Made by a program: the position numbers and the translations under genes | Part shown: in pieces, positions 1 through 64,000 of the stretch | How positions within the stretch are numbered: position 1 is the stretch's first letter | How the letters are laid out: each line of letters starts with the position of its first letter | Assembly (NCBI RefSeq): GCF_004309355.1 | Contig: NZ_BJCC01000001.1 | Coordinates: forward strand, 1 to 64,000 | DNA from: Enterococcus florum | GTDB taxonomy: Bacteria > Bacillota > Bacilli > Lactobacillales > Enterococcaceae | DNA: 64,000 nucleotides | Direction: 5' to 3' | Notes under the pieces: generated by a model | The model's input: only the letters and a program-made list of their open reading frames with translations | What the model was told of the DNA's origin: nothing | The model's database searches: none

Positions 1-49
1 ACTTACATCTCCATTTACTATGTGATAAACTTTCTTTGTCCTTTTCCAT
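1..49 (-). CDS. tnpA: IS200-type transposase TnpA, 5' end only
   Basis: Reading leftwards from an ATG at 47-49, the frame gives MEKDKESLSHSKWRCK and then leaves the window. The motif SLSHSKWRCK is the typical start of IS200/IS605-family Y1 transposases, which cut and rejoin single-stranded DNA with one catalytic tyrosine. An AGGAGG ribosome binding site lies at 57-62, seven bases before the start. Only 16 codons are visible, so integrity cannot be judged. The element's right-hand end should lie between about 63 and 180. Confidence 0.75.
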   Translation of the reverse strand, partial: MEKDKESLSHSKWRCK

Positions 50-144
50 AAGGATACCTCCTATCTTTGATAGTGATGCGGTCGGGAAACCAACATCAGT
101 TTATCAATTTTGGGAGGTCTTTTTATTACCACGCTGGAAGCTCT

Positions 145-177
145 TTTGAACCACCAGCACAGCAGGTGGTTTTCAAA
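145..177. repeat. Hairpin near the IS200 end
   Basis: CCACC (151-155) pairs with GGTGG (165-169), and the stem extends outward with TTTGAA and TTTTCAAA. It may be the subterminal hairpin of the IS200-type element or a terminator protecting it from outside transcription. The exact IS boundary is not visible. Confidence 0.4.
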
Positions 178-182
178 CATAC

Positions 183-213
183 AAAAAAGCATCGGCAGCA
201 CATGGCCGATGCT
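183..213 (-). terminator. Terminator after the aldo/keto reductase
   Basis: AGCATCGGC (188-196) and GCCGATGCT (205-213) form a perfect nine-base-pair stem. On the minus strand it is followed by a run of six T (183-188). It lies just past the reductase stop codon. Confidence 0.85.
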
Positions 214-219
214 AGAATC

Positions 220-1200
220 TTATGAATGTCCCACAATTCGATGGGGCACATAGGGCTCTTCCAAATAAGCAACGTCCTCTGGAGTGAGCTTGAAATCAAC
301 TGCTTCAACCGCACCTTCGACATGACTCATTTTGGTGGCGCCCACAACTGGCGCTGCCACAGGATCTTTTTGCAGCAGCCAGCCCAATGCGATATTTACT
401 CGGCTGGTTTCATAGTTGTCCGCCAATTCGGCCACCCGATCAATGATCATTTGATCCATTTCCGCAGTTTGATCGTATTTCGCCCGTTGCGCCTGATCCG
501 TCGTGCTACGGGAAGTTTGGACTGAAGCATCTCGAATCAAACGACCGGAAGCCATCGGACTGTAGGGTGTTAGGGCAATGTTTTCTGATAGGCAATACGG
601 AATCATTTCCCGTTCTTCCTCCCGGTAAATTAAATTTAAATGATTCTGCATCGAAACAAATTTGGTCCAGCCATTCATTTCCGCTACGTGATTGGCCTTT
701 TGAAATTGATAAGCATACATGGCTGAAGCACCAATGTAACGGGCTTTTCCCGCCTTGACTACATCATGCAGTGCTTCCATCGTTTCCTCAATAGGAGTAA
801 ACGGGTCCCAGCGGTGAATAATATACAAATCTACATAATCCGTCTGCAGACGTTTTAAGCTTTGATCAATTTGTGACATGATAGCCTTGCGAGACAACCC
901 CTGACCATTCGGACCGTCGAACATTTTCTGATGCACCTTCGTGGCCAGCACGATTTCATCCCGTTTAGCAAAATCCTTCAGTGCCTTGCCGAGAATTTCT
1001 TCACTGCGTCCTAGAGAATAAACATTGGCTGTGTCAAAAAAGTTAATTCCTAAATCCAACGCCCGCTGAATCAACGGACGGCTCTCAGCTTCTTCCAGTA
1101 CCCATTTGTGAATCCAATTGTTCGGATCGCCAAAGCTCATGCTGCCCAAACAAATCTGTGATACATCCATCCCCGTGTTACCTAATTTTACATACTCCAT
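220..1200 (-). CDS. Aldo/keto reductase
   Basis: NAD(P)H-dependent oxidoreductase of the aldo/keto reductase family; soluble TIM-barrel enzyme, substrate unknown. The start MEYVKLGNTGMDVSQICLG is typical, with the catalytic Asp-Tyr pair in FFDTANVYSLGRSEEILG and the Lys in LATKVH. About 326 residues, the normal length. I chose the ATG at 1200 because GAAAGG stands about nine bases upstream; an in-frame ATG at 1209 is the alternative. It overlaps the end of the phosphatase gene by a few bases or abuts it, so the two are probably co-transcribed. Confidence 0.9.
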   Translation of the reverse strand: MEYVKLGNTGMDVSQICLGSMSFGDPNNWIHKWVLEEAESRPLIQRALDLGINFFDTANVYSLGRSEEILGKALKDFAKRDEIVLATKVHQKMFDGPNGQGLSRKAIMSQIDQSLKRLQTDYVDLYIIHRWDPFTPIEETMEALHDVVKAGKARYIGASAMYAYQFQKANHVAEMNGWTKFVSMQNHLNLIYREEEREMIPYCLSENIALTPYSPMASGRLIRDASVQTSRSTTDQAQRAKYDQTAEMDQMIIDRVAELADNYETSRVNIALGWLLQKDPVAAPVVGATKMSHVEGAVEAVDFKLTPEDVAYLEEPYVPHRIVGHS

Positions 1201-1205
1201 TTCGT

Positions 1206-1808
1206 TCATCCTTTCATTCGTTTGATTTGTTCCTCATGATCAATGATCGCACACAATGAAAATTTTTTCTCTTGATATTCATACTTAAAAATGCAGCAAT
1301 TGCCAATTCGACGGCTGTGCTTGTCAGCACGGTACTCAGGTCGACTGTGTTCGTCCCAAAATTTGCGGAATTGCCCGCAAAAAGCCCCATGCGTTACCGC
1401 CAAAACCGTCATTGCTTCCTGCTTCATCAAGTCTGTACAAACGGATACTGCCCGCCTTTGAAAAGCCTGCTCCTCCTCACCGCCATATTGGACAAAGAAA
1501 TCTCGATACGGCAATGCGGGATTTAGCTGCTCACTTTCTCCCTCCAGCTGACCAAAATTCCATTCCTTCAACCCCTTCAAACGCGTATAGGACTGAGAAG
1601 TTATTTGCTCCAATGTGTCCGAGGTACGTTCTGAGGTAGAACAATATGCCTGATCAAAGGTAATACCTGCCCTTTGGAAATACTGTCCAGCAATTTGGGC
1701 TTGGTAAATACCCCGTTCAGTCAAAGGTGAATCACACCAGCCTTGAATTTTATGCTGAGCGTTGAACAACGTTTCTCCATGGCGAACCAAATACAACATT
1801 TTCTTCAT
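1206..1808 (-). CDS. Histidine phosphatase family protein (phosphoglycerate mutase-like)
   Basis: The N-terminus MKKMLYLVRHGETLFN carries the RHG signature whose His is phosphorylated during catalysis, followed by GWCDSPLTERG. The second catalytic His is in VTHGAF. About 200 residues, as usual for small broad-specificity phosphatases; substrate unknown. A longer in-frame start exists at 1850, but AAGGAGG at 1814-1820 (read on the minus strand) is correctly spaced for the ATG at 1808. It is followed directly by the aldo/keto reductase gene. Confidence 0.88.
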   Translation of the reverse strand: MKKMLYLVRHGETLFNAQHKIQGWCDSPLTERGIYQAQIAGQYFQRAGITFDQAYCSTSERTSDTLEQITSQSYTRLKGLKEWNFGQLEGESEQLNPALPYRDFFVQYGGEEEQAFQRRAVSVCTDLMKQEAMTVLAVTHGAFCGQFRKFWDEHSRPEYRADKHSRRIGNCCIFKYEYQEKKFSLCAIIDHEEQIKRMKG

Positions 1809-1871
1809 TTCAGCCTCCTTGCTCAGAAACACCAAAAAGAATGGATTCAACCATTCTTTTTGATGCCAAGA

Positions 1872-5184
<3,313 letters not shown>

Positions 5185-5307
5185 GATGTTACCCCTTTCA
5201 CTGGAACAAGCAGCTTGTTTTTGAAACTCACCGGTGTCTTCATTGCTTGTCTGTAAGTGCACTTTATCATGTCCGGATAGCGTTTCCAATAGTTTCAAAG
5301 CAAGACG

Positions 5308-5359
5308 AAACGCATTTCACAAAACTTGGGAAATTAAGCCCGTTTTGTGAAATGCGTTT
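5308..5359. repeat. 18-bp inverted repeat between rpiR and bglP (operator or RNA hairpin)
   Basis: AAACGCATTTCACAAAAC (5308-5325) is repeated perfectly inverted at 5342-5359, with an inner GGG/CCC pair. It sits 125 bases upstream of the bglP start. No T-run follows on the minus strand, which argues against a simple terminator. The TTTCAC/GTGAAA halves would suit an RpiR-family operator. Role is inferred. Confidence 0.6.
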
Positions 5360-5394
5360 TGGGTTTTGATAAAAAGACAGATGCGACAAAGAAG

Positions 5395-6288
5395 TTAAAA
5401 CCCCTCCTCCAGCTCCTTAAACGTCGCCTGTCTCCGCGACTCCAGCTGCTTAGCACTGGCGATTTTGTTCACCTTGTTCTCCTCATAATTCAACGCAAAT
5501 ACCTTAGCAAACAGCGCATCGAGAATCAGCAAAATGGATTCCTGGGTGGCGAAATTGGAAATTTTTGAATAAAGCTTTTCTTTACTGGAAATATTCAGCA
5601 CAACATCAGAATAATCCCGCAAGTAATTTTTGCCGCCGCTGGTAATACTGATGATGGGAACCCCGCGGTTTAGCAAGATTTTTACATTACTGGTAGGACT
5701 CTCCTCCGGTGTATTGCCAGAATAAGAAATAATAACTGCACAATCTCGTTGATTCAAGGAATGAGAAATCACACCGGACTCCCCCGCTTTTGCCATAAAA
5801 GCTTTCTTGCGTATCGTTAACAGGTTGCGTTTAAACAGCTCGCCGTAATAATAATTAGGACTTGTACCGTAGACAACCACATTGTCTGCCCGAAGGATTA
5901 ATTCCGCCGCTTTGTTCAAATCCTCTGTTGCAATCAAGGATACCGTATCTTTGATGCTCTGCATCTTCAAATTAACTAAACTCTCAATGATTTCCAATGT
6001 TTCAGCCTCTGCAGAAAAAGGAAAATTTGGGTCAATATCGGCATAAGCCGTGTCGTCGTAATAAGCAACCTCATGATGAAAAGCATACATAAATTCCTTC
6101 CAGCCGGAATAGCCAAAGTATTTAGCGAAACGCACCAGTGTCGGTTTGGAAGTGAAGGTTTGCTTAGCGATCTCTTCCATCGATAAGTCCTGCAGCTGGT
6201 CTTTGTTCTCCAAAATAAATTCGCCAATCGTCCGTCGCGCATCACTCTGCTTAAAGGCTGCTTCTTCAATCCGTTGAAATAAATACAT
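5395..6288 (-). CDS. MurR/RpiR-family transcriptional regulator
   Basis: N-terminal RpiR helix-turn-helix (residues about 1-80, including LSMEEIAKQTFTSKPTLVRFAKYFGYSG) followed by a SIS sugar-phosphate-binding domain (about 120-260, with VVYGTSPNYYYGELF and ISYSGNTPEE). It is expected to sense a phosphorylated sugar and control the adjacent beta-glucoside PTS and bglA, which lie downstream in the same direction. Length 297 is typical. The 18-bp inverted repeat just past its stop is a candidate binding site. Confidence 0.9.
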   Translation of the reverse strand: MYLFQRIEEAAFKQSDARRTIGEFILENKDQLQDLSMEEIAKQTFTSKPTLVRFAKYFGYSGWKEFMYAFHHEVAYYDDTAYADIDPNFPFSAEAETLEIIESLVNLKMQSIKDTVSLIATEDLNKAAELILRADNVVVYGTSPNYYYGELFKRNLLTIRKKAFMAKAGESGVISHSLNQRDCAVIISYSGNTPEESPTSNVKILLNRGVPIISITSGGKNYLRDYSDVVLNISSKEKLYSKISNFATQESILLILDALFAKVFALNYEENKVNKIASAKQLESRRQATFKELEEGF

Positions 6289-6627
6289 CGCTGCTCGTCT
6301 CCTCTTGTCTCTTTTTCGTTAGAGAATCAATCTTGCCTTTTATTGTAACAGCCTTCAGATACAATGACAAAGCGCTTCAAGAATATTTGTTTGGATTGTT
6401 TCAATTGGTTCTCCATTTGAATAAACAATCTAACCCAGCATAAACTTTTTTGGTTACGACTCTGTTTCCCATCGATGCACGACAAACATTTCTCTAGTAA
6501 TCATGACATCCTTGCTAACAGCTTTCCTATTCATAGGTTAATTTATAAGACGATGCATTCAACGTTTGTTTCTGTAGATGTCGATTTTTAGTATACTTAA
6601 CACTAACTTTGAACGGGAGGTTAAGAG
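6289..6627. other. Intergenic region between divergent rpiR and merR genes
   Basis: It should hold both promoters. At 6370-6379 there is AAAGCGCTTC, which resembles the centre of a catabolite-responsive element but fails the full cre consensus. No gene is visible. Confidence 0.4.
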
Positions 6628-7002
6628 ATGACCTATACGATTGGCGAATTTGCCAAGCTGACTAATTTTTCCATCGACACACTCAGGTATTATGAAAAAC
6701 TAGGAATCATTCTACCCAATCGCGACCAAAACAACCGGCGCGTCTTCTGCGAAAAAGACCTTGTCTGGATCGACTTTATCAGCAAGCTAAAGCAAACTGG
6801 TATGAAACTGCAAGACATAAAAAAATATGCCGAATTACGTTATCAAGGAGCACAGACGGTTGAGGAACGCTTAGCCCTGCTCTTTCAGCAATCCGTTAGT
6901 TTGCAGAAAAAGAAAGAAGAAATTGACACCCATATCGCCTTTTTGGAGACCAAAATTACGATTTATCAGGAAATGCTTGCTGAACAAAATCAGCATGTTT
7001 AA
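6628..7002 (+). CDS. MerR-family transcriptional regulator
   Basis: Starts MTYTIGEFAKLTNFSIDTLR, a standard MerR helix-turn-helix, continuing YYEKLGIILPNR and then a dimerisation coiled coil (residues about 80-120). There is no C-terminal cysteine cluster, so it is not an obvious metal sensor; members of this kind usually regulate nearby oxidoreductases. The short-chain dehydrogenase gene follows 70 bases downstream in the same direction and is the natural target. GGGAGG precedes the ATG. Confidence 0.9.
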   Translation: MTYTIGEFAKLTNFSIDTLRYYEKLGIILPNRDQNNRRVFCEKDLVWIDFISKLKQTGMKLQDIKKYAELRYQGAQTVEERLALLFQQSVSLQKKKEEIDTHIAFLETKITIYQEMLAEQNQHV

Positions 7003-7071
7003 TTTCTGCTTGACCTAGAGTATACTCCAGCAATTATTGTCTTAGGTACAGACATTAAGGAGGTATTTACT

Positions 7072-7840
7072 TTGGAAAAACTAAAATACACAGTGATCAC
7101 CGGTGCCAGCTCAGGAATTGGATATGAGACGGCCAAGGCCTTTGCTGACCGTGACAAGCCGCTCATTTTGGTGGCACGTCGAAAGAAGCGGCTGCAGCAA
7201 TTGAAACAAGCGATCCGACAGAAAAATCCAAATCTTGAGGTGTTGATTTTTCCTGTCGACTTGACCATCAAGGAGAATGTTTACCAGCTTTTTTCAGACT
7301 TGACAATCTATGAGCTTGAAACATGGATCAACAATGCCGGGATTGGAATGTATGGCGGGCTACGAACAAATGATCTTCAAAAAACGGAGCATCTCCTACA
7401 GTTGAATATTGAGGCATTTGCTATTCTTTCCAGCCTGTTTGTGAAGGATTACTTTTCAAAAGCCGGAACTCAACTGATCAATATCTCATCTGCTGGCAGG
7501 TATACGATCGTCCCTAATGCGGTCTTATATTGCGCCACCAAATTTTTTGTCAGCGCCTTTACCGGAAGGGATAGCAGAAGAATTGATTGCTGCTGGTGCC
7601 AGCATGCGAGCCAAGTTATTAGCTCCTGCTGCCACCAAAACCGAGTTCGGCCAGATAGCAGCGAACACGGATACTTATGATTACGACCAAGCCTTTGGAA
7701 CTTATCATACCAGTGAAGAAATGGCTCAGTTCCTGCTGCAGTTGTATGATAGTTCTTATACTGTCGATTGGGTAAACCGCGAAACATTTACGTTCGAGTT
7801 GAGCAATCCGCGTTTCCCTATAGCAAAACGCTCTAAATGA
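7072..7840 (+). pseudogene. Short-chain dehydrogenase, frameshifted
   Basis: The first part (TTG start at 7072 with AAGGAGG at 7057-7063) shows the Rossmann motif TGASSGIGYETAKAFAD, the NNAG motif and the active site YCATKFF. It then shifts into nonsense after SAFT. The second frame continues EGIAEELIAAGASMRAKLL to 7840. Removing one G from the GG at 7564-7565 joins both halves into one normal reductase of about 255 residues. Either the gene is inactivated by a one-base insertion or the base is a sequencing error. Confidence 0.85.
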
Positions 7841-7964
7841 TGTAGAAACTGTGATCAATCGTAAAAAGGATTTAGCCCTTCCTCGTCTTCTTCTTATCAG
7901 GTACTTTTAAATGATTAATTTGGTATAATAGGGAAGCAAAATCCATCGAAAAGGAGACAACACT

Positions 7965-8858
7965 GTGACGAAGTATTATGCGGTAAAAAAAGGCAGGAAG
8001 ACTGGTGTGTTCACTACCTGGGCTAACTGCCAAGAACAAATCAAAGGGTATTCTGGAGCAATCTACAAGTCCTTTGCAACAAAGTCAGAGGCCGAAGCAT
8101 TTGTCAAAGGAGATTCAGCGAAAAAGACTAAACTAAGAAATGAAGATAGCCTGATCGCGTACGTAGATGGTTCTTTCGATAAAAAAAGACAGGCTTATGG
8201 CTCAGGAATCGTCCTACTAAAAGGCAATACAATTTTAGAAGAGCTGTCGATTCCCGGCAAGCATAAAGAATTCACGGAAAGCTATCAAATCGCTGGAGAG
8301 GTCTTTGGTGTTTTAGAAGCTGTTTCTTGGGCGATCAAACACCAATACTCCGATATTGAGATCCATTATGATTATGAGGGAATTGAAAAGTGGGCGCTTG
8401 GGTATTGGCGAGCAAATAAACCGGTCTCGCAGTATTACGTGGAAGCCTTTAAGCCTCTATCAAAGAAAATTGATGTCTCATTCACAAAGGTAAAGGCCCA
8501 TTCTGGAGATACTTACAATGACTTGGCAGACGAACTAGCAAAAAAAGCAACTCAAATTGAAGCCGAACCTGTGAGAAAAGAAGCATCAGATGCAGAAAAT
8601 CAGCTGCTGCATGTCGAAGGCCACAACAATGATCTCTACATGAATCTGCTGATCGATGGCAAATTAGTCGATTACACCACACTCTATAATCTCATTACCT
8701 CTCAATGGCAGCAACAAGGTTATCTGCTTGCTGATCTAAAAGAAATAAAAGTGATTTTTGATGTAGACGAAGAGCAGCTTATTGCTGCTGTAATTGATGT
8801 GAAAAATGATGTCGAATATCTCTCTTTTGATGGAAGTCAATTGACAGAATACGAATGA
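7965..8858 (+). CDS. rnhA: Ribonuclease HI with viroplasmin-type N-terminal domain
   Basis: Degrades the RNA strand of RNA-DNA hybrids. Residues 1-50 (YYAVKKGRKTGVFTTW, then YKSFATKSEAEAFV) are the hybrid-binding viroplasmin/RNase HI N-terminal domain. The catalytic domain (about 60-200) shows DGSF, a Glu in the AGEVFGVLEA region, Asp in YDYEG and the closing KVKAHSGDTYNDLADELAKKA. An extra 95-residue C-terminal domain of unknown role follows. Start is GTG at 7965 with AAGGAGA upstream. Single-gene unit ending in a terminator. Confidence 0.92.
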   Translation: MTKYYAVKKGRKTGVFTTWANCQEQIKGYSGAIYKSFATKSEAEAFVKGDSAKKTKLRNEDSLIAYVDGSFDKKRQAYGSGIVLLKGNTILEELSIPGKHKEFTESYQIAGEVFGVLEAVSWAIKHQYSDIEIHYDYEGIEKWALGYWRANKPVSQYYVEAFKPLSKKIDVSFTKVKAHSGDTYNDLADELAKKATQIEAEPVRKEASDAENQLLHVEGHNNDLYMNLLIDGKLVDYTTLYNLITSQWQQQGYLLADLKEIKVIFDVDEEQLIAAVIDVKNDVEYLSFDGSQLTEYE

Positions 8859-8864
8859 AAATGG

Positions 8865-8900
8865 AAAATCACCAGCTGATCTACCGGCTGGTGATTTTTA
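8865..8900 (+). terminator. Terminator after rnhA
   Basis: AAAATCACCAGC (8865-8876) pairs perfectly with GCTGGTGATTTT (8887-8898). The symmetric A and T runs could stop transcription from either side. Confidence 0.85.
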
Positions 8901-9030
8901 GAGCTATCGTGTATTTTACAGGGGTTTCATACCCTACTTAGTTGGAAAGCCTTCAGATCAAAACATCTTTTTCTGCAGAACTCAAACAAAAAGACCGCCT
9001 ATCTATCAGACGGTCAAGCAACAAAATTCC

Positions 9031-9390
9031 CTAAAATAAATCTGCCCTTACACCAAACGGTTCAAGCTTTTCCGGTTCATACCCCACACACAAATGATGG
9101 TCATTAAACAAAATTGGACGATTAATCAAATGAGGATACGTACGCAGTACAGTCAATAATTCATCAGGGGACAATTGGGAATAATCAAGAGACAGTTCGT
9201 CATAAATTGGGGAACCCACGGTTAAAATTTCATTGATATCCTCTACCAGTTCTAAGATGGTAGTCAAGGTTTCCCGTTGGAGCGCCTCCGTTTGCAGATT
9301 GTACGATTCAAAATCTACCTGATTCATCTGCAGCAGTTTTTTAGTTTTTCGACAATTGGGACAGCCTGGATCTGACAATACTTGGATCAT
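9031..9390 (-). CDS. Spx/ArsC-family protein
   Basis: Thioredoxin-fold protein starting MIQVLSDPGCPNCRKTKKLL, with the CxxC redox motif of the Spx/ArsC family, and a conserved cis-Pro region (INRPILF). Length 119-120 residues is right for the family. Whether it works as an RNA polymerase-binding regulator like Spx or as a reductase is undecided. Start at 9390 is favoured because AAGGAG lies eight bases away; ATGs at 9396 and 9411 are in frame but badly spaced. Confidence 0.8.
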   Translation of the reverse strand: MIQVLSDPGCPNCRKTKKLLQMNQVDFESYNLQTEALQRETLTTILELVEDINEILTVGSPIYDELSLDYSQLSPDELLTVLRTYPHLINRPILFNDHHLCVGYEPEKLEPFGVRADLF

Positions 9391-9877
9391 TTCCATCACT
9401 CCTTCGTTCATTTCTGTATAAAAAAAGATTGCCGTTTTCTAAAAGGCATAGCAACCTTCATTTGTAGATATGAGCGTTGTATAAATTGTGAATTTTCACA
9501 CATTCGTTTCATTTATTATAGCGCTTTTCTATTTTTAAAGATATGAATAACCATCTTCTTTCATATAAGCCGATTCATTTGAGTGCTTCTCGAGAATTTG
9601 ATGATAGCAGGTCAAACACTCTTAAAAAATTGCGTGGAATGTGACAGATGGTGCCAATGTGTAAATCGGAAAATAGATTGAGTCAACATCAGACAAAAAA
9701 TCAGCACATTTTTACCAAAAGTTAAAATGTGCTTGTGTAATATCCACTTTGAGGACACCGCCAGGAATATAAAGAATGATTTTCAATTCATAAACGTTTC
9801 TCTTTTGTAGGAGCTTGAATCGCTCAGCTATATCTTGGTTCAAAAAGTCTTGGACACTGATAGTGAACAAGACTTTT
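9391..9877. other. Gene-poor stretch; possible relic reading frame
   Basis: About 490 bases with no convincing gene. A minus-strand frame of 84 codons (9712-9966) overlaps the end of the hydrolase gene, has a protein-like C-terminal half (QDIAERFKLLQKRNVYELK) and no clear ribosome binding site. It may be a relic or chance. Confidence 0.3.
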
Positions 9878-10708
9878 CTAATCAATACTCCTAAACCAAT
9901 CATATACTTCTTTGCAGAAGGACTCACAATGGATAGAATAACTATTGTGTACATCATCAATTTCAATCATTTTTTTGGAACAAGTCAAATGATTGTAATA
10001 ATTATCGAAATGAGCTGGACTAAAGTAGCGATCATGCATGGTCTTAAATACCAAGGTTGGGACCCTTAATTCTTTTTGCAGCATGCTGTCTTTGTGTACC
10101 GCCATTTCCAACAAGGCTAACAAAAATTTGCTATCGGTCTTCCAGAAATCCGTTCGCCCTCTGACCATTTTTACATACATTGCTTCATCTAGTTCTGCGT
10201 GATACCCAGTATACTCAGGCGGTTTCATAGTGAATTTAAAATTCGGAATTGCTTGTAATAGCGGGCACAGCAGTTTAACTAAGAATCGCGGATACCCCAT
10301 TCCTTTCATTTCACCATAAGAGAGGCATGCAAATTGCGCAAACCCTTTCACATTATTTCGCGCCTGTACGTAATACTGAGCAAAAATCCCGCCGATTCCG
10401 GTAGTGCCATACAAAAAGATTCTTTCAGAATACTCCTCTTCGATATAGGCAATCACAGCATCTAAATCGGAGAGAATACTAGATCTTGTTAAATGACCGT
10501 CGGATTGACTACATCCTGTCCCGCTAAAATCGAACGCGAAAATATTGACTGGATAGTTGGTTAAAGGTTCATAAACACTCTGGAAATCCGTGGTCGATAC
10601 AATCGGTGTGTGGGTAATAATAATATTTAAAGCTGATTTGCTGTAGATCCATTGATTACAAAAAATCTTTTTCTTATTTTTTTGAATATAGTACTGATCC
10701 CAGGTCAA
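9878..10708 (-). CDS. Alpha/beta hydrolase-fold protein
   Basis: About 276 residues. It has the oxyanion-region pattern of the fold (FAFDFSGTGCSQSDG), an elbow-like LYGTTGIGGIFAQYY, a late Asp (TMHDRYF) and a His in DVHNSYSIH. The expected GxSxG nucleophile is not evident: the elbow reads GTTGIGG, so hydrolase activity is doubtful. I favour a TTG start at 10708 because AAGGAGG lies eight bases upstream; the longer frame to 10879 runs into the preceding gene. It is the last gene of the ABC exporter operon, 26 bases after the second permease. Confidence 0.7.
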   Translation of the reverse strand: MTWDQYYIQKNKKKIFCNQWIYSKSALNIIITHTPIVSTTDFQSVYEPLTNYPVNIFAFDFSGTGCSQSDGHLTRSSILSDLDAVIAYIEEEYSERIFLYGTTGIGGIFAQYYVQARNNVKGFAQFACLSYGEMKGMGYPRFLVKLLCPLLQAIPNFKFTMKPPEYTGYHAELDEAMYVKMVRGRTDFWKTDSKFLLALLEMAVHKDSMLQKELRVPTLVFKTMHDRYFSPAHFDNYYNHLTCSKKMIEIDDVHNSYSIHCESFCKEVYDWFRSID

Positions 10709-10734
10709 ATGAGCGGCCTCCTTCTTGACAGATC

Positions 10735-11442
10735 TTATTGCGCCAATCTGCTCAAAATTCTTCTGGCTAAAAATAGAATCCACAAAAGTGCCAGAAGCAC
10801 TCCAGTGATAAGCGCAGACAGTCTTGATTCCACGACATATTTTCCCAGCCAATAGGCCGGAAGCAGAAAAAAGAAACATTGACGATCCCCTTGCAAAAGG
10901 AATGGTGGTAGAATTCCCAGCAAAGTCAAGGAAGCAATTTTCGTGACTGCCATGCCTTCTAATTTATTGGCTGAAAAGGCGACAATGATTAGTACAAGAA
11001 TCATCCCTAACAAAGCCGAAAAGATCGAAAGCAGCAGCACGTGAATCCAGTTAAGGCCGCTACTATGAAAAATACCTAGAAAAATCGGAGTAAAAACCAG
11101 AGCAGCGATAGCCGGGATACCCACTCTTGAAAAAAGATAACCCTTTTTTCCTAAAGGAGTTACCATAAAGTATCTAGCCAGCTGGTTATCGATCTCTTCC
11201 AAAAAAATCAGTGCAAAGGCAAAGCAGAACATCCATGGTGTGATCAAAAGATACAGCATGTCTAATAATAAAACTATATAATCAGGTACTTCCGTATAGT
11301 TGGAAACGATGCGGAGCACGTACGGAACAAAGAACTTTAATAGAAACCCAGTAACAATCGGAACCAAGAAAAGAACGGCAAGCATATAATCATTCCCTAT
11401 TTGTCGAAACAGGTTCAAACTGCTGGCTGCATATTTTTTCAT
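10735..11442 (-). CDS. ABC exporter membrane protein (second permease)
   Basis: About 235 residues with roughly six hydrophobic segments (for example YMLAVLFLVPIVTGFLL and ALLGMILVLIIVAFSA). It is an integral membrane protein of the ABC-2 type, though no named family can be fixed. The ATG at 11442 overlaps the stop of the previous permease (ATGA) and has GGAGGAG upstream, so translation is coupled. It should pair with the permease at 11439-12122 and the ATPase at 12119-12964. Confidence 0.8.
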   Translation of the reverse strand: MKKYAASSLNLFRQIGNDYMLAVLFLVPIVTGFLLKFFVPYVLRIVSNYTEVPDYIVLLLDMLYLLITPWMFCFAFALIFLEEIDNQLARYFMVTPLGKKGYLFSRVGIPAIAALVFTPIFLGIFHSSGLNWIHVLLLSIFSALLGMILVLIIVAFSANKLEGMAVTKIASLTLLGILPPFLLQGDRQCFFFLLPAYWLGKYVVESRLSALITGVLLALLWILFLARRILSRLAQ

Positions 11443-12122
11443 AACTTCGCTCCTCCGAGCTGTCGAAACATTTTTCTGACTTGAACCAAACAAATCTGGT
11501 ACAGCAAAATCATAAGAGCGATGTTTACTCCCCCATCCACGATCAACGATCCGCTGCTGCCATGAATCAAACGGATTGTTGCACTGAACGGGTGAAACTT
11601 CAGAAATCCATAATCCTCCCGAAGAATGGAAAGAATCGGCGGAATGAAACAAACCAGCTCGATTCCGACACTCGCTAAAACAAATTGATTAAGGCTGCGA
11701 ATAGGACTGCCCGCAATCAATCCCAACAATGAAAATTGAATCGATGCAAAGCATGTCCCTAAGAGCATATGTGCCACACTCTTTTTTTCTGTCGGTAAAT
11801 AAAGAATCACAGCAAAGAGTACAGACAAAATCAATAGTGAGCCAACCTTTGAGAGAATATATTCCTGCGGTTTTAATGGTGAAACTGCCAAAGAATTTAA
11901 GACTCTTTGGCTTTTTTCCAACAAAATGATGGCACCCATCACGAACAACCCGATCGCCGCTGGATCAGAAAAAATCAGGATCGTCGTTGCTTGAGCTTGG
12001 ATGGCATCCGCCAGTTCGTTCAAAATCACTACATATACGAGACAGACAACACCATAGATAAAATAGAAGTTGTATTTCCATTGAAAATAGCTGTCTTTTA
12101 AAATCGCCTGTTTCAGTCTCAT
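11439..12122 (-). CDS. ABC exporter membrane protein (first permease)
   Basis: 227 residues with about six membrane spans, starting MRLKQAILKDSYFQWKYNFYFIYG, an ABC-2-type exporter pattern. Its ATG overlaps the ATPase gene stop (12119-12122), and its stop overlaps the next permease start, giving a tightly coupled three-gene exporter. Substrate is unknown; drug or lipid export is possible given TetR control. Confidence 0.8.
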   Translation of the reverse strand: MRLKQAILKDSYFQWKYNFYFIYGVVCLVYVVILNELADAIQAQATTILIFSDPAAIGLFVMGAIILLEKSQRVLNSLAVSPLKPQEYILSKVGSLLILSVLFAVILYLPTEKKSVAHMLLGTCFASIQFSLLGLIAGSPIRSLNQFVLASVGIELVCFIPPILSILREDYGFLKFHPFSATIRLIHGSSGSLIVDGGVNIALMILLYQICLVQVRKMFRQLGGAKL

Positions 12123-12964
12123 TCCAAACTCCTCCCAGTCAATTCGATAAACAAATCATTCAACGTCGGCTCACTAGAATGGATCGACAGCAACCGGTTT
12201 TCTTGAATCAATTGCTGCAGCAAGCGATCCTCACTTGTTGCTTTCAGCAAGCACTCCTGAACGCTTTCCCCTTTTTCCAGATACGAATAGCGAATTTTAG
12301 CTGCCCCGGCAGCCATGATCAGATGATGCGGACTGTCTAAGGCTAAAATCCTTCCCTCCGAAATAAACGCCACCTGATCACACAATTCTGTGGCATCATA
12401 CATATTGTGTGTCGTCAGAAGAATCAATTTCCCCTTGGCTTTTTCCGCTAAGATCAATTCCTTCATTTTCTGACTATTCACAGGGTCCAAACCGCTGGTG
12501 GGTTCATCGAGAAAGAGGATATCCGGATCATGAATCAACGACCTGATAAAATTTAACCGTGTTTTCATTCCTTTAGAAAAGTCACTTACGCGCTTACTTC
12601 CTTCATTTTGCAGTCCAACGCTTTCCAGCAGCTCGTCGATTCGACGCAGAGGTCCTTGATACAAAGAACCGAAAAAATTCAAATTTTGTTTTGCTGAAAA
12701 TTTTTCATACAAGGTCGGAAACTCAAAATCTACCCCGATTCGTTCATAAAATTGGTTGTCATATTCCCGACGCTCCATTCCATCTATCCATATTTCTCCC
12801 TCATAGTTTGAAATCAACCCGATCAAAATCTTCTGCAAGGTAGACTTGCCAGCACCCGAAGGACCTAGAAACCCAAAGATCTCACCCTTCTGCACCGAAA
12901 AAGTAATATCCTGCAGAAACGGTTGTTTCGTATAGCTGAAGTTGACATTCTTTACAGTAATCAA
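12119..12964 (-). CDS. ABC exporter ATP-binding protein
   Basis: Cytoplasmic ATPase subunit. Walker A GPSGAGKST, ABC signature in SDFSKGMKTRLNF (variant of LSGGQ), Walker B ILFLDEPTSGLD and the switch His in LLTTHNMYD are all present. A C-terminal extension of about 70 residues fits drug- or bacitracin-type exporters. The start is TTG at 12964 with GGGAG close upstream. It is first in a four-gene operon (ATPase, two permeases, alpha/beta-fold protein) behind a TetR-type operator. Confidence 0.9.
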   Translation of the reverse strand: MITVKNVNFSYTKQPFLQDITFSVQKGEIFGFLGPSGAGKSTLQKILIGLISNYEGEIWIDGMERREYDNQFYERIGVDFEFPTLYEKFSAKQNLNFFGSLYQGPLRRIDELLESVGLQNEGSKRVSDFSKGMKTRLNFIRSLIHDPDILFLDEPTSGLDPVNSQKMKELILAEKAKGKLILLTTHNMYDATELCDQVAFISEGRILALDSPHHLIMAAGAAKIRYSYLEKGESVQECLLKATSEDRLLQQLIQENRLLSIHSSEPTLNDLFIELTGRSLE

Positions 12965-12980
12965 ATGCTCCCTCTTTTCT

Positions 12981-13009
12981 ATATGACCATTTTGTAATTA
13001 TGGTCATTA
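12981..13009. promoter_or_regulatory. TetR operator upstream of the ABC exporter operon
   Basis: ATGACCAT (12983-12990) and ATGGTCAT (13000-13007) form an exact inverted repeat with a nine-base spacer. The 29-base site matches the one upstream of the tetR gene (13637-13665) at 22 positions with identical spacing, so the same repressor most likely binds both. Confidence 0.8.
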
Positions 13010-13044
13010 AATTGGTTTTAAAAAAGGATCGGTCTTTGCCAATC

Positions 13045-13632
13045 CTAGATCAATTGATTTAATACGCCTTCCAGCAGGATCGTCAACACTTGATTACCGT
13101 CTGGATCGTTCATGAAAATCGTGGTACAAGTGAAGATCGCTTGAAATACCTTCGCCATCACCACAGCGTCTTGTTTGAAAGAGATTCCATAATCTTCTAA
13201 GGTTTTCAGCATTTTGACGTCATCCAAGGTGTGCGCGTCAAACAGCTCCTTTGGCAGACGTCTCTGAACATGCTGAATCGTTTCACTGTCAATGTTGTAT
13301 AGAAGCGGATACTCCTTGATCTTTTCAAATAGCCATTTGAAAATGTACATTGCCAGCTCCTTTGTCTCCAAGTGAGTATGCTGATCCAGCTCATGTTTCA
13401 TTGCGGCAAAAATCCGCTCCTGAATCGAAAAGTTGATTATCATGAAAAGATGTTCTTTACTTTGGTAAAACGCATAAAAAGAACCTTTGGAGATATTGGC
13501 GCTTCGTGCTAAGTCATCCACTGTTACTTTTTTTAACCCTAAGCTGCTAAACAAAATTTCTCCTTGCTCCAGAAGGGTTTCTTCAATTGCTTTACGCTCT
13601 GTTTCTGTAAATCTTGGCATAGACCCACTCAT
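13045..13632 (-). CDS. TetR-family transcriptional repressor
   Basis: N-terminal TetR helix-turn-helix (ITVDDLARS-type segment VTVDDLARSANISKGSFYAFY, residues about 40-60) followed by a ligand-binding helical domain. Length 195 is typical. In-frame ATGs at 13632 and 13620 are both possible; neither has a strong ribosome binding site. It lies directly upstream of the ABC exporter operon in the same direction. Matching operators before it and before the exporter point to autoregulation plus control of the exporter. Confidence 0.9.
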   Translation of the reverse strand: MSGSMPRFTETERKAIEETLLEQGEILFSSLGLKKVTVDDLARSANISKGSFYAFYQSKEHLFMIINFSIQERIFAAMKHELDQHTHLETKELAMYIFKWLFEKIKEYPLLYNIDSETIQHVQRRLPKELFDAHTLDDVKMLKTLEDYGISFKQDAVVMAKVFQAIFTCTTIFMNDPDGNQVLTILLEGVLNQLI

Positions 13633-13636
13633 TTCT

Positions 13637-13665
13637 ATATGACCAATTCAGAATTATCGTCATAT
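13637..13665. promoter_or_regulatory. TetR operator upstream of its own gene
   Basis: ATATGAC (13637-13643) and GTCATAT (13659-13665) are perfectly inverted around an AATT-rich centre. It lies immediately before the tetR start and shares length and most bases with the site at 12981-13009. Confidence 0.8.
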
Positions 13666-14058
13666 AAAAGTTAACATATGGATATACAATTGTCAATATT
13701 ACTTGAAATTAAGACATTTTTCTGTTGAATCAGCTTTTGCGTATCAACAGGTATTTCTTTGTCAACATCCTGTTGTATTCGAACGAGACGACAATTAGCG
13801 AGCTGCAAAGCACGGACAGGCAAGAAAAATCAAGACAAGAATCAATTATTAACGTTTTATATGGAGACTAATCAGTGCCCAGCCTGTTCAATGCGAGAAG
13901 GCGAAAAGCTACAATCGCATGATTCAAAATTAGTCTTGATACAATTGGTAGACAGCTTCTTCTTTATTGAATACCCAATAATGGTCATCAAGTATTTTTC
14001 TGTTGAAATGCTTAGAGCTTTACTAAATAAAATCCTAGGATGTCTTCTGTCTACTGCA
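13666..14058. other. Gene-poor stretch
   Basis: About 390 bases between tetR and the broken acetyltransferase. A plus-strand frame (13759-14109) has no ribosome binding site, unusual composition and runs into the acetyltransferase, so I see no supportable gene here. Confidence 0.4.
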
Positions 14059-14525
14059 TCAAAACGCGAACAAGTAAACATCCTCATCCTCTTCTTCCAT
14101 CACGATTGAAAACCCCAGTTTTTGCAAAAGTTTTATTGACGCAGTATTAGCCGGATCGACACCTGCTTTCACTGCTGAAATGTCTTTTTGACTTCGCCCC
14201 CATTCAATGACTTCCTGAATGACCTCATAGGCATAGCCCTTGCGGCTGTTTGAAGGAGAAATGGTATACCCAATCCAAATATGCGTATCTTCCTTTTTCA
14301 AATAGACATCCCCGATGAGTGATCCATTCTGCTTATCTATAATCGCAAGCTGCATTCCGTTTGTGATCACTGGATTTTCCAAGAGTATTTCCGATATTCT
14401 TCTTTTGTACGTCCCTTGAACCCTTGATATCGCATCCAATCGTCGTCATTGTGGTACAGAACAAAAGCAGGAATATCCTCTTCTATGAATTCTCTTATTG
14501 TACATCTCTTTGTATGCAGTTCCAT
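14059..14525 (-). pseudogene. GNAT acetyltransferase, frameshifted
   Basis: From the ATG at 14525 (AAGGAG nine bases upstream) the frame reads MELHTKRCTIREFIEEDI and later DDDWMRYQGFKGRTKEEYRK, then stops. The next frame continues ILLENPVITNGMQL, then GYTISPSNSRKGYAYEVI (the acetyl-CoA-binding loop) and ends VYLFAF at 14059. Adding one A to the AAA at 14388-14390 restores a single protein of about 155 residues of the RimJ/RimL type. It is a one-base deletion or a sequencing error. Confidence 0.85.
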
Positions 14526-14851
14526 TTTTCTGTGCTCCTTTCATCGTTCCTGCTATTTTTACAAGTTTATCCGCTGTCCACACAAAAGTCTATCAAAAAA
14601 GTTCAATAGAATCGCAGCTCCTTCCCATAAATACTCTTGGTTCATCTGTTGATTTTTATTTTTTCACATCGAAGATCGTTAGTCATAAGGATGAAGAAAA
14701 GGTGAATAAATGATTATTTAAGGATAAATCTACGTCAAACCCGAACATTATCCAGAATAACTGTACAAAAATTCGAAAAAACATCGACAGTAAAAATACC
14801 AAGTGTTATTATTTTTGAAGATACGTGATCGTTAAAGAAGGCGGGGAAACT
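14526..14851. other. Intergenic region upstream of purC-like gene
   Basis: About 325 bases, AT-rich, with no recognisable gene, riboswitch or operator. It must hold the promoters of the acetyltransferase and the PurC-like gene. Confidence 0.35.
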
Positions 14852-15538
14852 ATGAAAGAATTATACGATGGCAAAACAAAGACGGTTTTACTTGATGAGC
14901 AGAACAAAGAGGTCCATCTACTATTTAAGGACAGTGCCACAGGCGAAGATGGTGTCTTTGATCCAGGTTCTAACACAGTCGGCGGCAGCGTCGAAGGCAA
15001 AGGAAAAATCGGCTTAACGATTTCAAAATACTTTTTTGAATTAATGGAAAAAAACGAAATCCCTACTCATTACTTAGGAGCAGATGTCGAAAAGGGATTA
15101 ATGAAAGTTCGACAATTGACAGTACCAAATTTAGAATTTGTTTTGCGCTATTTCACAGCCGGCAGCATGTGCCGTCGCTTCACATTACCAGAAGGCTTGC
15201 CTTTTGATCCTCCTTATTTGGAAGTTACTTTGAAAGACGACGAGCAGGGCGACCCATTGATTACGGACAGATTGTGCCAAATGAAAGGCATTTTAAAACC
15301 TGGACAATTTGATGAAGGGCTCGATATTTTGACAAAGGTCGGCGAAGTTCTCAAAGTGGCTTTAGCAGAAATGAACCTTACACTGATCGATTTCAAAATC
15401 GAAATCGGCTATGATGAATCGGGCAAAATGTATGTTGTTGACGAAATCACTCCGGATATTTGGCGCGTCAAGGACGAGGCAGGCAATATCCCTAACCAGA
15501 TCGATTGCGCGCAATTGATTTTAGCAAAAATTCAATAA
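14852..15538 (+). CDS. purC: SAICAR synthase family protein (PurC-like)
   Basis: The protein starts MKELYDGKTKTVLLDEQN, resembling the ATP-binding GKxK start of phosphoribosylaminoimidazole-succinocarboxamide synthase, and retains RYFTAGSMCRRF, LIDFKIEIGYDESGK and VVDEITPDIWRV near the C-terminus (the usual DEITPD motif). These support SAICAR synthase of purine synthesis. It stands alone rather than in a pur operon and its middle part (DPGSNTVGGSVEGKGKIGL) is divergent, so it could be a specialised paralogue. Start at 14852 has GGCGGGG upstream; length 228 is normal. Confidence 0.75.
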   Translation: MKELYDGKTKTVLLDEQNKEVHLLFKDSATGEDGVFDPGSNTVGGSVEGKGKIGLTISKYFFELMEKNEIPTHYLGADVEKGLMKVRQLTVPNLEFVLRYFTAGSMCRRFTLPEGLPFDPPYLEVTLKDDEQGDPLITDRLCQMKGILKPGQFDEGLDILTKVGEVLKVALAEMNLTLIDFKIEIGYDESGKMYVVDEITPDIWRVKDEAGNIPNQIDCAQLILAKIQ

Positions 15539-15544
15539 AACGAA

Positions 15545-15576
15545 AAGGTGAGACTCGATAATTTGAGGCTCACCTT
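15545..15576 (+). terminator. Terminator after purC-like gene
   Basis: AAGGTGAG (15545-15552) pairs with CTCACCTT (15569-15576), followed by ATTTTTAG. It lies seven bases past the stop. Confidence 0.75.
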
Positions 15577-15634
15577 ATTTTTAGTTTGATGGAAACAGCG
15601 GCTCCGATGTAATCAGCTCATTATTTCGTCAAAC

Positions 15635-15726
15635 GAGCAAAAGAAAAAGTCCTTGTTTACCAAGGACTTTCGCAGGTTGTACTTCAACAGGAAGTCTAGA
15701 AACTTGCCTATCTTCTGATTTCTTTG
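15635..15726. repeat. att1: outer attachment site, copy of the rplS 3' end and terminator
   Basis: This 92-base stretch matches 38983-39074 (the 3' end of rplS and its downstream terminator) at 90 positions. It contains the 20-base core CCTATCTTCTGATTTCTTTG at 15707-15726, which also occurs at 29922-29941 and 39055-39074. Sequence to its left is chromosome and sequence to its right is element 1. The rplS-derived terminator hairpin (AAAGTCCTTG/CAAGGACTTT) is included. Confidence 0.92.
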
Positions 15727-15848
15727 TTCCTGCGAAAGTCTATAAAAGACTGATATATAAATGTTTCTTAGTAGGACAACTGCACTTTGACTGCGAATTA
15801 TTTGACCTTGTGAAACAATCACTAATATTCGTATCTATTAAATAACGA

Positions 15849-17006
15849 TTAACTCTCGAGATCAACAAAAGCATTCAGCGGTTTTAAACGTTCATCTTCA
15901 GTAAGATGACGATAAATTTCTGACGTAGACTTATCCGCATGACCCAATCTTGCTTTAAGAACGTCCCAGCTACAATGCTCAGCTACCAAGCTTGCCATTG
16001 TATGCCGCGTTAAATGTGTATGAAATGGTTTAGTGATTCCGCATTTCTTAACGCAATTTTTGATATGGTTATTCACGTAGTCTCTCCTAAATGGTAACCC
16101 TCGTTTTTTTGGTTCCAAGTAAACAAACAAGTATGACTGATCAATAATGAAATCTAATTGGGAACGCATTTCGTCTAGTACCACAATCAAGTGTTTCAAC
16201 TTTTCCATGACAAGTGGAGTAACAACAACTCGTCTTGCCGAATTTGCACTTTTTGTTGTTTCAATTTTAAAATCAATCTGTTTACTTCTGACAGCGGTTT
16301 GCTTATAAAAGAGGATCTCATTCTTATTGAAGTCAATATCCTGTGGTTGTAGGGCAAGTGCTTCGCTCACACGACATCCTGTATAAAACAGAACGTGGTA
16401 CAAAGTGCTAAGAGTCAAATCTTCATGAACCGTTGCATAGTTCAGAAAAGTACGGAGTTCATCGATTGTTAAATATTTCTGATCTAAACTTTCCAAAGAT
16501 TGTTTTAAATCCTGTACAGTTTTCTGATACTTGGGAAGTGTAACACCTTCCAATGGATTTTGAGATAAGAGCTTATTTTTGACACTGTAATTAAAAATCA
16601 TATTCAACGTTTGCTTAAAACTATAAAGAGAGTTTTTAGAATATCCCTTCTCTTTAAGATCAAAAAACAAGTTGACTAGAAAATCTGTATCAATTGATTT
16701 TAGTTCCTTATCTCCAATACACATCGAGAGAGTTTTCATTAGTGTTTCCCTCTTGTCATATGTGCTTTGTTTTTGTTCACGAAGTCCTTTATAGTAATCA
16801 AACCACATTTCAGCAATAACCGAAAATTTTTCGTTACTACCGAATATTTTTTTCCTTCTTTTATGATCTTTTTCAAGCTCCAAATAAGCATGTTGAGCTT
16901 CCCGCTTTGTTTTGAAACCTCTTCTAGTGGTTCTAAAAGCTTGAAAAGACCAAGTTGTCTTTCCTAATGAATTTTTTTGCTTTTTAAATCTATCTTTCGT
17001 TTCCAT
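15849..17006 (-). CDS. int: Tyrosine recombinase (integrase) of element 1
   Basis: 385 residues. An N-terminal AP2-like arm-binding domain (WSFQAFRTTRRGFKTKREAQ), a core-binding SAM-like domain and a catalytic domain with Arg in TGCRVSEALAL, HLTRHTMASL (HxxR), GHADKST and the nucleophile Tyr in SEIYRHLT are in order. It would insert and excise the element at the rplS 3' end; the att core lies 120 bases past its stop. It is closely similar to the element 2 integrase. AGGAGG stands seven bases before the ATG and is part of a small hairpin. Confidence 0.95.
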   Translation of the reverse strand: METKDRFKKQKNSLGKTTWSFQAFRTTRRGFKTKREAQHAYLELEKDHKRRKKIFGSNEKFSVIAEMWFDYYKGLREQKQSTYDKRETLMKTLSMCIGDKELKSIDTDFLVNLFFDLKEKGYSKNSLYSFKQTLNMIFNYSVKNKLLSQNPLEGVTLPKYQKTVQDLKQSLESLDQKYLTIDELRTFLNYATVHEDLTLSTLYHVLFYTGCRVSEALALQPQDIDFNKNEILFYKQTAVRSKQIDFKIETTKSANSARRVVVTPLVMEKLKHLIVVLDEMRSQLDFIIDQSYLFVYLEPKKRGLPFRRDYVNNHIKNCVKKCGITKPFHTHLTRHTMASLVAEHCSWDVLKARLGHADKSTSEIYRHLTEDERLKPLNAFVDLES

Positions 17007-17010
17007 TTTT

Positions 17011-17031
17011 CCTCCTAATAAAAGAAGGAGG
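17011..17031 (-). promoter_or_regulatory. Hairpin that can mask the int1 ribosome binding site
   Basis: The Shine-Dalgarno AGGAGG (minus strand, 17011-17016) can pair with CCTCCT 10-15 bases upstream (17026-17031) over a nine-base loop. A matching arrangement precedes int2 (31204-31225), so translational control of integrase is plausible. Confidence 0.5.
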
Positions 17032-17103
17032 TTGAGGTTACTGAGACTTTATCGAAGTATTCTATGAATTTCATTATAGGCTAAATTCCTCCAAAAATAA
17101 ATT

Positions 17104-17373
17104 CTATAAAGATCGTAATGACTGCATTTTTTTTATGAATGGATCATAATTTTTGTTTCTGTACCATTCAAGAATATCTTCTCTAGAATAATGTCCTCGT
17201 ATACCGTACCAACAATCCGGAAAATCAGAAAGATTGATCAATCTATTAAGTGTACTGTTACTGATTTGAAATTCTCTCTTCAAATCTTCATTAGTTAGAA
17301 TCAATGGTAGTTGTTTAATTGACAGCAGATTCGATGTATAGTCTTCAATCAACTTTTTAACAACAGGTAGCAA
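17104..17373 (-). CDS. xis: Excisionase-like helix-turn-helix protein of element 1
   Basis: Small basic protein with LILTNEDLKREFQISNSTLNRL, a winged-helix/MerR-like DNA-binding segment, then GIRGHYSREDILEWYRNKNYD. It is homologous to the 98-residue protein before int2 (both share QISxSTLNRLIN and GIRGHY). Its place just upstream of the integrase fits a recombination directionality factor. The listed start is TTG at 17373 without a clear ribosome binding site; the frame stays open upstream, so the N-terminus may be longer. Confidence 0.75.
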   Translation of the reverse strand: MLPVVKKLIEDYTSNLLSIKQLPLILTNEDLKREFQISNSTLNRLINLSDFPDCWYGIRGHYSREDILEWYRNKNYDPFIKKMQSLRSL

Positions 17374-17909
17374 TTCATTTTTCAGATATTCTTCATTCTG
17401 ATTTATTTCTTTTATTATGGGTACCTCTTGGATTATTTTGCTTAATTTGTTTTAAGACAAGAACAAATTGAATCATTACAAAATCTCCTTTCCACTTCTA
17501 AGTAAGCTTGATACTATTTTGAACCGCCTTAGGATTGGCGCACAGGTATTTCACCTCCCCTTGTAGTTAGCAGCGAGACACATTTTTGAGTGTGAGTATC
17601 ATTATAGTAAGTTGATGTCTTGGCATCTTGTTTTCCAAAGTCAAGATGATATCAGAGTTGTCTCGCTCGGCTACTACTTCATGGCGTATCTGTACTATAG
17701 CTCGATCAACTTAAAACGTTATCCAAAAATTGATATTTAATTGTCATAGAACAAATTAATTATTCATACATACATAAACTAAATCTCCTGAAATATGAAA
17801 CTTAGATTGGTTGATTTAAAATTATTTAATTTTGACATTTTCAGATTTCAAATCGAATCTCAAAAATGATAATAGTCTTTTTGATTGCATCAATCAGTAG
17901 ACAAAAATA
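17374..17909. other. Structured intergenic region between xis1 and the FUSC gene
   Basis: No gene is seen. AGCGAGACA (17572-17580) and TGTCTCGCT (17659-17667) form an exact nine-base inverted repeat enclosing further short stems. It may be part of the xis-int control region. Confidence 0.45.
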
Positions 17910-17941
17910 AGAATCACTATCAAATTATCGATAGTGATTCT
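17910..17941 (-). terminator. Terminator after the FUSC gene
   Basis: AGAATCACTATC (17910-17921) and GATAGTGATTCT (17930-17941) form a perfect 12-base-pair stem. It is followed on the minus strand by TATTTTTG. Confidence 0.85.
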
Positions 17942-17971
17942 GTTTCTTGATGTTTCTAAAATAATGTTCAA

Positions 17972-18958
17972 TCATTCAATTGATTCATAGAATCTCTTTT
18001 TGAATTTGAGAAAATCTTCAAAATCTTTCAAAATATGATAGAGTCGAGCCTTATTAATAAACTCCTGTTTAGATGATGGAACGTGCTCTTCCTGTAACTC
18101 GATGATTAACTCCGACAAATAGTCGATTTGTTCGCTACAAAAAAATTGATCTTCAATATGTTTTTTTATCTCAGTGACAAGCAAGCTGATTATCTGGATG
18201 GCTTCTTCATTATTTCTGATATTCTTAATCTCATAATGGAGATTATGTAGCAAGCCGCATTGTTGTAAACGCATTTCAAAATAATCGACAAAGTAATCAT
18301 CCTTTACTGGTAATCGATTCTGTTGATACTTCACTGCACATTTTGTTAATTCCATTAGATCATTTTCAAGTTGAATGATTTCATCCCAGATAGTACTTTT
18401 CTTTTCTGGTCCTTTGACATAATCGATCATTTTCTCGAAAATACAAACAAACCTTTTCTCGATACTTTTCTTTGATCGTTCTAAAAATTTTCTCTGGCGA
18501 GAATAGGCCTGAAATTGATTAACAATAATGGCAATAGCCAGACCAATCAACAACAAATAAAACTCATTCAATAGATCATGCATGGTTATTTCGGCACGAA
18601 ACATGAGGTGTGTGATCGAAACAGCATTAACAGATAAAGTGGACAATAAGTTCTTATAGCTAAATATGAAGGTAATGATTGTTAAAACAACTCCAAAGGT
18701 AAACCAATTATTTCCTAAAAATGGATGGAAAGTCAGTGTAAAAAACATCGTAATCAAAAAAGTACTTATCCGATTGATCCCTAATCGAATAGTTTCAGTT
18801 TTTGTAACAGCTAAAGTAAGAAGAGTAATTATGCCAGCGGAAGATGAAAAATCTAAGGAAAAAAATTCGGCAATCAGTATAGCAATAGAACTCCCAATTC
18901 CAGTCCTCAAGGCGTGCATGGTATAGTCATTTAAATTTATTTTAGGAATGAATTCCAT
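17972..18958 (-). CDS. FUSC/ArAE (DUF939-type) membrane protein
   Basis: 328 residues. The N-terminal half (residues about 10-150) has five or six closely packed membrane spans (SAGIITLLTLAVTKTETIRLG is the conserved ArAE_1 segment), and the C-terminal half is a charged cytoplasmic helical domain. The family is linked to export of aromatic or other organic acids, but few members are tested. AAGGAGAGG precedes the ATG. It follows the decarboxylase operon in the same direction with 226 bases between, so it may be a separate unit. A role in organic-acid export is inference. Confidence 0.8.
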   Translation of the reverse strand: MEFIPKINLNDYTMHALRTGIGSSIAILIAEFFSLDFSSSAGIITLLTLAVTKTETIRLGINRISTFLITMFFTLTFHPFLGNNWFTFGVVLTIITFIFSYKNLLSTLSVNAVSITHLMFRAEITMHDLLNEFYLLLIGLAIAIIVNQFQAYSRQRKFLERSKKSIEKRFVCIFEKMIDYVKGPEKKSTIWDEIIQLENDLMELTKCAVKYQQNRLPVKDDYFVDYFEMRLQQCGLLHNLHYEIKNIRNNEEAIQIISLLVTEIKKHIEDQFFCSEQIDYLSELIIELQEEHVPSSKQEFINKARLYHILKDFEDFLKFKKRFYESIE

Positions 18959-19072
18959 GATCCTCTCCTTCCAGCGCTTATGTAAAAATTTCCTGTTACG
19001 CAGTTTTTCTAGATTAAAACTGAAACTTTATTGCTGAAAAATATGTATATAGTCGTGAAACTTTTATTGTTG

Positions 19073-19173
19073 GCGCTCAAGAAACAGCCTCTCGATCATA
19101 ATCTTTTTCTTTCACAAATAGTTGCCTACAAGGAATTCTCACTTATTTTCGAAGATGGCTGTTTCTATAGCGC
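19073..19173. repeat. Long-loop inverted repeat after oadB
   Basis: GCGCT plus AGAAACAGCC (19073-19089) is repeated inverted as GGCTGTTTCT plus AGCGC (19157-19173), enclosing 67 bases. It lies right behind the oadB stop. It may be an mRNA 3' structure or a trace of a small inserted repeat. Confidence 0.55.
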
Positions 19174-19184
19174 GATAGCTTAAA

Positions 19185-20315
19185 TCAACTAAAGAATGCC
19201 AACAAAACTCCTGCTGCTACCGCTGACCCAATAACTCCTGCTACATTGGGACCCATTGCATGCATTAATAAATAATTATTTGGATTTTCATGTTGCCCCA
19301 CTTTTTGAACGACACGGGCTGCCATCGGAACTGCCGAAACGCCAGCTGCTCCAATCATCGGATTTATTTTTCCGCCAGAAAGCTTATACATTACCTTTCC
19401 TAAAAGAACACCCGAAGCAGTTCCAATCGCGAAAGCCAATAGACCCAAAACGATGATTTTCAATGTTACTGGGGACAGGAATAAGTCTCCGTCTGCTTTT
19501 GCGCCAACTGTTACACCCAATAGAATTGTCACAATATACATCATCGAGTTAGTTAAGGTTTCAGTTAGTTTAGGGACGATACGAATCTCTTTTATCAGAT
19601 TCCCTAGCATCAAGCAGCCAATCAGTGTCGTCGCGCTTGGAACGATTAGACTGATAAAGATGGTGGTCACAATCGGAAAAAGAATCTTCTCGGTTTGTGA
19701 AACTGTCCTAGCTTGAGTCATTTGGATTTTTCGTTCTTTTTCTGTAGTCAAGAGACGAATAATTGGTGGTTGAATGATTGGCACCAACGCCATGTAAGAA
19801 TATGCGGCAAGTGCGATTGCCGATAATAAGTGAGGCGCTAATCTTGTGGTAACAAAAATGGCTGTTGGACCATCAGCCCCTCCAATAATTCCTACAGCAC
19901 CTGATTCTTGCGGTGTCATTCCTAGAGCCGTTGCTAAGAAAAATGCGGCGAAAATACCAAATTGTGCGGCACCGCCTAAAAGAATCGTCTTAGGATTAGC
20001 GATTAGCGGTCCAAAATCTGTTGAAGCGCCTAAACAAAGGAAGATTAGTGGAGGATAAATACCTAAGTTAGTCCCTTGATACAAGTAGTAGAATAGCCCC
20101 CCTGGATTATTATTTGCGGCTTCACTCATTAAACCTGCCAGAGGTAAATTGACAAGTAAAATTCCAAAAGCAATTGGAACCATCAAATAGGGTTCATACT
20201 CTTTCTTAATTCCCAAATACAAAAATATACAGGCTAAAACGATCATAAATAGATTGTTGAATGACAGATTTTCAAAACCCGATGTTTCAATCATTTGCTG
20301 AAAAATCTCTAACAT
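19185..20315 (-). CDS. oadB: Oxaloacetate decarboxylase beta subunit, Na+ pump
   Basis: 376 residues with about ten membrane spans. It decarboxylates carboxybiotin on the carrier protein and uses the energy to export Na+. Family signatures are GGADGPTAIFVTTRLAPHLL, PPLIFLCLGASTDFGPLIANP and the C-terminal MHAMGPNVAGVIGSA. Length is close to the usual figure. GGAGGG precedes the ATG. It is the last gene of the seven-gene operon and lies 15 bases after the biotin carrier gene. Confidence 0.94.
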   Translation of the reverse strand: MLEIFQQMIETSGFENLSFNNLFMIVLACIFLYLGIKKEYEPYLMVPIAFGILLVNLPLAGLMSEAANNNPGGLFYYLYQGTNLGIYPPLIFLCLGASTDFGPLIANPKTILLGGAAQFGIFAAFFLATALGMTPQESGAVGIIGGADGPTAIFVTTRLAPHLLSAIALAAYSYMALVPIIQPPIIRLLTTEKERKIQMTQARTVSQTEKILFPIVTTIFISLIVPSATTLIGCLMLGNLIKEIRIVPKLTETLTNSMMYIVTILLGVTVGAKADGDLFLSPVTLKIIVLGLLAFAIGTASGVLLGKVMYKLSGGKINPMIGAAGVSAVPMAARVVQKVGQHENPNNYLLMHAMGPNVAGVIGSAVAAGVLLAFFS

Positions 20316-20330
20316 AGTATCCCTCCATTG

Positions 20331-20675
20331 TTATAATACAACCAGTAATTCTCCTGATTCGACTGTTTGATTTGATTGAACAAGGATACTTGAAACGACT
20401 CCATCGATTGGTGAAACAATTTCATTTTCCATCTTCATTGCTTCTAAAATAACTAGAGTATCGCCAGCATTCACCGTATCTCCTGTTTTTACATTAACCG
20501 ATAAAATGTTTCCTGCCATTGGTGCTGGTACTTCTTTTCCACCACCACTCTTAGGTTTTTCCGATGGAGAAATCTCGTGTGAAGTCTTAGCAACTTGAGT
20601 CGCTTCCTCTTCACTGATTTCCCTTAATGTCACCTTGTATACTTGCCCATCCACATTAATTTCATATTGTTTCAT
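20331..20675 (-). CDS. Biotin carboxyl carrier protein of oxaloacetate decarboxylase
   Basis: 114 residues. The C-terminal biotinyl domain has the lysine motif EAMKMENEI, with the usual flanks VPAPMAGNILSVNVKTGD and VSSILVQSNQTVESGELLVVL. An N-terminal segment with acidic linker precedes it. It shuttles CO2 from the carboxyltransferase to the beta subunit. In many bacteria this domain is fused to OadA; here it is a separate gene, as in other lactic acid bacteria. AAGGAGA precedes the ATG. Confidence 0.93.
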   Translation of the reverse strand: MKQYEINVDGQVYKVTLREISEEEATQVAKTSHEISPSEKPKSGGGKEVPAPMAGNILSVNVKTGDTVNAGDTLVILEAMKMENEIVSPIDGVVSSILVQSNQTVESGELLVVL

Positions 20676-20687
20676 TTGACCTTCTCC

Positions 20688-20978
20688 TTATTTAACTCGT
20701 TCGATTTTTTCTACTTGATAGTGTTTTCCTTGTTTGTTTTCACTTGCTTCTGCTAGTGCTGTTAGCAAAGCTACGCGTTCTAATTCAGCATTTGGTTGAA
20801 CCATCGTTGACTTGGCAACTTGGGATGATTTGGATACTTTTTCTTTTACGTCATTATCCGATTTATTCACAAGTTTTGCTGTTATCTGCATCAAAACCAT
20901 TAGTCCCGATAAAATAAGAAAGACTAGCGACATCGCTACAATAGTCAGGCCTAGTGAATCCATAATTGTATGTTCCAT
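20688..20978 (-). CDS. Oxaloacetate decarboxylase gamma-type small membrane subunit
   Basis: 96 residues. A single N-terminal membrane span (LGLTIVAMSLVFLILSGLMVLM) is followed by a charged cytoplasmic tail, the layout of OadG-type subunits that hold the carboxyltransferase to the membrane pump. It lies between the OadA and biotin carrier genes with nine and twelve bases of spacing. AAGGAG precedes the ATG. Confidence 0.85.
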   Translation of the reverse strand: MEHTIMDSLGLTIVAMSLVFLILSGLMVLMQITAKLVNKSDNDVKEKVSKSSQVAKSTMVQPNAELERVALLTALAEASENKQGKHYQVEKIERVK

Positions 20979-20986
20979 TAATATAA

Positions 20987-22384
20987 TCAGCTCCTTGTAT
21001 AGGCAAATATTTTAATCGGTTGTTCTGGATCAGCTGCATTGACTTCTGATTCTCCTGGTCCTTCTAAAAAGTTTTTTCCTACCTGCGGGAACAGAGCGTA
21101 GATCAATACCTCTTCATCATTCTTAGCGAGTTTCCCGATTTCTTGTTTCAATACGTCGAATTCTGGTTCAATATGATCCGCAGGACGATCGGTGATTCGT
21201 TCTTTGTCCCCTACTATTGAGGTAATAAATGCTTCATCAATTGGAACGGGGGACTTTCCGTACTCACCTAAAAGATACGATTTGACCTCATTTGAAACCA
21301 TCTTATAGCGCTCACCAGTCAATACATTCATTGCTGCCTGAGTTCCAACCATTTGGCTCAATGGTGTAACTAAAGGCGGGAAACCTAGATCCGCTCGCAC
21401 TTTTGGCACTTCCTTCAGTACTTCCTCGTAGCGATCGGTTGCGCCGGCTTGCTTCAATTGAGAGTACATATTGGAAAGCATTCCACCTGGCACTTGATAT
21501 AGTAGTGCTCTTGGATCAGGAGTTAACATTTTAGGATCAAGCAATCCGTTTTCAAGATATTTATCTTTGATATCCCGAAAATAGTTTGCTGCTTCTTCCA
21601 TTTTCTCGACATCGATAGATAGCTCATAATCATCTTCTTTTAAACTTAGGACCATCGACTCTGTCGCTGGTTGGCTGGTTCCTTCACTAAATGGAGAAAG
21701 TGCAGTATCGATACGGTCTGCCCCTGATTCAATGGCAGCTAGATAAGTCAGCTGAGCGATACCGCTGGTACAATGTGTATGGACAATTATTGGTAGACTA
21801 GTCGCTTTTTTTAACCGTTTGACTAGTTCGCGACATTTATTTGGTGTCAATATTCCTGCCATATCCTTCACACAAATAGAATCAGCACCCATTTCAGCAA
21901 ATTCTTTTCCAAGTGATTCGTAATAATCCATGGTATGAACATCACTAATCGTGTAAGCAATGGCTAATTGAGCTTCTTTCCCCGTGTTCTTTACAGCTTT
22001 CAACGCAGTTTGAAGATTCCTTGTATCATTTAATGCATCAAAGATTCTAAAAATATCTATGCCATTTTCCGCCGAAAGCTTAATGAATTTTTCAACAACA
22101 TCATCTCCATAATGTCGATATCCCAATAGATTTTGTCCTCTGATCAACATTTGCAAAGGGGTATTAGGAACTAAACGCTTTATTTTTCTTAAACGTTCCC
22201 ATGGATTTTCATTTAAGTAACGTATACAAGCGTCAAAAGTTGCTCCGCCCCAACACTCAAGTGATGAATAGCCTACTTCGTCTAACAGTGGCAACACTGG
22301 TTCCATATCTTCCATCGACATACGGGTAGCCATTAAGCTTTGATGCGCATCCCGCAAAATCGTATCAGTAATCTCAATTTTCAT
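20987..22384 (-). CDS. oadA: Oxaloacetate decarboxylase alpha subunit (carboxyltransferase)
   Basis: 465 residues. Transfers the carboxyl group from oxaloacetate to biotin, giving pyruvate. Conserved features are TILRDAHQSLMATRM (metal and substrate binding), the modified lysine region CVKDMAGIL, the metal ligands in VHTHCTSG and the PGGMLSN motif. There is no fused biotin domain, consistent with the separate carrier gene. Start MKIEITDTILRD has AAAGGA upstream. Second half of the operon after the transporter gene. Confidence 0.95.
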   Translation of the reverse strand: MKIEITDTILRDAHQSLMATRMSMEDMEPVLPLLDEVGYSSLECWGGATFDACIRYLNENPWERLRKIKRLVPNTPLQMLIRGQNLLGYRHYGDDVVEKFIKLSAENGIDIFRIFDALNDTRNLQTALKAVKNTGKEAQLAIAYTISDVHTMDYYESLGKEFAEMGADSICVKDMAGILTPNKCRELVKRLKKATSLPIIVHTHCTSGIAQLTYLAAIESGADRIDTALSPFSEGTSQPATESMVLSLKEDDYELSIDVEKMEEAANYFRDIKDKYLENGLLDPKMLTPDPRALLYQVPGGMLSNMYSQLKQAGATDRYEEVLKEVPKVRADLGFPPLVTPLSQMVGTQAAMNVLTGERYKMVSNEVKSYLLGEYGKSPVPIDEAFITSIVGDKERITDRPADHIEPEFDVLKQEIGKLAKNDEEVLIYALFPQVGKNFLEGPGESEVNAADPEQPIKIFAYTRS

Positions 22385-22456
22385 TTTTGAGTCCTTTCCA
22401 TTTTTTAAATATAAAGCCTCCCTTATTTTCAGATAAAGGAGGCTGACAAAGAATTT

Positions 22457-23725
22457 CTATGGATAAAACGGAAACAAGATCGGTAATAATATTAGACTTA
22501 CTATCGTCGATACTACGATCAAAGGTAGTCCCGCTTTCACATAATCCATGAACTTGAAGCCACCTGGAGAAAGTACCATCGTATTTGCCGGCATTCCGAT
22601 CGGTGTTGCGTACGCGCAAGAGCCGCCGATAACCGTTGCCATCAGTACAGCTCTTGGATCAGCACCCATTCCTGTTGCAATAGACAAACTGATTGGAACC
22701 AACAACGCCGTAGTAGCAGTATTTGACATGAAGTTAGTTAACACAGCTGATAATAAGAAGATAGCTGTCAGTAATGCGAACGGAGAAGCATTTTGACCTA
22801 ATAACCCGATTACCGCATCTGCGATCATTTCTCCTGCACCAGTAAGCTCCAATGCATTTGCTAAGGCCAAGGTTCCGCCAAAAAGGAAAATCGTCTGCAT
22901 ATCGATGGCTTTATATGCTTGCTTTTCAGTAATAACACGGCACAGTACTAGAAGAATGGCTCCTACACAACCAGCAACATATAATGGAATTCCGGTTTGA
23001 TTTTCAAAAATCATACCAAGAATAGTCATGATCAAAATAACTAAAGACAACGTCTGTTTCCATTTAGGAATGTGTGAATAATCAACATCATCAGAAAAAG
23101 CGCCATCATCATCTATGGTTGTTTCATTAGGCAAAAACCGATAACCAACCAAGCTGAAAAAGAGAATCCCAATAATTAAAATCGGCAATCCAACATAACC
23201 GAATTCAAAAAATCCAAAGCTCATATCCATTTCTTGCAAAGCAGATTGAGCAATCAAGTTGCCCGGTGCGCCAATTAAAGATAAGTTTCCTCCCATCGCC
23301 GCAGCAAAAGCTAGAGGCATTAACAATCGACCTCTGGAATATCCGGACTTAGATGCAATACCGATAACAACAGGAATTAAAACAGCAGCGGTTCCCGTGT
23401 TTGAAAGAAAACCCGACATGGTACCTGTTATAACCATAATTGCTACAATCAGCTGTCTTTCAGATTTCGCAAATTTAGAAACTACGGCACCAATCTTGTT
23501 GGCCATACCTGTTTCAAAGAGCGCTCCACCCACTACGAACATAGCCACAAATAGAATCACATTGGTATTTACAAAACCATTGAAAGCTTCTTTCGGGTCC
23601 AATACTTTAGTTAAGATCAATCCGATACAGACAATCATAGATGTTAATGCCAAAGGAATTTTCTCCGTGACAAACATCACAATCGCAAATACTAAAAATA
23701 GAAGTGTGATAACAGCAGGACTCAT
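22457..23725 (-). CDS. SLC13/DASS-family anion transporter
   Basis: 422 residues with about eleven membrane spans in two repeats. The two substrate-binding SNT motifs are seen in GFLSNTGTAAVLIPV and NFMSNTATTALLVPI. The family imports di- and tricarboxylates with Na+ or by exchange (for example tartrate/succinate or citrate/succinate exchangers). Its place between hydro-lyase and decarboxylase genes makes it the substrate uptake protein, probably for tartrate or another C4 acid; the exact substrate is inference. Confidence 0.88.
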   Translation of the reverse strand: MSPAVITLLFLVFAIVMFVTEKIPLALTSMIVCIGLILTKVLDPKEAFNGFVNTNVILFVAMFVVGGALFETGMANKIGAVVSKFAKSERQLIVAIMVITGTMSGFLSNTGTAAVLIPVVIGIASKSGYSRGRLLMPLAFAAAMGGNLSLIGAPGNLIAQSALQEMDMSFGFFEFGYVGLPILIIGILFFSLVGYRFLPNETTIDDDGAFSDDVDYSHIPKWKQTLSLVILIMTILGMIFENQTGIPLYVAGCVGAILLVLCRVITEKQAYKAIDMQTIFLFGGTLALANALELTGAGEMIADAVIGLLGQNASPFALLTAIFLLSAVLTNFMSNTATTALLVPISLSIATGMGADPRAVLMATVIGGSCAYATPIGMPANTMVLSPGGFKFMDYVKAGLPLIVVSTIVSLILLPILFPFYP

Positions 23726-23781
23726 TTCTTTACCCTCTTTTCCTTCATTTCGATGGAAGCCACTAATCAGGCTTCCACTCC

Positions 23782-24393
23782 CTATTTAATAAACCCAACT
23801 TGCTTGCTGATTCGTTCGATTTCTTCTTCTTTACGTCTATTGAACTCTACTTTATTGTTTTCAAAAAGATTAGACCCTTCAGTATCTATGGAAACAATCA
23901 ATGGACCATAATTTTTTACTTCGTTTACCCATAATGTTTCAGGCATTCCTAAATCTTTCCACTGAGCATCGACAATTCTTTCAACTTTTTCAGCAGCATA
24001 AACCGCATTCCCCGCTGGATAAACCAGATGCAGCGCCTTGTTTTCTTTACAACCTTTTACAGTTCCCGGACCCATGCCGCCTTTTCCGACAATCAAACGA
24101 ACACCAGTCTCTTTGATAAACTCTTCTTCAAATTTTTCCATACGCATACTAGTTGTCGGACCAACAGAGATCATTTCGTATTCATTGTTCCCGTGGTCCT
24201 TGACAATCGGACCTGCGTGCAAAATTGCTTTATCTTTGACATCAACCGGCAATGGACGGCCTTCTTCAACGACTCTACGGTGTGCAACGTCTCGGCAAGT
24301 CACTAAAGTTCCTTCTAAATAAACAATATCACCAATTCGGATATCCTTAATATCCTCGGCACTAACAGGTGTTTTTAAATGATATTCTCTCAT
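23782..24393 (-). CDS. ttdB: Class I hydro-lyase beta subunit (L-tartrate dehydratase or fumarase)
   Basis: 203 residues, matching the C-terminal domain of class I fumarases (starts [15 protein letters not shown], with [21 protein letters not shown] and the GPTTSMRME and GKGGMG motifs). It forms the active site with the iron-sulfur alpha subunit, whose gene overlaps its start by four bases (ATGA). L(+)-tartrate dehydratase and two-subunit fumarase cannot be told apart by eye. The oxaloacetate decarboxylase downstream favours tartrate dehydratase, whose product is oxaloacetate. Confidence 0.85.
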
Positions 24394-25313
24394 AGCTCTA
24401 CTCCTTCATGTAATGGCAACTCATAGTTTAAATCACGATCAAAGTTGATTTTTCCGCGGCGATGAGACCAACAGCCAACATTCACTGCTACTCCAATCAC
24501 AGATGGATGTCTTCCAGTATTAATGATATTGACGCCCATAACAGATTTTTCACCACCAAATCCCTGCGGTCCCAAGCCAATATTATCGATTCCTTCCTCA
24601 AGTAAACGTTCCATCATCGCTGCATTTTCATTAGGACTAACGCTATCAACCTCTCTCATCAAAGCAAGTTTAGAATTCATCGATGCCGTTTCTACTGAGG
24701 TTCCAATTCCAATACCTACTAATAGAGGAGGACACGCATTGATTCCATAACTAGTCATTTGATCCATTACAAAACGTACAACCCCTTCATATCCTTCACC
24801 AGGCATCAAAACTTTTGCAGCACCAGGTAAGCTACAGCCCCCACCTGCCATATATACATACATTTCGATATCATCACTGTCTCCGTCGATTTCTGTGTAT
24901 ACCGTTGGCAACCCAGTCCCGATATTCAAACCAGTATTATACTCATCAAATGTTTGAACAGCATTGTGTCGTAGCGGCGCTTTTTGTGTTGCGAGATAAA
25001 CAGCTTCTTTTAAAATATCTTTCAGCTCACTGAGCAGTGGAAACTTCGATCCAACTTTGATGAAAAATTGAAGCGCTCCAGTATCTTGACAACTCGGACG
25101 TTTTAATTCTTCTGCCAACAGTTGATTTTCCTTCATCGTATCGTAAACCAATTGTTGTAATGGATCGACTTCAATTTTTGAAAGCTCGTCCAATTTTTTT
25201 GTTACGTCATCCGGTAATCTTCTCCCAACGACCGCAATATACTCAACAAGAATATCACGCATTTTTTGAGCTTCAGAAGACAATGTCTTTTCTTCATAAG
25301 CATATTTAAGCAT
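24390..25313 (-). CDS. ttdA: Class I hydro-lyase alpha subunit (L-tartrate dehydratase or fumarase)
   Basis: 307 residues. The three cysteine ligands of an oxygen-sensitive [4Fe-4S] cluster appear in [23 protein letters not shown] and [10 protein letters not shown]. The typical C-terminal [14 protein letters not shown] is present. With TtdB it would convert L(+)-tartrate to oxaloacetate (or fumarate to malate if it is a fumarase). First gene of the operon; AGGAGG lies eight bases before the ATG, and a cre-like site and direct repeats lie upstream. Confidence 0.86.
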
Positions 25314-25374
25314 TTCTTGTACCTCCTAGTTTTTTCTTTATTATGCCTTTCGAAACATTGACTATCTATCCATT

Positions 25375-25394
25375 AATTAACGAATCAATTAACG
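25375..25394. repeat. Direct repeats upstream of ttdA
   Basis: AATTAACG occurs at 25375-25382 and 25387-25394, twelve bases apart. Closely spaced direct repeats near a promoter are common binding sites of AraC-family activators, and an AraC gene stands next to it. Role is inferred. Confidence 0.4.
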
Positions 25395-25483
25395 CTAGTT
25401 AGGGTCTCCCTCGATAATTTATGAACCAATTGCTTAATGTGTAATTAAAATAAGCTCATCAAGAGAGCATATATATAGGTATT

Positions 25484-25498
25484 TGTTTGCGCTTTCAA
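25484..25498 (-). promoter_or_regulatory. cre site (CcpA binding) upstream of the tartrate operon
   Basis: On the minus strand TTGAAAGCGCAAACA fits every fixed position of the cre consensus WTGNAANCGNWNNCW. It is 171-185 bases upstream of the ttdA start. It suggests carbon catabolite control of the operon by CcpA. Confidence 0.65.
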
Positions 25499-25512
25499 AC
25501 TATAAGCATATT

Positions 25513-25545
25513 AAAAAAAGGGTAACCACATTTTTGTGATTCCCC
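25513..25545 (-). terminator. Terminator after the AraC gene
   Basis: GGGTAACCACA (25520-25530) pairs with TGTGATTCCC (25535-25544) with one mismatch and one wobble. It is followed by seven T on the minus strand, separating the regulator from the operon it precedes. Confidence 0.75.
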
Positions 25546-25569
25546 TAAATAGAAAATTTATATACATTT

Positions 25570-26589
25570 TTAATTAACTATACTTTTTATGTTCTCTACC
25601 AAATCATTATACTTATTCTCGTATTCTTTACTTGTACAAATGTCACATAAATTTTGATTATTTTGAGGAGAAATTTCACGATAAGAAAGAAGTTTTTCTT
25701 CAATTAAATCTCTTTCTTTCACATCCAAATCATTCTTAAATGTTCTATCAATCTCTTGAATATGAGGATTGATTTGTTTTCTATACTCAGAGGGAGTCGT
25801 CCCGAAATGTTTTTTAAACATTTTGTTTAAGGCTTTAACATCACTAAAACCATTTTCAAAAGCAATGGTAGCTACTTTTTTTTCAGTTGTAGCTAGTGAT
25901 CTGATAGAGTGTTGTAATCGACATCTTGTTAGATATTCATAGAAGTTTATGCCTAATTCCGATTTGAACATTTTAGATAAATAGGGAGTCGAATAATTGC
26001 AGTGTTGGGCAAGTCTCTCAAGTGTGATATCCGATTTAAAATTATCTTCAATATATTGAATTGCAAAATCTAAAAATTCTTTCTTTTGTCCAACAGTATA
26101 TGTACTTTTTTTATTTGTATTCAATAAAAAGAACTTAGTCATTTTTTCTGCAATAGTAAAGATTAATCCATTATGACTTAACTGGTTGGCAGAATTATCT
26201 TCAGAAAGAAGTTGTAATCTAGCAAGATCTCGTCTTAATTCGTTATATAAGGGATTCATTCTTTCTTTTGCAGCATTCATTTCAAATCGTCCCTTAGACA
26301 AATCAAATCCTTGGGAAGTAAAGAAATCAGGTGAAATATATAGTCGCATCGCTATGCTATTGGGAACAGAAGCAAATGTTGCATGTCCACAATTAGAGTT
26401 GATGATCAACAGATCTCCTTCTTCTAAACCAAAAGTATCCCCTTCAACATTCACTTCAATTTCACCTGTTAATAGCCACAGTAATTCAATTTCATAATGC
26501 CAATTATAGTGGTAACTTCCGACTTTATAAATCAATTGATCATAAGAAATACCTATGTTTTTGAACTCGTACTTTTTTCGGACTTCCAT
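25570..26589 (-). CDS. AraC-family regulator with cupin sensor domain
   Basis: About 339 residues. The N-terminal cupin region (NWHYEIELLWLLTGEIEVNVEGDTFGLEEGDLLIIN) would bind the inducer. The AraC double helix-turn-helix follows (about 190-285, with ITLERLAQHCNYSTPYLSKMFKSELG and FGTTPSEYRKQ). An extra 55-residue C-terminal tail holds CDIC. Start at 26589 has AAGGTGATC upstream, better than the ATG at 26634. It lies directly upstream of ttdA and is the likely specific activator of that operon. Confidence 0.9.
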   Translation of the reverse strand: MEVRKKYEFKNIGISYDQLIYKVGSYHYNWHYEIELLWLLTGEIEVNVEGDTFGLEEGDLLIINSNCGHATFASVPNSIAMRLYISPDFFTSQGFDLSKGRFEMNAAKERMNPLYNELRRDLARLQLLSEDNSANQLSHNGLIFTIAEKMTKFFLLNTNKKSTYTVGQKKEFLDFAIQYIEDNFKSDITLERLAQHCNYSTPYLSKMFKSELGINFYEYLTRCRLQHSIRSLATTEKKVATIAFENGFSDVKALNKMFKKHFGTTPSEYRKQINPHIQEIDRTFKNDLDVKERDLIEEKLLSYREISPQNNQNLCDICTSKEYENKYNDLVENIKSIVN

Positions 26590-27034
26590 TCGATCACCTT
26601 CTTTTAATTGTGAGATGTTGTTCAAATCATTCACAGTTAATTTAACACATAAGAGTTCTGAAATATATATCTTTTTTTCAGATATTCCTTAAGTATGTGA
26701 AGGATCTTTTTAATTGTTTCAGTGCTAATATAGGAATTTGAATCAGAAGGAAAAATAGCGAACGATTTAAAATTTAACTGTTAACTATTGTTTAATAAAA
26801 CTTTTTCCTCGATTCTACAATTATTCGAGTTTTTCCCATAAATGAATCGCTCACACTATTTACTCAATTTTTGAACAATGACTTATCATTTATCTAATTC
26901 CAAAACTAATATTCACTATGAAAAACATTTACAATCAAGAATTATCGATAGTTATTTGCTGAGCAAAAGAATGTTCTAATTGACTCACTTCCATTTTTTC
27001 TTTAAAATAGTAGTCGTATGATAGGTAATTAAAT

Positions 27035-27078
27035 AAAAAAAGGCACTTGGTCAACTAGCGCCAACTAGTCTACCAAGC
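27035..27078 (-). terminator. Terminator downstream of mobT
   Basis: CTTGGT and ACTAG segments (27046-27057) pair with CTAGT and ACCAAG (27065-27077). On the minus strand a T-run (27035-27041) follows. Confidence 0.7.
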
Positions 27079-27256
27079 CCTGATTAAGTCACTCAGAATG
27101 ACCAATCAAGTTGCCCTTAGTCAATGAAAGCCATTGACAGTAAATATTTTACTCAATTTCAAGAGAAATATCTAGTGTTTTACTATTAGTTTCTCTGTAA
27201 TTTAATTGTTTAAAATTTTCAGGAATATCTTTATATCCTGTTTATTAAGGCTAAGC

Positions 27257-27290
27257 AACAGTATTGGTAGGAGACCAATGCTGTTTTTTT
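27257..27290 (+). terminator. Plus-strand terminator without a known gene
   Basis: AACAGTATTGGT (27257-27268) pairs with ACCAATGCTGTT (27274-27285) with a single wobble, followed by seven T. No plus-strand gene precedes it within 600 bases. Confidence 0.7.
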
Positions 27291-27474
27291 ATTGGTTTTC
27301 CTATCATACTTTTTGCAGAGTAGTAAAATTCTCCTAGTTCGTATATTGCTCCACAACATATGGATAGAAAGAATCTCACTCATACTCTGCTAGAGCCGTA
27401 TTATTTAACGCTTTATGAGCTGCCACTCATACTAAGTAACGGGCTCAAATAATTCAACACCGTTTCATGTTTCT

Positions 27475-27506
27475 TCTCCTTCGCATTTATTGTGGAGGAG
27501 ATTTTT
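27475..27506 (+). terminator. Second plus-strand terminator-like hairpin
   Basis: TCTCCT (27475-27480) pairs with AGGAGA (27496-27501), followed by TTTTT. It sits between the orphan terminator at 27257 and the convergent end of mobT. Confidence 0.5.
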
Positions 27507-27526
27507 ATTTTCGTATGCTGAAACTA

Positions 27527-28690
27527 TTAGTCAAATGGTATGAATTGTTCAAACTTCTTTCTTTGTTGCGGAGAAAATTCAGTAGAGGAAATCATTCCCA
27601 TGATTTTATTTGTACCATTCTCCTGATCAATTAAAAGCAACAGTTTCAAGGTAGGCGCAACCTGTTTTCTAAGCCATGCCAATGTTCGTCGTAAATCATA
27701 AGGCTGTGGCTCCGAAGTTAATTTGAGTTTGTCTCTCGTTTTCCCAAGAAATAGTTTCCATTTTGGATCAGTAGTCCACTTCCTTTTATTTTGATTTTTT
27801 ATAGGAGTAAGGAAGACAATATATGTATTGATGATATTAAAAACTGTTTGTTCAAAATCTTGATGTGTCAGTAAGTCTTGTATTGCATAATACGCTCGAT
27901 CATCTTTTAGGCGAATCTCATAGCGATTCTTAATGGTTGAATTTTCAAGAGCGATACTATTCTTTACAAGCTGCTCGTAATTCTTTTGATAAAAACAAAA
28001 GTAAATATCACTTTTTAAGGAACCTAAATAAAGCGTGGTTCTTAGCGAGCTTAACGCTTCTTCTTCATCCTCTAGCCTTCCAGAATCAATTGAGCGGAAT
28101 GAACGGAATTTAGACCGTAGCTCTTTTTTCGAACACTTTTCCGCTAGATAAGGAATGGAGAGAATTCCAACTCGATCATTAATCGCCAAGTCAATACGTT
28201 TGTAATGGACTTTTTCTTTTTCACATGTATTGAAAAAATCGAACCATGAACGATTCTGAGCGACCAATAGATTTTCAAATTCTCGACATCCCTGTCCTTT
28301 TAGTTCAACAAGTGTTCCCTTGTCATCCTCCTCGGGCGATATCATTATTTGAATGTCACTAAAAGCATATTTCGCTATATAACCATAGAAGGCATAGTCT
28401 TCGTAAATCATATACTTCATTTTGATTCGTAAAATATTTTCACAGATATATGGAACATCATGACTCTCAAATCTTAAACGTACATAATCAAAGACCAATT
28501 CAAAATCATTTTCTGGATTCACTCTTTCTAAACAAGTCAGTAGAGTCTCTTTCATTTTCTCTGATGGCGTTTCTTTCTCATTTTCTATGCGATTAATGTG
28601 TTCTCTAGAATAACCGCTCAAAACAGACAACTTACGTTGTGAGACACCATATTGAGTTCGTTTTTCCTTTAATACCGCACTAAAACCCAT
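27527..28690 (-). CDS. mobT: MobT-type relaxase (replication initiation factor family)
   Basis: 387 residues. An N-terminal Xre-like helix-turn-helix (KRTQYGVSQRKLSVLSGYSR) is followed by a Rep_trans-type domain as in Tn916 Orf20 and ICEBs1 NicK (for example HYKRIDLAINDRVG and YEIRLKDDRAYYA). Such proteins nick oriT and start rolling-circle transfer. Start at 28690 has AAGGAGA upstream. The oriT candidate lies 125 bases upstream, the expected place. The element encodes no coupling protein of its own. Confidence 0.85.
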   Translation of the reverse strand: MGFSAVLKEKRTQYGVSQRKLSVLSGYSREHINRIENEKETPSEKMKETLLTCLERVNPENDFELVFDYVRLRFESHDVPYICENILRIKMKYMIYEDYAFYGYIAKYAFSDIQIMISPEEDDKGTLVELKGQGCREFENLLVAQNRSWFDFFNTCEKEKVHYKRIDLAINDRVGILSIPYLAEKCSKKELRSKFRSFRSIDSGRLEDEEEALSSLRTTLYLGSLKSDIYFCFYQKNYEQLVKNSIALENSTIKNRYEIRLKDDRAYYAIQDLLTHQDFEQTVFNIINTYIVFLTPIKNQNKRKWTTDPKWKLFLGKTRDKLKLTSEPQPYDLRRTLAWLRKQVAPTLKLLLLIDQENGTNKIMGMISSTEFSPQQRKKFEQFIPFD

Positions 28691-28814
28691 AGCATTCTCC
28701 TTCATAGAAAAAAGTGTGAAGTAAACAAATTTACCTCACACTTTTTTGATTTTGTAGAAAGACTGTTGTATCAATTGTTTCTACGTGTATTTTGTTTGAA
28801 ATGTTGTATTTACT

Positions 28815-28872
28815 ACCCCCCTAGTTAGATACTGGGGGTTAACGCTTTGGTACGCGCAAGCGCGTACCAAAG
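28815..28872 (-). promoter_or_regulatory. oriT: oriT of element 1 (MobT type)
   Basis: On the minus strand ACCCCC (28834-28839), GTATCTAAC and GGGGGT (28815-28820) form the interrupted GC inverted repeat seen at Tn916 and ICEBs1 nic sites, with the GTATCTAAC spacer resembling that of Tn916. Next to it CTTTGGTACGCGC (28845-28857) and its perfect inverse (28860-28872) form a 13-base-pair hairpin with a two-base loop. GC-rich structured sequence continues to about 28922. The position upstream of mobT supports the call. Confidence 0.75.
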
Positions 28873-28930
28873 ACAAGCTTCCAGCTCGCCGCCCACGCTG
28901 GGGCGTGTTCGTCGGCTGGGCTTGATTGAA

Positions 28931-29584
28931 TCACTTTTGGTTTTGCTTCAAATTCTTTGTGATTCTTTTTATCTTAATCTCTCGATAATTGAAACCTATT
29001 TCTTTCATTAACTCTTCCCATGTTTTTCCAGTTCTTCGGATAATCGTAGATGGTGAGGGCATTATTTTTCTATCGTAATTCTGCTCAAAGGCTCTTCTAG
29101 AAAGAGAAGCTTCTAAATTAAGTCGCTCTATTTCAGTCTTCAATAGATACATCATTTCAAAATCACTTACTTTTTTTTCTTTCTCAGAACTAAAGAACGG
29201 TCTAACATCCTGAAATCTCTTTTTTAGAGTTGATAAGGATGGCATATTTTCACCAACACATTTTTTCTCATACCTTCTTTGCGACCGAATTTGATTATCA
29301 GTAATAAATTTTTTTACGAGCTTCTCTAATTTACTATCAGAGTACTCGTCCCACTTATATCTTTGATAGGTTTTCTTTCCTAGTGATAACAACATTTTAT
29401 CCCAAGATCCAAAGCGTTGATTGATAATCCATAAGCTAGGTGCTTGACCACTGTTATCAGCTAATTTTTTCTGGTACTCTCTGACAGTAACTATCTCATT
29501 TTTATCAATAAAGCGATTAATTAATCCCAACAATTCAAAGTCATTTTTTTCTTTCCAAATTATTCTGTTATCAGTTGATTTCAA
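28931..29584 (-). CDS. HNHr-like repeat protein of element 1, unknown role
   Basis: 217 residues made of about three degenerate units with the pattern S-x-R-x-Y then P-S-x-x-T then R-F-x-S-W-x-x-L-x-x-x-G, as in homing-endonuclease-associated repeats (segments SLWIINQRFGSWDKMLLSLG, MPSLSTLKKRF, MPSPSTIIRR). No HNH or other nuclease motif is visible. A TTG start at 29584 fits GAGGAG spacing and aligns with its homologue at 38065-38721. It lies between the attachment site and oriT, so DNA binding in recombination or transfer is a reasonable guess. Confidence 0.7.
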   Translation of the reverse strand: MKSTDNRIIWKEKNDFELLGLINRFIDKNEIVTVREYQKKLADNSGQAPSLWIINQRFGSWDKMLLSLGKKTYQRYKWDEYSDSKLEKLVKKFITDNQIRSQRRYEKKCVGENMPSLSTLKKRFQDVRPFFSSEKEKKVSDFEMMYLLKTEIERLNLEASLSRRAFEQNYDRKIMPSPSTIIRRTGKTWEELMKEIGFNYREIKIKRITKNLKQNQK

Positions 29585-29852
29585 ACAAATCATCTCCTCG
29601 AAGTTTTATAGAAACCGCGAAAAGTTCTCTTTTGTTCACCGTAGTAGTTGAATTGGGTATTCTACCGGACGAGAGTTGATCCCAACCTCTGGACTGTAAA
29701 ATTCGGTAATCGTTTTGGTACTTTCAAGATGAATAATGTAGTCACTGACTTACTACCTTTTTCACCATTTTTGACTGCATACGTAGTCAACTTTGGAAAA
29801 TCTAGGAAAATACAGGATAAAAAGTCCGAAAAACCGAATTCTCTCGAAAAAA
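29585..29852. other. HNHr-side end of element 1
   Basis: No gene. It contains TTTGACTGC (29770-29778) facing GTAGTCAA (29783-29790) and the phrase GGTAATCGTTTTGGTA, both shared with the matching end of element 2 (38848-38932). These are candidate integrase arm-binding sites. Confidence 0.55.
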
Positions 29853-29941
29853 GAGCAAAAGAAAAAGCCCTTGATACCAAGGACTTTCGCAGTTATTACT
29901 TCGATAAAGAATCTCAGAAAACCTATCTTCTGATTTCTTTG
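29853..29941. repeat. att2: junction of the two elements
   Basis: It carries the 20-base core CCTATCTTCTGATTTCTTTG at 29922-29941 and a diverged copy of the rplS terminator hairpin (AAAGCCCTTG/CAAGGACTTT). The segment between hairpin and core differs from att1 and att3, which are nearly identical to each other. Confidence 0.9.
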
Positions 29942-29989
29942 ATTCTAGCGAAAGCCTCTAGAGGCTTGATATAAAGCTATTCTATTTAG

Positions 29990-30009
29990 TTTTGACTACT
30001 TTTGACTAG
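29990..30009. repeat. Tandem TTTTGACTA repeats next to int2
   Basis: TTTTGACTAC and TTTTGACTAG lie side by side between the att2 core and the int2 stop. The same word recurs at the other ends of both elements, as expected of integrase arm-type sites. Confidence 0.55.
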
Positions 30010-30019
30010 ATTTTTATAG

Positions 30020-31198
30020 CTACTCTTCCAGTTCAATAAAGGCGGTCAAAGGTTTAAGTCGTTCATTAGCAGTCAAATGACGGTAAATTTCACTTGTTGA
30101 TTTATCTGTGTGACCAAGTCTGGCTTTTAGGACATCCCAACTACAATGTTCAGCAACTAAACTAGTCATTGTATGACGTGCTAAGTGTGTATGAAAAGGC
30201 TTATTAATTCCAGAACGACTAACACATTTCTTTATATGGTCATTTACATACTCTCGTCGAAAAGGAATTCCTCGTTTGCTTTGTTCTAAATATATGAACA
30301 AATAATTATCGTCGTTTTTGAATTCTAAATCTTTACGCATCTTATCGAGCGATTCAACCAACACTTTCAGCTTGTTCATTACTAAGGGAGTAACAGCTAC
30401 TCGCCTTGCCGAGCTGTTTGTTTTAGTAGACTCAATCCGAAAATCAGCTTGTTTTCCACTAACAACTGTTTGTTTGTAGAAAAGAATTTCGTTAGTCTCA
30501 GTCAAAATATCAGACTTTTGAAGTGCTAAAGCTTCAGATACACGACATCCTGTATAAAATAGAACATGAAATAATGTGGATAGAGGCAAGTCTTCGTGAA
30601 TTATTGAATAGTTTAGAAAAGTTCTCAACTCATCAATCGTGAGATAGTCTTGATCTAGGCAATTCAATGATTTTTTTAGTTCTTCAACACTTTTTTGATA
30701 TTTGGGCAATTTGACTCCAGTTAATGGATTGCTCGTTAGAAAACTTTTTTTGACGCAAAATTTGAATATCATATTCAAGGTTTGCTTCAATCCTTGAAGT
30801 GAGTTTTTTGAATAGCCTTTAGATTTCCCATCAATGCCTTTTTCTTTAAGCATATAGAAAAAGCCTTCTAAAAACTCCGATTCTAACTCAACCAGTTCTT
30901 TGTCGCCCAACCAACGGCAAAGGGTCTTTAGAATTTCTGAGCGTTTCTCATACGTACTTTGTTTTTGCTCACCTAAACTTTTATAATATTCAAACCACAA
31001 TTTGGCAACTACTGAGAATTTTTCGTTTTTAGTAACTATTTGCTTTTTAAAACGATATTCCTTTTCCATTTCTAAGTAAGCAAGTTGTGCTTCGCGCTTT
31101 GTTCTGAAACCACGCTTCGTCGTTCGAAACGCTTGAAAATACCACGTTACTTTTCCTTTCGAATTGATTTTCCTCTTAAATCTATCTTTCGTTTCCAT
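30020..31198 (-). CDS. int: Tyrosine recombinase (integrase) of element 2
   Basis: 392 residues, closely similar to the element 1 integrase. It has the AP2-like N-terminus (WYFQAFRTTKRGFRTKREAQ), catalytic Arg in TGCRVSEALALQ, HLARHTMTSL, GHTDKST and the nucleophile Tyr in SEIYRHLT. It recombines att sites at the rplS 3' end; its stop lies 79 bases from the att2 core. AGGAGG precedes the ATG and can fold with AGGAAG upstream. Both integrases probably recognise the same core. Confidence 0.95.
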   Translation of the reverse strand: METKDRFKRKINSKGKVTWYFQAFRTTKRGFRTKREAQLAYLEMEKEYRFKKQIVTKNEKFSVVAKLWFEYYKSLGEQKQSTYEKRSEILKTLCRWLGDKELVELESEFLEGFFYMLKEKGIDGKSKGYSKNSLQGLKQTLNMIFKFCVKKSFLTSNPLTGVKLPKYQKSVEELKKSLNCLDQDYLTIDELRTFLNYSIIHEDLPLSTLFHVLFYTGCRVSEALALQKSDILTETNEILFYKQTVVSGKQADFRIESTKTNSSARRVAVTPLVMNKLKVLVESLDKMRKDLEFKNDDNYLFIYLEQSKRGIPFRREYVNDHIKKCVSRSGINKPFHTHLARHTMTSLVAEHCSWDVLKARLGHTDKSTSEIYRHLTANERLKPLTAFIELEE

Positions 31199-31302
31199 AA
31201 AATCCTCCTAGTGTCATGAAGGAAGTTGTGGGCAGTATAGATTTTCTGTTGAAGTAAATTCTTATGCTGCCATTATCACATAACTTTCTTCCATTGTAAA
31301 TT

Positions 31303-31596
31303 TTATAATGAGTTGATCTCTCTCATAATCTTTCGAAAGCCTTCAAAATCTTTGTCTCGATACCATGCAATTATGTCGTCTCTCAAATAATGCCCACGTA
31401 TTCCTTTCCAGCATGGCGGAAATTCAGTGTAATTTATCAGACGGTTCAAAGTGCTATCACTGATTTGAAATTCTTTTTTCAAATCTGAATTTGTCAGCAC
31501 GAGAGGGAGTTCTTTTATACTTGCGATTTCTAAAATATAATGTATTATTGTCAGTGTTTTTTCATCCAGATGTACTTCCTTGTTTTCGTTATCCAT
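31303..31596 (-). CDS. xis: Excisionase-like helix-turn-helix protein of element 2
   Basis: 97 residues with LVLTNSDLKKEFQISDSTLNRL (DNA-binding helix-turn-helix) and GIRGHYLRDDIIAWYRDKDF. It is homologous to the element 1 protein at 17104-17373. Start is ATG at 31596 with AAAGGTG upstream. It lies between rep and int in the same direction, consistent with a directionality factor. Confidence 0.8.
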   Translation of the reverse strand: MDNENKEVHLDEKTLTIIHYILEIASIKELPLVLTNSDLKKEFQISDSTLNRLINYTEFPPCWKGIRGHYLRDDIIAWYRDKDFEGFRKIMREINSL

Positions 31597-31634
31597 CTTA
31601 TTCACCTTTCGTGTATAATGAGGGAAGCAAGTTT

Positions 31635-33017
31635 CTATTTACTTGCTACCTTTTTAGGAATGCTTGTCACAGTTGTTTTTGCGGACGGTTGTGACAGGCT
31701 CTTTGTTTTCCATTTCATATTTTGTTGCACTGTCTTTAGGATTTTTCCTAAACCTCTATTCTTTTTGTGTCTATTTACCTTCACAAATTTGTGAGAATAT
31801 CGACCATCAAGATTTTTCTTCTTAGGCAACAATAATTTGCCTCTTTTCATGTAATGTTCATCTTGTGTTGAAGTATATAAATTAAAACCTTCGTTAATTT
31901 TGATCAATAATTCAACTCTGCGAATGAACTGTCCCGCATCTTCTGAGAAATTGAATCGAACATTTTCGAAAAAATCAACAGGTTCCTTTGTACTTGTGAT
32001 AATAATGATTTTTGCCGAACCTAATTTATTATGATATCTTGCACTAATTGGACTAATAGTGTATGGATCAAGTAGCTTTAACCAATCCGAGACACTTAAA
32101 CTATCAGCACGAATATCATCTAGAAATAAAATTTCTTGTCCATTGTATTCGTCAAATGGATTTGTAGAAGCCGTCATACAAAATTCCCAAGACATTTTTT
32201 CATAATACAAAGCAAGCGTTTGTATCATCTTAATTATTTTTTTACTCAAAATAGTTTTTCCTACACCACTTTTTGCATGAATGAAAATAACTGTCTTTTT
32301 GAATCTACCCGCTTCTAAATCAGCTATTGTTTGATAACTTTTACTTTCTCCAAAAGTTTCAAATGCTTCATTTATCTTTCTTTTATGGAGAGCATATATT
32401 TTGTATAAATCATCTGTCAGCATTATTTGACTCTTTGTAAGATTACCTGCAACAATTTCTGACACTACATAATCAATACTTTGATTTGTTTCTGTTGCTT
32501 CCTTAATCGCACGCCCCTTTACCCATTTATCCATTCTGCGATTATAGACACTAAAATAATCTTCGCCTTTGGCTGTTACGACTTCTTTTGGATCGTACTG
32601 AAACTTTTCAAGATCTTTTGCATGTACAAGATAAGCGGTCATATTATCATAACCATATCGTCCAGACTTGGCTTTTTCCAAATACTGAGGTTCAATCCCC
32701 GAGGTTACGGCTAGGTTGGTAATCGTATTCCCTTTGTCAAATTTAATTAATAGATGAACATGCTTTGCTTTCTTCTCGATAACATTTTCCATTTTTTCTG
32801 AATCCCATACGGCAATCTCATCCTTGTCATGAATGATTCCGTACGCTTCGCTCACTACGCAATCGCTCTTTTCAAGCCGATTGACCACTTCTTCTAAAAG
32901 AGGTCGAATATTTCCTTTTTTTGCTTCTTCTATATAATCTTTATCCCATTCATGCCAAAACTGCTCATCTAATTGCTGAACAATCATGACACAATTCAAA
33001 ACAGCTTGTTTCTTCAT
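31635..33017 (-). CDS. rep: CRESS-like Rep: HUH endonuclease plus SF3 helicase
   Basis: 460 residues. The N-terminal Rep_2/HUH domain shows HVHLLIKF (metal-binding HxH) and the tyrosine motif in MTAYLVHAKD. The C-terminal helicase has Walker A in FIHAKSGVGKT and Walker B ILFLDDIRAD, plus IIIITSTKEP. Such PF01719/PF00910-type Reps serve as replication initiators and, in streptococcal mobilizable elements, as putative relaxases. Start at 33017 has AAAAGGA upstream; a TTG at 33038 is the longer option. The C-terminal 60 residues are basic. It lies downstream of tcpA. Confidence 0.85.
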   Translation of the reverse strand: MKKQAVLNCVMIVQQLDEQFWHEWDKDYIEEAKKGNIRPLLEEVVNRLEKSDCVVSEAYGIIHDKDEIAVWDSEKMENVIEKKAKHVHLLIKFDKGNTITNLAVTSGIEPQYLEKAKSGRYGYDNMTAYLVHAKDLEKFQYDPKEVVTAKGEDYFSVYNRRMDKWVKGRAIKEATETNQSIDYVVSEIVAGNLTKSQIMLTDDLYKIYALHKRKINEAFETFGESKSYQTIADLEAGRFKKTVIFIHAKSGVGKTILSKKIIKMIQTLALYYEKMSWEFCMTASTNPFDEYNGQEILFLDDIRADSLSVSDWLKLLDPYTISPISARYHNKLGSAKIIIITSTKEPVDFFENVRFNFSEDAGQFIRRVELLIKINEGFNLYTSTQDEHYMKRGKLLLPKKKNLDGRYSHKFVKVNRHKKNRGLGKILKTVQQNMKWKTKSLSQPSAKTTVTSIPKKVASK

Positions 33018-33228
33018 ATTTAAATCAGTCCTTTTCAAACTATTCTTTTAACTATTCCGTTAAAATTTTTGAGTAAAACATTACAGTAATTAGGCTTTTG
33101 GCCTGATAAATCAATTTTTTGGAATTATTACGGCACATCGACAAGCCCAGTGCCGTGTAGGCGTAGAATAATTAAATAGTTAAATGTTACGCAGTGCAAT
33201 GCAAGCCTTGCACTGCGTTTGATCTATC
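33018..33228. other. Hairpin-rich region between tcpA and rep (candidate origin)
   Basis: Four exact inverted repeats lie in 175 bases: TTTTAAC/GTTAAAA (33046-33065), an AGGC/GCCT stem near 33093, ACGGCAC/GTGCCGT (33130-33156) and an 11-base arm ACGCAGTGCAA/TTGCACTGCGT (33189-33218). The last may double as a tcpA terminator. Proximity to rep makes this a candidate double-strand origin or oriT. Confidence 0.5.
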
Positions 33229-34578
33229 TTATTTTTCTATGAACCACGGTGTTTCATAAAAATGTGGTGTTTCCCATCTTCTTCCACTACTTACAACCCT
33301 AGCGACTCCTTGACCTGTTTCGTATGAACGCTTGGGCATATCTGCAAAACCTGCCATCAGATACTTTCGTTCATCAGCGGAATCAGCGGCTCCACCTAAC
33401 ATAATAACTGCGTCTGAGCAATTTACACGCGCTAGAGAAGGAAGAAAGCCCTCTTTAGTAGCAAATTGGCTGATAGCAATAATGTGTATACCAGCACTAG
33501 CACCGGTTGCACTCAATTTGTTAACAGCAACTTCCCAACGCTTTTTTAGTGATTTATCAAGTTCTAGTTCCGCATTAAGATTTCCAATTTCATCAAAGAA
33601 AACAGCTACATCATTCATATTTTCTATTTCAAGGTACTTTTCTTTATCCGCTTCATTGATTTCATCAAGTCTTGATAACATGACTTGTACCCAGTACTCA
33701 GCTCGTTCAACAATCTCGATTGCTGTACTTTTTCCATTGAATTCTTTGACATAGCGATCATATTTTGCGGAATTATATTCCACTTCCCAACCTTGTAAAA
33801 TCATTAAAGGAGCCATATATCGACCAGCTAATACTGATTTTCCCGATCGGGTACGAGCAATAATGCTAAGATGAGGTGTCATATTAGAATGCCATATCAA
33901 GTCATCTGATAAACGAATAGCATGAACATCTGTATCAATAAATTCTGCTAAGGATTCATCAGAATCTTTAACGTAAAGCCTATTTGAAGTTTGCATGTCT
34001 TCAAAATGAAAGAGCATATACGTATCACCATCTGTCAGTTCGGATGAGACAACAGCAAAACGTCTGTATTTACCACTGAGAATACCTGATATTCTTTGTT
34101 CATATTTTTCCCGATCCATGCGCTCATAATTTGCAATATTTTCAATTGCTACATAACCATATGTTTGATCATCGGCAATCCAAACACAAATTTGTGGCAT
34201 TTCATCACCATATCGAGTTGTATTCGATAATTTCAATACATCCGTGATTTGTTTATCATTAAATAAGCTTTTAATTTTTTTAGACAGCTTCTGTGATTCT
34301 TTTGACATAGCCATCAAATCAAATGTGGTTACTCGCTCTTGATTTTTATAAGAAACAACAAAACCAATTACAAGTAGAATTGTACAAATGAAGGTAAATA
34401 TAATTGCTCGTTTAGAATAATCTTCAATCAAAGCAAAATATTTACTCGAGCTACTCAAATGATAGATGTATCCACTTAGTCCACTAGATGTAAAGGAAAT
34501 TACCAAAGTCATCAAAAAATATTGATGACTTTGGAATTTACTTTGTTTGTTGCGAATGATTCTTCGATACTTACGCAT
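33229..34578 (-). CDS. tcpA: TcpA/FtsK-type coupling protein
   Basis: 449 residues. Two N-terminal membrane spans (about residues 25-45 and 60-85) precede an FtsK/SpoIIIE-type ATPase domain with Walker A IARTRSGKSV and Walker B VAVFFDEIGN. Such proteins link the relaxase-DNA complex to a conjugation pore. Start at 34578 overlaps the upstream gene by eight bases. No pore genes are present, so a helper would be needed. Confidence 0.88.
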   Translation of the reverse strand: MRKYRRIIRNKQSKFQSHQYFLMTLVISFTSSGLSGYIYHLSSSSKYFALIEDYSKRAIIFTFICTILLVIGFVVSYKNQERVTTFDLMAMSKESQKLSKKIKSLFNDKQITDVLKLSNTTRYGDEMPQICVWIADDQTYGYVAIENIANYERMDREKYEQRISGILSGKYRRFAVVSSELTDGDTYMLFHFEDMQTSNRLYVKDSDESLAEFIDTDVHAIRLSDDLIWHSNMTPHLSIIARTRSGKSVLAGRYMAPLMILQGWEVEYNSAKYDRYVKEFNGKSTAIEIVERAEYWVQVMLSRLDEINEADKEKYLEIENMNDVAVFFDEIGNLNAELELDKSLKKRWEVAVNKLSATGASAGIHIIAISQFATKEGFLPSLARVNCSDAVIMLGGAADSADERKYLMAGFADMPKRSYETGQGVARVVSSGRRWETPHFYETPWFIEK

Positions 34579-34912
34579 TTTTCTGTACAACTTCAACAGA
34601 ATCTGCTGAGTACCATCCGCCCCGGCTAGTTTGACCACCAACTACATTTTTAAAGTGCAACATTGTACCAAATTTAACGTCCACTTTATTCGGTGCTTTA
34701 ATCACATATTCTAAATTTTGTGTATGATCAGCGATAGGATAACGATATTTACCATCTTCTAAAGCTTCGATCGAACCTGCCAAAAGCACTTTGAGATCAA
34801 GGATAGCATCCGTTGTATACTCGTTTCCGGTCCTTGGACTGATCTTCGTAATTTCTGATGTTGGATGACCTAGCACGATAGCTAAAGGGTTTACCCAAAC
34901 AGGTGATGACAT
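34571..34912 (-). CDS. Small protein of unknown function upstream of tcpA
   Basis: 113 residues, acidic to neutral, no membrane span, with a beta-rich look (for example YVIKAPNKVDVKFGTMLHFKNV). It occupies the position of the small DUF961-like genes that precede the coupling protein in Tn916-type elements, but I do not recognise the family. Translationally coupled to tcpA by an eight-base overlap. AAAGGA lies eleven bases before the ATG. Confidence 0.7.
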   Translation of the reverse strand: MSSPVWVNPLAIVLGHPTSEITKISPRTGNEYTTDAILDLKVLLAGSIEALEDGKYRYPIADHTQNLEYVIKAPNKVDVKFGTMLHFKNVVGGQTSRGGWYSADSVEVVQKNA

Positions 34913-34990
34913 AACACATCAATTCCTTTCTGTACAGCAGTTTTTGCTGTAAATACAATAGTGACGTTGCAACATAACAGAACTCTTTTA

Positions 34991-35013
34991 ATGACTTAAC
35001 TGTTAAGGGTCAT
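34991..35013. promoter_or_regulatory. Palindromic operator-like site upstream of the tcpA transcript
   Basis: ATGAC-TTAAC-T-GTTAA-G-GGTCAT is a near-perfect 23-base palindrome, 79 bases before the start of the 113-residue gene. A repressor of the transfer genes, such as the Xre protein at 37519, could bind here. Confidence 0.5.
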
Positions 35014-35041
35014 GTAACATTTTCTGTAACTTGTATTGCGA

Positions 35042-35332
35042 TTAAAAATTTGTAGCATCTTGTTCTTTGTAGATTGTTTTATAATCTTCTAATTTTTCTT
35101 TTGCTATATATATTTCATTAATCTGTGTGGCTCTCGATGAATTCGCGAATGTTAGAACATACTTTCCAAATTTCAAATTTACAGGATAATCGAATTTATC
35201 TTCGGCAATAACACAGTTCATTTTTTTAATCGCTGTATTGAGTTCTTCTGATGAAGCATTACAAGCTTTCAAGAATTCAAAAATAGATACCAAGTTGGTG
35301 GACGTTGTTTTGATTTGTGTTGAAATTTTCAT
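35042..35332 (-). CDS. Small hypothetical protein
   Basis: 96 residues with no recognised domain; starts MKISTQIKTTSTNLVSIFEF. Cytoplasmic by composition. CGAGGT precedes the ATG. It is 23 bases after the next small gene and reads in the direction of the transfer genes. Confidence 0.6.
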   Translation of the reverse strand: MKISTQIKTTSTNLVSIFEFLKACNASSEELNTAIKKMNCVIAEDKFDYPVNLKFGKYVLTFANSSRATQINEIYIAKEKLEDYKTIYKEQDATNF

Positions 35333-35355
35333 TTTTGTTTACCTCGTTAGTTAAT

Positions 35356-35601
35356 TTATTTCTTTGATACAAGCCATTTATCGTTTTGTAGTTCAACATT
35401 CAAATCTAGTTCACAAGCTTTTTCCAACAAGCTGATGGAGAAGTATGGAAATTCTAAAACTGAATACTCTTCAAATGTAGCTCGTTCAAGTGCATATTCT
35501 AGAAATACTTCATACGTACTACTTAATAAAATGTCGTATATCTTAGTGTTTTTGAAATTTTTCTGGAACGTCTCTTTTGATGTCACTTTTTTTAAATTCA
35601 T
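35356..35601 (-). CDS. Small hypothetical protein
   Basis: 81 residues; starts MNLKKVTSKETFQKNFKNTK. No recognised domain. The frame is open to 35640, but AAGGAA is correctly placed for the ATG at 35601. It precedes the 96-residue gene and is probably co-transcribed. Confidence 0.6.
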   Translation of the reverse strand: MNLKKVTSKETFQKNFKNTKIYDILLSSTYEVFLEYALERATFEEYSVLEFPYFSISLLEKACELDLNVELQNDKWLVSKK

Positions 35602-35748
35602 TGTTATTCCTTCTTTCTTGTTTGCTATAAAATCTTTCAAGATTTTGCTGCTTTCTTGATAGTCTTATTCTATGATATATATAAATAAATAGAAATTCGG
35701 TAGCGACAAAAGGTGGGTTTTGATATAATAAAGTAGAGGAGGGCGCAT

Positions 35749-36009
35749 ATGAAATGTAAAAAAGAAAACTGCCATGGAAAAGCAAATAAAGATGGTACTA
35801 AAAATGGTAAACAAAGATTTCGTTGCAAATCATGTGGACATGTTTTTCATAAGGAGTCACGTACGAGATTAACAGAAGAGCAGAGACAAGATGCAATTGC
35901 TTATAGATTTGAGGGACATACGAGAAAAGAAACAAGTGATCGGTTTGGGGTCAGCGTCAGAACTATTGAAAGATTATCAAACAAGGCTAAAGAAAACCCC
36001 ATCTTTTAG
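35749..36009 (+). CDS. Stand-alone zinc-ribbon/HTH protein, IS1 InsA-like
   Basis: 86 residues. A four-cysteine zinc ribbon (CKKENCHG then FRCKSCGHVF) is followed by a helix-turn-helix (AYRFEGHTRKETSDRFGVSVRTIERL), the layout of the N-terminal part of IS1-type transposases. No transposase catalytic part follows; a terminator comes at once. It is either a decayed insertion sequence fragment or a small regulator derived from one. GAGGAGG precedes the ATG. Confidence 0.7.
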   Translation: MKCKKENCHGKANKDGTKNGKQRFRCKSCGHVFHKESRTRLTEEQRQDAIAYRFEGHTRKETSDRFGVSVRTIERLSNKAKENPIF

Positions 36010-36044
36010 CCTTATTTTCTTCTAGACTAACTTTAAACAAAAAT

Positions 36045-36083
36045 CCCCCAGAATCTACGCGTATCAAGCGAAGATTCTGGGGG
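36045..36083. terminator. Bidirectional terminator
   Basis: CCCCCAGAATCT (36045-36056) and AGATTCTGGGGG (36072-36083) form a perfect 12-base-pair stem between the convergent zinc-ribbon gene and the surface protein gene. Confidence 0.85.
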
Positions 36084-36102
36084 TGCTTTTGAAATGAGGT
36101 AA

Positions 36103-36876
36103 TTAGTGACCCCACTCTATGCCTCCTATGCTGTCATTTCCCCCAGGGCTGTCTTGGATTCCGCTTGCATTCCCGGGCGTCCCACCAGCGGGTCCTGATG
36201 GCAGAGGGTTATTTGGCACTGGAGCGGGAGGTTGATAGTTTGGCGTCGTTGGTTGTTGATAGCTTGGTTGCTGATAATTTTGTTGTTGCTCTTGATAGAT
36301 GGGTTGGTTATTTTGTTGTGACTGTGCTTGTTCAGCCGGTTGCGCTAATTCCGTTGATACATTGAAATCATCAGCTTGGGCTATCTCTTTTTCAGTTGCC
36401 TCTTTTTTAATCTCTTCTATTAAAGAGTTCAGTTTGTTTTGTATAGTTTCTTTATCTGATTTCAAATAACTATCAGTTACTTTGTCTAATAATGCTTGTA
36501 CTGCTCTTATATCTTCTTCCGCCTTTGATTTTGTTGCTTTATCTAATGCAATGTTCAAGTCTGAAACCTGTTTCAATAGATCAACCAATTTTGACAATTT
36601 TTTAGCAAGTCTAGTTTTTTCTGCTTCTTGATTGTCGCTAAGTCCATCAATTGAAACGTTTGCTGACTCAATGTCTTTTTCATTTCTAGTCTTATACGCT
36701 TGATCAACAGCATTTTCTGCAGATTTTAAATTGTCTGCTTCTTTTTTGACTTGTTCTTCTTGTTTTTTTTGAGCAATCTCCCTTGCTTGAACTTCACTGT
36801 TGTGATGAACACCATATGCAATGCCACCAGCTAAAAAAAATACAGCTAGTGTAGCAATAACAACCCTCTTTTTCAT
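36103..36876 (-). CDS. Membrane-anchored extracellular coiled-coil protein
   Basis: 257 residues. An N-terminal signal or anchor (KKRVVIATLAVFFLAGGIAYG) leads into a charged coiled coil (about 30-160) and then a Gln/Pro-rich tail (about 185-240) ending GGNDSIGGIEWGH. There is no lipobox Cys or LPXTG. GAGGGG precedes the ATG. It lies nine bases after the membrane-protein gene, so the two probably work together at the surface. Function is unknown; exclusion of incoming elements or phage is one possibility. Confidence 0.65.
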   Translation of the reverse strand: MKKRVVIATLAVFFLAGGIAYGVHHNSEVQAREIAQKKQEEQVKKEADNLKSAENAVDQAYKTRNEKDIESANVSIDGLSDNQEAEKTRLAKKLSKLVDLLKQVSDLNIALDKATKSKAEEDIRAVQALLDKVTDSYLKSDKETIQNKLNSLIEEIKKEATEKEIAQADDFNVSTELAQPAEQAQSQQNNQPIYQEQQQNYQQPSYQQPTTPNYQPPAPVPNNPLPSGPAGGTPGNASGIQDSPGGNDSIGGIEWGH

Positions 36877-36885
36877 TCTATCCCC

Positions 36886-37377
36886 TCATTTCCATACATC
36901 ATCTTTATCATTATTAACAAATAGTATCTTATTATGTTTGACTGCTTTTCTCCATGTCTTTATCCCACTGATGGGGGCAATAAAGGCTATCCATATCTGA
37001 ATAACGATATTTTGAACAACGATTTTCCAAATCAAACTCCAAATAGAACCTACATAAATAATGTTTCTTGAAAATGTATCAATTACTCCACCTTGATAGC
37101 TCCAGTATGCATAATGCCAAAAAATAAATGCAATCACAGTCCAAATTAACGGTACAGTACTGTGTCGACTTATAAGACTATCCGTTTCAGATGTTGAACC
37201 CATGTAGCGAATAAATAAAAACATCAATAAACAGCCAACGAGCCGTCTTATATTGTATTGTTTTCGATATTCAACAGTTAGATGCTCTTTAATTGAAGCA
37301 TACACCCCTTTTGCTTTATTAGCATAATCCATTTCATTTTTCTTGGAAACTTCAACCTTTTCCTCAATTTCATCCAT
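36886..37377 (-). CDS. Small integral membrane protein
   Basis: 163 residues. About 60 soluble N-terminal residues are followed by three or four membrane segments (RLVGCLLMFLFIRYM, VPLIWTVIAFIFWHYAYW, and two around 115-145). No family is recognised. AAGGAGA precedes the ATG. It is the first gene of a pair with the coiled-coil surface protein and is divergent from the Xre regulator. Confidence 0.65.
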   Translation of the reverse strand: MDEIEEKVEVSKKNEMDYANKAKGVYASIKEHLTVEYRKQYNIRRLVGCLLMFLFIRYMGSTSETDSLISRHSTVPLIWTVIAFIFWHYAYWSYQGGVIDTFSRNIIYVGSIWSLIWKIVVQNIVIQIWIAFIAPISGIKTWRKAVKHNKILFVNNDKDDVWK

Positions 37378-37518
37378 TTCTAATCTCTCCTTTTTTTAAG
37401 ATAAACGAACAAAATAATTTTACCATTAAAGAGTCGTTTTTAACACCCCTAAGAGCTCGATTTGACTCTGATGTAAAAAGTCAATTTCGTTTAATCTTAA
37501 CGGTAGGAGGGGACTATC

Positions 37519-37881
37519 ATGCAATTGAATGATTTAATTGTTCAACGAATAAAATTTTTCCGTACAAAGCAAAAAATTAGTCAAGATACTTTGTCGAAGC
37601 GTGCAGGATTAGAACTAAAGTATATAAATAAAATTGAGAACAAAAAAATTGGAATAACCATTGCTACTTTAGAGAATATTATTATTAAAGGATTAAATAT
37701 TAGTTACAGTGAATTTTTTGATTTTCCAAAAATTGAAGATGCTGATGAAAATCACGAACAGGCCATAGCCAAATTCAATGATGAAGAATTAAAAGAAATG
37801 CTGTTGAAATTTTTAAATTTTTCTGATGAATTTGAGGATAAGCTAAAAAAAATTAAGCAGAATCTAAACACAAAGCAATAA
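37519..37881 (+). CDS. Xre-family transcriptional regulator
   Basis: 120 residues. An N-terminal Xre helix-turn-helix (KQKISQDTLSKRAGLELKYINKIENKK, about 12-40) is followed by a short acidic C-terminal helix. It is divergent from the membrane/surface pair and likely controls element 2 genes. GGTAGGAGGGG precedes the ATG. Confidence 0.85.
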   Translation: MQLNDLIVQRIKFFRTKQKISQDTLSKRAGLELKYINKIENKKIGITIATLENIIIKGLNISYSEFFDFPKIEDADENHEQAIAKFNDEELKEMLLKFLNFSDEFEDKLKKIKQNLNTKQ

Positions 37882-37990
37882 CGGTTATTGACCTTCTAAT
37901 GTTAGATTACTTCTTTTATAATTGAAAAATTTTCTAACTGTCTGCTGAAATTGGTAGGCAGTTTTTTAAACCTCGACTTCGCTCGGTTGC

Positions 37991-38043
37991 CCTGCATTTT
38001 AAGTGTGCGAAATAAGAACTCTTTCACACACTCAAAAAGCAGG
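37991..38043 (-). terminator. Long imperfect hairpin between the Xre and HNHr genes
   Basis: CCTGC (37991-37995) pairs with GCAGG (38039-38043), with inner AGTGTG/CACACT pairing. It lies just past the HNHr stop and could be its terminator. Element 1 has its oriT in the same relative place, so an oriT role cannot be excluded. Confidence 0.45.
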
Positions 38044-38064
38044 CTATTAGTAGGGTTTGATTTT

Positions 38065-38721
38065 TTAAGAATGACTTTGCTTTAAATTTTTGGTAAGTTT
38101 TTCAACTTTGGTTTTTCTATAGTCAAAACCAAGCTCTTGCATTAACATTTCCCAACTTTTGTTCATCTGACGCATAATAGTTGAAGGTGAGGGAATGATT
38201 GATTTGTCATAACTCTTTTCAAATTCAGTTCTTGATAGACTTTCAGTTAAACCTAATCGATTAATTTCATCATAAATAAGTTTTAACAATTCAAAATCAG
38301 TATACTTATCCGAATCTTTCTCCTGTTTAAATAGATAATTTAAATCACCAAATCGTTTTTTTAGTGTAGATAGTGAGGGCATACCTCTTCCAACAATCAC
38401 TTTTTCATATTTTCTTTGGGAGCAAATTCTATTTTCTTTTACAAATTCTTTAACCATTTGCTCAAGATCAGAATTATTAATAGCGTTCCATCGATATCTA
38501 TCATAAGGCTTTTTCCCCAAGGTTAGTAAAAGGTTATCCCACGATTTAAATCGTGTGTTAATAAACCATGTGCTAGGAACTGCATGTGGTTGTTCATTGA
38601 GTTTACTTTGATATTGTCTTACTGATTGAATTTCGTTCTTATTGATGAACTCTTGAATGATCCCCAAAAGTTGAAAATCATTCATTTCCTTCCATACTAT
38701 ACGTTTATCATTTGCTTGCAT
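38065..38721 (-). CDS. HNHr-like repeat protein of element 2, unknown role
   Basis: 218 residues, homologous along its length to the element 1 protein at 28931-29584 (shared blocks WKEMNDFQLLGII, MPSLSTLKKRFGDL, IPSPSTIM). It has the same three degenerate homing-endonuclease-associated repeats and no nuclease motif. AAAGGAGA precedes the ATG. It lies next to the attachment site at the end opposite the integrase. A structural or recombination role at element ends is inferred from conservation of position. Confidence 0.7.
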   Translation of the reverse strand: MQANDKRIVWKEMNDFQLLGIIQEFINKNEIQSVRQYQSKLNEQPHAVPSTWFINTRFKSWDNLLLTLGKKPYDRYRWNAINNSDLEQMVKEFVKENRICSQRKYEKVIVGRGMPSLSTLKKRFGDLNYLFKQEKDSDKYTDFELLKLIYDEINRLGLTESLSRTEFEKSYDKSIIPSPSTIMRQMNKSWEMLMQELGFDYRKTKVEKLTKNLKQSHS

Positions 38722-38982
38722 TTAATTAGCTCTCCTTTGAAAGTACTTATAAGAAGCCTGCAATATTTGCTTTTGTGCAACTGAGTTTGCTGCAATGGTT
38801 TTTCTTTCCGATTTGAGCAACCACAACTTCAAAGATGCACAATTCGGTAATCGTTTTGGTATTTTAGGAATGGCTTTTGTAGTCAGTCCAACCCCTTAAT
38901 TTATTCCATTTTTGACTACACAGGTAGTCAAAGTGGGAAAATCTAAGGGAATTTGAGAAAAATTTCGATTTTTAGAAAAAAA
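38722..38982. other. HNHr-side end of element 2
   Basis: No gene. It contains TTTGACTAC (38911-38919) and its perfect inverse GTAGTCAAA (38924-38932), and GGTAATCGTTTTGGTA near 38850, both shared with element 1. These are candidate arm-type integrase sites. Confidence 0.55.
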
Positions 38983-39074
38983 GAGCAAAAGAAAAAGTCC
39001 TTGATTACCAAGGACTTTCGCAGGTTGTACTTCAACAGGAAGTCTAAAAACTTGCCTATCTTCTGATTTCTTTG
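38983..39074. repeat. att3: attachment site inside the rplS 3' end
   Basis: The 20-base core (39055-39074) overlaps the last five codons and the stop of rplS. The remaining bases hold a terminator hairpin (AAAGTCCTTG/CAAGGACTTT) that now ends the rplS transcript. It matches att1 at 90 of 92 positions. Confidence 0.92.
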
Positions 39075-39403
39075 ATACGCGCTGCTTTTCCGTGTAATGC
39101 ACGTAGGTAGTACAATTTTGCACGACGTACTTTACCGTAGCGAACAACTTCGATTTTAGCAACACGTGGTGTGTGCAATGGGAAAGTACGTTCCACACCG
39201 ACACCGTTAGAGATTTTACGTACTGTGTAAGTTTCGCTGATGCCAGCTCCACGGCGTTTGATGACTACGCCTTCGAATAACTGGATACGTTCGCGAGTTC
39301 CTTCGACAACTTTCGCGTGAACACGTACAGTGTCCCCAGGACGAAATGCAGGAATATCCTGACGTAATTGATCTTGTGTTAGTTCTTGAATCAATGGATT
39401 CAT
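39056..39403 (-). CDS. rplS: 50S ribosomal protein L19
   Basis: 115 residues, the standard length, starting [20 protein letters not shown] with [20 protein letters not shown] and ending [11 protein letters not shown]. Structural protein of the large subunit at the subunit interface. Start at 39403 is the family start; upstream in-frame codons lack ribosome binding site spacing. Element 2 is joined at its last codons, but the att core restores the coding sequence, so the protein is intact. An L19-leader-like RNA precedes it. Confidence 0.98.
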
Positions 39404-39418
39404 TTTTATCATTCTCCT

Positions 39419-39490
39419 TATTCCCAAACATTCTTAAGGCCTTGCCCCAGCGGAACATCGTAATAGTTGAGAGCTTTACACTCACCAAAA
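39419..39490 (-). ncRNA. L19 leader-like mRNA structure
   Basis: The rplS 5' untranslated region holds GTTCCGCTGGGGCAAGGCC (39438-39456 on the minus strand), which I recognise as the conserved part of the Firmicute L19 leader. It would bind L19 and repress rplS autogenously. A covariance model search is needed to fix the ends. Confidence 0.6.
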
Positions 39491-39544
39491 CATTCTAACA
39501 CAATTAAAATGCATCTGTAAAGAAGATTTTCTTGTCATCTGTGA

Positions 39545-40813
39545 TTAATTGACGACCCTGATAGCTATTTCTTCTTTTTGATTCGTTGCATAATCTTTTG
39601 CCTGTGCCTCGATTTCTTGCAGATCGTCTTCAGATGCGTCTTTGCGCAGAGTGATTTCGACGATTCCTTCTACTTTACCCTCTTTTGTCTCGGTATCACG
39701 CAGGGTCACACTGCTGATTCGGTTTGGGAAATCGGTAAATAGATTGCGTTTAATCTGATCCATGTTTTCTCTGAGCGCATCGTCTTCGATCGGATTGTTC
39801 AAGCGTTGTGTCTCTGTCTGCGAGCCGCGGCCTTGGTTTCGCTCTTCGAAATAGCGGTCGATCTCCTGCAATGTCAACGAGTCGCTATCTGCAACTTGCT
39901 GCACCACCAGCTTATAATCGGTTAGTTTGTAGTCCTTCAGTTTATTCTGCAGGTCGGTCAACTGTTCCGCGCTCAATTCTGAACCGATCGTATCTACGAC
40001 GATTTCTCGATCCTCGGCATCAACGGTTTGACTCAGCACATAATATTGAGCAAATTCACTGGTCACAAATTGTTTTGCATTTTGCTCTGCCACCTGTTTT
40101 TGAACTAAAAATTTTGCCGAATACAAACTTGGCAGCAGCACCAAAACGGCAACAACGATCATCAAGTAGTTCCGCTTTTTTTCCTCCTGTGATTTAACCA
40201 CTTTGCGTTTGGAGACCTGCAAGATCTGTACCACGATAAATGCAGTGATCACGATACAGGAGACATTGACCAGAAAAAGATAGCCCGCTCCTAAAAAATA
40301 AGACAGATTCTGTTCATAAATGCCATACCCCATCACACACAATGGCGGCATCAAGGTGGTAGCAATCGCCACACCGGGTACGATATTATTGGGTTCTTTT
40401 TTTCGAGCACCAATCATTCCCGCAACACCACCGAAGATCGCAATGATCGCATCCCAAATCGTCGGCTGTGTTCGAGATAAGATCTCGCTGCTGGCATAGG
40501 TGATCGGAGACAATAAAAAATAGATCGCTGCAGCCAAAATCGCAAAGCCCGCTTCTATCAGCAACAGCTTCAGAGCTTTTCCAGTCAAGATGGAATCAAA
40601 CGTAGCCAAGCCCATCCCCAGCCCTTGAACAGGAGCCATGATCGGTGAAATCAGCATGGCGCCGATCACCACGGGCTGCGAATTCATATTCAACCCGATA
40701 GAAGCGATTACAATCGCGCAAACTAGGATAAAGATGTTTTCTTTTTTAGGATAAATGCCATCATAGATTTTATCGTACAGCTCCTGGTTGGTTAAAACCG
40801 AGGAATCCTCCAT
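39545..40813 (-). CDS. DUF389-family membrane protein
   Basis: 422 residues. About six membrane spans in the N-terminal half (including NSQPVVIGAMLISPIMAPVQ and GVAIATTLMPPLCVMGYG, the DUF389 core) are followed by a soluble C-terminal domain of about 200 residues. Biochemical function of the family is unknown. It lies between trmD and rplS in the same direction, an unusual place, and is preceded by a terminator after trmD. Confidence 0.88.
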   Translation of the reverse strand: MEDSSVLTNQELYDKIYDGIYPKKENIFILVCAIVIASIGLNMNSQPVVIGAMLISPIMAPVQGLGMGLATFDSILTGKALKLLLIEAGFAILAAAIYFLLSPITYASSEILSRTQPTIWDAIIAIFGGVAGMIGARKKEPNNIVPGVAIATTLMPPLCVMGYGIYEQNLSYFLGAGYLFLVNVSCIVITAFIVVQILQVSKRKVVKSQEEKKRNYLMIVVAVLVLLPSLYSAKFLVQKQVAEQNAKQFVTSEFAQYYVLSQTVDAEDREIVVDTIGSELSAEQLTDLQNKLKDYKLTDYKLVVQQVADSDSLTLQEIDRYFEERNQGRGSQTETQRLNNPIEDDALRENMDQIKRNLFTDFPNRISSVTLRDTETKEGKVEGIVEITLRKDASEDDLQEIEAQAKDYATNQKEEIAIRVVN

Positions 40814-40845
40814 ACGCCATCGCTCCTTTTTCTTTTTATTCTAGC

Positions 40846-40893
40846 AAAAAAGCCCGACTGACTAAAACAATATGCTAGTCAGTCGCGCTTTTA
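40846..40893 (-). terminator. Terminator after trmD
   Basis: CGACTGACTA (40855-40864) and TAGTCAGTCG (40876-40885) form a perfect stem flanked by AAAAAAGC and GCTTTT. Confidence 0.85.
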
Positions 40894-41631
40894 TTCTTGT
40901 TCTTCGTGTTTGATCTCCGTTAAAAGCTTGCTCATTTCTGGCGTCAGATCGACCTGTGCCAACATGTCTGGTCGCCTCAAATACGTCCGGCGTAATGATT
41001 CCTTCAGCTGCCATTCTTCGATCAGCCGATGATGGCCATTGGTTAACACTTCGGGCACGGACAGACCATTGAACTCAGCTGGCCGGGTATACTGCGGGTG
41101 CTCCAGCAAACCGGTGGAATGAGAATCGGTTTTGGCTGAAGTCTGATTGCCGAGAACCTCCGGCAGCAGTCGAACAGTAGCATCGATCATCACCATCGCC
41201 CCCAGCTCTCCGCCGGTCAGCACGTAATCTCCTAAAGAGACTTCGTCCGTCACAAGCGTCCGGATCCGTTCATCATACCCTTCATAATGACCGCAGATAA
41301 ACACCAGCTGCTCTTCATTCGCAAACTCTTCAGCCATTTTTTGATTGAAGGGCTTGCCGGCAGGATCTAGTAAGATCACCCGTTTCTGCTGGTCTCCCGT
41401 TTCTTGTTCGATTGCTTTCAAATTATCATAGATCGGCTGGACCTTCAGCAGCATGCCTGCCCCGCCGCCATAAGGATAGTCATCTACTTGCTTGTGCTTA
41501 TTGTCTGAATAGTCCCGAAAATTATGGACATTGATCTCCAACAGATCCTTCTCCACTGCCTTGCCAATGATTGACTCTCCCATCGGGCCTTCGAACATTC
41601 TTGGAAACAGGGTCAATACATCAATTCGCAT
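40891..41631 (-). CDS. trmD: tRNA (guanine-N1)-methyltransferase TrmD
   Basis: Methylates G37 of tRNAs to prevent frameshifting. 246 residues with the trefoil-knot AdoMet site ([23 protein letters not shown]) and [10 protein letters not shown]. Starts [15 protein letters not shown], the family start, overlapping the rimM end by eleven bases. Confidence 0.97.
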
Positions 41632-42145
41632 CGTCTATCAATCCTTCCGGGATCTCAACCCGAACCACTCCTGCATTCAAATCGATCTCCTGTACGACAG
41701 ATTCAATATAAGGAATCAATGCATCCTTTTTGCCTTTACGCTTAACAACCCAAACGTCGTTAGCTCCTGGTGATAGAATCTCTATGATCTCACCTAGTTC
41801 ACTCTCTTTTTCATCAATCACCTTCAGGCCAATGATCTCATGATAGTAGAACTCATTTTCACCCAATTCATCCAGCTGTTCTTCCGAAACCTTTAGCAAA
41901 CTGTCTCGAAAGGGCTCGACCTGATTGATCGTGGTATAGCCTTCAAAAGAAAGCAGGTCAAAATTTTTGTGCTTGCGATGACTGGCGATCGTCAACTTTA
42001 GCGGGGACTCTTTTTCCTTAAATAAATACAACAAGTTTCCGACTTGGTAACGTTCCTCAGGGAAATCGGTCTGTGAGATTACCCGAACTTCCCCACGAAT
42101 GCCGTGGGTATTGACAATCTTTCCAACTTTGTAATAATTGGTCAC
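41621..42145 (-). CDS. rimM: Ribosome maturation factor RimM
   Basis: 174 residues. Starts [22 protein letters not shown], the RimM signature, with a C-terminal PRC-barrel ([26 protein letters not shown]). Assists maturation of the 30S subunit head. Overlaps trmD and follows the lipoprotein gene by 15 bases. Confidence 0.97.
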
Positions 42146-42160
42146 TTTTTTTCTCCTTCT

Positions 42161-42928
42161 TTATCGATTCATCGAAGCCGCCATGCGCAGGCTGCCCATC
42201 GGTTCGATATTTTTGGTTTTATAGACGACATTGTCTTTCTGCCAAACGACCATGTTGCGATCATACTCAAATCCATTGACTCGCAGGGTAACCTGGCCGA
42301 CGTCATGCGGGACTGGCAATTGTACTTTTTCCAAAAAAGCTGCCGCCTCTTTTGCTAGTGGAATCAGTTCTTTCTGGTCCTCATCTGACCGGATCAGAAA
42401 GTTCCACGCGTTCTTTTTCCAGTTCAAATAATCGCTGTCTTCCTCTTTTTGCTGCGTCGCTGTGATCGATGATCCAAGGTCGATTTTTTCCCCACTGGGA
42501 TCGTACGCCGGAGCTACCTCTTCACGCGCCGCTTCCTTCGAAGATAGGATCATGCGTTGAAATTGAGCGATTGGTTCCTTGTCAACCAAACGCGGGTCAT
42601 TCAGCGGGACTGGCTCTTCGACTAAGTAATAGAAAACAGTCAGCACACCATTGCTTTCAGTAGCAAACATGGCCAGTTGATTGTCGCTGTTCACTGCATT
42701 TGGCAGCGGAAAGGTTTCTTTTGGATAATAAGCCAGTAGCTCATCCATCGCAGTGTCCGTATCACTAGAGTCTGTACTCGAAGAAGATTGACTGGACGCC
42801 TTTGTCTGACTGATGGATTCTTCAGTTGAGGACGACGTGGTCGTGGTCGTCGTCGCCTGCTCTGCTCCTTGACAAGCTGTCAGAAGCAGCAGACTGGCCA
42901 ATAGCAAGAATATCTTCAAGGGCCTCAC
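42161..42928 (-). CDS. Lipoprotein of unknown function
   Basis: 255 residues. Signal peptide with lipobox LLLTAC (Cys about residue 19), then a Thr/Ser-rich linker and a soluble domain with no family I recognise (for example ESNGVLTVFYYLVEEPVPLND). It is exported and lipid-anchored. It stands between khpA and rimM, reading with rimM-trmD, and follows the khpA terminator. Confidence 0.85.
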   Translation of the reverse strand: MRPLKIFLLLASLLLLTACQGAEQATTTTTTSSSTEESISQTKASSQSSSSTDSSDTDTAMDELLAYYPKETFPLPNAVNSDNQLAMFATESNGVLTVFYYLVEEPVPLNDPRLVDKEPIAQFQRMILSSKEAAREEVAPAYDPSGEKIDLGSSITATQQKEEDSDYLNWKKNAWNFLIRSDEDQKELIPLAKEAAAFLEKVQLPVPHDVGQVTLRVNGFEYDRNMVVWQKDNVVYKTKNIEPMGSLRMAASMNR

Positions 42929-42960
42929 CTCCTGATAGTATTCTACCTTATCTAAACAGA

Positions 42961-42993
42961 AAAAACACCCGAATCTAACGATGCGAGTGTTTG
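42961..42993 (-). terminator. Terminator after khpA
   Basis: AAACACCCG (42964-42972) pairs with CGAGTGTTT (42985-42993), followed by A/T-run sequence in the minus direction. It closes the rpsP-khpA transcript. Confidence 0.75.
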
Positions 42994-42999
42994 ACTGAT

Positions 43000-43245
43000 C
43001 TATTTTCCGTCTACAATGTTCAGACGAACTTTTTTGGGACCTTCTGTGCGTACGCTGTAAACGATCGTACGAATGGCCTTAGCGACGCGTCCCTGTTTTC
43101 CAATGATTCGGCCGATATCTTCAGGTGCCACGGATAAGTTGTACTCGAAGAAATCTTTCGATTCATTGATTTCTAATTCCACTTCATCAGGTTTGGTAAC
43201 CAAAGGACGAACAATGGTTAACACAAGGTTTGATAAATCTTGCAT
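43000..43245 (-). CDS. khpA: KH-domain RNA-binding protein KhpA
   Basis: 81 residues, a single KH domain with GRIIGKQGRVAKAIRT (GxxG loop). Small RNA-binding protein linked to cell division and translation control in Firmicutes, normally with KhpB. It follows rpsP by 11 bases, the conserved arrangement. Confidence 0.95.
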   Translation of the reverse strand: MQDLSNLVLTIVRPLVTKPDEVELEINESKDFFEYNLSVAPEDIGRIIGKQGRVAKAIRTIVYSVRTEGPKKVRLNIVDGK

Positions 43246-43256
43246 AGTTGTCCACC

Positions 43257-43532
43257 TTATTTCTTAGTGAATTTAGCTTCATGATGTTTTTGCATGATAC
43301 CTTCTTTTGAAAGGATATTGCGGACTGTGTCAGAAGGTTGCGCACCTTTAGCTAACCAGCTTAAAACATCTTCCTCTTTTAAAACGACTTCTGCAGGGTC
43401 TTTCAAAGGATTGTAAGTACCTACAGTTTCGATAAAACGTCCATCACGAGGAGAACGAGAATCAGCAACAACGATACGGTAAAAAGGTTTCTTTTTAGAA
43501 CCCATACGTTTCAAGCGAATTTTAACTGCCAT
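43257..43532 (-). CDS. rpsP: 30S ribosomal protein S16
   Basis: 91 residues. Starts [26 protein letters not shown]-type sequence (family signature in the first 25 residues) and ends in a basic tail. First gene of the rpsP-khpA unit. Its usual neighbour ffh lies 6 kb away, behind an inserted block of genes on the other strand. Confidence 0.97.
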
Positions 43533-43706
43533 TGTATAAATACACCTCCATTTAATTAATCACAAGAGGTAGTGTATCACGCTTTTGAACAGCTGTAAAG
43601 AGTTTTTTCTTTACAGCTGTAAAAATTCTGCCGAGTCATATCATTTGTCAGCTTTACTTATTTTTTGTAAGATAAAAAGGTAAACAAAAACAAGGAGGAT
43701 TCAATC

Positions 43707-44261
43707 ATGACAAAAACAATCGGTATTTTCGTCGGAAGCTTGCGCAAGGACTCTTACAATAAACTTGTTGCTAAAAAATTCGCTGAGCTGCTTCCTGAAG
43801 GCTATGAAGCTAAATTCATCGAAATCGGCAACCTGCCTTTTTACAACGAAGACTTGGAAGTCGAAGGAAAGGTGCCTGAAGAATGGACGCGCTTCCGTGA
43901 AGAAGTCAAATCAGTAGATGGGGTTTACTTCGTAAGTCCGGAATACAATCGTTCAGTACCCGCAGTCTTAAAAAATGCACTAGATGTGGGATCTCGTCCC
44001 ATGGGCAGCAGTGTATGGGGCGGCAAACCAGGACTTGTCGTGACCGTTTCTCCTGGCGGACCTGGCGGCTTTGGTGCCAACCATCATCTGCGGCAATCTT
44101 TGGTGTTCCTAGACGTACCGACCCTGCAGCAACCAGAAGCTTACATTGGTGGGATCATGAATCTTGTAGACAAAGATGGAAATATTGCAGATAACACGGT
44201 CCAATTTTTCCAAATGATCACAGATAAATACATTCAATTTTTTGAAAAACTAACCAAATAA
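43707..44261 (+). CDS. NADPH-dependent FMN reductase family protein
   Basis: 184 residues, flavodoxin-like fold. IGIFVGSLRKDSYNKL (phosphate-binding loop for FMN) and SPEYNRSVPAVLKNALD are diagnostic. Likely a quinone or azo/FMN reductase. AAGGAGG precedes the ATG. Single-gene unit with its own terminator. Confidence 0.92.
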   Translation: MTKTIGIFVGSLRKDSYNKLVAKKFAELLPEGYEAKFIEIGNLPFYNEDLEVEGKVPEEWTRFREEVKSVDGVYFVSPEYNRSVPAVLKNALDVGSRPMGSSVWGGKPGLVVTVSPGGPGGFGANHHLRQSLVFLDVPTLQQPEAYIGGIMNLVDKDGNIADNTVQFFQMITDKYIQFFEKLTK

Positions 44262-44269
44262 CCCATTCA

Positions 44270-44314
44270 AACAGGCTGTCAGCGAAAAAGGCTGGCAACC
44301 TGTTTCTTTTTTTT
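44270..44314 (+). terminator. Terminator after the FMN reductase
   Basis: AACAGG...CAGC pairs with GCTG...CCTGTT (44270-44304), followed by a long T-run. Confidence 0.85.
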
Positions 44315-44344
44315 AGTATACTTAATGGTATTAGGAGGGATAAC

Positions 44345-45016
44345 ATGAAAGGTGTCGTATTTGATTTTAACGGAACCCTATTTCGCGATTCAGCTTACCA
44401 TGAGTCGGCCTGGCAAACATTCATCTCTCAGGAGACCGACCGAAAACTGACCAAAGAAGATTTTGAGTATCATATTCATGGGGTTAACAATCAATTTGCA
44501 TTGGAATATATTTTTCAGCGTTCCCTGCAGCTAGATGAGATGGAAGAGCTGGCAGAGCGCAAAGAGAAAATCTACCGTGACAACGTCCTTGCCTTGACAG
44601 ATGGCAATACGCTGATCAAGGGCGTCCCTGAATTATTGGACTTCTTACACGAAAAGCAGATACCAGTCAACATCGCGACGGCTTCGATGGAAGCCAATGT
44701 GCGGTTTTACTTTAACTTTTTCGATTTGGGGCGCTGGTTTGAGTATGACAAGGTAGTTTTTAACGACGGAACTGTCAAAAGCAAACCAGACCCTGATTTC
44801 TATGTGAAGGCCAGTAAAAACATTGCGATCGCTCCAAAAGACGTTGTGGTGTTTGAAGATTCCTACTCTGGGTTGAAAGCAGCTGAGAATGCGGGTGCTG
44901 GGAGAATCTTCGCGGTCACGACCGATGACAATCGCCCTGAACTAGAGGCGATTGATTTCGTCGATAAAGTGGTTGACGATTTTACGGATCCGGCAATTTA
45001 CGACTTATTTCACTAA
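44345..45016 (+). CDS. HAD-superfamily phosphatase
   Basis: 223 residues, beta-phosphoglucomutase-like subfamily. Motif I reads DFNGTL, with Asn in place of the second Asp of DxDGTL; motif II TAS, motif III KPDPDFY and motif IV VFEDSYSGLKAA are present. The Asn would alter the general acid/base, so specificity may be unusual. AGGAGG precedes the ATG. Confidence 0.9.
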   Translation: MKGVVFDFNGTLFRDSAYHESAWQTFISQETDRKLTKEDFEYHIHGVNNQFALEYIFQRSLQLDEMEELAERKEKIYRDNVLALTDGNTLIKGVPELLDFLHEKQIPVNIATASMEANVRFYFNFFDLGRWFEYDKVVFNDGTVKSKPDPDFYVKASKNIAIAPKDVVVFEDSYSGLKAAENAGAGRIFAVTTDDNRPELEAIDFVDKVVDDFTDPAIYDLFH

Positions 45017-45038
45017 ACTCATCCTCTGGGTGAGTTTT
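45015..45038 (+). terminator. Terminator after the HAD gene
   Basis: AAACTCA (45015-45021) and TGAGTTT (45031-45037), followed by T-run. Confidence 0.8.
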
Positions 45039-45045
45039 TTTGCGA

Positions 45046-45072
45046 AGAAAAAACCACGCGGATTGAGCGTGG
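45046..45072 (-). terminator. Terminator after tag
   Basis: CCACGC (45054-45059) and GCGTGG (45067-45072), followed by TTTTTT on the minus strand. Confidence 0.8.
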
Positions 45073-45081
45073 CAGAACGCT

Positions 45082-45651
45082 TTACAGCATCTGTTTGATT
45101 TCTTGGTATCGGAAGCAGTCGACTTCGTGATCATTGACAATCCCTACGGCCTGTAAAAAGGCATAGATCGTTGTACTGCCGACAAACTTAAATCCACGCT
45201 TTTTCAAATCTTTGGCGATTTCATCTGACAGTGCCGTTTTTGCAGGGACTTCTTCCATTGATTTTCGCTGACCATCGATGGGCTTTCCATCAACAAAGCC
45301 CCACAAATAAGCTGAAAAACTGCCAAATTCCTGTTGCAGCTTCATCACTTGCTTGGCATTCTCGATCGCGGCTTCGATTTTTCTACGGTTACGGATGATC
45401 CCAGCATTTTGCATCAACGCTTCAATTTTTTCCTCCCCGTATCCAGCCACTGTTTGCAAATCGAACGAATCATAAGCTTGATCAAAATTCGCTTCTTTGT
45501 TTAAAATCGTTTGCCAGCTTAATCCTGCTTGATTCATATCCAATACCAGCTTGCGAAACAAGCGTTGATCTTCTCTTTCCGGTACACCCCAAACGGCATC
45601 ATGATACTCCATCATATTCTGACTCGTTTGACCCCATGGACATCTATGCAT
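45082..45651 (-). CDS. tag: DNA-3-methyladenine glycosylase I
   Basis: Removes 3-methyladenine from alkylated DNA. 189 residues. The N-terminal Cys and late His/Cys residues of the zinc site are present (MHRCPWG; VNDHEVDCFRY), and YHDAVWGVP and GLSWQTIL are family motifs. Solitary gene. Confidence 0.95.
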   Translation of the reverse strand: MHRCPWGQTSQNMMEYHDAVWGVPEREDQRLFRKLVLDMNQAGLSWQTILNKEANFDQAYDSFDLQTVAGYGEEKIEALMQNAGIIRNRRKIEAAIENAKQVMKLQQEFGSFSAYLWGFVDGKPIDGQRKSMEEVPAKTALSDEIAKDLKKRGFKFVGSTTIYAFLQAVGIVNDHEVDCFRYQEIKQML

Positions 45652-45824
45652 TCCTAGTCACTCCTTTACTCTTCAAAACAAGAACATACATTCCCTTTTT
45701 GTTAGGATACCATTTCCAGAGTTAAAACGAAACATGAATCTTTCAATTTTCAAAAAAATCTTGTCTAACTCGTGTGTACTATGTATACTAGTACACGTAG
45801 ACACCTATGCAAAGGAGGCTCGTC

Positions 45825-46217
45825 ATGGTCACGATCAATAAAACAAGCAGCAAAGCGTATTATGAACAATTAGTTCTAGGCATCAAAGAAGATATTTTTC
45901 ATGGTCTCCTGCAGCCGGGTGATCAGATCCCTTCTGTTCGGGAGATGGCCAAGCAACTCTTGATGAATCCAAATACCGTCAGCAAAGCATATAAAGTCTT
46001 AGAGTCAGAAAATGTGCTGGTCACTGTGAAAGGCAAAGGCACCTTTGTCCGGGCGATCGATGACGCCCCTCGTGACGAAATGCGGATTAGAAAATTAAAA
46101 GAACAGCTGAGTGATCTCGTGATCGAAGCCAATCATCTGAAAGTCGATCGAAACGAATTGATTGCTTGGATCAAGGAACATGAAGCTTCATTGGGAGGAA
46201 AACCATATGATCATTAA
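45825..46217 (+). CDS. GntR-family regulator, YtrA type
   Basis: 130 residues. Winged helix (about 10-75, with LQPGDQIPSVREMAKQL and NPNTVSKAYKVLE) and a short dimerisation tail, as in YtrA repressors that control ABC exporters. Start at 45825 has AAAGGAGG upstream. Its end overlaps the ABC ATPase start by eleven bases, so it probably regulates its own operon. Confidence 0.92.
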   Translation: MVTINKTSSKAYYEQLVLGIKEDIFHGLLQPGDQIPSVREMAKQLLMNPNTVSKAYKVLESENVLVTVKGKGTFVRAIDDAPRDEMRIRKLKEQLSDLVIEANHLKVDRNELIAWIKEHEASLGGKPYDH

Positions 46218-47100
46218 TGACCTATCAAAAACGATCAATCAAAAACCAGTCCTAAAGAATCTGTCGTTTCAGCTTGCTCCATCCGAGATCGTAGGACTGA
46301 TCGGCCGAAACGGTTCCGGGAAAACGACCTTGTTCCGCTTGATCGCTGAACATTATTTACCTGATGCAGGTGATATTCAAGTCAATGGCCGCTCGATTTT
46401 TACCGACAAACACCAAAAACAGGCGATTTTCTTTATTGACGAAAAGGAAAATTTTCTACGCGCGTATTCTTTGCAAAGAATTCTTGGGTTTTATCAGAAA
46501 GCCTACATTGATTTTGATGAAAATTTATTTTTACAGCTGATTCAGCAGTACCAATTTCGATTATCCAGTCTGTACCGTCAACTGTCCAAAGGCAATCAAC
46601 GATTGGTTCAAATCATCCTGGCAATTTGTTCAAATGCGACGTATCTTTTACTGGACGAACCATTTGACGGTTTGGATGTCATCGTCAAAAAAGAAGTTAT
46701 TGGCTTGATGATGGAGCATTTAGGTGAACACCGCTCTGCCTTGATTGCTTCACATAATTTAAACGAGCTGGAAAACCTGATCGACCGTGCGCTCCTGTTG
46801 AAGGACCACACGATCTTCAAGGATTACCATCTAGAAGAGATGCGTCAGCATGCTAGAAAGATCCAAATGGTTTTTAAAACAAAAAAGGTCCCTCTGGTCG
46901 TCAAGGAACAGTCCAAGTTATTGAGCTTTCAAGGTCGCGTGATTACTGCGATCTTCGAATCCTACAGCGAAGAACTGGAACAGGCCATCAAACACTTCGA
47001 GCCCCTGCTTTATGAAGAATTGCCGCTTTCGCTGGAGGATCTGTTTGAGGCAAATCTAAAACCGAAACCACACAGGCTGCAAAAGGAGGTCTCATTATGA
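46207..47100 (+). CDS. ABC transporter ATP-binding protein
   Basis: 297 residues. Walker A GRNGSGKTT, signature QLSKGNQRL, Walker B LLLDEPFDGLD and switch His in ASHNLNE. The start at 46207 has GGAGG upstream; the longer frame to 46162 is unlikely. Cytoplasmic ATPase for the permease at 47097. Confidence 0.92.
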   Translation: MIINDLSKTINQKPVLKNLSFQLAPSEIVGLIGRNGSGKTTLFRLIAEHYLPDAGDIQVNGRSIFTDKHQKQAIFFIDEKENFLRAYSLQRILGFYQKAYIDFDENLFLQLIQQYQFRLSSLYRQLSKGNQRLVQIILAICSNATYLLLDEPFDGLDVIVKKEVIGLMMEHLGEHRSALIASHNLNELENLIDRALLLKDHTIFKDYHLEEMRQHARKIQMVFKTKKVPLVVKEQSKLLSFQGRVITAIFESYSEELEQAIKHFEPLLYEELPLSLEDLFEANLKPKPHRLQKEVSL

Positions 47101-48317
47101 TTCGTTCGATCTATTGGGAACGGTATAAAAAAGCATTGATCGCACTCTGTTTGCTGATCATTGCCTTCTCTGCTTACACGGGCTATAGCCAACAACGGGA
47201 TTGGCATTACAAAAGAAATGATTATTTGACTAATCCGGAAAGAAAGCAGGAGTTTAGGGAAAGTGAAGGTGCTATGGGATCTTCGTACGAAAATGGTGCC
47301 GTGGGCTTTTCTAGTTATGATGAATTTGTAGAGTATCATTCTTATCTGTTTCATTCTACACAACCCCATGCTTCGAATACCAATGTACCTAAAGCCAAGG
47401 ATTATACTGCCAATGAGGCGTATCAATCGAGCCAATCTCGTACTCCCGGTCTCTTGATCGTCGTGATCGCTCTTACTGGCTTCTTGCTCTTTTTCTATGA
47501 TCAGAAAACTGGCTTTAACCAATTTCTTTATTCTTTAAGTGTTTCACGCAAGGAGCTATTCGTAAAGAAACTTCTTTATCTCGTATTGCCGCTTATGGCA
47601 TCCGTGGTTTTCGGAAAACTCATCCAGGCGATCTTGCTTTATGTGATGATTCCACAGCCCTACATGAATGCAACGCTAGGCCAATTGCTCTATTCAATCG
47701 TTGGGTTCAGTTCATTGATCTTCTTATTATTCAGTGCCAATCTGCTGATTGGTACTTTAATGGGAAATATCGTTTTTGGGCCCCTCACTTGGTTAGTGTT
47801 CAATTGGCTGGCTTTAGGTATCCCCAGCAGTGTTTATGGCGTTTTTGATATTTATTCTTTGCGAAAAGGTGAATCATTCAATAATTATCCCAAAAATCTG
47901 TTTCTTATAGACATCGGAAAAACCGGCGGATACTGGTGGATGAGTTTACTCCTGCTTGCTTTAGCTGCTGGCTGTCTATATTGGGCTTATCGCGAATACT
48001 CGATGATCTCCTTAGAAAATGACAGTGATTACCTCTTGAGCAAGACCGCTCGCTGGCCGGTTTGGCTGGTGATGACGACCTTTACGTCGTTTGTTTTTAC
48101 TATAAATATCAACAGTCCCTGGCAAGTTTATTATAGTCAAATCGTCCATAAAATTGATTTCACTGGAACGATTGTTACACCGATCATTCAAACTATTGTG
48201 GGTATTCTTTTTGTTGCAGCGAGTTGTTTTGTGATTGTTTTCTTTTCAAGCATAAGAGAGCATCTTTTGGTCTGGCAGCAAAAACGACTGATCAAAAAGG
48301 AGTTAGCTAGTCACTAA
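47097..48317 (+). CDS. ABC transporter permease
   Basis: 406 residues. One span near the N-terminus, an extracellular segment, and about seven spans clustered in two groups. Start overlaps the ATPase stop (ATGA). The YtrA context suggests a stress- or antibiotic-linked exporter, but substrate is unknown. Confidence 0.88.
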   Translation: MIRSIYWERYKKALIALCLLIIAFSAYTGYSQQRDWHYKRNDYLTNPERKQEFRESEGAMGSSYENGAVGFSSYDEFVEYHSYLFHSTQPHASNTNVPKAKDYTANEAYQSSQSRTPGLLIVVIALTGFLLFFYDQKTGFNQFLYSLSVSRKELFVKKLLYLVLPLMASVVFGKLIQAILLYVMIPQPYMNATLGQLLYSIVGFSSLIFLLFSANLLIGTLMGNIVFGPLTWLVFNWLALGIPSSVYGVFDIYSLRKGESFNNYPKNLFLIDIGKTGGYWWMSLLLLALAAGCLYWAYREYSMISLENDSDYLLSKTARWPVWLVMTTFTSFVFTININSPWQVYYSQIVHKIDFTGTIVTPIIQTIVGILFVAASCFVIVFFSSIREHLLVWQQKRLIKKELASH

Positions 48318-48330
48318 AGGAGGGGCATAA

Positions 48331-48942
48331 ATGATTGATTTCCTGTTTCGTCTCTACAGCTTGGGATGTATTTTTCTGCCTTGTCTGCTTTACCAATGCC
48401 TGTTTTTAAAGCGGCAGCCAAAAGAACAAATCCCGCTTTCATTTCTTGTCTGGCGTTACTTATTGATTTTATACCTTTACTTGGTCATTGATGTGACTGG
48501 GGTTGGAACGCTTGGGGACCTCCTGAGTTATCCTGAGCTTATTCGTCCGGATGAAATCAGTCTGATTCCCTTAAAGGATCCAGTTGGCCTTCAATCTGTG
48601 TTGAATAGTGTTATGTTCATGCCGCTAGGGTTTCTATTGCCGTTGATCTGGCAGAGGTTTCGTAGGCTGCACTACACGCTGTTGCTGGGAGCAAGCTTTT
48701 CATTAGGGATCGAACTGCTCCAATTGTTTAATCGAAGAGTCACGGATGTCGATGATTTGCTGATGAATACGTTGGGAACATTGGCAGGCTATTTGATATG
48801 GGTGCTATGGCAGAAATTATCTAAAAGAAGCAGCAAAGAAATCCGTGCGCTCGGCTCTTGGGAACCATGTATGTACCTTTTTCTTAGCTTGGCCGGCAAC
48901 TTTTTTCTTTACCATTGGCGATTTTTCTTACGCTTTTTATAG
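48331..48942 (+). CDS. VanZ-family membrane protein (first copy)
   Basis: 203 residues with about five spans. VanZ features are LNSVMFMPLGFLLPL, LGIELLQLFNRRVTDVDDLLMNTLG. VanZ-like proteins give low-level glycopeptide tolerance in some strains; most have unknown roles. It follows the permease by 13 bases. Confidence 0.88.
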   Translation: MIDFLFRLYSLGCIFLPCLLYQCLFLKRQPKEQIPLSFLVWRYLLILYLYLVIDVTGVGTLGDLLSYPELIRPDEISLIPLKDPVGLQSVLNSVMFMPLGFLLPLIWQRFRRLHYTLLLGASFSLGIELLQLFNRRVTDVDDLLMNTLGTLAGYLIWVLWQKLSKRSSKEIRALGSWEPCMYLFLSLAGNFFLYHWRFFLRFL

Positions 48943-48956
48943 AAAGGTGGATCCTT

Positions 48957-49469
48957 ATGACTATGAAAAAAATAGCCAGATTATTACTTGGTTTGTATTT
49001 GCTGGTGCTCATCTGGATACTGTTGTTTAAAGTGACGATTTCCTTTACAGAGATCCTCTCCAGCCTAAATGGCCGAAGAAATATCAATCTCATTCCCTTT
49101 CACTCCTCTACCATCGTCAATGGGAGAATCAATCAGACAGAAATCATGTATAATTTTCTCATTTTTATGCCCTTTGGCGGGTTGCTGGGAATAACAGATA
49201 AGCATAGATCGATCATGCGAAAGGTGTTGCTGATTGGCGGCTTCAGCCTGATGATCGAGATGTTGCAGTTTGTCCTAGGTCTAGGAGCAACCGATGCCAC
49301 CGATCTTTTGATGAATACAGTAGGCGGACTTTCAGGATTGCTGCTGTATCAGCTGCTGCGACGTTTCATCACTGAATCAAAGCTGGATAGAGGCTTGACG
49401 ATTCTCGGCAGCCTTCTATTTGTCTCCAGCTTAGGCTTTGTTGCCTTTATCTTGCTTTACAACCTTTAA
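48957..49469 (+). CDS. VanZ-family membrane protein (second copy)
   Basis: 170 residues, about four spans. NFLIFMPFGGLLGI and MIEMLQFVLGLGATDATDLLMNTVGG match VanZ. Start at 48957 has AAAGGTGG upstream. Tandem paralogue of the preceding gene, probably same transcript. Confidence 0.88.
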   Translation: MTMKKIARLLLGLYLLVLIWILLFKVTISFTEILSSLNGRRNINLIPFHSSTIVNGRINQTEIMYNFLIFMPFGGLLGITDKHRSIMRKVLLIGGFSLMIEMLQFVLGLGATDATDLLMNTVGGLSGLLLYQLLRRFITESKLDRGLTILGSLLFVSSLGFVAFILLYNL

Positions 49470-49486
49470 GTGCGGCTAGCAAAAAA

Positions 49487-49560
49487 AGCTCAAACGGTTT
49501 GAACAAATTCCTAAAGTGGTGTTAGTCCCACTTTAAGAATCGTTCACTCGCGTTTGAGCT
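49487..49560. terminator. Compound hairpin between vanZ and ffh
   Basis: AGCTCAAACG (49487-49496) pairs with CGTTTGAGCT (49551-49560), enclosing a second AAAGTGG/CCACTTT hairpin. It can terminate transcripts from both convergent genes. Confidence 0.75.
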
Positions 49561-49567
49561 GTTCTCC

Positions 49568-50986
49568 TTACTTCTTCCGTTTCTTTCTCTTCTTCTTATT
49601 TTTCTTCATCATCCGGTTCATCGCCATCTTGCCCATTTTGCCCTTGATGCCTGAACCGAACATTTGGTCCATGCCAGCCGGCATCGAGCCTTTGCTCATT
49701 TGCTGCATCATCTTCTGCGATTCTTTGAACTGTTTGATGAAACGGTTCACTTCCACTACGCTGTTCCCAGAACCGGCAGCGATTCGACGACGACGGCTTG
49801 GATTCAATAATGTGGGATCTTCTCGTTCGGCTTTAGTCATTGATTGAACGATCGCCTTTTTACGAGCTATATCTTTAGGATCGACCTTCAGATTCTCGAT
49901 TCCCGGCATTTGGTTCATCCCTGGAATCATTTTGACCAGGTCCTCCAATGGCCCCATATTCATCACCTGGTCCATCTGTTCGATAAAATCGTTGAAGTCG
50001 AAGCTGTTCTCCTTCATCTTGCGGGCAAGTTCTTCCGCTTTCTTTTCATCGTAATCCTGCTGAGCCTTTTCGATCAGCGTCAGCATATCTCCCATGCCGA
50101 GGATTCGGCTGGACATCCGATCAGGATGGAAAACCTCCAAGTCGGTCAACTTTTCACCTGAACCAATGAATTTAATCGGTGCTCCGGTGACTGAACGAAT
50201 CGAAAGCGCCGCACCACCACGTGTATCACCATCCAATTTAGTAATGATTACCCCAGTGATTCCCAGCTGCTCATTAAAGCTTTGTGCGACGTTGACTGCA
50301 TCCTGACCGGTCATTGCATCAACGACTAGCAGGATTTCATTCGGCTGGGCAACTTCCTTGATCTGCTTCAGCTCATCCATCAACGCTTCGTCGATATGCA
50401 GTCGTCCTGCCGTATCGATCAATACATAGTCGTTTTTCTTCTCACGTGCAAGTGCCATCCCTTGACGAACGATCTCGACTGGACTGACATCCGTGCCCAT
50501 GTCAAAAACAGGAACATCCAACTGTTGACCCAATACCTTTAACTGGTCGATTGCTGCTGGACGATACACGTCGCCTGCGATCATTAATGGTCTGGCTTTT
50601 TCTGTTTTGATCAGGTGATTGGCTAGTTTTCCAGCAAAGGTGGTTTTCCCTGCCCCTTGCAGACCGGCCATCATGATTACCGTTGGGATTTTAGGTGATT
50701 TTACAATGCCGACAGTCTCAGATCCTAATGTTTTCGTCAGCTCTTCATCAACGATTTTTACGATCTGTTGCGCTGGAGACAGGCTTTCTAAGACTTCTGC
50801 TCCTAATGCACGTTCTCGGACTTGTTTTGTAAACTGTTTGACTACTTGTAAGTTTACATCGGCTTCCAGCAATGCCAAACGGATTTCCCGCATCATTTCG
50901 GTGATGTCTGCCTCAGTGACCTTGCCTTTTCTTCGTAATTTGCTCATCGCCGCTTGCAGGCGCTCGGTTAGATTTTCAAATGCCAT
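49568..50986 (-). CDS. ffh: Signal recognition particle GTPase Ffh
   Basis: 472 residues. N domain, then the G domain with AGLQGAGKTTFAGKLA, DTAGRLHIDE and TKLDGDTRGGAALS, then a methionine-rich M domain (about 300-460). Targets membrane proteins to the translocon with 4.5S RNA. Follows ylxM by 23 bases. Confidence 0.98.
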   Translation of the reverse strand: MAFENLTERLQAAMSKLRRKGKVTEADITEMMREIRLALLEADVNLQVVKQFTKQVRERALGAEVLESLSPAQQIVKIVDEELTKTLGSETVGIVKSPKIPTVIMMAGLQGAGKTTFAGKLANHLIKTEKARPLMIAGDVYRPAAIDQLKVLGQQLDVPVFDMGTDVSPVEIVRQGMALAREKKNDYVLIDTAGRLHIDEALMDELKQIKEVAQPNEILLVVDAMTGQDAVNVAQSFNEQLGITGVIITKLDGDTRGGAALSIRSVTGAPIKFIGSGEKLTDLEVFHPDRMSSRILGMGDMLTLIEKAQQDYDEKKAEELARKMKENSFDFNDFIEQMDQVMNMGPLEDLVKMIPGMNQMPGIENLKVDPKDIARKKAIVQSMTKAEREDPTLLNPSRRRRIAAGSGNSVVEVNRFIKQFKESQKMMQQMSKGSMPAGMDQMFGSGIKGKMGKMAMNRMMKKNKKKRKKRKK

Positions 50987-51009
50987 TGTACTTCGTTATT
51001 TCCTTTCTG

Positions 51010-51348
51010 CTATTCATCTAGGTCCTGCAGCTCCTTGATCGCTGATGCCAAACATTCATCCTTTGGATAATGGTCTTTGACATATTCAGCCAACTCATCC
51101 AGCTGCTCTTCACGAACCATGTAATCGGAAAACAAATGCAGCTTCCGTTCATAGTCTTCTAAAATTTTTTCTGTACGTTTTATATTATCATAAACTGCCT
51201 GGCGACTCACACTATATTCTTCTGCAATCTCCCCTAAAGAGAAATCATCCGCATAATAAAGCTCCATATAGTTCATCTGCTTTTCTGTCAGAAGTGTCGC
51301 ATAAAACTCAAACAGACCGTTCATTCGATTGGTTTTTTCAATTTCCAT
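51010..51348 (-). CDS. ylxM: YlxM family HTH protein, SRP-associated
   Basis: 112 residues with a sigma-factor-like helix-turn-helix ([23 protein letters not shown]). In Firmicutes it precedes ffh and its product can modulate SRP GTPase activity. The start MEIEK at 51348 has GAGGAGGG upstream. It overlaps the DUF523 gene end. Confidence 0.94.
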
Positions 51349-51832
51349 GGATTCCCTCCTCTTGCTGAAAACCACTTGTTTCAAGTCTTTGCCAGTTATC
51401 TTCTGAATAAACAGTCAACCCTTGATTGATAAAATAAGCAGCCGCAACTCCCGCTCCTGAGATTCGTTGACCAGAAAAACTGCCATCGTAGATCAGTCGA
51501 ACACCGCAGGAAGGACTGCGCTCTTTCAAAACGACTTGTTGGATATCCAATGCCTTCAGCTTCTGAAAAGCTGCGATTGCTCCCTTTTTAAATGCTTCGG
51601 TCACATCGACTCCCTGCTGATCTATCACATGGGCTCGATTTTCCCAGACGTCAAAACCGTTTCCCCCAACGATCTCCGCAGGGTAGCGCGGTGTTGGCAA
51701 TCCGCCTAAAACCTCTGGGCAGATAATGACCGCTTTTTCTTGCTGAAGCAGTTGTTTCAGCTCCGCAATTTCATTATGGTTGCCATCGTAGCGACAACAG
51801 ACACCGGACAAACAGGCGCTGATCCCGATCAT
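51338..51832 (-). CDS. DUF523 family protein
   Basis: 164 residues. Cys-rich starts [13 protein letters not shown] and ERSPSCGV are the DUF523 signatures. Function is not established; a role in sulfur or redox chemistry is plausible because of the conserved cysteines. It heads the ylxM-ffh unit with an eleven-base overlap. Confidence 0.9.
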
Positions 51833-51949
51833 TTAATTATTCTCCCATTCTAACAAAAAACAAGTGACAAAACTGCGTTCTCATTATACCATTTATTCAT
51901 AATAGGAAATAGTCTAACCGAGCTTTATTCTAAAATAAAGGAGAACGCT

Positions 51950-52645
51950 ATGAAACGTGTATTAGTCGTCGATGACGAGCCTTCGATCGTAACCTTGCTG
52001 ACCTTCAATCTTGAAAAAGAAGGCTACGCAGTCACGTCGGCGGAGGATGGAAAAGAAGGGTATGAACTAGCACTGAATGATGCGTATGATTTTATTATCT
52101 TAGATGTCATGCTGCCTTCGATGGATGGACTGGACATCGCAAAAAAACTGCGCCAGGAAAAAAACAACACGCCGATCTTGATGCTGACTGCTAAAGATGA
52201 TGCTATTGATCGGATTTTAGGCCTTGAGATCGGAGCAGACGATTATCTGACCAAACCTTTTTCCCCGAGAGAGGTACTTGCTAGAATGAAGGCCATTTTC
52301 CGCCGGATCGAGCCTCGACAAGAGGAAATCGTTCACGAGAGCTTGACCGCTGGAGAAATCGCAGCTGATTTGACGAACTATCAAGTCAACGTGCGAGGAA
52401 AAAGAATCGAATTAACACCCAAGGAATTCGAATTGTTAATCTACTTTATGAAACGAAAAAACCGTGTGATTGACCGTGACACCCTGCTTGACCGGATTTG
52501 GCAGTATGACTTTTCGGGGCAGAGCCGGATCGTGGACGTCCACGTTTCTCATCTGAGAGAAAAAATTGAGCTTGATCCAAAGCATCCGCAATATTTGTTG
52601 ACGGTACGCGGATTTGGCTATAAATTTCAGGTGCCCGAAGCATGA
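51950..52645 (+). CDS. phoP: Phosphate-type response regulator PhoP
   Basis: 231 residues. Receiver domain (Asp in FIILDVMLPSMDGLD, K in DYLTKPF) and OmpR-type winged helix. Its gene overlaps the kinase gene by four bases. Neighbouring phased repeats at pstS support phosphate control. Confidence 0.93.
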   Translation: MKRVLVVDDEPSIVTLLTFNLEKEGYAVTSAEDGKEGYELALNDAYDFIILDVMLPSMDGLDIAKKLRQEKNNTPILMLTAKDDAIDRILGLEIGADDYLTKPFSPREVLARMKAIFRRIEPRQEEIVHESLTAGEIAADLTNYQVNVRGKRIELTPKEFELLIYFMKRKNRVIDRDTLLDRIWQYDFSGQSRIVDVHVSHLREKIELDPKHPQYLLTVRGFGYKFQVPEA

Positions 52646-54375
52646 AGAAACGCAAGCTAGATTACCTTTTCCTGTTTGTCCTGATGGTGGCTCTTTTTAT
52701 CGGCAGCTGGAACCTAGCTAATCGTTTTTATCAAAAAGAATTAGTCAACCAGCAAGAAGAATTTCTTTTGAACAATGGACAACTGCTGATCAGCCAGTTT
52801 TCCTTGGATACGCTAGACAGCGAAGAAAATGACCAGCTGATCAGTCATTATGCTAAGGAGCTGGATGAAAGAGTCACGCTGTTAAACCAGGATGGCACGA
52901 TCCTTTTTGACTCCAGCCATCCAGATTTGACAGGCAGCCGCACTGATCGGCCTGAGATTCAAGCAGTCTTAGCCAATAATACCTATTCTTCATCCGTTCG
53001 TTACAGTCAGACGCTGAAAAAGGAATTACTCTATACAGCCCAACCGATCGTTAGGAACAACCAGCGGATCGGCGTGCTTCGGATCGCCAAAAGCACTTCG
53101 AATTTTGCGCCTAAAACAGCCGATTTCCAACGAAGCATGTTCATCATTTTACTGCTGTTTTATCTTTTCTTGTATCTTGGCATTTCCTACTTGATCTATC
53201 AACGAAACCGGCCAGTAGAAACCGTGCTGCCTGTACTAAAACGTATGGTTAAGTCGCCGGAAAAGAGCAATTTTGTTCTTCAAGATTCTGCCAAATGGCA
53301 GGAGCTTTATGTAACGATCAATCATTTGAGTGAACAGCTGCATGATACCTATGCGGCCTTCACCACCACAGAAGAACAATTTAAGACTTTGTTTCATGAG
53401 CTGATGATCGGAGTATTCATCATTGATGAGCATGGAAAATTCTTCATGATCAATCCTACAATGGAAGAAATTTTGCAAATGGGTGGAGCTTCCCAGCATT
53501 ATTACTGGCAAGTCATCGAGGACAACAAGCTGATCCAGCTGATCCAGCAGGTTATGGTGGAAAAAAGCCAGGTCCATCAGGAGATCGCCATTCGATTGCC
53601 GCAAAGGAAAAATCTTGATGTTCACCTGCGCTTTTTGGAAAATGCTGCAGGTGATCAAATCATGGGCACTGTTTATGACCTGACGCATGTCCGGCATTTG
53701 GAGAAGATCCAGCGTGATTTTGTCGGTAACGTCTCTCATGAATTAAAAACACCAGTGACTTCTTTGATCGGTTTTACTGAGACTTTGTTAGACGGTGCAA
53801 AAGAAAACCCTGAATTAACCACTGAATTTCTCACGATTATGCACAAAGATGCCGTTCGTTTGCAGCACTTGATCCAAGATATCATCGAATTATCCAAAGA
53901 CAGCGACCATGTATCCGATGAACTGCAAACCATCGAATTGCATGACTTTGTTTTGCAACAGCTGGAATTCTATCAACATTTATTGACCAAAAAGGATCTG
54001 ACTGTCAATGTTGTTGGCGCAGAAAATGTCTTTTATCAGACACGACCAGTTTTCTTTCAACCGATCCTTAAAAACCTGTTGGAAAATGCGATTCAGTATT
54101 CTCCGGAACATAAAAATATCGTGATTACTTATAAAGTGAAAGAGGTTTTAGAGATTAAGATCACGGACACAGGGATCGGTATTTCTAAAGAAGACCAAGA
54201 ACGCATTTTTGAGCGCTTTTATCGAGTGGACCGGGCGCGCAGTCGCCATTCCGGCGGTACTGGGTTGGGATTGGCGATTGTCAAAGAATACACTGAAATT
54301 CTAGGCGGAACCGTTTCTGTTGAAAGCCATCCGAAATTAGGGTCCACTTTTACAGTCACTCTGCCGATCAATTAG
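52642..54375 (+). CDS. phoR: Sensor histidine kinase PhoR
   Basis: 577 residues. Two membrane spans (about 9-28 and 155-180) enclose an extracellular sensor region; a HAMP-like segment, a PAS domain (about 240-340), HisKA with His in VGNVSHELKTPVTS and HATPase with NLLENAIQY, DTGIGI and GTGLGL follow. It should phosphorylate PhoP under phosphate limitation. Confidence 0.94.
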   Translation: MKKRKLDYLFLFVLMVALFIGSWNLANRFYQKELVNQQEEFLLNNGQLLISQFSLDTLDSEENDQLISHYAKELDERVTLLNQDGTILFDSSHPDLTGSRTDRPEIQAVLANNTYSSSVRYSQTLKKELLYTAQPIVRNNQRIGVLRIAKSTSNFAPKTADFQRSMFIILLLFYLFLYLGISYLIYQRNRPVETVLPVLKRMVKSPEKSNFVLQDSAKWQELYVTINHLSEQLHDTYAAFTTTEEQFKTLFHELMIGVFIIDEHGKFFMINPTMEEILQMGGASQHYYWQVIEDNKLIQLIQQVMVEKSQVHQEIAIRLPQRKNLDVHLRFLENAAGDQIMGTVYDLTHVRHLEKIQRDFVGNVSHELKTPVTSLIGFTETLLDGAKENPELTTEFLTIMHKDAVRLQHLIQDIIELSKDSDHVSDELQTIELHDFVLQQLEFYQHLLTKKDLTVNVVGAENVFYQTRPVFFQPILKNLLENAIQYSPEHKNIVITYKVKEVLEIKITDTGIGISKEDQERIFERFYRVDRARSRHSGGTGLGLAIVKEYTEILGGTVSVESHPKLGSTFTVTLPIN

Positions 54376-54444
54376 CAAGGTATCACGAATGAGTTGGTTT
54401 TCAAAAAACCAGTTACAATGCACTCGAAGTATCTATCCGCCATC

Positions 54445-54483
54445 AAAAAACCAGCAGAACCTCAAGGATTCTGCTGGTTTTTT
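54445..54483. terminator. Bidirectional terminator between phoR and pstS
   Basis: AAAAAACCAGCAGAA (54445-54459) and TTCTGCTGGTTTTTT (54469-54483) are a perfect stem with A and T runs. Confidence 0.93.
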
Positions 54484-54491
54484 AGTATCGT

Positions 54492-55370
54492 CTATTTGAT
54501 ATTGCCTTCAACGTCTCGTTCGATCTTCATATCAGTAATCGGCAGATAGCCCAATTCTTTTACTACACCGCCTTGGATATCTTCAGAGGTCATGTACTTC
54601 AAAAAGTCAGCCAATTCACCCTCAGGTTCACCGTTTGTATACATGTGCTCGTATGACCAAATTTCCCATTTATTTTCTGCAATATTTTCAGCTGTTGCTT
54701 GGACACCATCGATTTTAAGAGCAGTCAAGCTGTCATCGATGTACGACAATGCCAAGTAGCTGATCGCTCCAGGTGTTTCAGCCACGATTTTCTTCACAGT
54801 TCCAGAAGAATCTTGTTCCTGAGAATCGATCGGTGCGGCACCTTCTAATGCCCATTTTTCAAAGGATGCACGAGTACCGCTACCGTTGGCACGATTGATG
54901 ACAGCGATCTCCTGATCTTTTCCGCCAACATCTTTCCAGTTGGTGATTTTACCAGTGAAAATATCAACCAATTGTTCCTTGGTGATATCTTCCACTCCCG
55001 TATCTTTATTGACAACAGGGGCGAAACCAACCACAGCAACTTTATGATCCACTAATTTTTCTGCATCGATGCCTTCTTTTTCTTCTGCAAAGACATCCGA
55101 GTTCCCAATCTCAACAGCACCTGCCGACACTTGGCTCAACCCTGTACCGCTGCCCCCGCCCTGAACGGAGATTTGAACGTTGGGATGTTCTTGTGTATAG
55201 TTTTCCTGTGCTGCATCAACTAAAGGCTGTAAAGCCGTAGACCCGACTGCTGTGATTTTTGCAGCATCTCCGGACCCAGCATTGGATGAAGATCCGTCAG
55301 TAGCTCCTTGTCCACCACAGCCGGCCAGTAAAAGAGTCGAAAGAACCAAGGTTGCAAAGATTTTTTTCAA
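54492..55370 (-). CDS. pstS: Phosphate-binding lipoprotein PstS
   Basis: 292 residues. Signal peptide with lipobox LLAGC, then a phosphate-binding PstS domain (ITAVGSTALQPLVDAAQ, GGGSGTGLSQV, NRANGSGTRASFEKWAL). It captures phosphate for the Pst ABC transporter. No pstCAB lies next to it here. Four phased GTAAA/TTTAC repeats upstream suggest PhoP control. Confidence 0.95.
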   Translation of the reverse strand: MKKIFATLVLSTLLLAGCGGQGATDGSSSNAGSGDAAKITAVGSTALQPLVDAAQENYTQEHPNVQISVQGGGSGTGLSQVSAGAVEIGNSDVFAEEKEGIDAEKLVDHKVAVVGFAPVVNKDTGVEDITKEQLVDIFTGKITNWKDVGGKDQEIAVINRANGSGTRASFEKWALEGAAPIDSQEQDSSGTVKKIVAETPGAISYLALSYIDDSLTALKIDGVQATAENIAENKWEIWSYEHMYTNGEPEGELADFLKYMTSEDIQGGVVKELGYLPITDMKIERDVEGNIK

Positions 55371-55454
55371 TTAAAACACTCCTTATGAATAGTCTTTGTA
55401 GGATTAGTACACAACGACTATACAAAAGCAATGTTAAGCTTCCATAGGATTGAT

Positions 55455-55491
55455 GTAAATGAAAGGTAAAGCTCTGTAAATTTTCCGTAAA
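55455..55491 (-). promoter_or_regulatory. Pho-box-like phased repeats upstream of pstS
   Basis: GTAAA occurs at 55455, 55466, 55476 and 55487, spaced 11, 10 and 11 bases; on the minus strand these are TTTAC repeats about one helical turn apart, the layout of PhoP/PhoB boxes. They lie 85-121 bases upstream of pstS. Confidence 0.72.
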
Positions 55492-55542
55492 GCTGATTTT
55501 CTTTTTATGCTATATGAAAAGCCAGGCTTTAGAAAAAGGCAC

Positions 55543-56082
55543 TTAAAAGGAAGAATTGGGCTCTAACAGAAAGGCTTGCTCTTCTTTAGTTGTCGTTCTT
55601 CCCAGTACGTCATTTCTATGCGGGTAACGTCCAAAGCGCGCGATGATCCGTTGATGCCGCTGTTCAAATATCAAGTTTTCCTCCATTCCCTCTTCAGCAA
55701 ATAATCTCAGTGCTGTTTCGTGAATCATCAACGATTCTGAATGCATAAAAGGCATGTAAAGGAAACTCCTTTGCTGAACCGTCAGCTGGTCGATCGGTGT
55801 ATGGCTAATCGCCTCTTGGGCTAGGACCAGCGCCATGCCGTCAAAAGCAAAAGACTTGGAATCGCCGCGGTATAAATTTCGAGAAAACTGATCTAATACA
55901 ATGATTTCCGCCAGCCTTCCCTCGACCGTTGAACGCCATTCCGCCAACTCCCCCATCGTCGCTTTTTGGTGAATCTCGGAAAAACGCACGCGTATGATTT
56001 CATCAAATGCCTGATCCTTTTTGAACCATTGTTCTGGTTCACATTCTTCAAACCAAAATCGCAGTATTTCTTGATAATTCAT
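55543..56082 (-). CDS. DUF924 family protein
   Basis: 179 residues. ILRFWFEECEPEQWFKKDQAFD and VLDQFSRNLYRGDSKSFAFD are DUF924 signatures. Helical, TPR-like fold; function unknown. Start at 56082 has TTGGAGG eight bases upstream. Confidence 0.9.
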   Translation of the reverse strand: MNYQEILRFWFEECEPEQWFKKDQAFDEIIRVRFSEIHQKATMGELAEWRSTVEGRLAEIIVLDQFSRNLYRGDSKSFAFDGMALVLAQEAISHTPIDQLTVQQRSFLYMPFMHSESLMIHETALRLFAEEGMEENLIFEQRHQRIIARFGRYPHRNDVLGRTTTKEEQAFLLEPNSSF

Positions 56083-56097
56083 GGTGATCGCCTCCAA

Positions 56098-56139
56098 AAA
56101 AAGTGTCTATGTACAGTTTAGCATGTACATAAACACTCT
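56098..56139 (-). terminator. Terminator after the aminotransferase
   Basis: AGTGTCTATGTACA (56102-56115) and TGTACATAAACACT (56124-56137) pair with one mismatch, followed by seven T on the minus strand. Confidence 0.85.
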
Positions 56140-56152
56140 GAATACCAAAAGG

Positions 56153-57319
56153 CTATTTAGACATATAGGCAGTCAAGCGTTTGACTGCTTCCTCCAATTG
56201 AGGCATCGATGCCGCATAACTCAAGCGAATATAGCCTTCTCCTTCTGGACCAAAGGCGATCCCAGGAATCACGGCCAGCTGATTCTTTTGAGCAAGATCC
56301 AAGCAGAAAGCCATTGAATCTGTTTCAAAGCCCTCGGGAATTTTAGCAAATAGATAAAACGCACCAGATGGTCGTGCGATTTCAAAACCTAGTTTATTCA
56401 TCGCTTCATATAGATAATCCCTGCGCAATTTATACTCTTCCCGCATCACTTCCCCATCAGCGATCCCTTGAATCAACGCTCGAACAGCAGCCTTTTGGGA
56501 GATCGTCGAAGCAGCGGTGACCAAATATTGATGAACTTTGATGATCTGTGCGATCAATTCCGCAGGAGCAAAAATGAATCCGATCCGCCAGCCCGTCATC
56601 GCATGCGATTTGGACAAGCCGTTAATCAAAATCGTTTGCTCACTTAAATATTTTCCAAATGAAACATGCTCTGTTTCATAATTTAACTCACTGTAAATTT
56701 CATCGCTGATCACGAAAACCGGGTACTTTTCAAATACAGCGGCCAACTCTTGGATCTCCTGATCATTATAAGCCACCCCTGTAGGATTGGATGGCGAAGT
56801 GATGATTGCGGCCTTGATTTTTTCTCCATGTGTCGCCATCGCCTGATCCACTTGTTCCGGGGTCAATACAAAGCCCGTTTCTCTAGTATCAATATACACC
56901 GGCTCTGCACCAGCTAGTAAAATCAGCGGCTCATATCCCGGGTAAGTAGGCGCTGGTAAAAGCACCTTATCGCCTGGCTCTAAAATGGCCAACAAGCTGG
57001 CGGCTATCGCTTCTGTTGCACCAACAGTTACTAAAACCTCTGATAACGGTTGATAGCTGACGCCGTATTTTTCCTGAACAAATCGGCTGGCGGCTTCACG
57101 TACATCCAAAAGTCCGGACATCCCTGTATAATGACTGTAATTATCCTTGATTGCTTGAGAACCAGCTCCTTTGATATGCTCAGGTGTATTGAAATCCGGT
57201 TCACCCAAGGTCAGCTTCAGAATATCGGGAATGCTGGAAACCTGCTCATCAAATTGCCGGATCAATGAGACGGCAACTTCGTAAACGTGCTTGTTAAAAC
57301 GGTTTGCTAGTTTATTCAT
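56153..57319 (-). CDS. PLP-dependent aminotransferase, class I (PatA-like)
   Basis: 388 residues. SNPTGVAYND, ISDEIYSELNYE and the PLP lysine in GLSKSHAMTGWRIGF identify it. Substrate range unknown; PatA-type enzymes act on aromatic or N-acetyl-diaminopimelate substrates. Single gene. Confidence 0.92.
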   Translation of the reverse strand: MNKLANRFNKHVYEVAVSLIRQFDEQVSSIPDILKLTLGEPDFNTPEHIKGAGSQAIKDNYSHYTGMSGLLDVREAASRFVQEKYGVSYQPLSEVLVTVGATEAIAASLLAILEPGDKVLLPAPTYPGYEPLILLAGAEPVYIDTRETGFVLTPEQVDQAMATHGEKIKAAIITSPSNPTGVAYNDQEIQELAAVFEKYPVFVISDEIYSELNYETEHVSFGKYLSEQTILINGLSKSHAMTGWRIGFIFAPAELIAQIIKVHQYLVTAASTISQKAAVRALIQGIADGEVMREEYKLRRDYLYEAMNKLGFEIARPSGAFYLFAKIPEGFETDSMAFCLDLAQKNQLAVIPGIAFGPEGEGYIRLSYAASMPQLEEAVKRLTAYMSK

Positions 57320-57374
57320 ATAACCCCTCCATTTTTAATCATATTATCATAATACGTTTGATAGTAAAGACTTA

Positions 57375-57827
57375 TCAGTTCTTTTCTTTCAAAAAATTGA
57401 AAATAAAGTAGAAAGATACAGAAAGTACGAGTCCCAACAACGCAATAACATAGGCAGGCTGAACAGAGATCCAATAGGTCTCTCTATAAAAGTCGACATC
57501 ACTTAACCCTGACGGGGACAAACCTGTGGGTCCTAAAATAATCCGAGGAATCATAAAAAAGAAGCTTAAAAACACGATTTGGAGAGATAGAATAACAATT
57601 TTCACAAATCTGCTACGACGAGTATACTCAAACAAGACCATTGCCAGTGTCAGCAAAAAGTAAAAGATTGCCAGCGTGCTGAAATTTTTAGCCACTAAGA
57701 TGCCGTTTCCTCTGATTGGACGGAAAATGCCGATATCCTCCACTGTTGCACCAAACCAAAGAAAAGGAGACGTTAAGAGCGGCGATAGCCAAAACAGTAA
57801 ATACACATATGTAAGTTTATTCTTCAT
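57375..57827 (-). CDS. Membrane protein of unknown function
   Basis: 150 residues, about four spans. Start at 57827 has AAAGGA upstream; the frame is open to 57917. No family recognised. Confidence 0.65.
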   Translation of the reverse strand: MKNKLTYVYLLFWLSPLLTSPFLWFGATVEDIGIFRPIRGNGILVAKNFSTLAIFYFLLTLAMVLFEYTRRSRFVKIVILSLQIVFLSFFFMIPRIILGPTGLSPSGLSDVDFYRETYWISVQPAYVIALLGLVLSVSFYFIFNFLKEKN

Positions 57828-58010
57828 AAAAGAGTCCTTTCGTTTCATCAAAAACTTCAAAGAAAACGTAGTTAATCTTCTGGCAGTTCTTTGAAAAGAA
57901 AATAAGATATTTTTCATTATAATACGAAACAGTCAAAACGTCATTGAAATAACAAAAAAACCAGCATAAAATAACCATATAGAATGATAGAGTCAAGGGA
58001 GGTCCTGGCA

Positions 58011-58361
58011 ATGAGCAAACCGATTCTCAAGCAATGTATTTATGTTTTCTTCTTGATTCCTTATATCCATTTGATTTTACTGATTGATTTTCATCTGCAT
58101 TCCTTGTTTGGATTCATTGTGTCATTGCTTCTTGCAGGAGGAATTGGCTTTTATGCTCGCCGAAACCGTCATATGAAAGGCCTGCTGATTGGAAATCTTT
58201 TCAATATTGGTATGTCTTATCTGCTAACGTTTTTAAAAAAGGATCTTTTTTTTCTGCGTCATCTGACTTATCCCTACTTTGTTGTGACTGCACTGATTTT
58301 TTTATTTATCATTGCCCAATTAACCGGAAGCTTTTGGGGTTCTTTTTTTCAAAAAAAATAA
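58011..58361 (+). CDS. Small membrane protein of unknown function
   Basis: 116 residues with about four hydrophobic segments. AAGGGAGG at 57995-58002 supports the ATG at 58011. No family recognised. Divergent from the preceding membrane protein gene. Confidence 0.7.
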   Translation: MSKPILKQCIYVFFLIPYIHLILLIDFHLHSLFGFIVSLLLAGGIGFYARRNRHMKGLLIGNLFNIGMSYLLTFLKKDLFFLRHLTYPYFVVTALIFLFIIAQLTGSFWGSFFQKK

Positions 58362-58368
58362 AACCATT

Positions 58369-58411
58369 CTCTATGCTGCATCAATCATATACTGTAGCAT
58401 AGAGTTTTTTT
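58369..58411 (+). terminator. Terminator after the small membrane protein
   Basis: CTCTATGCT (58369-58377) and AGCATAGAG (58396-58404), then seven T. Confidence 0.85.
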
Positions 58412-58419
58412 GTACAAAG

Positions 58420-58455
58420 AAAAGGCCAGTGAATCTTGAATTCACTGACCTTTTT
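58420..58455. terminator. Terminator after the PcsB-like gene
   Basis: AAAAGG-CAGTGAAT (58420-58434) pairs with ATTCACTG-CCTTTT (58440-58454). Confidence 0.85.
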
Positions 58456-58456
58456 A

Positions 58457-59797
58457 TTAACGATGAATGTATGCTAGTCCTGATGCACTCAATGTTTCTA
58501 GATTTGGTCCCATTGGTGTGGCAAAGCCCATTCCACCTTGGGAGATGGTAATTGTATTGTTGGCAGCGTTGTAAGACTCTACGTAAGCCACATGCCCGTA
58601 TACAGGATCTGCAGTCCAAGACCCGACAGATTGACCACCGGCGAAAACAACGATCGAACCTGCAGCAGGTGTTCCATCCACCTGATAGCCATCGGCTTGC
58701 GCAGATCTTCCCCACTGCTCGCCATTGCCCCAATAAGGTCCAGCCCATGGTGCAACCTGTTTCACATACCAAGTACATTGGCCTGGTGCGTACGCATTTG
58801 CTTCATTAGAATGATCGATACCGCCACCAGTCACAATGCCCGGTGCTGGAATCGGTTCTGGCGTTGATTGGTTATCCGAGTTGTCCGCTACATCAATAAC
58901 TGGAGCAGACTCTTGTTTTGAAGAACCATTTTCATTTGCTGGTGCTTCTGGTGTCGCTGTGCTGTTTGAAGACGCTTCAGACGGTTTAGCTGTGTTTTCC
59001 TCTGATTTTGTTGTGCTCTCTTGAGCCGCTGCCTCAGCCTTTTTCGCTAATTCAGCTTGACGAGCACTCTCTTCCTGGCGAGCTTTTTCAGCTGCCTGTT
59101 GTTCTTTCAAGATTCGAGCTTGTTCTGCTTCAGCCGCTTCTTTTTGTTTATTTAGTTTCGCTTTATCATTTTCAGCAGTTGCTTGTTCAGCCGCTAAATT
59201 GGCCTTCAAAACATTTAATTCTGCCTTTTTGTTTGCGATCGCATTTTTTTGTTGATCTAACTGCTGTTGTGTAGCAGTCAATTCAGCAATTTTTTCTTGG
59301 TTTTCTTGAACCTTCTCTTCAACTTTTTGCTTGTCTTGCTTTTGCTGCTCTACTAGCTCGTTATTCGCACTAACAATCGTTGATACGGCACGTACACGAC
59401 CTACCACATCACTAAATGAGTCTGCATCTAGAACAGCGCCAACATAACTAGTGCTTTGTCCATTGACTTGCACATTACGAGCCTGTTTTTGGATCGCTTC
59501 TTCACGTTTTGCAATTCGTACTTTCAATGTTGCAATCGTTTCTTGAAGCTGGGACGTTTCTTCATTTAATTGTTGTTGCTGGGATTCAAGCGCGCTGACC
59601 TTTGCAGTCACAGTCGCAATTTCTTCTTCTAAAGGACTAATCTGAGCTTGAACATCTGACTGTTGTTCTTTCAAATCATTGATCTTTTGATCTTGTTGAT
59701 TGATCTGCTGGTCAATGTTGTCTGCAAAAGCAGTACTTGGAATCGCCGCTAGTGTCAAAGAACACACCATTAATGCGGATAATAAACTTTTTTTCAA
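58457..59797 (-). CDS. Secreted PcsB-like protein, coiled coil plus CHAP domain
   Basis: 446 residues. Signal peptide ending STAFA; long coiled coil (about 27-230); Ser/Pro/Thr-rich linker; C-terminal CHAP domain with catalytic Cys in APGQCTWYV and His in YGHVAYVE. Such proteins are peptidoglycan hydrolases acting at division sites, usually activated by FtsEX. TTG at 59797 is preferred (GGAGGAAG upstream) over ATG at 59842, because it gives a normal signal peptide. Confidence 0.9.
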   Translation of the reverse strand: MKKSLLSALMVCSLTLAAIPSTAFADNIDQQINQQDQKINDLKEQQSDVQAQISPLEEEIATVTAKVSALESQQQQLNEETSQLQETIATLKVRIAKREEAIQKQARNVQVNGQSTSYVGAVLDADSFSDVVGRVRAVSTIVSANNELVEQQKQDKQKVEEKVQENQEKIAELTATQQQLDQQKNAIANKKAELNVLKANLAAEQATAENDKAKLNKQKEAAEAEQARILKEQQAAEKARQEESARQAELAKKAEAAAQESTTKSEENTAKPSEASSNSTATPEAPANENGSSKQESAPVIDVADNSDNQSTPEPIPAPGIVTGGGIDHSNEANAYAPGQCTWYVKQVAPWAGPYWGNGEQWGRSAQADGYQVDGTPAAGSIVVFAGGQSVGSWTADPVYGHVAYVESYNAANNTITISQGGMGFATPMGPNLETLSASGLAYIHR

Positions 59798-60121
59798 TAC
59801 TTCTTCCTCCGAATAATTACTTGATTCATAATGATGTTTCAATCATACGCCAAAAGCATTCTATCATAGCGATATGTCATAGAGATAAAAAAAATATTAC
59901 AAAAAAGTTTCAATAATAAGTAAAATAATAGCAAATTATAGATATCAAACAGTCTTCACGCCATTATATTTTTTAATTCTAACCAAAAACTCATTAAATT
60001 AAATTATTATCTTTGTTAGCGCTTTTAATTATTTTTATTTGATGATAATCAACTGCTAGTGCTGTTTGTTTTTCTGCATCTTGATCAAAAAAAGCTGTTT
60101 TAAGATGGCATTTCGATGAGA
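59798..60121. other. Intergenic region between the PcsB-like and MATE genes
   Basis: AT-rich stretch of about 320 bases with divergent promoters; no gene seen. An essential PcsB-like gene would often be under WalR control, but I find no confident WalR box. Confidence 0.35.
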
Positions 60122-60172
60122 TTGACTAAACGATATGAATCGGCTATCCTTAATATACCCCCTACCCCTATG
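60122..60172 (+). promoter_or_regulatory. MATE promoter with CsoR/FrmR-like operator
   Basis: TTGACT (60122-60127), 17 bases, TATCCT (60145-60150) form a near-consensus promoter. Directly after it TACCCCCTACCCCTA (60156-60170) resembles the C-tract operators of CsoR/FrmR-family repressors, placed to block the start of transcription. Confidence 0.6.
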
Positions 60173-60196
60173 GTCTATTTAAGAAAGGTGATCCCA

Positions 60197-61543
60197 TTGA
60201 AACGTTCGACAGAGAAAAAAATCCTAAAATTGGCTATCCCAGCTACAATCGAAAATTTATTACAAACATTAGTAGGTTTTATTGATACCTTGATGGTGTC
60301 AAAAATTGGTTTAATGGCAGTTACTGCGGTCGGTGTCGCGAACTCTGCCCTAAATGTCTATTTGGCGATCTTTATAGCGCTCAGTGTTGGGGCCTCTTCT
60401 TTGATTGCACGGAATATTGGTGCTGGAACAGTTAAAGAAGCCGCAAAAACTGCTCGTCAGTCTACCGTGCTAGCAGCAGTCATCGGACTGCTTTTCGGAC
60501 TCGTCACCATTGGCTTTGGCCGCACGATCTTACTTCTCATGGGAGTCAGTAAAGATGTTCTGCACTATGGATTGACTTTCTTTGTCGTTGTAGGCGGCTC
60601 TGCCATCTTTCTTTCTTTATTGACTGTTTTTGGCAGTGTTCTTCGCGCCATCGGAGACACGACATCGCCTATGAAAATCAGTATTCTTGTCAACTTAATG
60701 AATATAGTGATCGATTATCTATTGATCTTTGGGATTGGTCCCTTTCCAGAGTTGGGAATTTTAGGGACAGCTATCGGAACTGTTCTTTCAAGAATTCTTG
60801 GATGCTGTCTACTGTTTAAAAAGATACAGCAGACGGAATTGGCTTTTGAGCGGCACTCTTTGTTCAGAATGAGTGATTATCGACCTTTGATTCAACTATC
60901 TATCCCCGCTGCGCTTGAACGATTAGTGATGCGCCTCGGACAAGTGATCTATTTTGGGCTGATCGTTGTGATTGGTGCCAAAACTTTTGCCGCACACTCG
61001 ATTGCCGGCAATATCGAAAGCTTTGTTTACATGCCCGCATATGGGCTTGCTACAGCCGCAACCACTTTAGTAGGATCGGCTGTTGGTGCAAACCATTTTT
61101 CAGAAGCAAACCGGATCGCCTATCTCGCAGCAAAGTTCGGAGTGCTGTTTATGAGCGGCTTAGGAGTCATTCTTTTCTTTGGTTCGCCGCTTTTTGCTCG
61201 TTTGTTTACACAGGATAGTGCTGCTATTCAACAAATCATCGTCGCTTTGCGGATCGATGCTTTTAATCAGCCTGGTTTAGCCATTAGTTTGATCACTACA
61301 GGGTCGCTGCAAGGAATGGGAGATACAAAAACACCGTTATACAGTACGATCGTTGGCATGTGGGGAATCAGAATCGTGGGTGTGGTTGTTTTTGGACAGG
61401 TTTTAGGTTGGGGGATTGCCGGAATATGGCTCTCGATTGGCATCGATCTCTATACCCGTTCTCTTTATTTGGTTTATCGTTTCCATAAAAAGAGTAAAAA
61501 CTTTGTCCGAGAAGAACGAGTGCTTGATAAAGTATCTGCTTAA
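60197..61543 (+). CDS. MATE-family multidrug/Na+ exporter
   Basis: 448 residues, twelve spans in two repeats. LAIPATIENLLQTLVGFIDTLMV, GASSLIARNIGAG and SAVGANH are MATE motifs. Start TTG at 60197 has AAAGGTGAT upstream. Convergent with the CsoR-family gene. Confidence 0.92.
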   Translation: MKRSTEKKILKLAIPATIENLLQTLVGFIDTLMVSKIGLMAVTAVGVANSALNVYLAIFIALSVGASSLIARNIGAGTVKEAAKTARQSTVLAAVIGLLFGLVTIGFGRTILLLMGVSKDVLHYGLTFFVVVGGSAIFLSLLTVFGSVLRAIGDTTSPMKISILVNLMNIVIDYLLIFGIGPFPELGILGTAIGTVLSRILGCCLLFKKIQQTELAFERHSLFRMSDYRPLIQLSIPAALERLVMRLGQVIYFGLIVVIGAKTFAAHSIAGNIESFVYMPAYGLATAATTLVGSAVGANHFSEANRIAYLAAKFGVLFMSGLGVILFFGSPLFARLFTQDSAAIQQIIVALRIDAFNQPGLAISLITTGSLQGMGDTKTPLYSTIVGMWGIRIVGVVVFGQVLGWGIAGIWLSIGIDLYTRSLYLVYRFHKKSKNFVREERVLDKVSA

Positions 61544-61555
61544 CGTCACAAAAAA

Positions 61556-61588
61556 AGTTGACGAATTCTGGCAACACCTTCGTCAACT
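61556..61588. terminator. Terminator between MATE and csoR-like genes
   Basis: AGTTGACGAA (61556-61565) and TTCGTCAACT (61579-61588) with flanking A and T runs. Confidence 0.88.
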
Positions 61589-61591
61589 GTT

Positions 61592-61873
61592 TTAATTCAT
61601 TCGATTGTATTGTTTGATGACCTTCTGCAGCTTTTTCATTTCATTGTCCAATGACTCTCCATCAGCAACATTCATCAACGAATGGTCCGCCTGTGCCTCC
61701 AGCAGCAGTTTGCTGATCGTTTGGATAGCGGAACGGGCCGAATTTAACTGAATGATGATTTCATCATACGGCTGTTCTTCAACGATCATCTTTTTGATCC
61801 CGCCCAGCTGTCCTTCAATTCGATTGATCCGCTTTACCAGAGCACCAGTTTCATGGTTTGGCAAATGACTCAT
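61592..61873 (-). CDS. CsoR/FrmR-family repressor lacking cysteines
   Basis: 93 residues. RINRIEGQLGGIKKMI is the family signature, and the helical layout is normal. No cysteine occurs anywhere; the usual sensing Cys is Tyr (QPYDEI) and the later Cys/His site reads ADHSLM. So classical copper or aldehyde sensing is not possible. AGAGGTG precedes the ATG. It may regulate the neighbouring MATE gene. Confidence 0.85.
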   Translation of the reverse strand: MSHLPNHETGALVKRINRIEGQLGGIKKMIVEEQPYDEIIIQLNSARSAIQTISKLLLEAQADHSLMNVADGESLDNEMKKLQKVIKQYNRMN

Positions 61874-62272
61874 CCTGCACCTCTTTTCATTCGATCTTTT
61901 CTTTTTAATAATAGCTTTATTTCACAAGTAACGTCAACCAAAAGTTGAAATTGACAGTTTAAAGAGGCGCTTTTCAGCTAGAGAAGACCTCTGTGTAATG
62001 GTGGTAAAAGACCAAAAAGGGCATCTCCTAATTGAGAAATCTGTTAAACATTGTCTGATGACTGTTTTTATTACTCTCCAGCGTTGCCGTCTTTGAGACC
62101 GTATTGTGTGTTTTACGAAAATTTTGTGACAACTGATATTGCACAAACCGCGACCCAGATATTTGTATCGAACTTCCTTCATATTCCTGCTCACGATGAA
62201 CACCTTTGCCTCTGACTATGCATTTTCTGTCACTCGGAAACGCTCGGGACTTGAGCCTGTAAGCTGGGCGAA
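61874..62272. other. Intergenic region without visible gene
   Basis: About 400 bases between the CsoR-like gene and the ABC permease. Reading frames here lack ribosome binding sites and look random. Confidence 0.4.
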
Positions 62273-62306
62273 CAAAAAAACGAGCGTCCCAATCAGGGAA
62301 CTCGTT
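62273..62306 (-). terminator. Terminator after the sugar ABC permease genes
   Basis: ACGAG-CCC (62280-62290) pairs with GGG-CTCGT (62296-62305), followed by seven T on the minus strand. Confidence 0.85.
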
Positions 62307-62332
62307 AGCAGCTATACAATCATTTCATTCAA

Positions 62333-63364
62333 TTACACCACTACATCAACCTGCTCTTCCACACCCTCCTCTTTTGGTTTCCTTTTGGCTTTAGTTCGTT
62401 TGTCGCGGTTGACGATCGCCACTTGCATTACGATACATAGAAGCATCAGTAAGCCGACAAAAATCTTTGTCCACCATGAGCTGAGCGTGCCTTGAAAATC
62501 GACCATCGTCCGAATCACACCCGTAATCAAGACACCAATGACCGGTCCGATCAGAGAACCGACACCGCCTGTCAGCAATACACCACCGATTACACAGGCT
62601 GCGATCGCATCCATTTCTAGGCCTTGAGCATGCAATCCATAACCTGATAATGTGTAAAAGCTGAACATGACGCCCGCTAATGAAGAAGCAAAGCCGCTTA
62701 ATGAATAAATCATTATTTTTGTTCGACCCACGGACAATCCCATCAGCATTGCTGATTGCATATTCCCACCCATTGCATAGACCGTACGACCGAATTGCGT
62801 ATATTTTGATAGATAGATACAAACAAGAACGAAAAGAATCGCGATCAACACATTGAGAGAAATAAAGTAGCCCGGCAACAAATAGACTTTAAATTGCGAG
62901 AGTTCGTAAAAAGTATCGTTTGTGATCGGAATCGACTCGATTGAAATCAGGTAGCACACCCCACGAGCAAAGAACATTCCAGCAAGTGTAACAATCCATG
63001 GATGCATTCTGAAATACTGGATCAGGAAGCCTTGGACTGTGCCAAAGACCGCACCGACAACCAAACAAAGAGCAATCACTAGAAAGGCATTCATTCCACT
63101 TTTTAGTAAGGCAGCTGCGATCATCGAGGTCATAGCAATCACTGCACCGACGGACAAATCAATACCGCCAGTCAAAATAGGGAAACAAATCCCGCAGGCT
63201 AATACGATCAAATGAGCATTATTGATGAACAGATTTAAAACGACTCGTAAGGATAAAAAGCTGGGATACATAATGGATCCGGCTAAAAACAAGAGCAAGA
63301 AAATCCCGATAGAAGCCAGCAATGGAACATTCAGATTACCAATTTTAATTTTCAACAGAGACAC
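62333..63364 (-). CDS. yjfF: Sugar ABC transporter permease (YjfF/RbsC family)
   Basis: 343 residues, about ten spans. ILTGGIDLSVGAVIAMTSMIAAAL and the C-terminal AIAACVIGGVLLTGGVGSLIGPVIG are BPD_transp_2 motifs. Best match by eye is YjfF of the galactofuranose transporter. Overlaps the upstream permease gene by 20 bases. Confidence 0.88.
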   Translation of the reverse strand: MSLLKIKIGNLNVPLLASIGIFLLLFLAGSIMYPSFLSLRVVLNLFINNAHLIVLACGICFPILTGGIDLSVGAVIAMTSMIAAALLKSGMNAFLVIALCLVVGAVFGTVQGFLIQYFRMHPWIVTLAGMFFARGVCYLISIESIPITNDTFYELSQFKVYLLPGYFISLNVLIAILFVLVCIYLSKYTQFGRTVYAMGGNMQSAMLMGLSVGRTKIMIYSLSGFASSLAGVMFSFYTLSGYGLHAQGLEMDAIAACVIGGVLLTGGVGSLIGPVIGVLITGVIRTMVDFQGTLSSWWTKIFVGLLMLLCIVMQVAIVNRDKRTKAKRKPKEEGVEEQVDVVV

Positions 63365-64000
63365 CCGCTTTCCGTTTCTGCTTCATTGCTGTCGACCACT
63401 CCTTCATTCGCTCTGAAGAAAGCAGTACGACAAAGATGACTACGATCGCTTTGACCACCATAATCGTTTCTGAAGGAATTCCAAAGGTAAAAATCGTCGT
63501 ACTCAACGTCTGGATGAATAGAGCACCGACCACTGTTCCGCCGAGATAGAATTTCCCACCATCCATTGAGGTTCCACCTAATACAACAGCCAAAATCGCA
63601 TCCAGTTCCAGCATTAAACCATTATTATTTCCATCGGCACTGGAGACATTTGCACTATCCATCATTCCGCTCAAGGCTGCCAGCACTCCGCAGATGATGT
63701 AGCAGATCCATAAAACTTGGCGCGTATTGATTCCCGCATAACGAGCAGATTGTTCATTGATCCCGACTGATTCGATCGATAAACCTAATGAAGTCCTTCT
63801 AGTTAGCAGATAGACAAAGAGAACGATCAAACCCATCAAGATTGTCGGGAATGGCAATCCTAAGAAATACCCACGGCCAATAAAAGAATAGGAGGTTTTA
63901 CCCAATGTTAAAATCTCACCGCCGGAAATAATCTGCGCGAATCCGCGACCAACCGTCATTAAAATTAGCGTAGCGATCATTGGCTGAATGTTCAGCTTGG
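63345..64000 (-). CDS. ytfT: Sugar ABC transporter permease (YtfT type), 5' end outside window
   Basis: The frame runs to the window edge (KLNIQPMIATLILMTVGRG), so the ATG at 63980 is not the real start. It resembles YtfT, the partner of YjfF, with LDAILAVVLGGTSMDGGKFYLGG-type permease motifs near the C-terminus. Upstream ATPase and binding-protein genes should lie to the right of the window. Confidence 0.88.
   Translation of the reverse strand, partial: KLNIQPMIATLILMTVGRGFAQIISGGEILTLGKTSYSFIGRGYFLGLPFPTILMGLIVLFVYLLTRRTSLGLSIESVGINEQSARYAGINTRQVLWICYIICGVLAALSGMMDSANVSSADGNNNGLMLELDAILAVVLGGTSMDGGKFYLGGTVVGALFIQTLSTTIFTFGIPSETIMVVKAIVVIFVVLLSSERMKEWSTAMKQKRKAGVSVEN

Follow-up and report, generated by a model that had tools for sequence, protein, structure and literature searches.

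The 3' end of rplS, the gene for ribosomal protein L19, has very probably received two mosaic IMEs in successive insertions, at a site already scarred by an earlier element. The DNA analysed, hereafter the window, comprises positions 1–64,000 of the forward strand of contig NZ_BJCC01000001.1 from Enterococcus florum (GCF_004309355.1), in which the array occupies positions 15,635–39,074 and consists of two elements arranged in tandem, element 1 of 14.2 kb and element 2 of 9.1 kb. This array is an IME accretion, of a kind already known from streptococci. Relatives were drawn from a set of 105 family genomes, coded G001 and so on, which includes the window's own genome; features are on the minus strand except where a plus strand is indicated.

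The boundaries are set by a 20-bp core, CAAAGAAATCAGAAGATAGG, corresponding to the final codons and stop of rplS, which is present as an exact match at 39,055–39,074 (att3, the rplS/element 2 junction), 29,922–29,941 (att2, the element 2/element 1 junction) and 15,707–15,726 (att1, the distal core), with no further copy elsewhere in the 64-kb window even at 3 mismatches and no matches in 100 shuffles. The double insertion in the last codons of L19, marked by three direct repeats, that had been proposed in a preliminary description of this DNA is thereby located precisely: core to core, element 1 covers 15,727–29,941 (14,215 bp) and element 2 covers 29,942–39,074 (9,133 bp). Comparison with relatives indicates that rplS (39,056–39,427) takes its last codons and stop from element 2, reading AGA AGA TAG where the counterpart in relatives is CGT CGT TAA, and it is followed by the rplS-side end of element 2 (R2, 38,979–39,054), which contains a terminator-like hairpin and a T-run. 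The stretch shared in recombination between attP and the rplS end is approximately AAAGAAAT. Each integrase would recombine attP with the last rplS codons, the element bringing a replacement L19 end (Arg-Arg-stop) and a terminator, so that rplS would remain intact.

That these are tandem site-specific elements with common integration parts and differing cores, as first described, is borne out by sequence comparison and Pfam. The matching ends consist of the tyrosine integrases recognised by Pfam, int1 (15,849–17,006) and int2 (30,020–31,198), which are 69% identical, the excisionase-like HTH proteins xis1 (17,104–17,373) and xis2 (31,303–31,605), 62% identical over 78 aa, and, at the opposite ends, two HNHr proteins that are 55% identical, one of 220 aa in element 1 (28,931–29,593) and one of 218 aa with three predicted helical repeats in element 2 (38,065–38,721). 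The HNHr proteins score 23.6 and 24.8 against PF18780, just under the curated cut-off of 26, and an AlphaFold2 model is helical with three repeats (mean pLDDT 84.7, pTM 0.42); when this model was compared with PDB structures by Foldseek, nothing reached E <= 0.001 (the best E being 1.6). An HNHr gene was found at all 19 of the relatives' rplS-side ends examined, and HNHr distances co-vary with integrase distances (Mantel r 0.76 for 21 elements, a value uncorrected for shared ancestry). Judged from sequence, xis-int and HNHr would flank attP on the circle, and they travel as one integration module.

Related integrases (E <= 1e-60) occur in 22 of the 105 genomes, the window's included. Among the 21 outside the window's genome, the neighbouring end is the native rplS 3' end, CGTCGTTAA, in 19 and element-type in one (G043), and the last (G011) lies at a site other than rplS; some of these relatives may be decayed, the integrases of G043, G066 and G083 giving only partial matches. 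The element-type end pattern was found in 30/105 genomes, one of which (G029) has it away from rplS, and the reversed control in 2. A comparison with relatives for unoccupied rplS sites, as the preliminary description had advised, did reveal them, with 9 native and 8 element-type ends at 17 same-genus loci (20 genomes in the same-genus set, 2 without an rplS match). Where rplS and the integrase lie on one contig, the distance between them is 41–59 kb in seven of nine genomes, and T4SS genes are present by Pfam in the one long element so checked (G006).

The integration module thus characterised belongs to an rplS-targeting family, found mainly in Enterococcus, that includes efaB5, which shares with the window elements its integrase clade, insertion at AAAGAAAT of rplS and an HNHr gene on the rplS side. 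According to the available text of PMC3022643 and PMC1899230, efaB5 of Enterococcus faecalis V583 comprises EF1847–EF1897 and is called Tn916-like, and PMC3022643 reports its enrichment in an E. faecalis lineage associated with hospitals; its site and integration module are the same as those found here. In G020, exact matches were obtained for three of the four published efaB5 junction primers: ef1898 lies within rplS, ef1895 at the distance published, 4,573 bp, and ef1847 at the integrase end, while the fourth, ef1843, had no match in the G020 stretches searched. The G020 element resembles those of the window in having HNHr next to rplS and xis-int at the far end, and its MobT is 48% identical to that of element 1, but it measures 50.4 kb core to core against 9 and 14 kb for the window elements, which have no recognised T4SS genes. 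efaB5 is in this way joined to a family with rplS as its target in many enterococci, and small mobilizable elements reuse the integration module of that family; among the papers listed by searches of one open-access library, none was found to name rplS as an ICE or IME site.

The outer copies of the repeat are alike at 93/96 positions (15,631–15,726), and the 90/92 identity reported earlier was obtained again for 15,635–15,726. Such a likeness could be taken as the true attL/attR pair of one composite element that reached the site whole, with att1 and att3 as its limits; recombination between these two sites would leave an intact rplS end, and composite excision by att1 x att3 is possible. Joint entry is nevertheless very unlikely, as int, xis and HNHr are all present in each part together with a core of its own, and as native host sequence follows the distal core in 19 of the 21 relatives, which means that the outer identity reflects an added element end and not a feature of att sites. 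What the preliminary description missed is that att1 carries a third element's rplS-side end in truncated form (15,635–15,706, with a terminator-like hairpin), a scar that at an element-free site would end rplS in AGAAGATAGG, followed by a truncated terminator. The likeness of the outer repeats arises because att1 has lost the native rplS end and has a third-element end in its place; it falls to 82/92 columns when taken over 90 bp past the core because the att1 copy is cut off. By this comparison, the near-identical outer repeats are not an ordinary attL/attR pair.

Gene conversion between the ends of the array could likewise have made the flanks of att1 and att3 alike without any third element, the copies being very similar and lying within one array. 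We regard this as unlikely: att1 has GGTAAACAAGG in common with the ends in G022 and G086 where att3 reads GGTAATCAAGG, and therefore is not simply a copy of att3, and the similar tract ends after the terminator, at a point where native sequence is missing. Insertion of both IMEs at a site with a pre-existing scar is retained as the preferred reading. Beyond the scar lie a 51-bp spacer, for which no origin was found among the relatives' loci compared, and a second SAICAR-synthetase-like (purC-like) gene of the chromosomal flank (14,825–15,538, plus strand), which in G009 comes after the native distal end.

Decayed or lost rplS elements are found in relatives G076, G077, G086 and G091, and footprints at rplS may be read as a record of past insertions. 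To our knowledge, no accessory DNA-binding or directionality factor of the HNHr kind is known from ICEs. We tentatively suggest, as a possibility of rather low probability, that HNHr is an obligate third component of the tyrosine-integrase module, acting as such a factor, and that the elements serially rewrite the 3' end of an essential ribosomal gene, their footprints outliving them as the next landing site.

Element 1 carries a MobT-type relaxase (27,527–28,705; PF02486 and PF18106) together with metabolic cargo, as had been noticed from the sequence and as Pfam agrees; the protein scores 205 bits against PF02486 (cut-off 29.6) and 497 bits against NF041493, the latter below the NCBIfam MobT cut-off of 600. 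Its oriT is of the Tn916/ICESt3 type with a complete motif, formed by IR1 with the presumed nic region CCCCCAGTATCTAACTAGGGGGGT (28,815–28,838) and, 68 bp away, by IR2, a putative relaxase-binding inverted repeat (28,708–28,747). The likeness to Tn916/ICESt3, as given in the passages available from PMC4740735 and PMC9371924, extends to GTATCTAAC in a C/G-rich inverted repeat, a second repeat 68 bp off and a position upstream of mobT (IR1 of the Tn916 type being quoted in PMC4740735 and the 68-bp spacer given for ICESt3 in PMC9371924), whereas element 1 differs in an A...T variant of the IR1 stem and in having no conjugation genes of its own.

The cargo comprises genes for an AraC-type regulator (25,570–26,634), the L(+)-tartrate dehydratase subunits alpha (ttdA, 24,390–25,313; 503 bits, cut-off 365) and beta (ttdB, 23,782–24,393; 348 bits, cut-off 264), a DASS-family anion transporter (22,457–23,725), oxaloacetate decarboxylase alpha (20,987–22,384) and gamma (20,688–20,978), a biotin carboxyl carrier protein (20,331–20,675), oxaloacetate decarboxylase beta (19,185–20,315) and an aromatic-acid-exporter-like membrane protein (17,972–18,958). 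This tartrate/oxaloacetate cassette looks as if made for tartrate use. Tartrate genes also adjoin Tn916-type conjugation genes in G012, and the pathway is thus carried by elements of two distinct kinds; a search of one open-access library for tartrate or tartrate dehydratase on Enterococcus mobile elements returned nothing that was relevant by title.

With its own integrase and att sites, a relaxase and oriT and no recognised T4SS, element 1 fits an IME, its mobility being predicted from these parts. It could instead be a shrunken ICE that has lost its T4SS and not a mobilizable core joined to the rplS module, given that its order of int, tartrate cassette and MobT resembles the G012 tartrate ICE less the conjugation genes, and that a Tn916-type ICE located elsewhere in G006 encodes a MobT 64% identical to that of element 1, whose oriT variant it shares. 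Against this, MobT identity to element 1 is only 46–49% for six rplS elements and the G012 ICE and 25% for G001, but 93% and 74% for two regions of G016, in which no match to VirB4 or TcpA was found within the 20 kb examined. Over 1,967 bp the MobT-oriT stretch has 92% identity to part of a G016 contig that carries another tyrosine integrase, and the rplS end of G016 is native. We consider the shrunken ICE unlikely, and favour a mobilizable core that was joined to the rplS module.

The Rep with TcpA that had been assigned to element 2 stands as regards the Rep/relaxase (31,635–33,038), which matches PF01719 and PF00910 (35 and 38.7 bits, cut-offs 24.6 and 21.5) and gives weak matches among PDB sequences to a viral-type Rep helicase (E 6e-4). 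The TcpA-like coupling protein (33,229–34,641) is less certain, having no Pfam match and no useful PDB sequence match and being weakly FtsK/SpoIIIE-like (PHROG 1358, E 7e-6; 31% over 74 aa to an ICE TcpA); the claim that only element 2 has a coupling protein holds for element 1, among whose listed ORFs none was found, and is qualified to this extent for element 2. Element 2 also has a 113-aa ORF (34,571–34,912), kept beside TcpA-Rep in G038 and (fragment seen) in G105, and a divergent Cro/C1-type HTH regulator (37,519–37,881, plus strand). The Rep-TcpA module lies beside other tyrosine integrases at the GMP synthase gene in G038 and at recO in G105. A candidate oriT/replication-origin hairpin (33,128–33,156) was confirmed once, in an independent genome; its motif (<=3 mismatches) was absent from the 3,694 bases searched of a lactococcal plasmid of 3,978 bp whose Rep is 39% identical, and was not found in G031, where Rep is matched only in part (35%) and with stops. 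By its own integrase, att sites and PF01719-PF00910 relaxase, element 2 appears to be an IME as well, with nicking predicted.

Among the ORFs of the two elements none was recognised as a T4SS gene, so that neither showed the complete T4SS with VirB4 that defines an ICE, and the host genome gave no match above cut-off to PF12846 (VirB4-type) and none to the VirB4 of a related ICE. The suggestion that element 2 may assist the transfer of element 1 is unsupported, since no Tn916-type VirB4 was found, and the coupling protein is only distantly like that of a MobT-type ICE. After excision, MobT would nick element 1 at its Tn916/ICESt3-type oriT and the PF01719-PF00910 relaxase would nick element 2 at the hairpin upstream of rep; an incoming ICE might then provide the mating pore by which both elements leave, element 2 perhaps using its own coupling protein. 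These DNA sites can now be tested, the one as an ICESt3-type oriT and the other as a candidate origin for the little-studied PF01719-PF00910 relaxases. That no resident helper was found in the genome, and that decayed or lost rplS elements occur in relatives, would suit a pair of dead remnants, fixed in place with excision lost. Both elements, however, keep open reading frames for int, xis, relaxase and HNHr, and element 1 has a complete oriT motif, which makes this reading rather unlikely, though not negligible. No circular junction was found in any sequence examined. Enterococcus phage record OR846691 was considered as a circular form and rejected: it ends in native rplS sequence and represents an integrated end, 99.9% identical over 2,868 bp to that of G020.

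Streptococcal IMEs, as far as the accessible passages of PMC5357655 and PMC5704250 describe them, are alike in having MobT or PF01719-PF00910 relaxases, TcpA in some, ribosomal-gene targets, tandem accretion, module exchange and sizes of 5–18 kb apart from one. The integrases of accreted streptococcal elements are given there as 21–69% identical, and the window pair are 69% identical. The differences are the host, Enterococcus, the tartrate-pathway cargo and the site, nine of ten streptococcal tandems lying at rpsI, rpmG or rplL and that of the window at rplS; 'rplS' does not occur in the available text of PMC5704250, and the available rpl passages of PMC5357655 concern rplL. The same target, the rplS 3' end, is used by the Group B Streptococcus integrase type GBSInt3, which, in the part of PMC7487436 available, is that of a prophage and has a listed att sequence different from the window core.

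The 20-bp core CAAAGAAATCAGAAGATAGG, which is also the sequence in which rplS ends, occurs at 39055-39074, 29922-29941 and 15707-15726, with no further copy in the window when up to three mismatches are allowed and no match in 100 shuffled controls, so that the three direct repeats with an identical core reported in the preliminary description are borne out; the two outer copies extend into a 96-nt repeat with 93 identities. They delimit element 2 (29942..39074; 9,133 bp, GC 0.34), which adjoins rplS, and the distal element 1 (15727..29941; 14,215 bp, GC 0.36), the flanks having a GC of 0.42-0.43. The claim that both have matching integrase-excisionase ends and matching ends with HNHr, the helical-repeat protein gene on the rplS side, also holds: the integrases are 69% identical, the excisionase-like proteins 62% over 78 aa and the HNHr proteins 55%. 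In kind the two are ordinary, an accretion of IMEs at a ribosomal gene, and what is useful lies in the particulars: the rplS site, which was not found named as an ICE or IME site in the literature searched, a third end preserved as a fossil, oriT sites that can be recognised and an exchange of modules that can be traced.

A match to rplS was found in 18 of 20 same-genus genomes (the window's counted). At the 17 other loci the gene ends either in a native form, AAAGAAAT[C/T]CGTCGTTAA, or in an element-type form, AAAGAAAT[C/T]AGAAGATA (eight loci), and the nine native ends provide the comparison with insertion-free rplS that had been proposed. Set against each other, the two forms indicate that an element swaps out the last two Arg codons of rplS, the stop and the terminator. 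Of 105 family genomes, 22 (the window's counted; relatives carry G numbers, the host being G000) have related integrases at E <= 1e-60, the matches in G043, G066 and G083 being partial only. The distal ends in the other 21 are native in 19, element-type in G043, which is a second tandem at rplS, and unrelated to rplS in G011, whose integrase lies at another site and whose own rplS end is native. Scanning GTDB contigs turned up 28 loci. Close relatives (58-71% identity), found in Enterococcus, Bavariicoccus, Tetragenococcus and one Streptococcaceae MAG, account for 19 of them, with 16 native distal ends, one of the G011 type and two unreadable; these loci overlap much with the genomes of the first survey, so the two sets of counts are not independent. 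The element-type cores of the G043 tandem lie at rplS and at the first element's distal end (contig 1, ~934010 and ~960092; loci L085/L086), and ~5 kb beyond the distal one rplS codons recur in a separate, truncated copy. In G040, an HNHr-side element end (L150, L151) is fused to the final codons of rplS at a distance of ~42 kb from the real gene, whose own end is native and is adjoined by a distantly related integrase.

After a simple insertion, the native rplS end lies beyond the distal core. Here the distal core, att1, is followed by an element-type end with its terminator, cut off at 15635, then by 51 bp (15584-15634, inverted ends GTTTGA/TCAAAC) lacking any substantial match among the loci compared, and then by the end of a purC-like gene that is preceded by a native end in G009 and a damaged native end in G086. 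Most likely an older element decayed until nothing but the segment ending L19 was left, and the two present elements arrived later; the scar would predate both. The element-type end itself spreads horizontally, since it is nearly identical to att3, the rplS/element 2 junction, in G022 (89 of 90 columns) and G086 (86 of 90) while the rplS bodies diverge (310 and 302 of 354 positions identical to the window's). The element-type pattern is present in 30 genomes, 21 of them integrase-bearing, and in G029 it is not at rplS. It stops at a contig edge in G022, G045 and G093, and is accompanied by an integrase piece in G090, by a broken HNHr in G077 and by HNHr without integrase within the 40 kb fetched in G086; neither gene was found in ~19 kb beside it in G076 and G091. 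The purC-like gene (14825-15538), which comes after the rplS site in both G009 and G086, is a second SAICAR-synthetase-like gene, and another, 29% identical, lies on host contig G000:C19.

In the circular form, HNHr and int would flank attP. HNHr was present at the rplS-side end in all 19 integrase-bearing relatives examined (G011 and G066 left out), as a 138-aa piece in G002 and at the displaced end in G040, and the int and HNHr distances correlate across 21 elements (r 0.76, p 0.0001, shared ancestry not removed). The two ends form one module rather than two separate ends. HNHr is predicted to fold into three helical repeats and scores just under the cut-off for PF18780; a role in recombination is putative.

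Nine genomes have rplS and the integrase on one contig, spanning 41-59 kb in seven, 26 kb in G043 and 8 kb in G083, and six elements measure 43.0, 45.2, 46.9, 50.1, 50.4 and 59.0 kb from core to core. The G006 element, the one searched with Pfam for conjugation genes (the other measured ones were BLASTed for int, xis, HNHr and MobT), carries DUF961 twice, an FtsK-like TcpA, MobT, ArdA, a VirB4-type AAA_10 and a lysozyme-NlpC/P60 protein. The junction at EF1898 of efaB5, an element of Enterococcus faecalis V583, is already in print. G020 contains exact matches to three of the four published efaB5 junction primers: ef1898 falls within rplS, and the spacing to ef1895 is the 4,573 bp in print. The primer ef1843 had no match in the stretches searched. 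By these matches the G020 element is efaB5 or a very close relative. No VirB4 was recognised in element 1 or element 2. The host genome, whose 73-contig assembly makes such an absence less than absolute, gave no PF12846 above cut-off (one weak match, 20 bits) and no match to the G006 VirB4 query, which does match in G012 (71%).

The MobT of element 1 carries an HTH, and its oriT comprises IR1 (28815-28838, CCCCCAGTATCTAACTAGGGGGGT) and IR2 (28708-28747), 68 bp apart. IR1 is of the Tn916 type as given in PMC4740735, and ICESt3 has the same spacing according to PMC9371924. A search for the IR1 pattern hits 24 of the 105 genomes, and one for its reversed control hits none. A second Tn916-type oriT site of the host (G000:C33:579-600, L167), near the contig start, is 84% identical over 88 bp to the element 1 oriT region, with no relaxase match in the 6 kb fetched. 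Over 1,967 bp, the oriT-MobT stretch shares 92% identity with a region of G016 whose contig also bears a different, Pfam-confirmed tyrosine integrase, and region and integrase probably belong to one element; no rplS-type integrase reached E <= 1e-60 in G016. The stretch at 17517-17778, between xis1 and the cargo, is 79% identical over 266 bp to a part of that contig. G006 has, at another locus, a Tn916-type ICE whose MobT is 64% identical to this one; the identity is 46-49% to seven others and 25% to that of G001. The relative in the G006 ICE slightly raises the small chance that element 1 is a shrunken ICE.

As an IME, the preferred reading, element 1 has a tartrate cassette for cargo, in which TtdA and TtdB score above NCBIfam cut-offs and are joined by a DASS transporter, oxaloacetate decarboxylase subunits, an AraC regulator and an ArAE protein. 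TtdA (E <= 1e-60) occurs in six of the 105 genomes, the window's counted. The cassette in G012 (L126, L132, L133), which uses a different transporter, is flanked by another tyrosine integrase and Tn916-type conjugation genes; Pfam-confirmed tyrosine integrases lie in the fetched TtdA flanks of G092 and G093, and the profile and BLAST searches run picked up none near TtdA in G069 and G099.

Element 2 encodes a Rep (PF01719 and PF00910), a TcpA-like protein and a 113-aa ORF, a trio that recurs at 60-62% identity in G038, where a GMP synthase gene and a different tyrosine integrase lie next to it. When the tcpA-rep spacers are compared, a conserved hairpin emerges, whose folding is only moderately better than that of shuffled sequences (7 of 200 did as well). 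Its motif is found in 3 of 395 genomes of the order (control 0), namely the two source genomes and G105, where it is flanked by Rep (58%) and TcpA (64%); the region there adjoins recO and carries a third tyrosine integrase. G105 offers one independent confirmation of this hairpin as a candidate origin. Pfam confirms the GMP synthase gene as well as recO and the integrase of G105. A type III restriction-modification pair is present in both Rep-TcpA regions, that of G038 (L131) and that of G105 (L166), and the integrases of the two regions differ.
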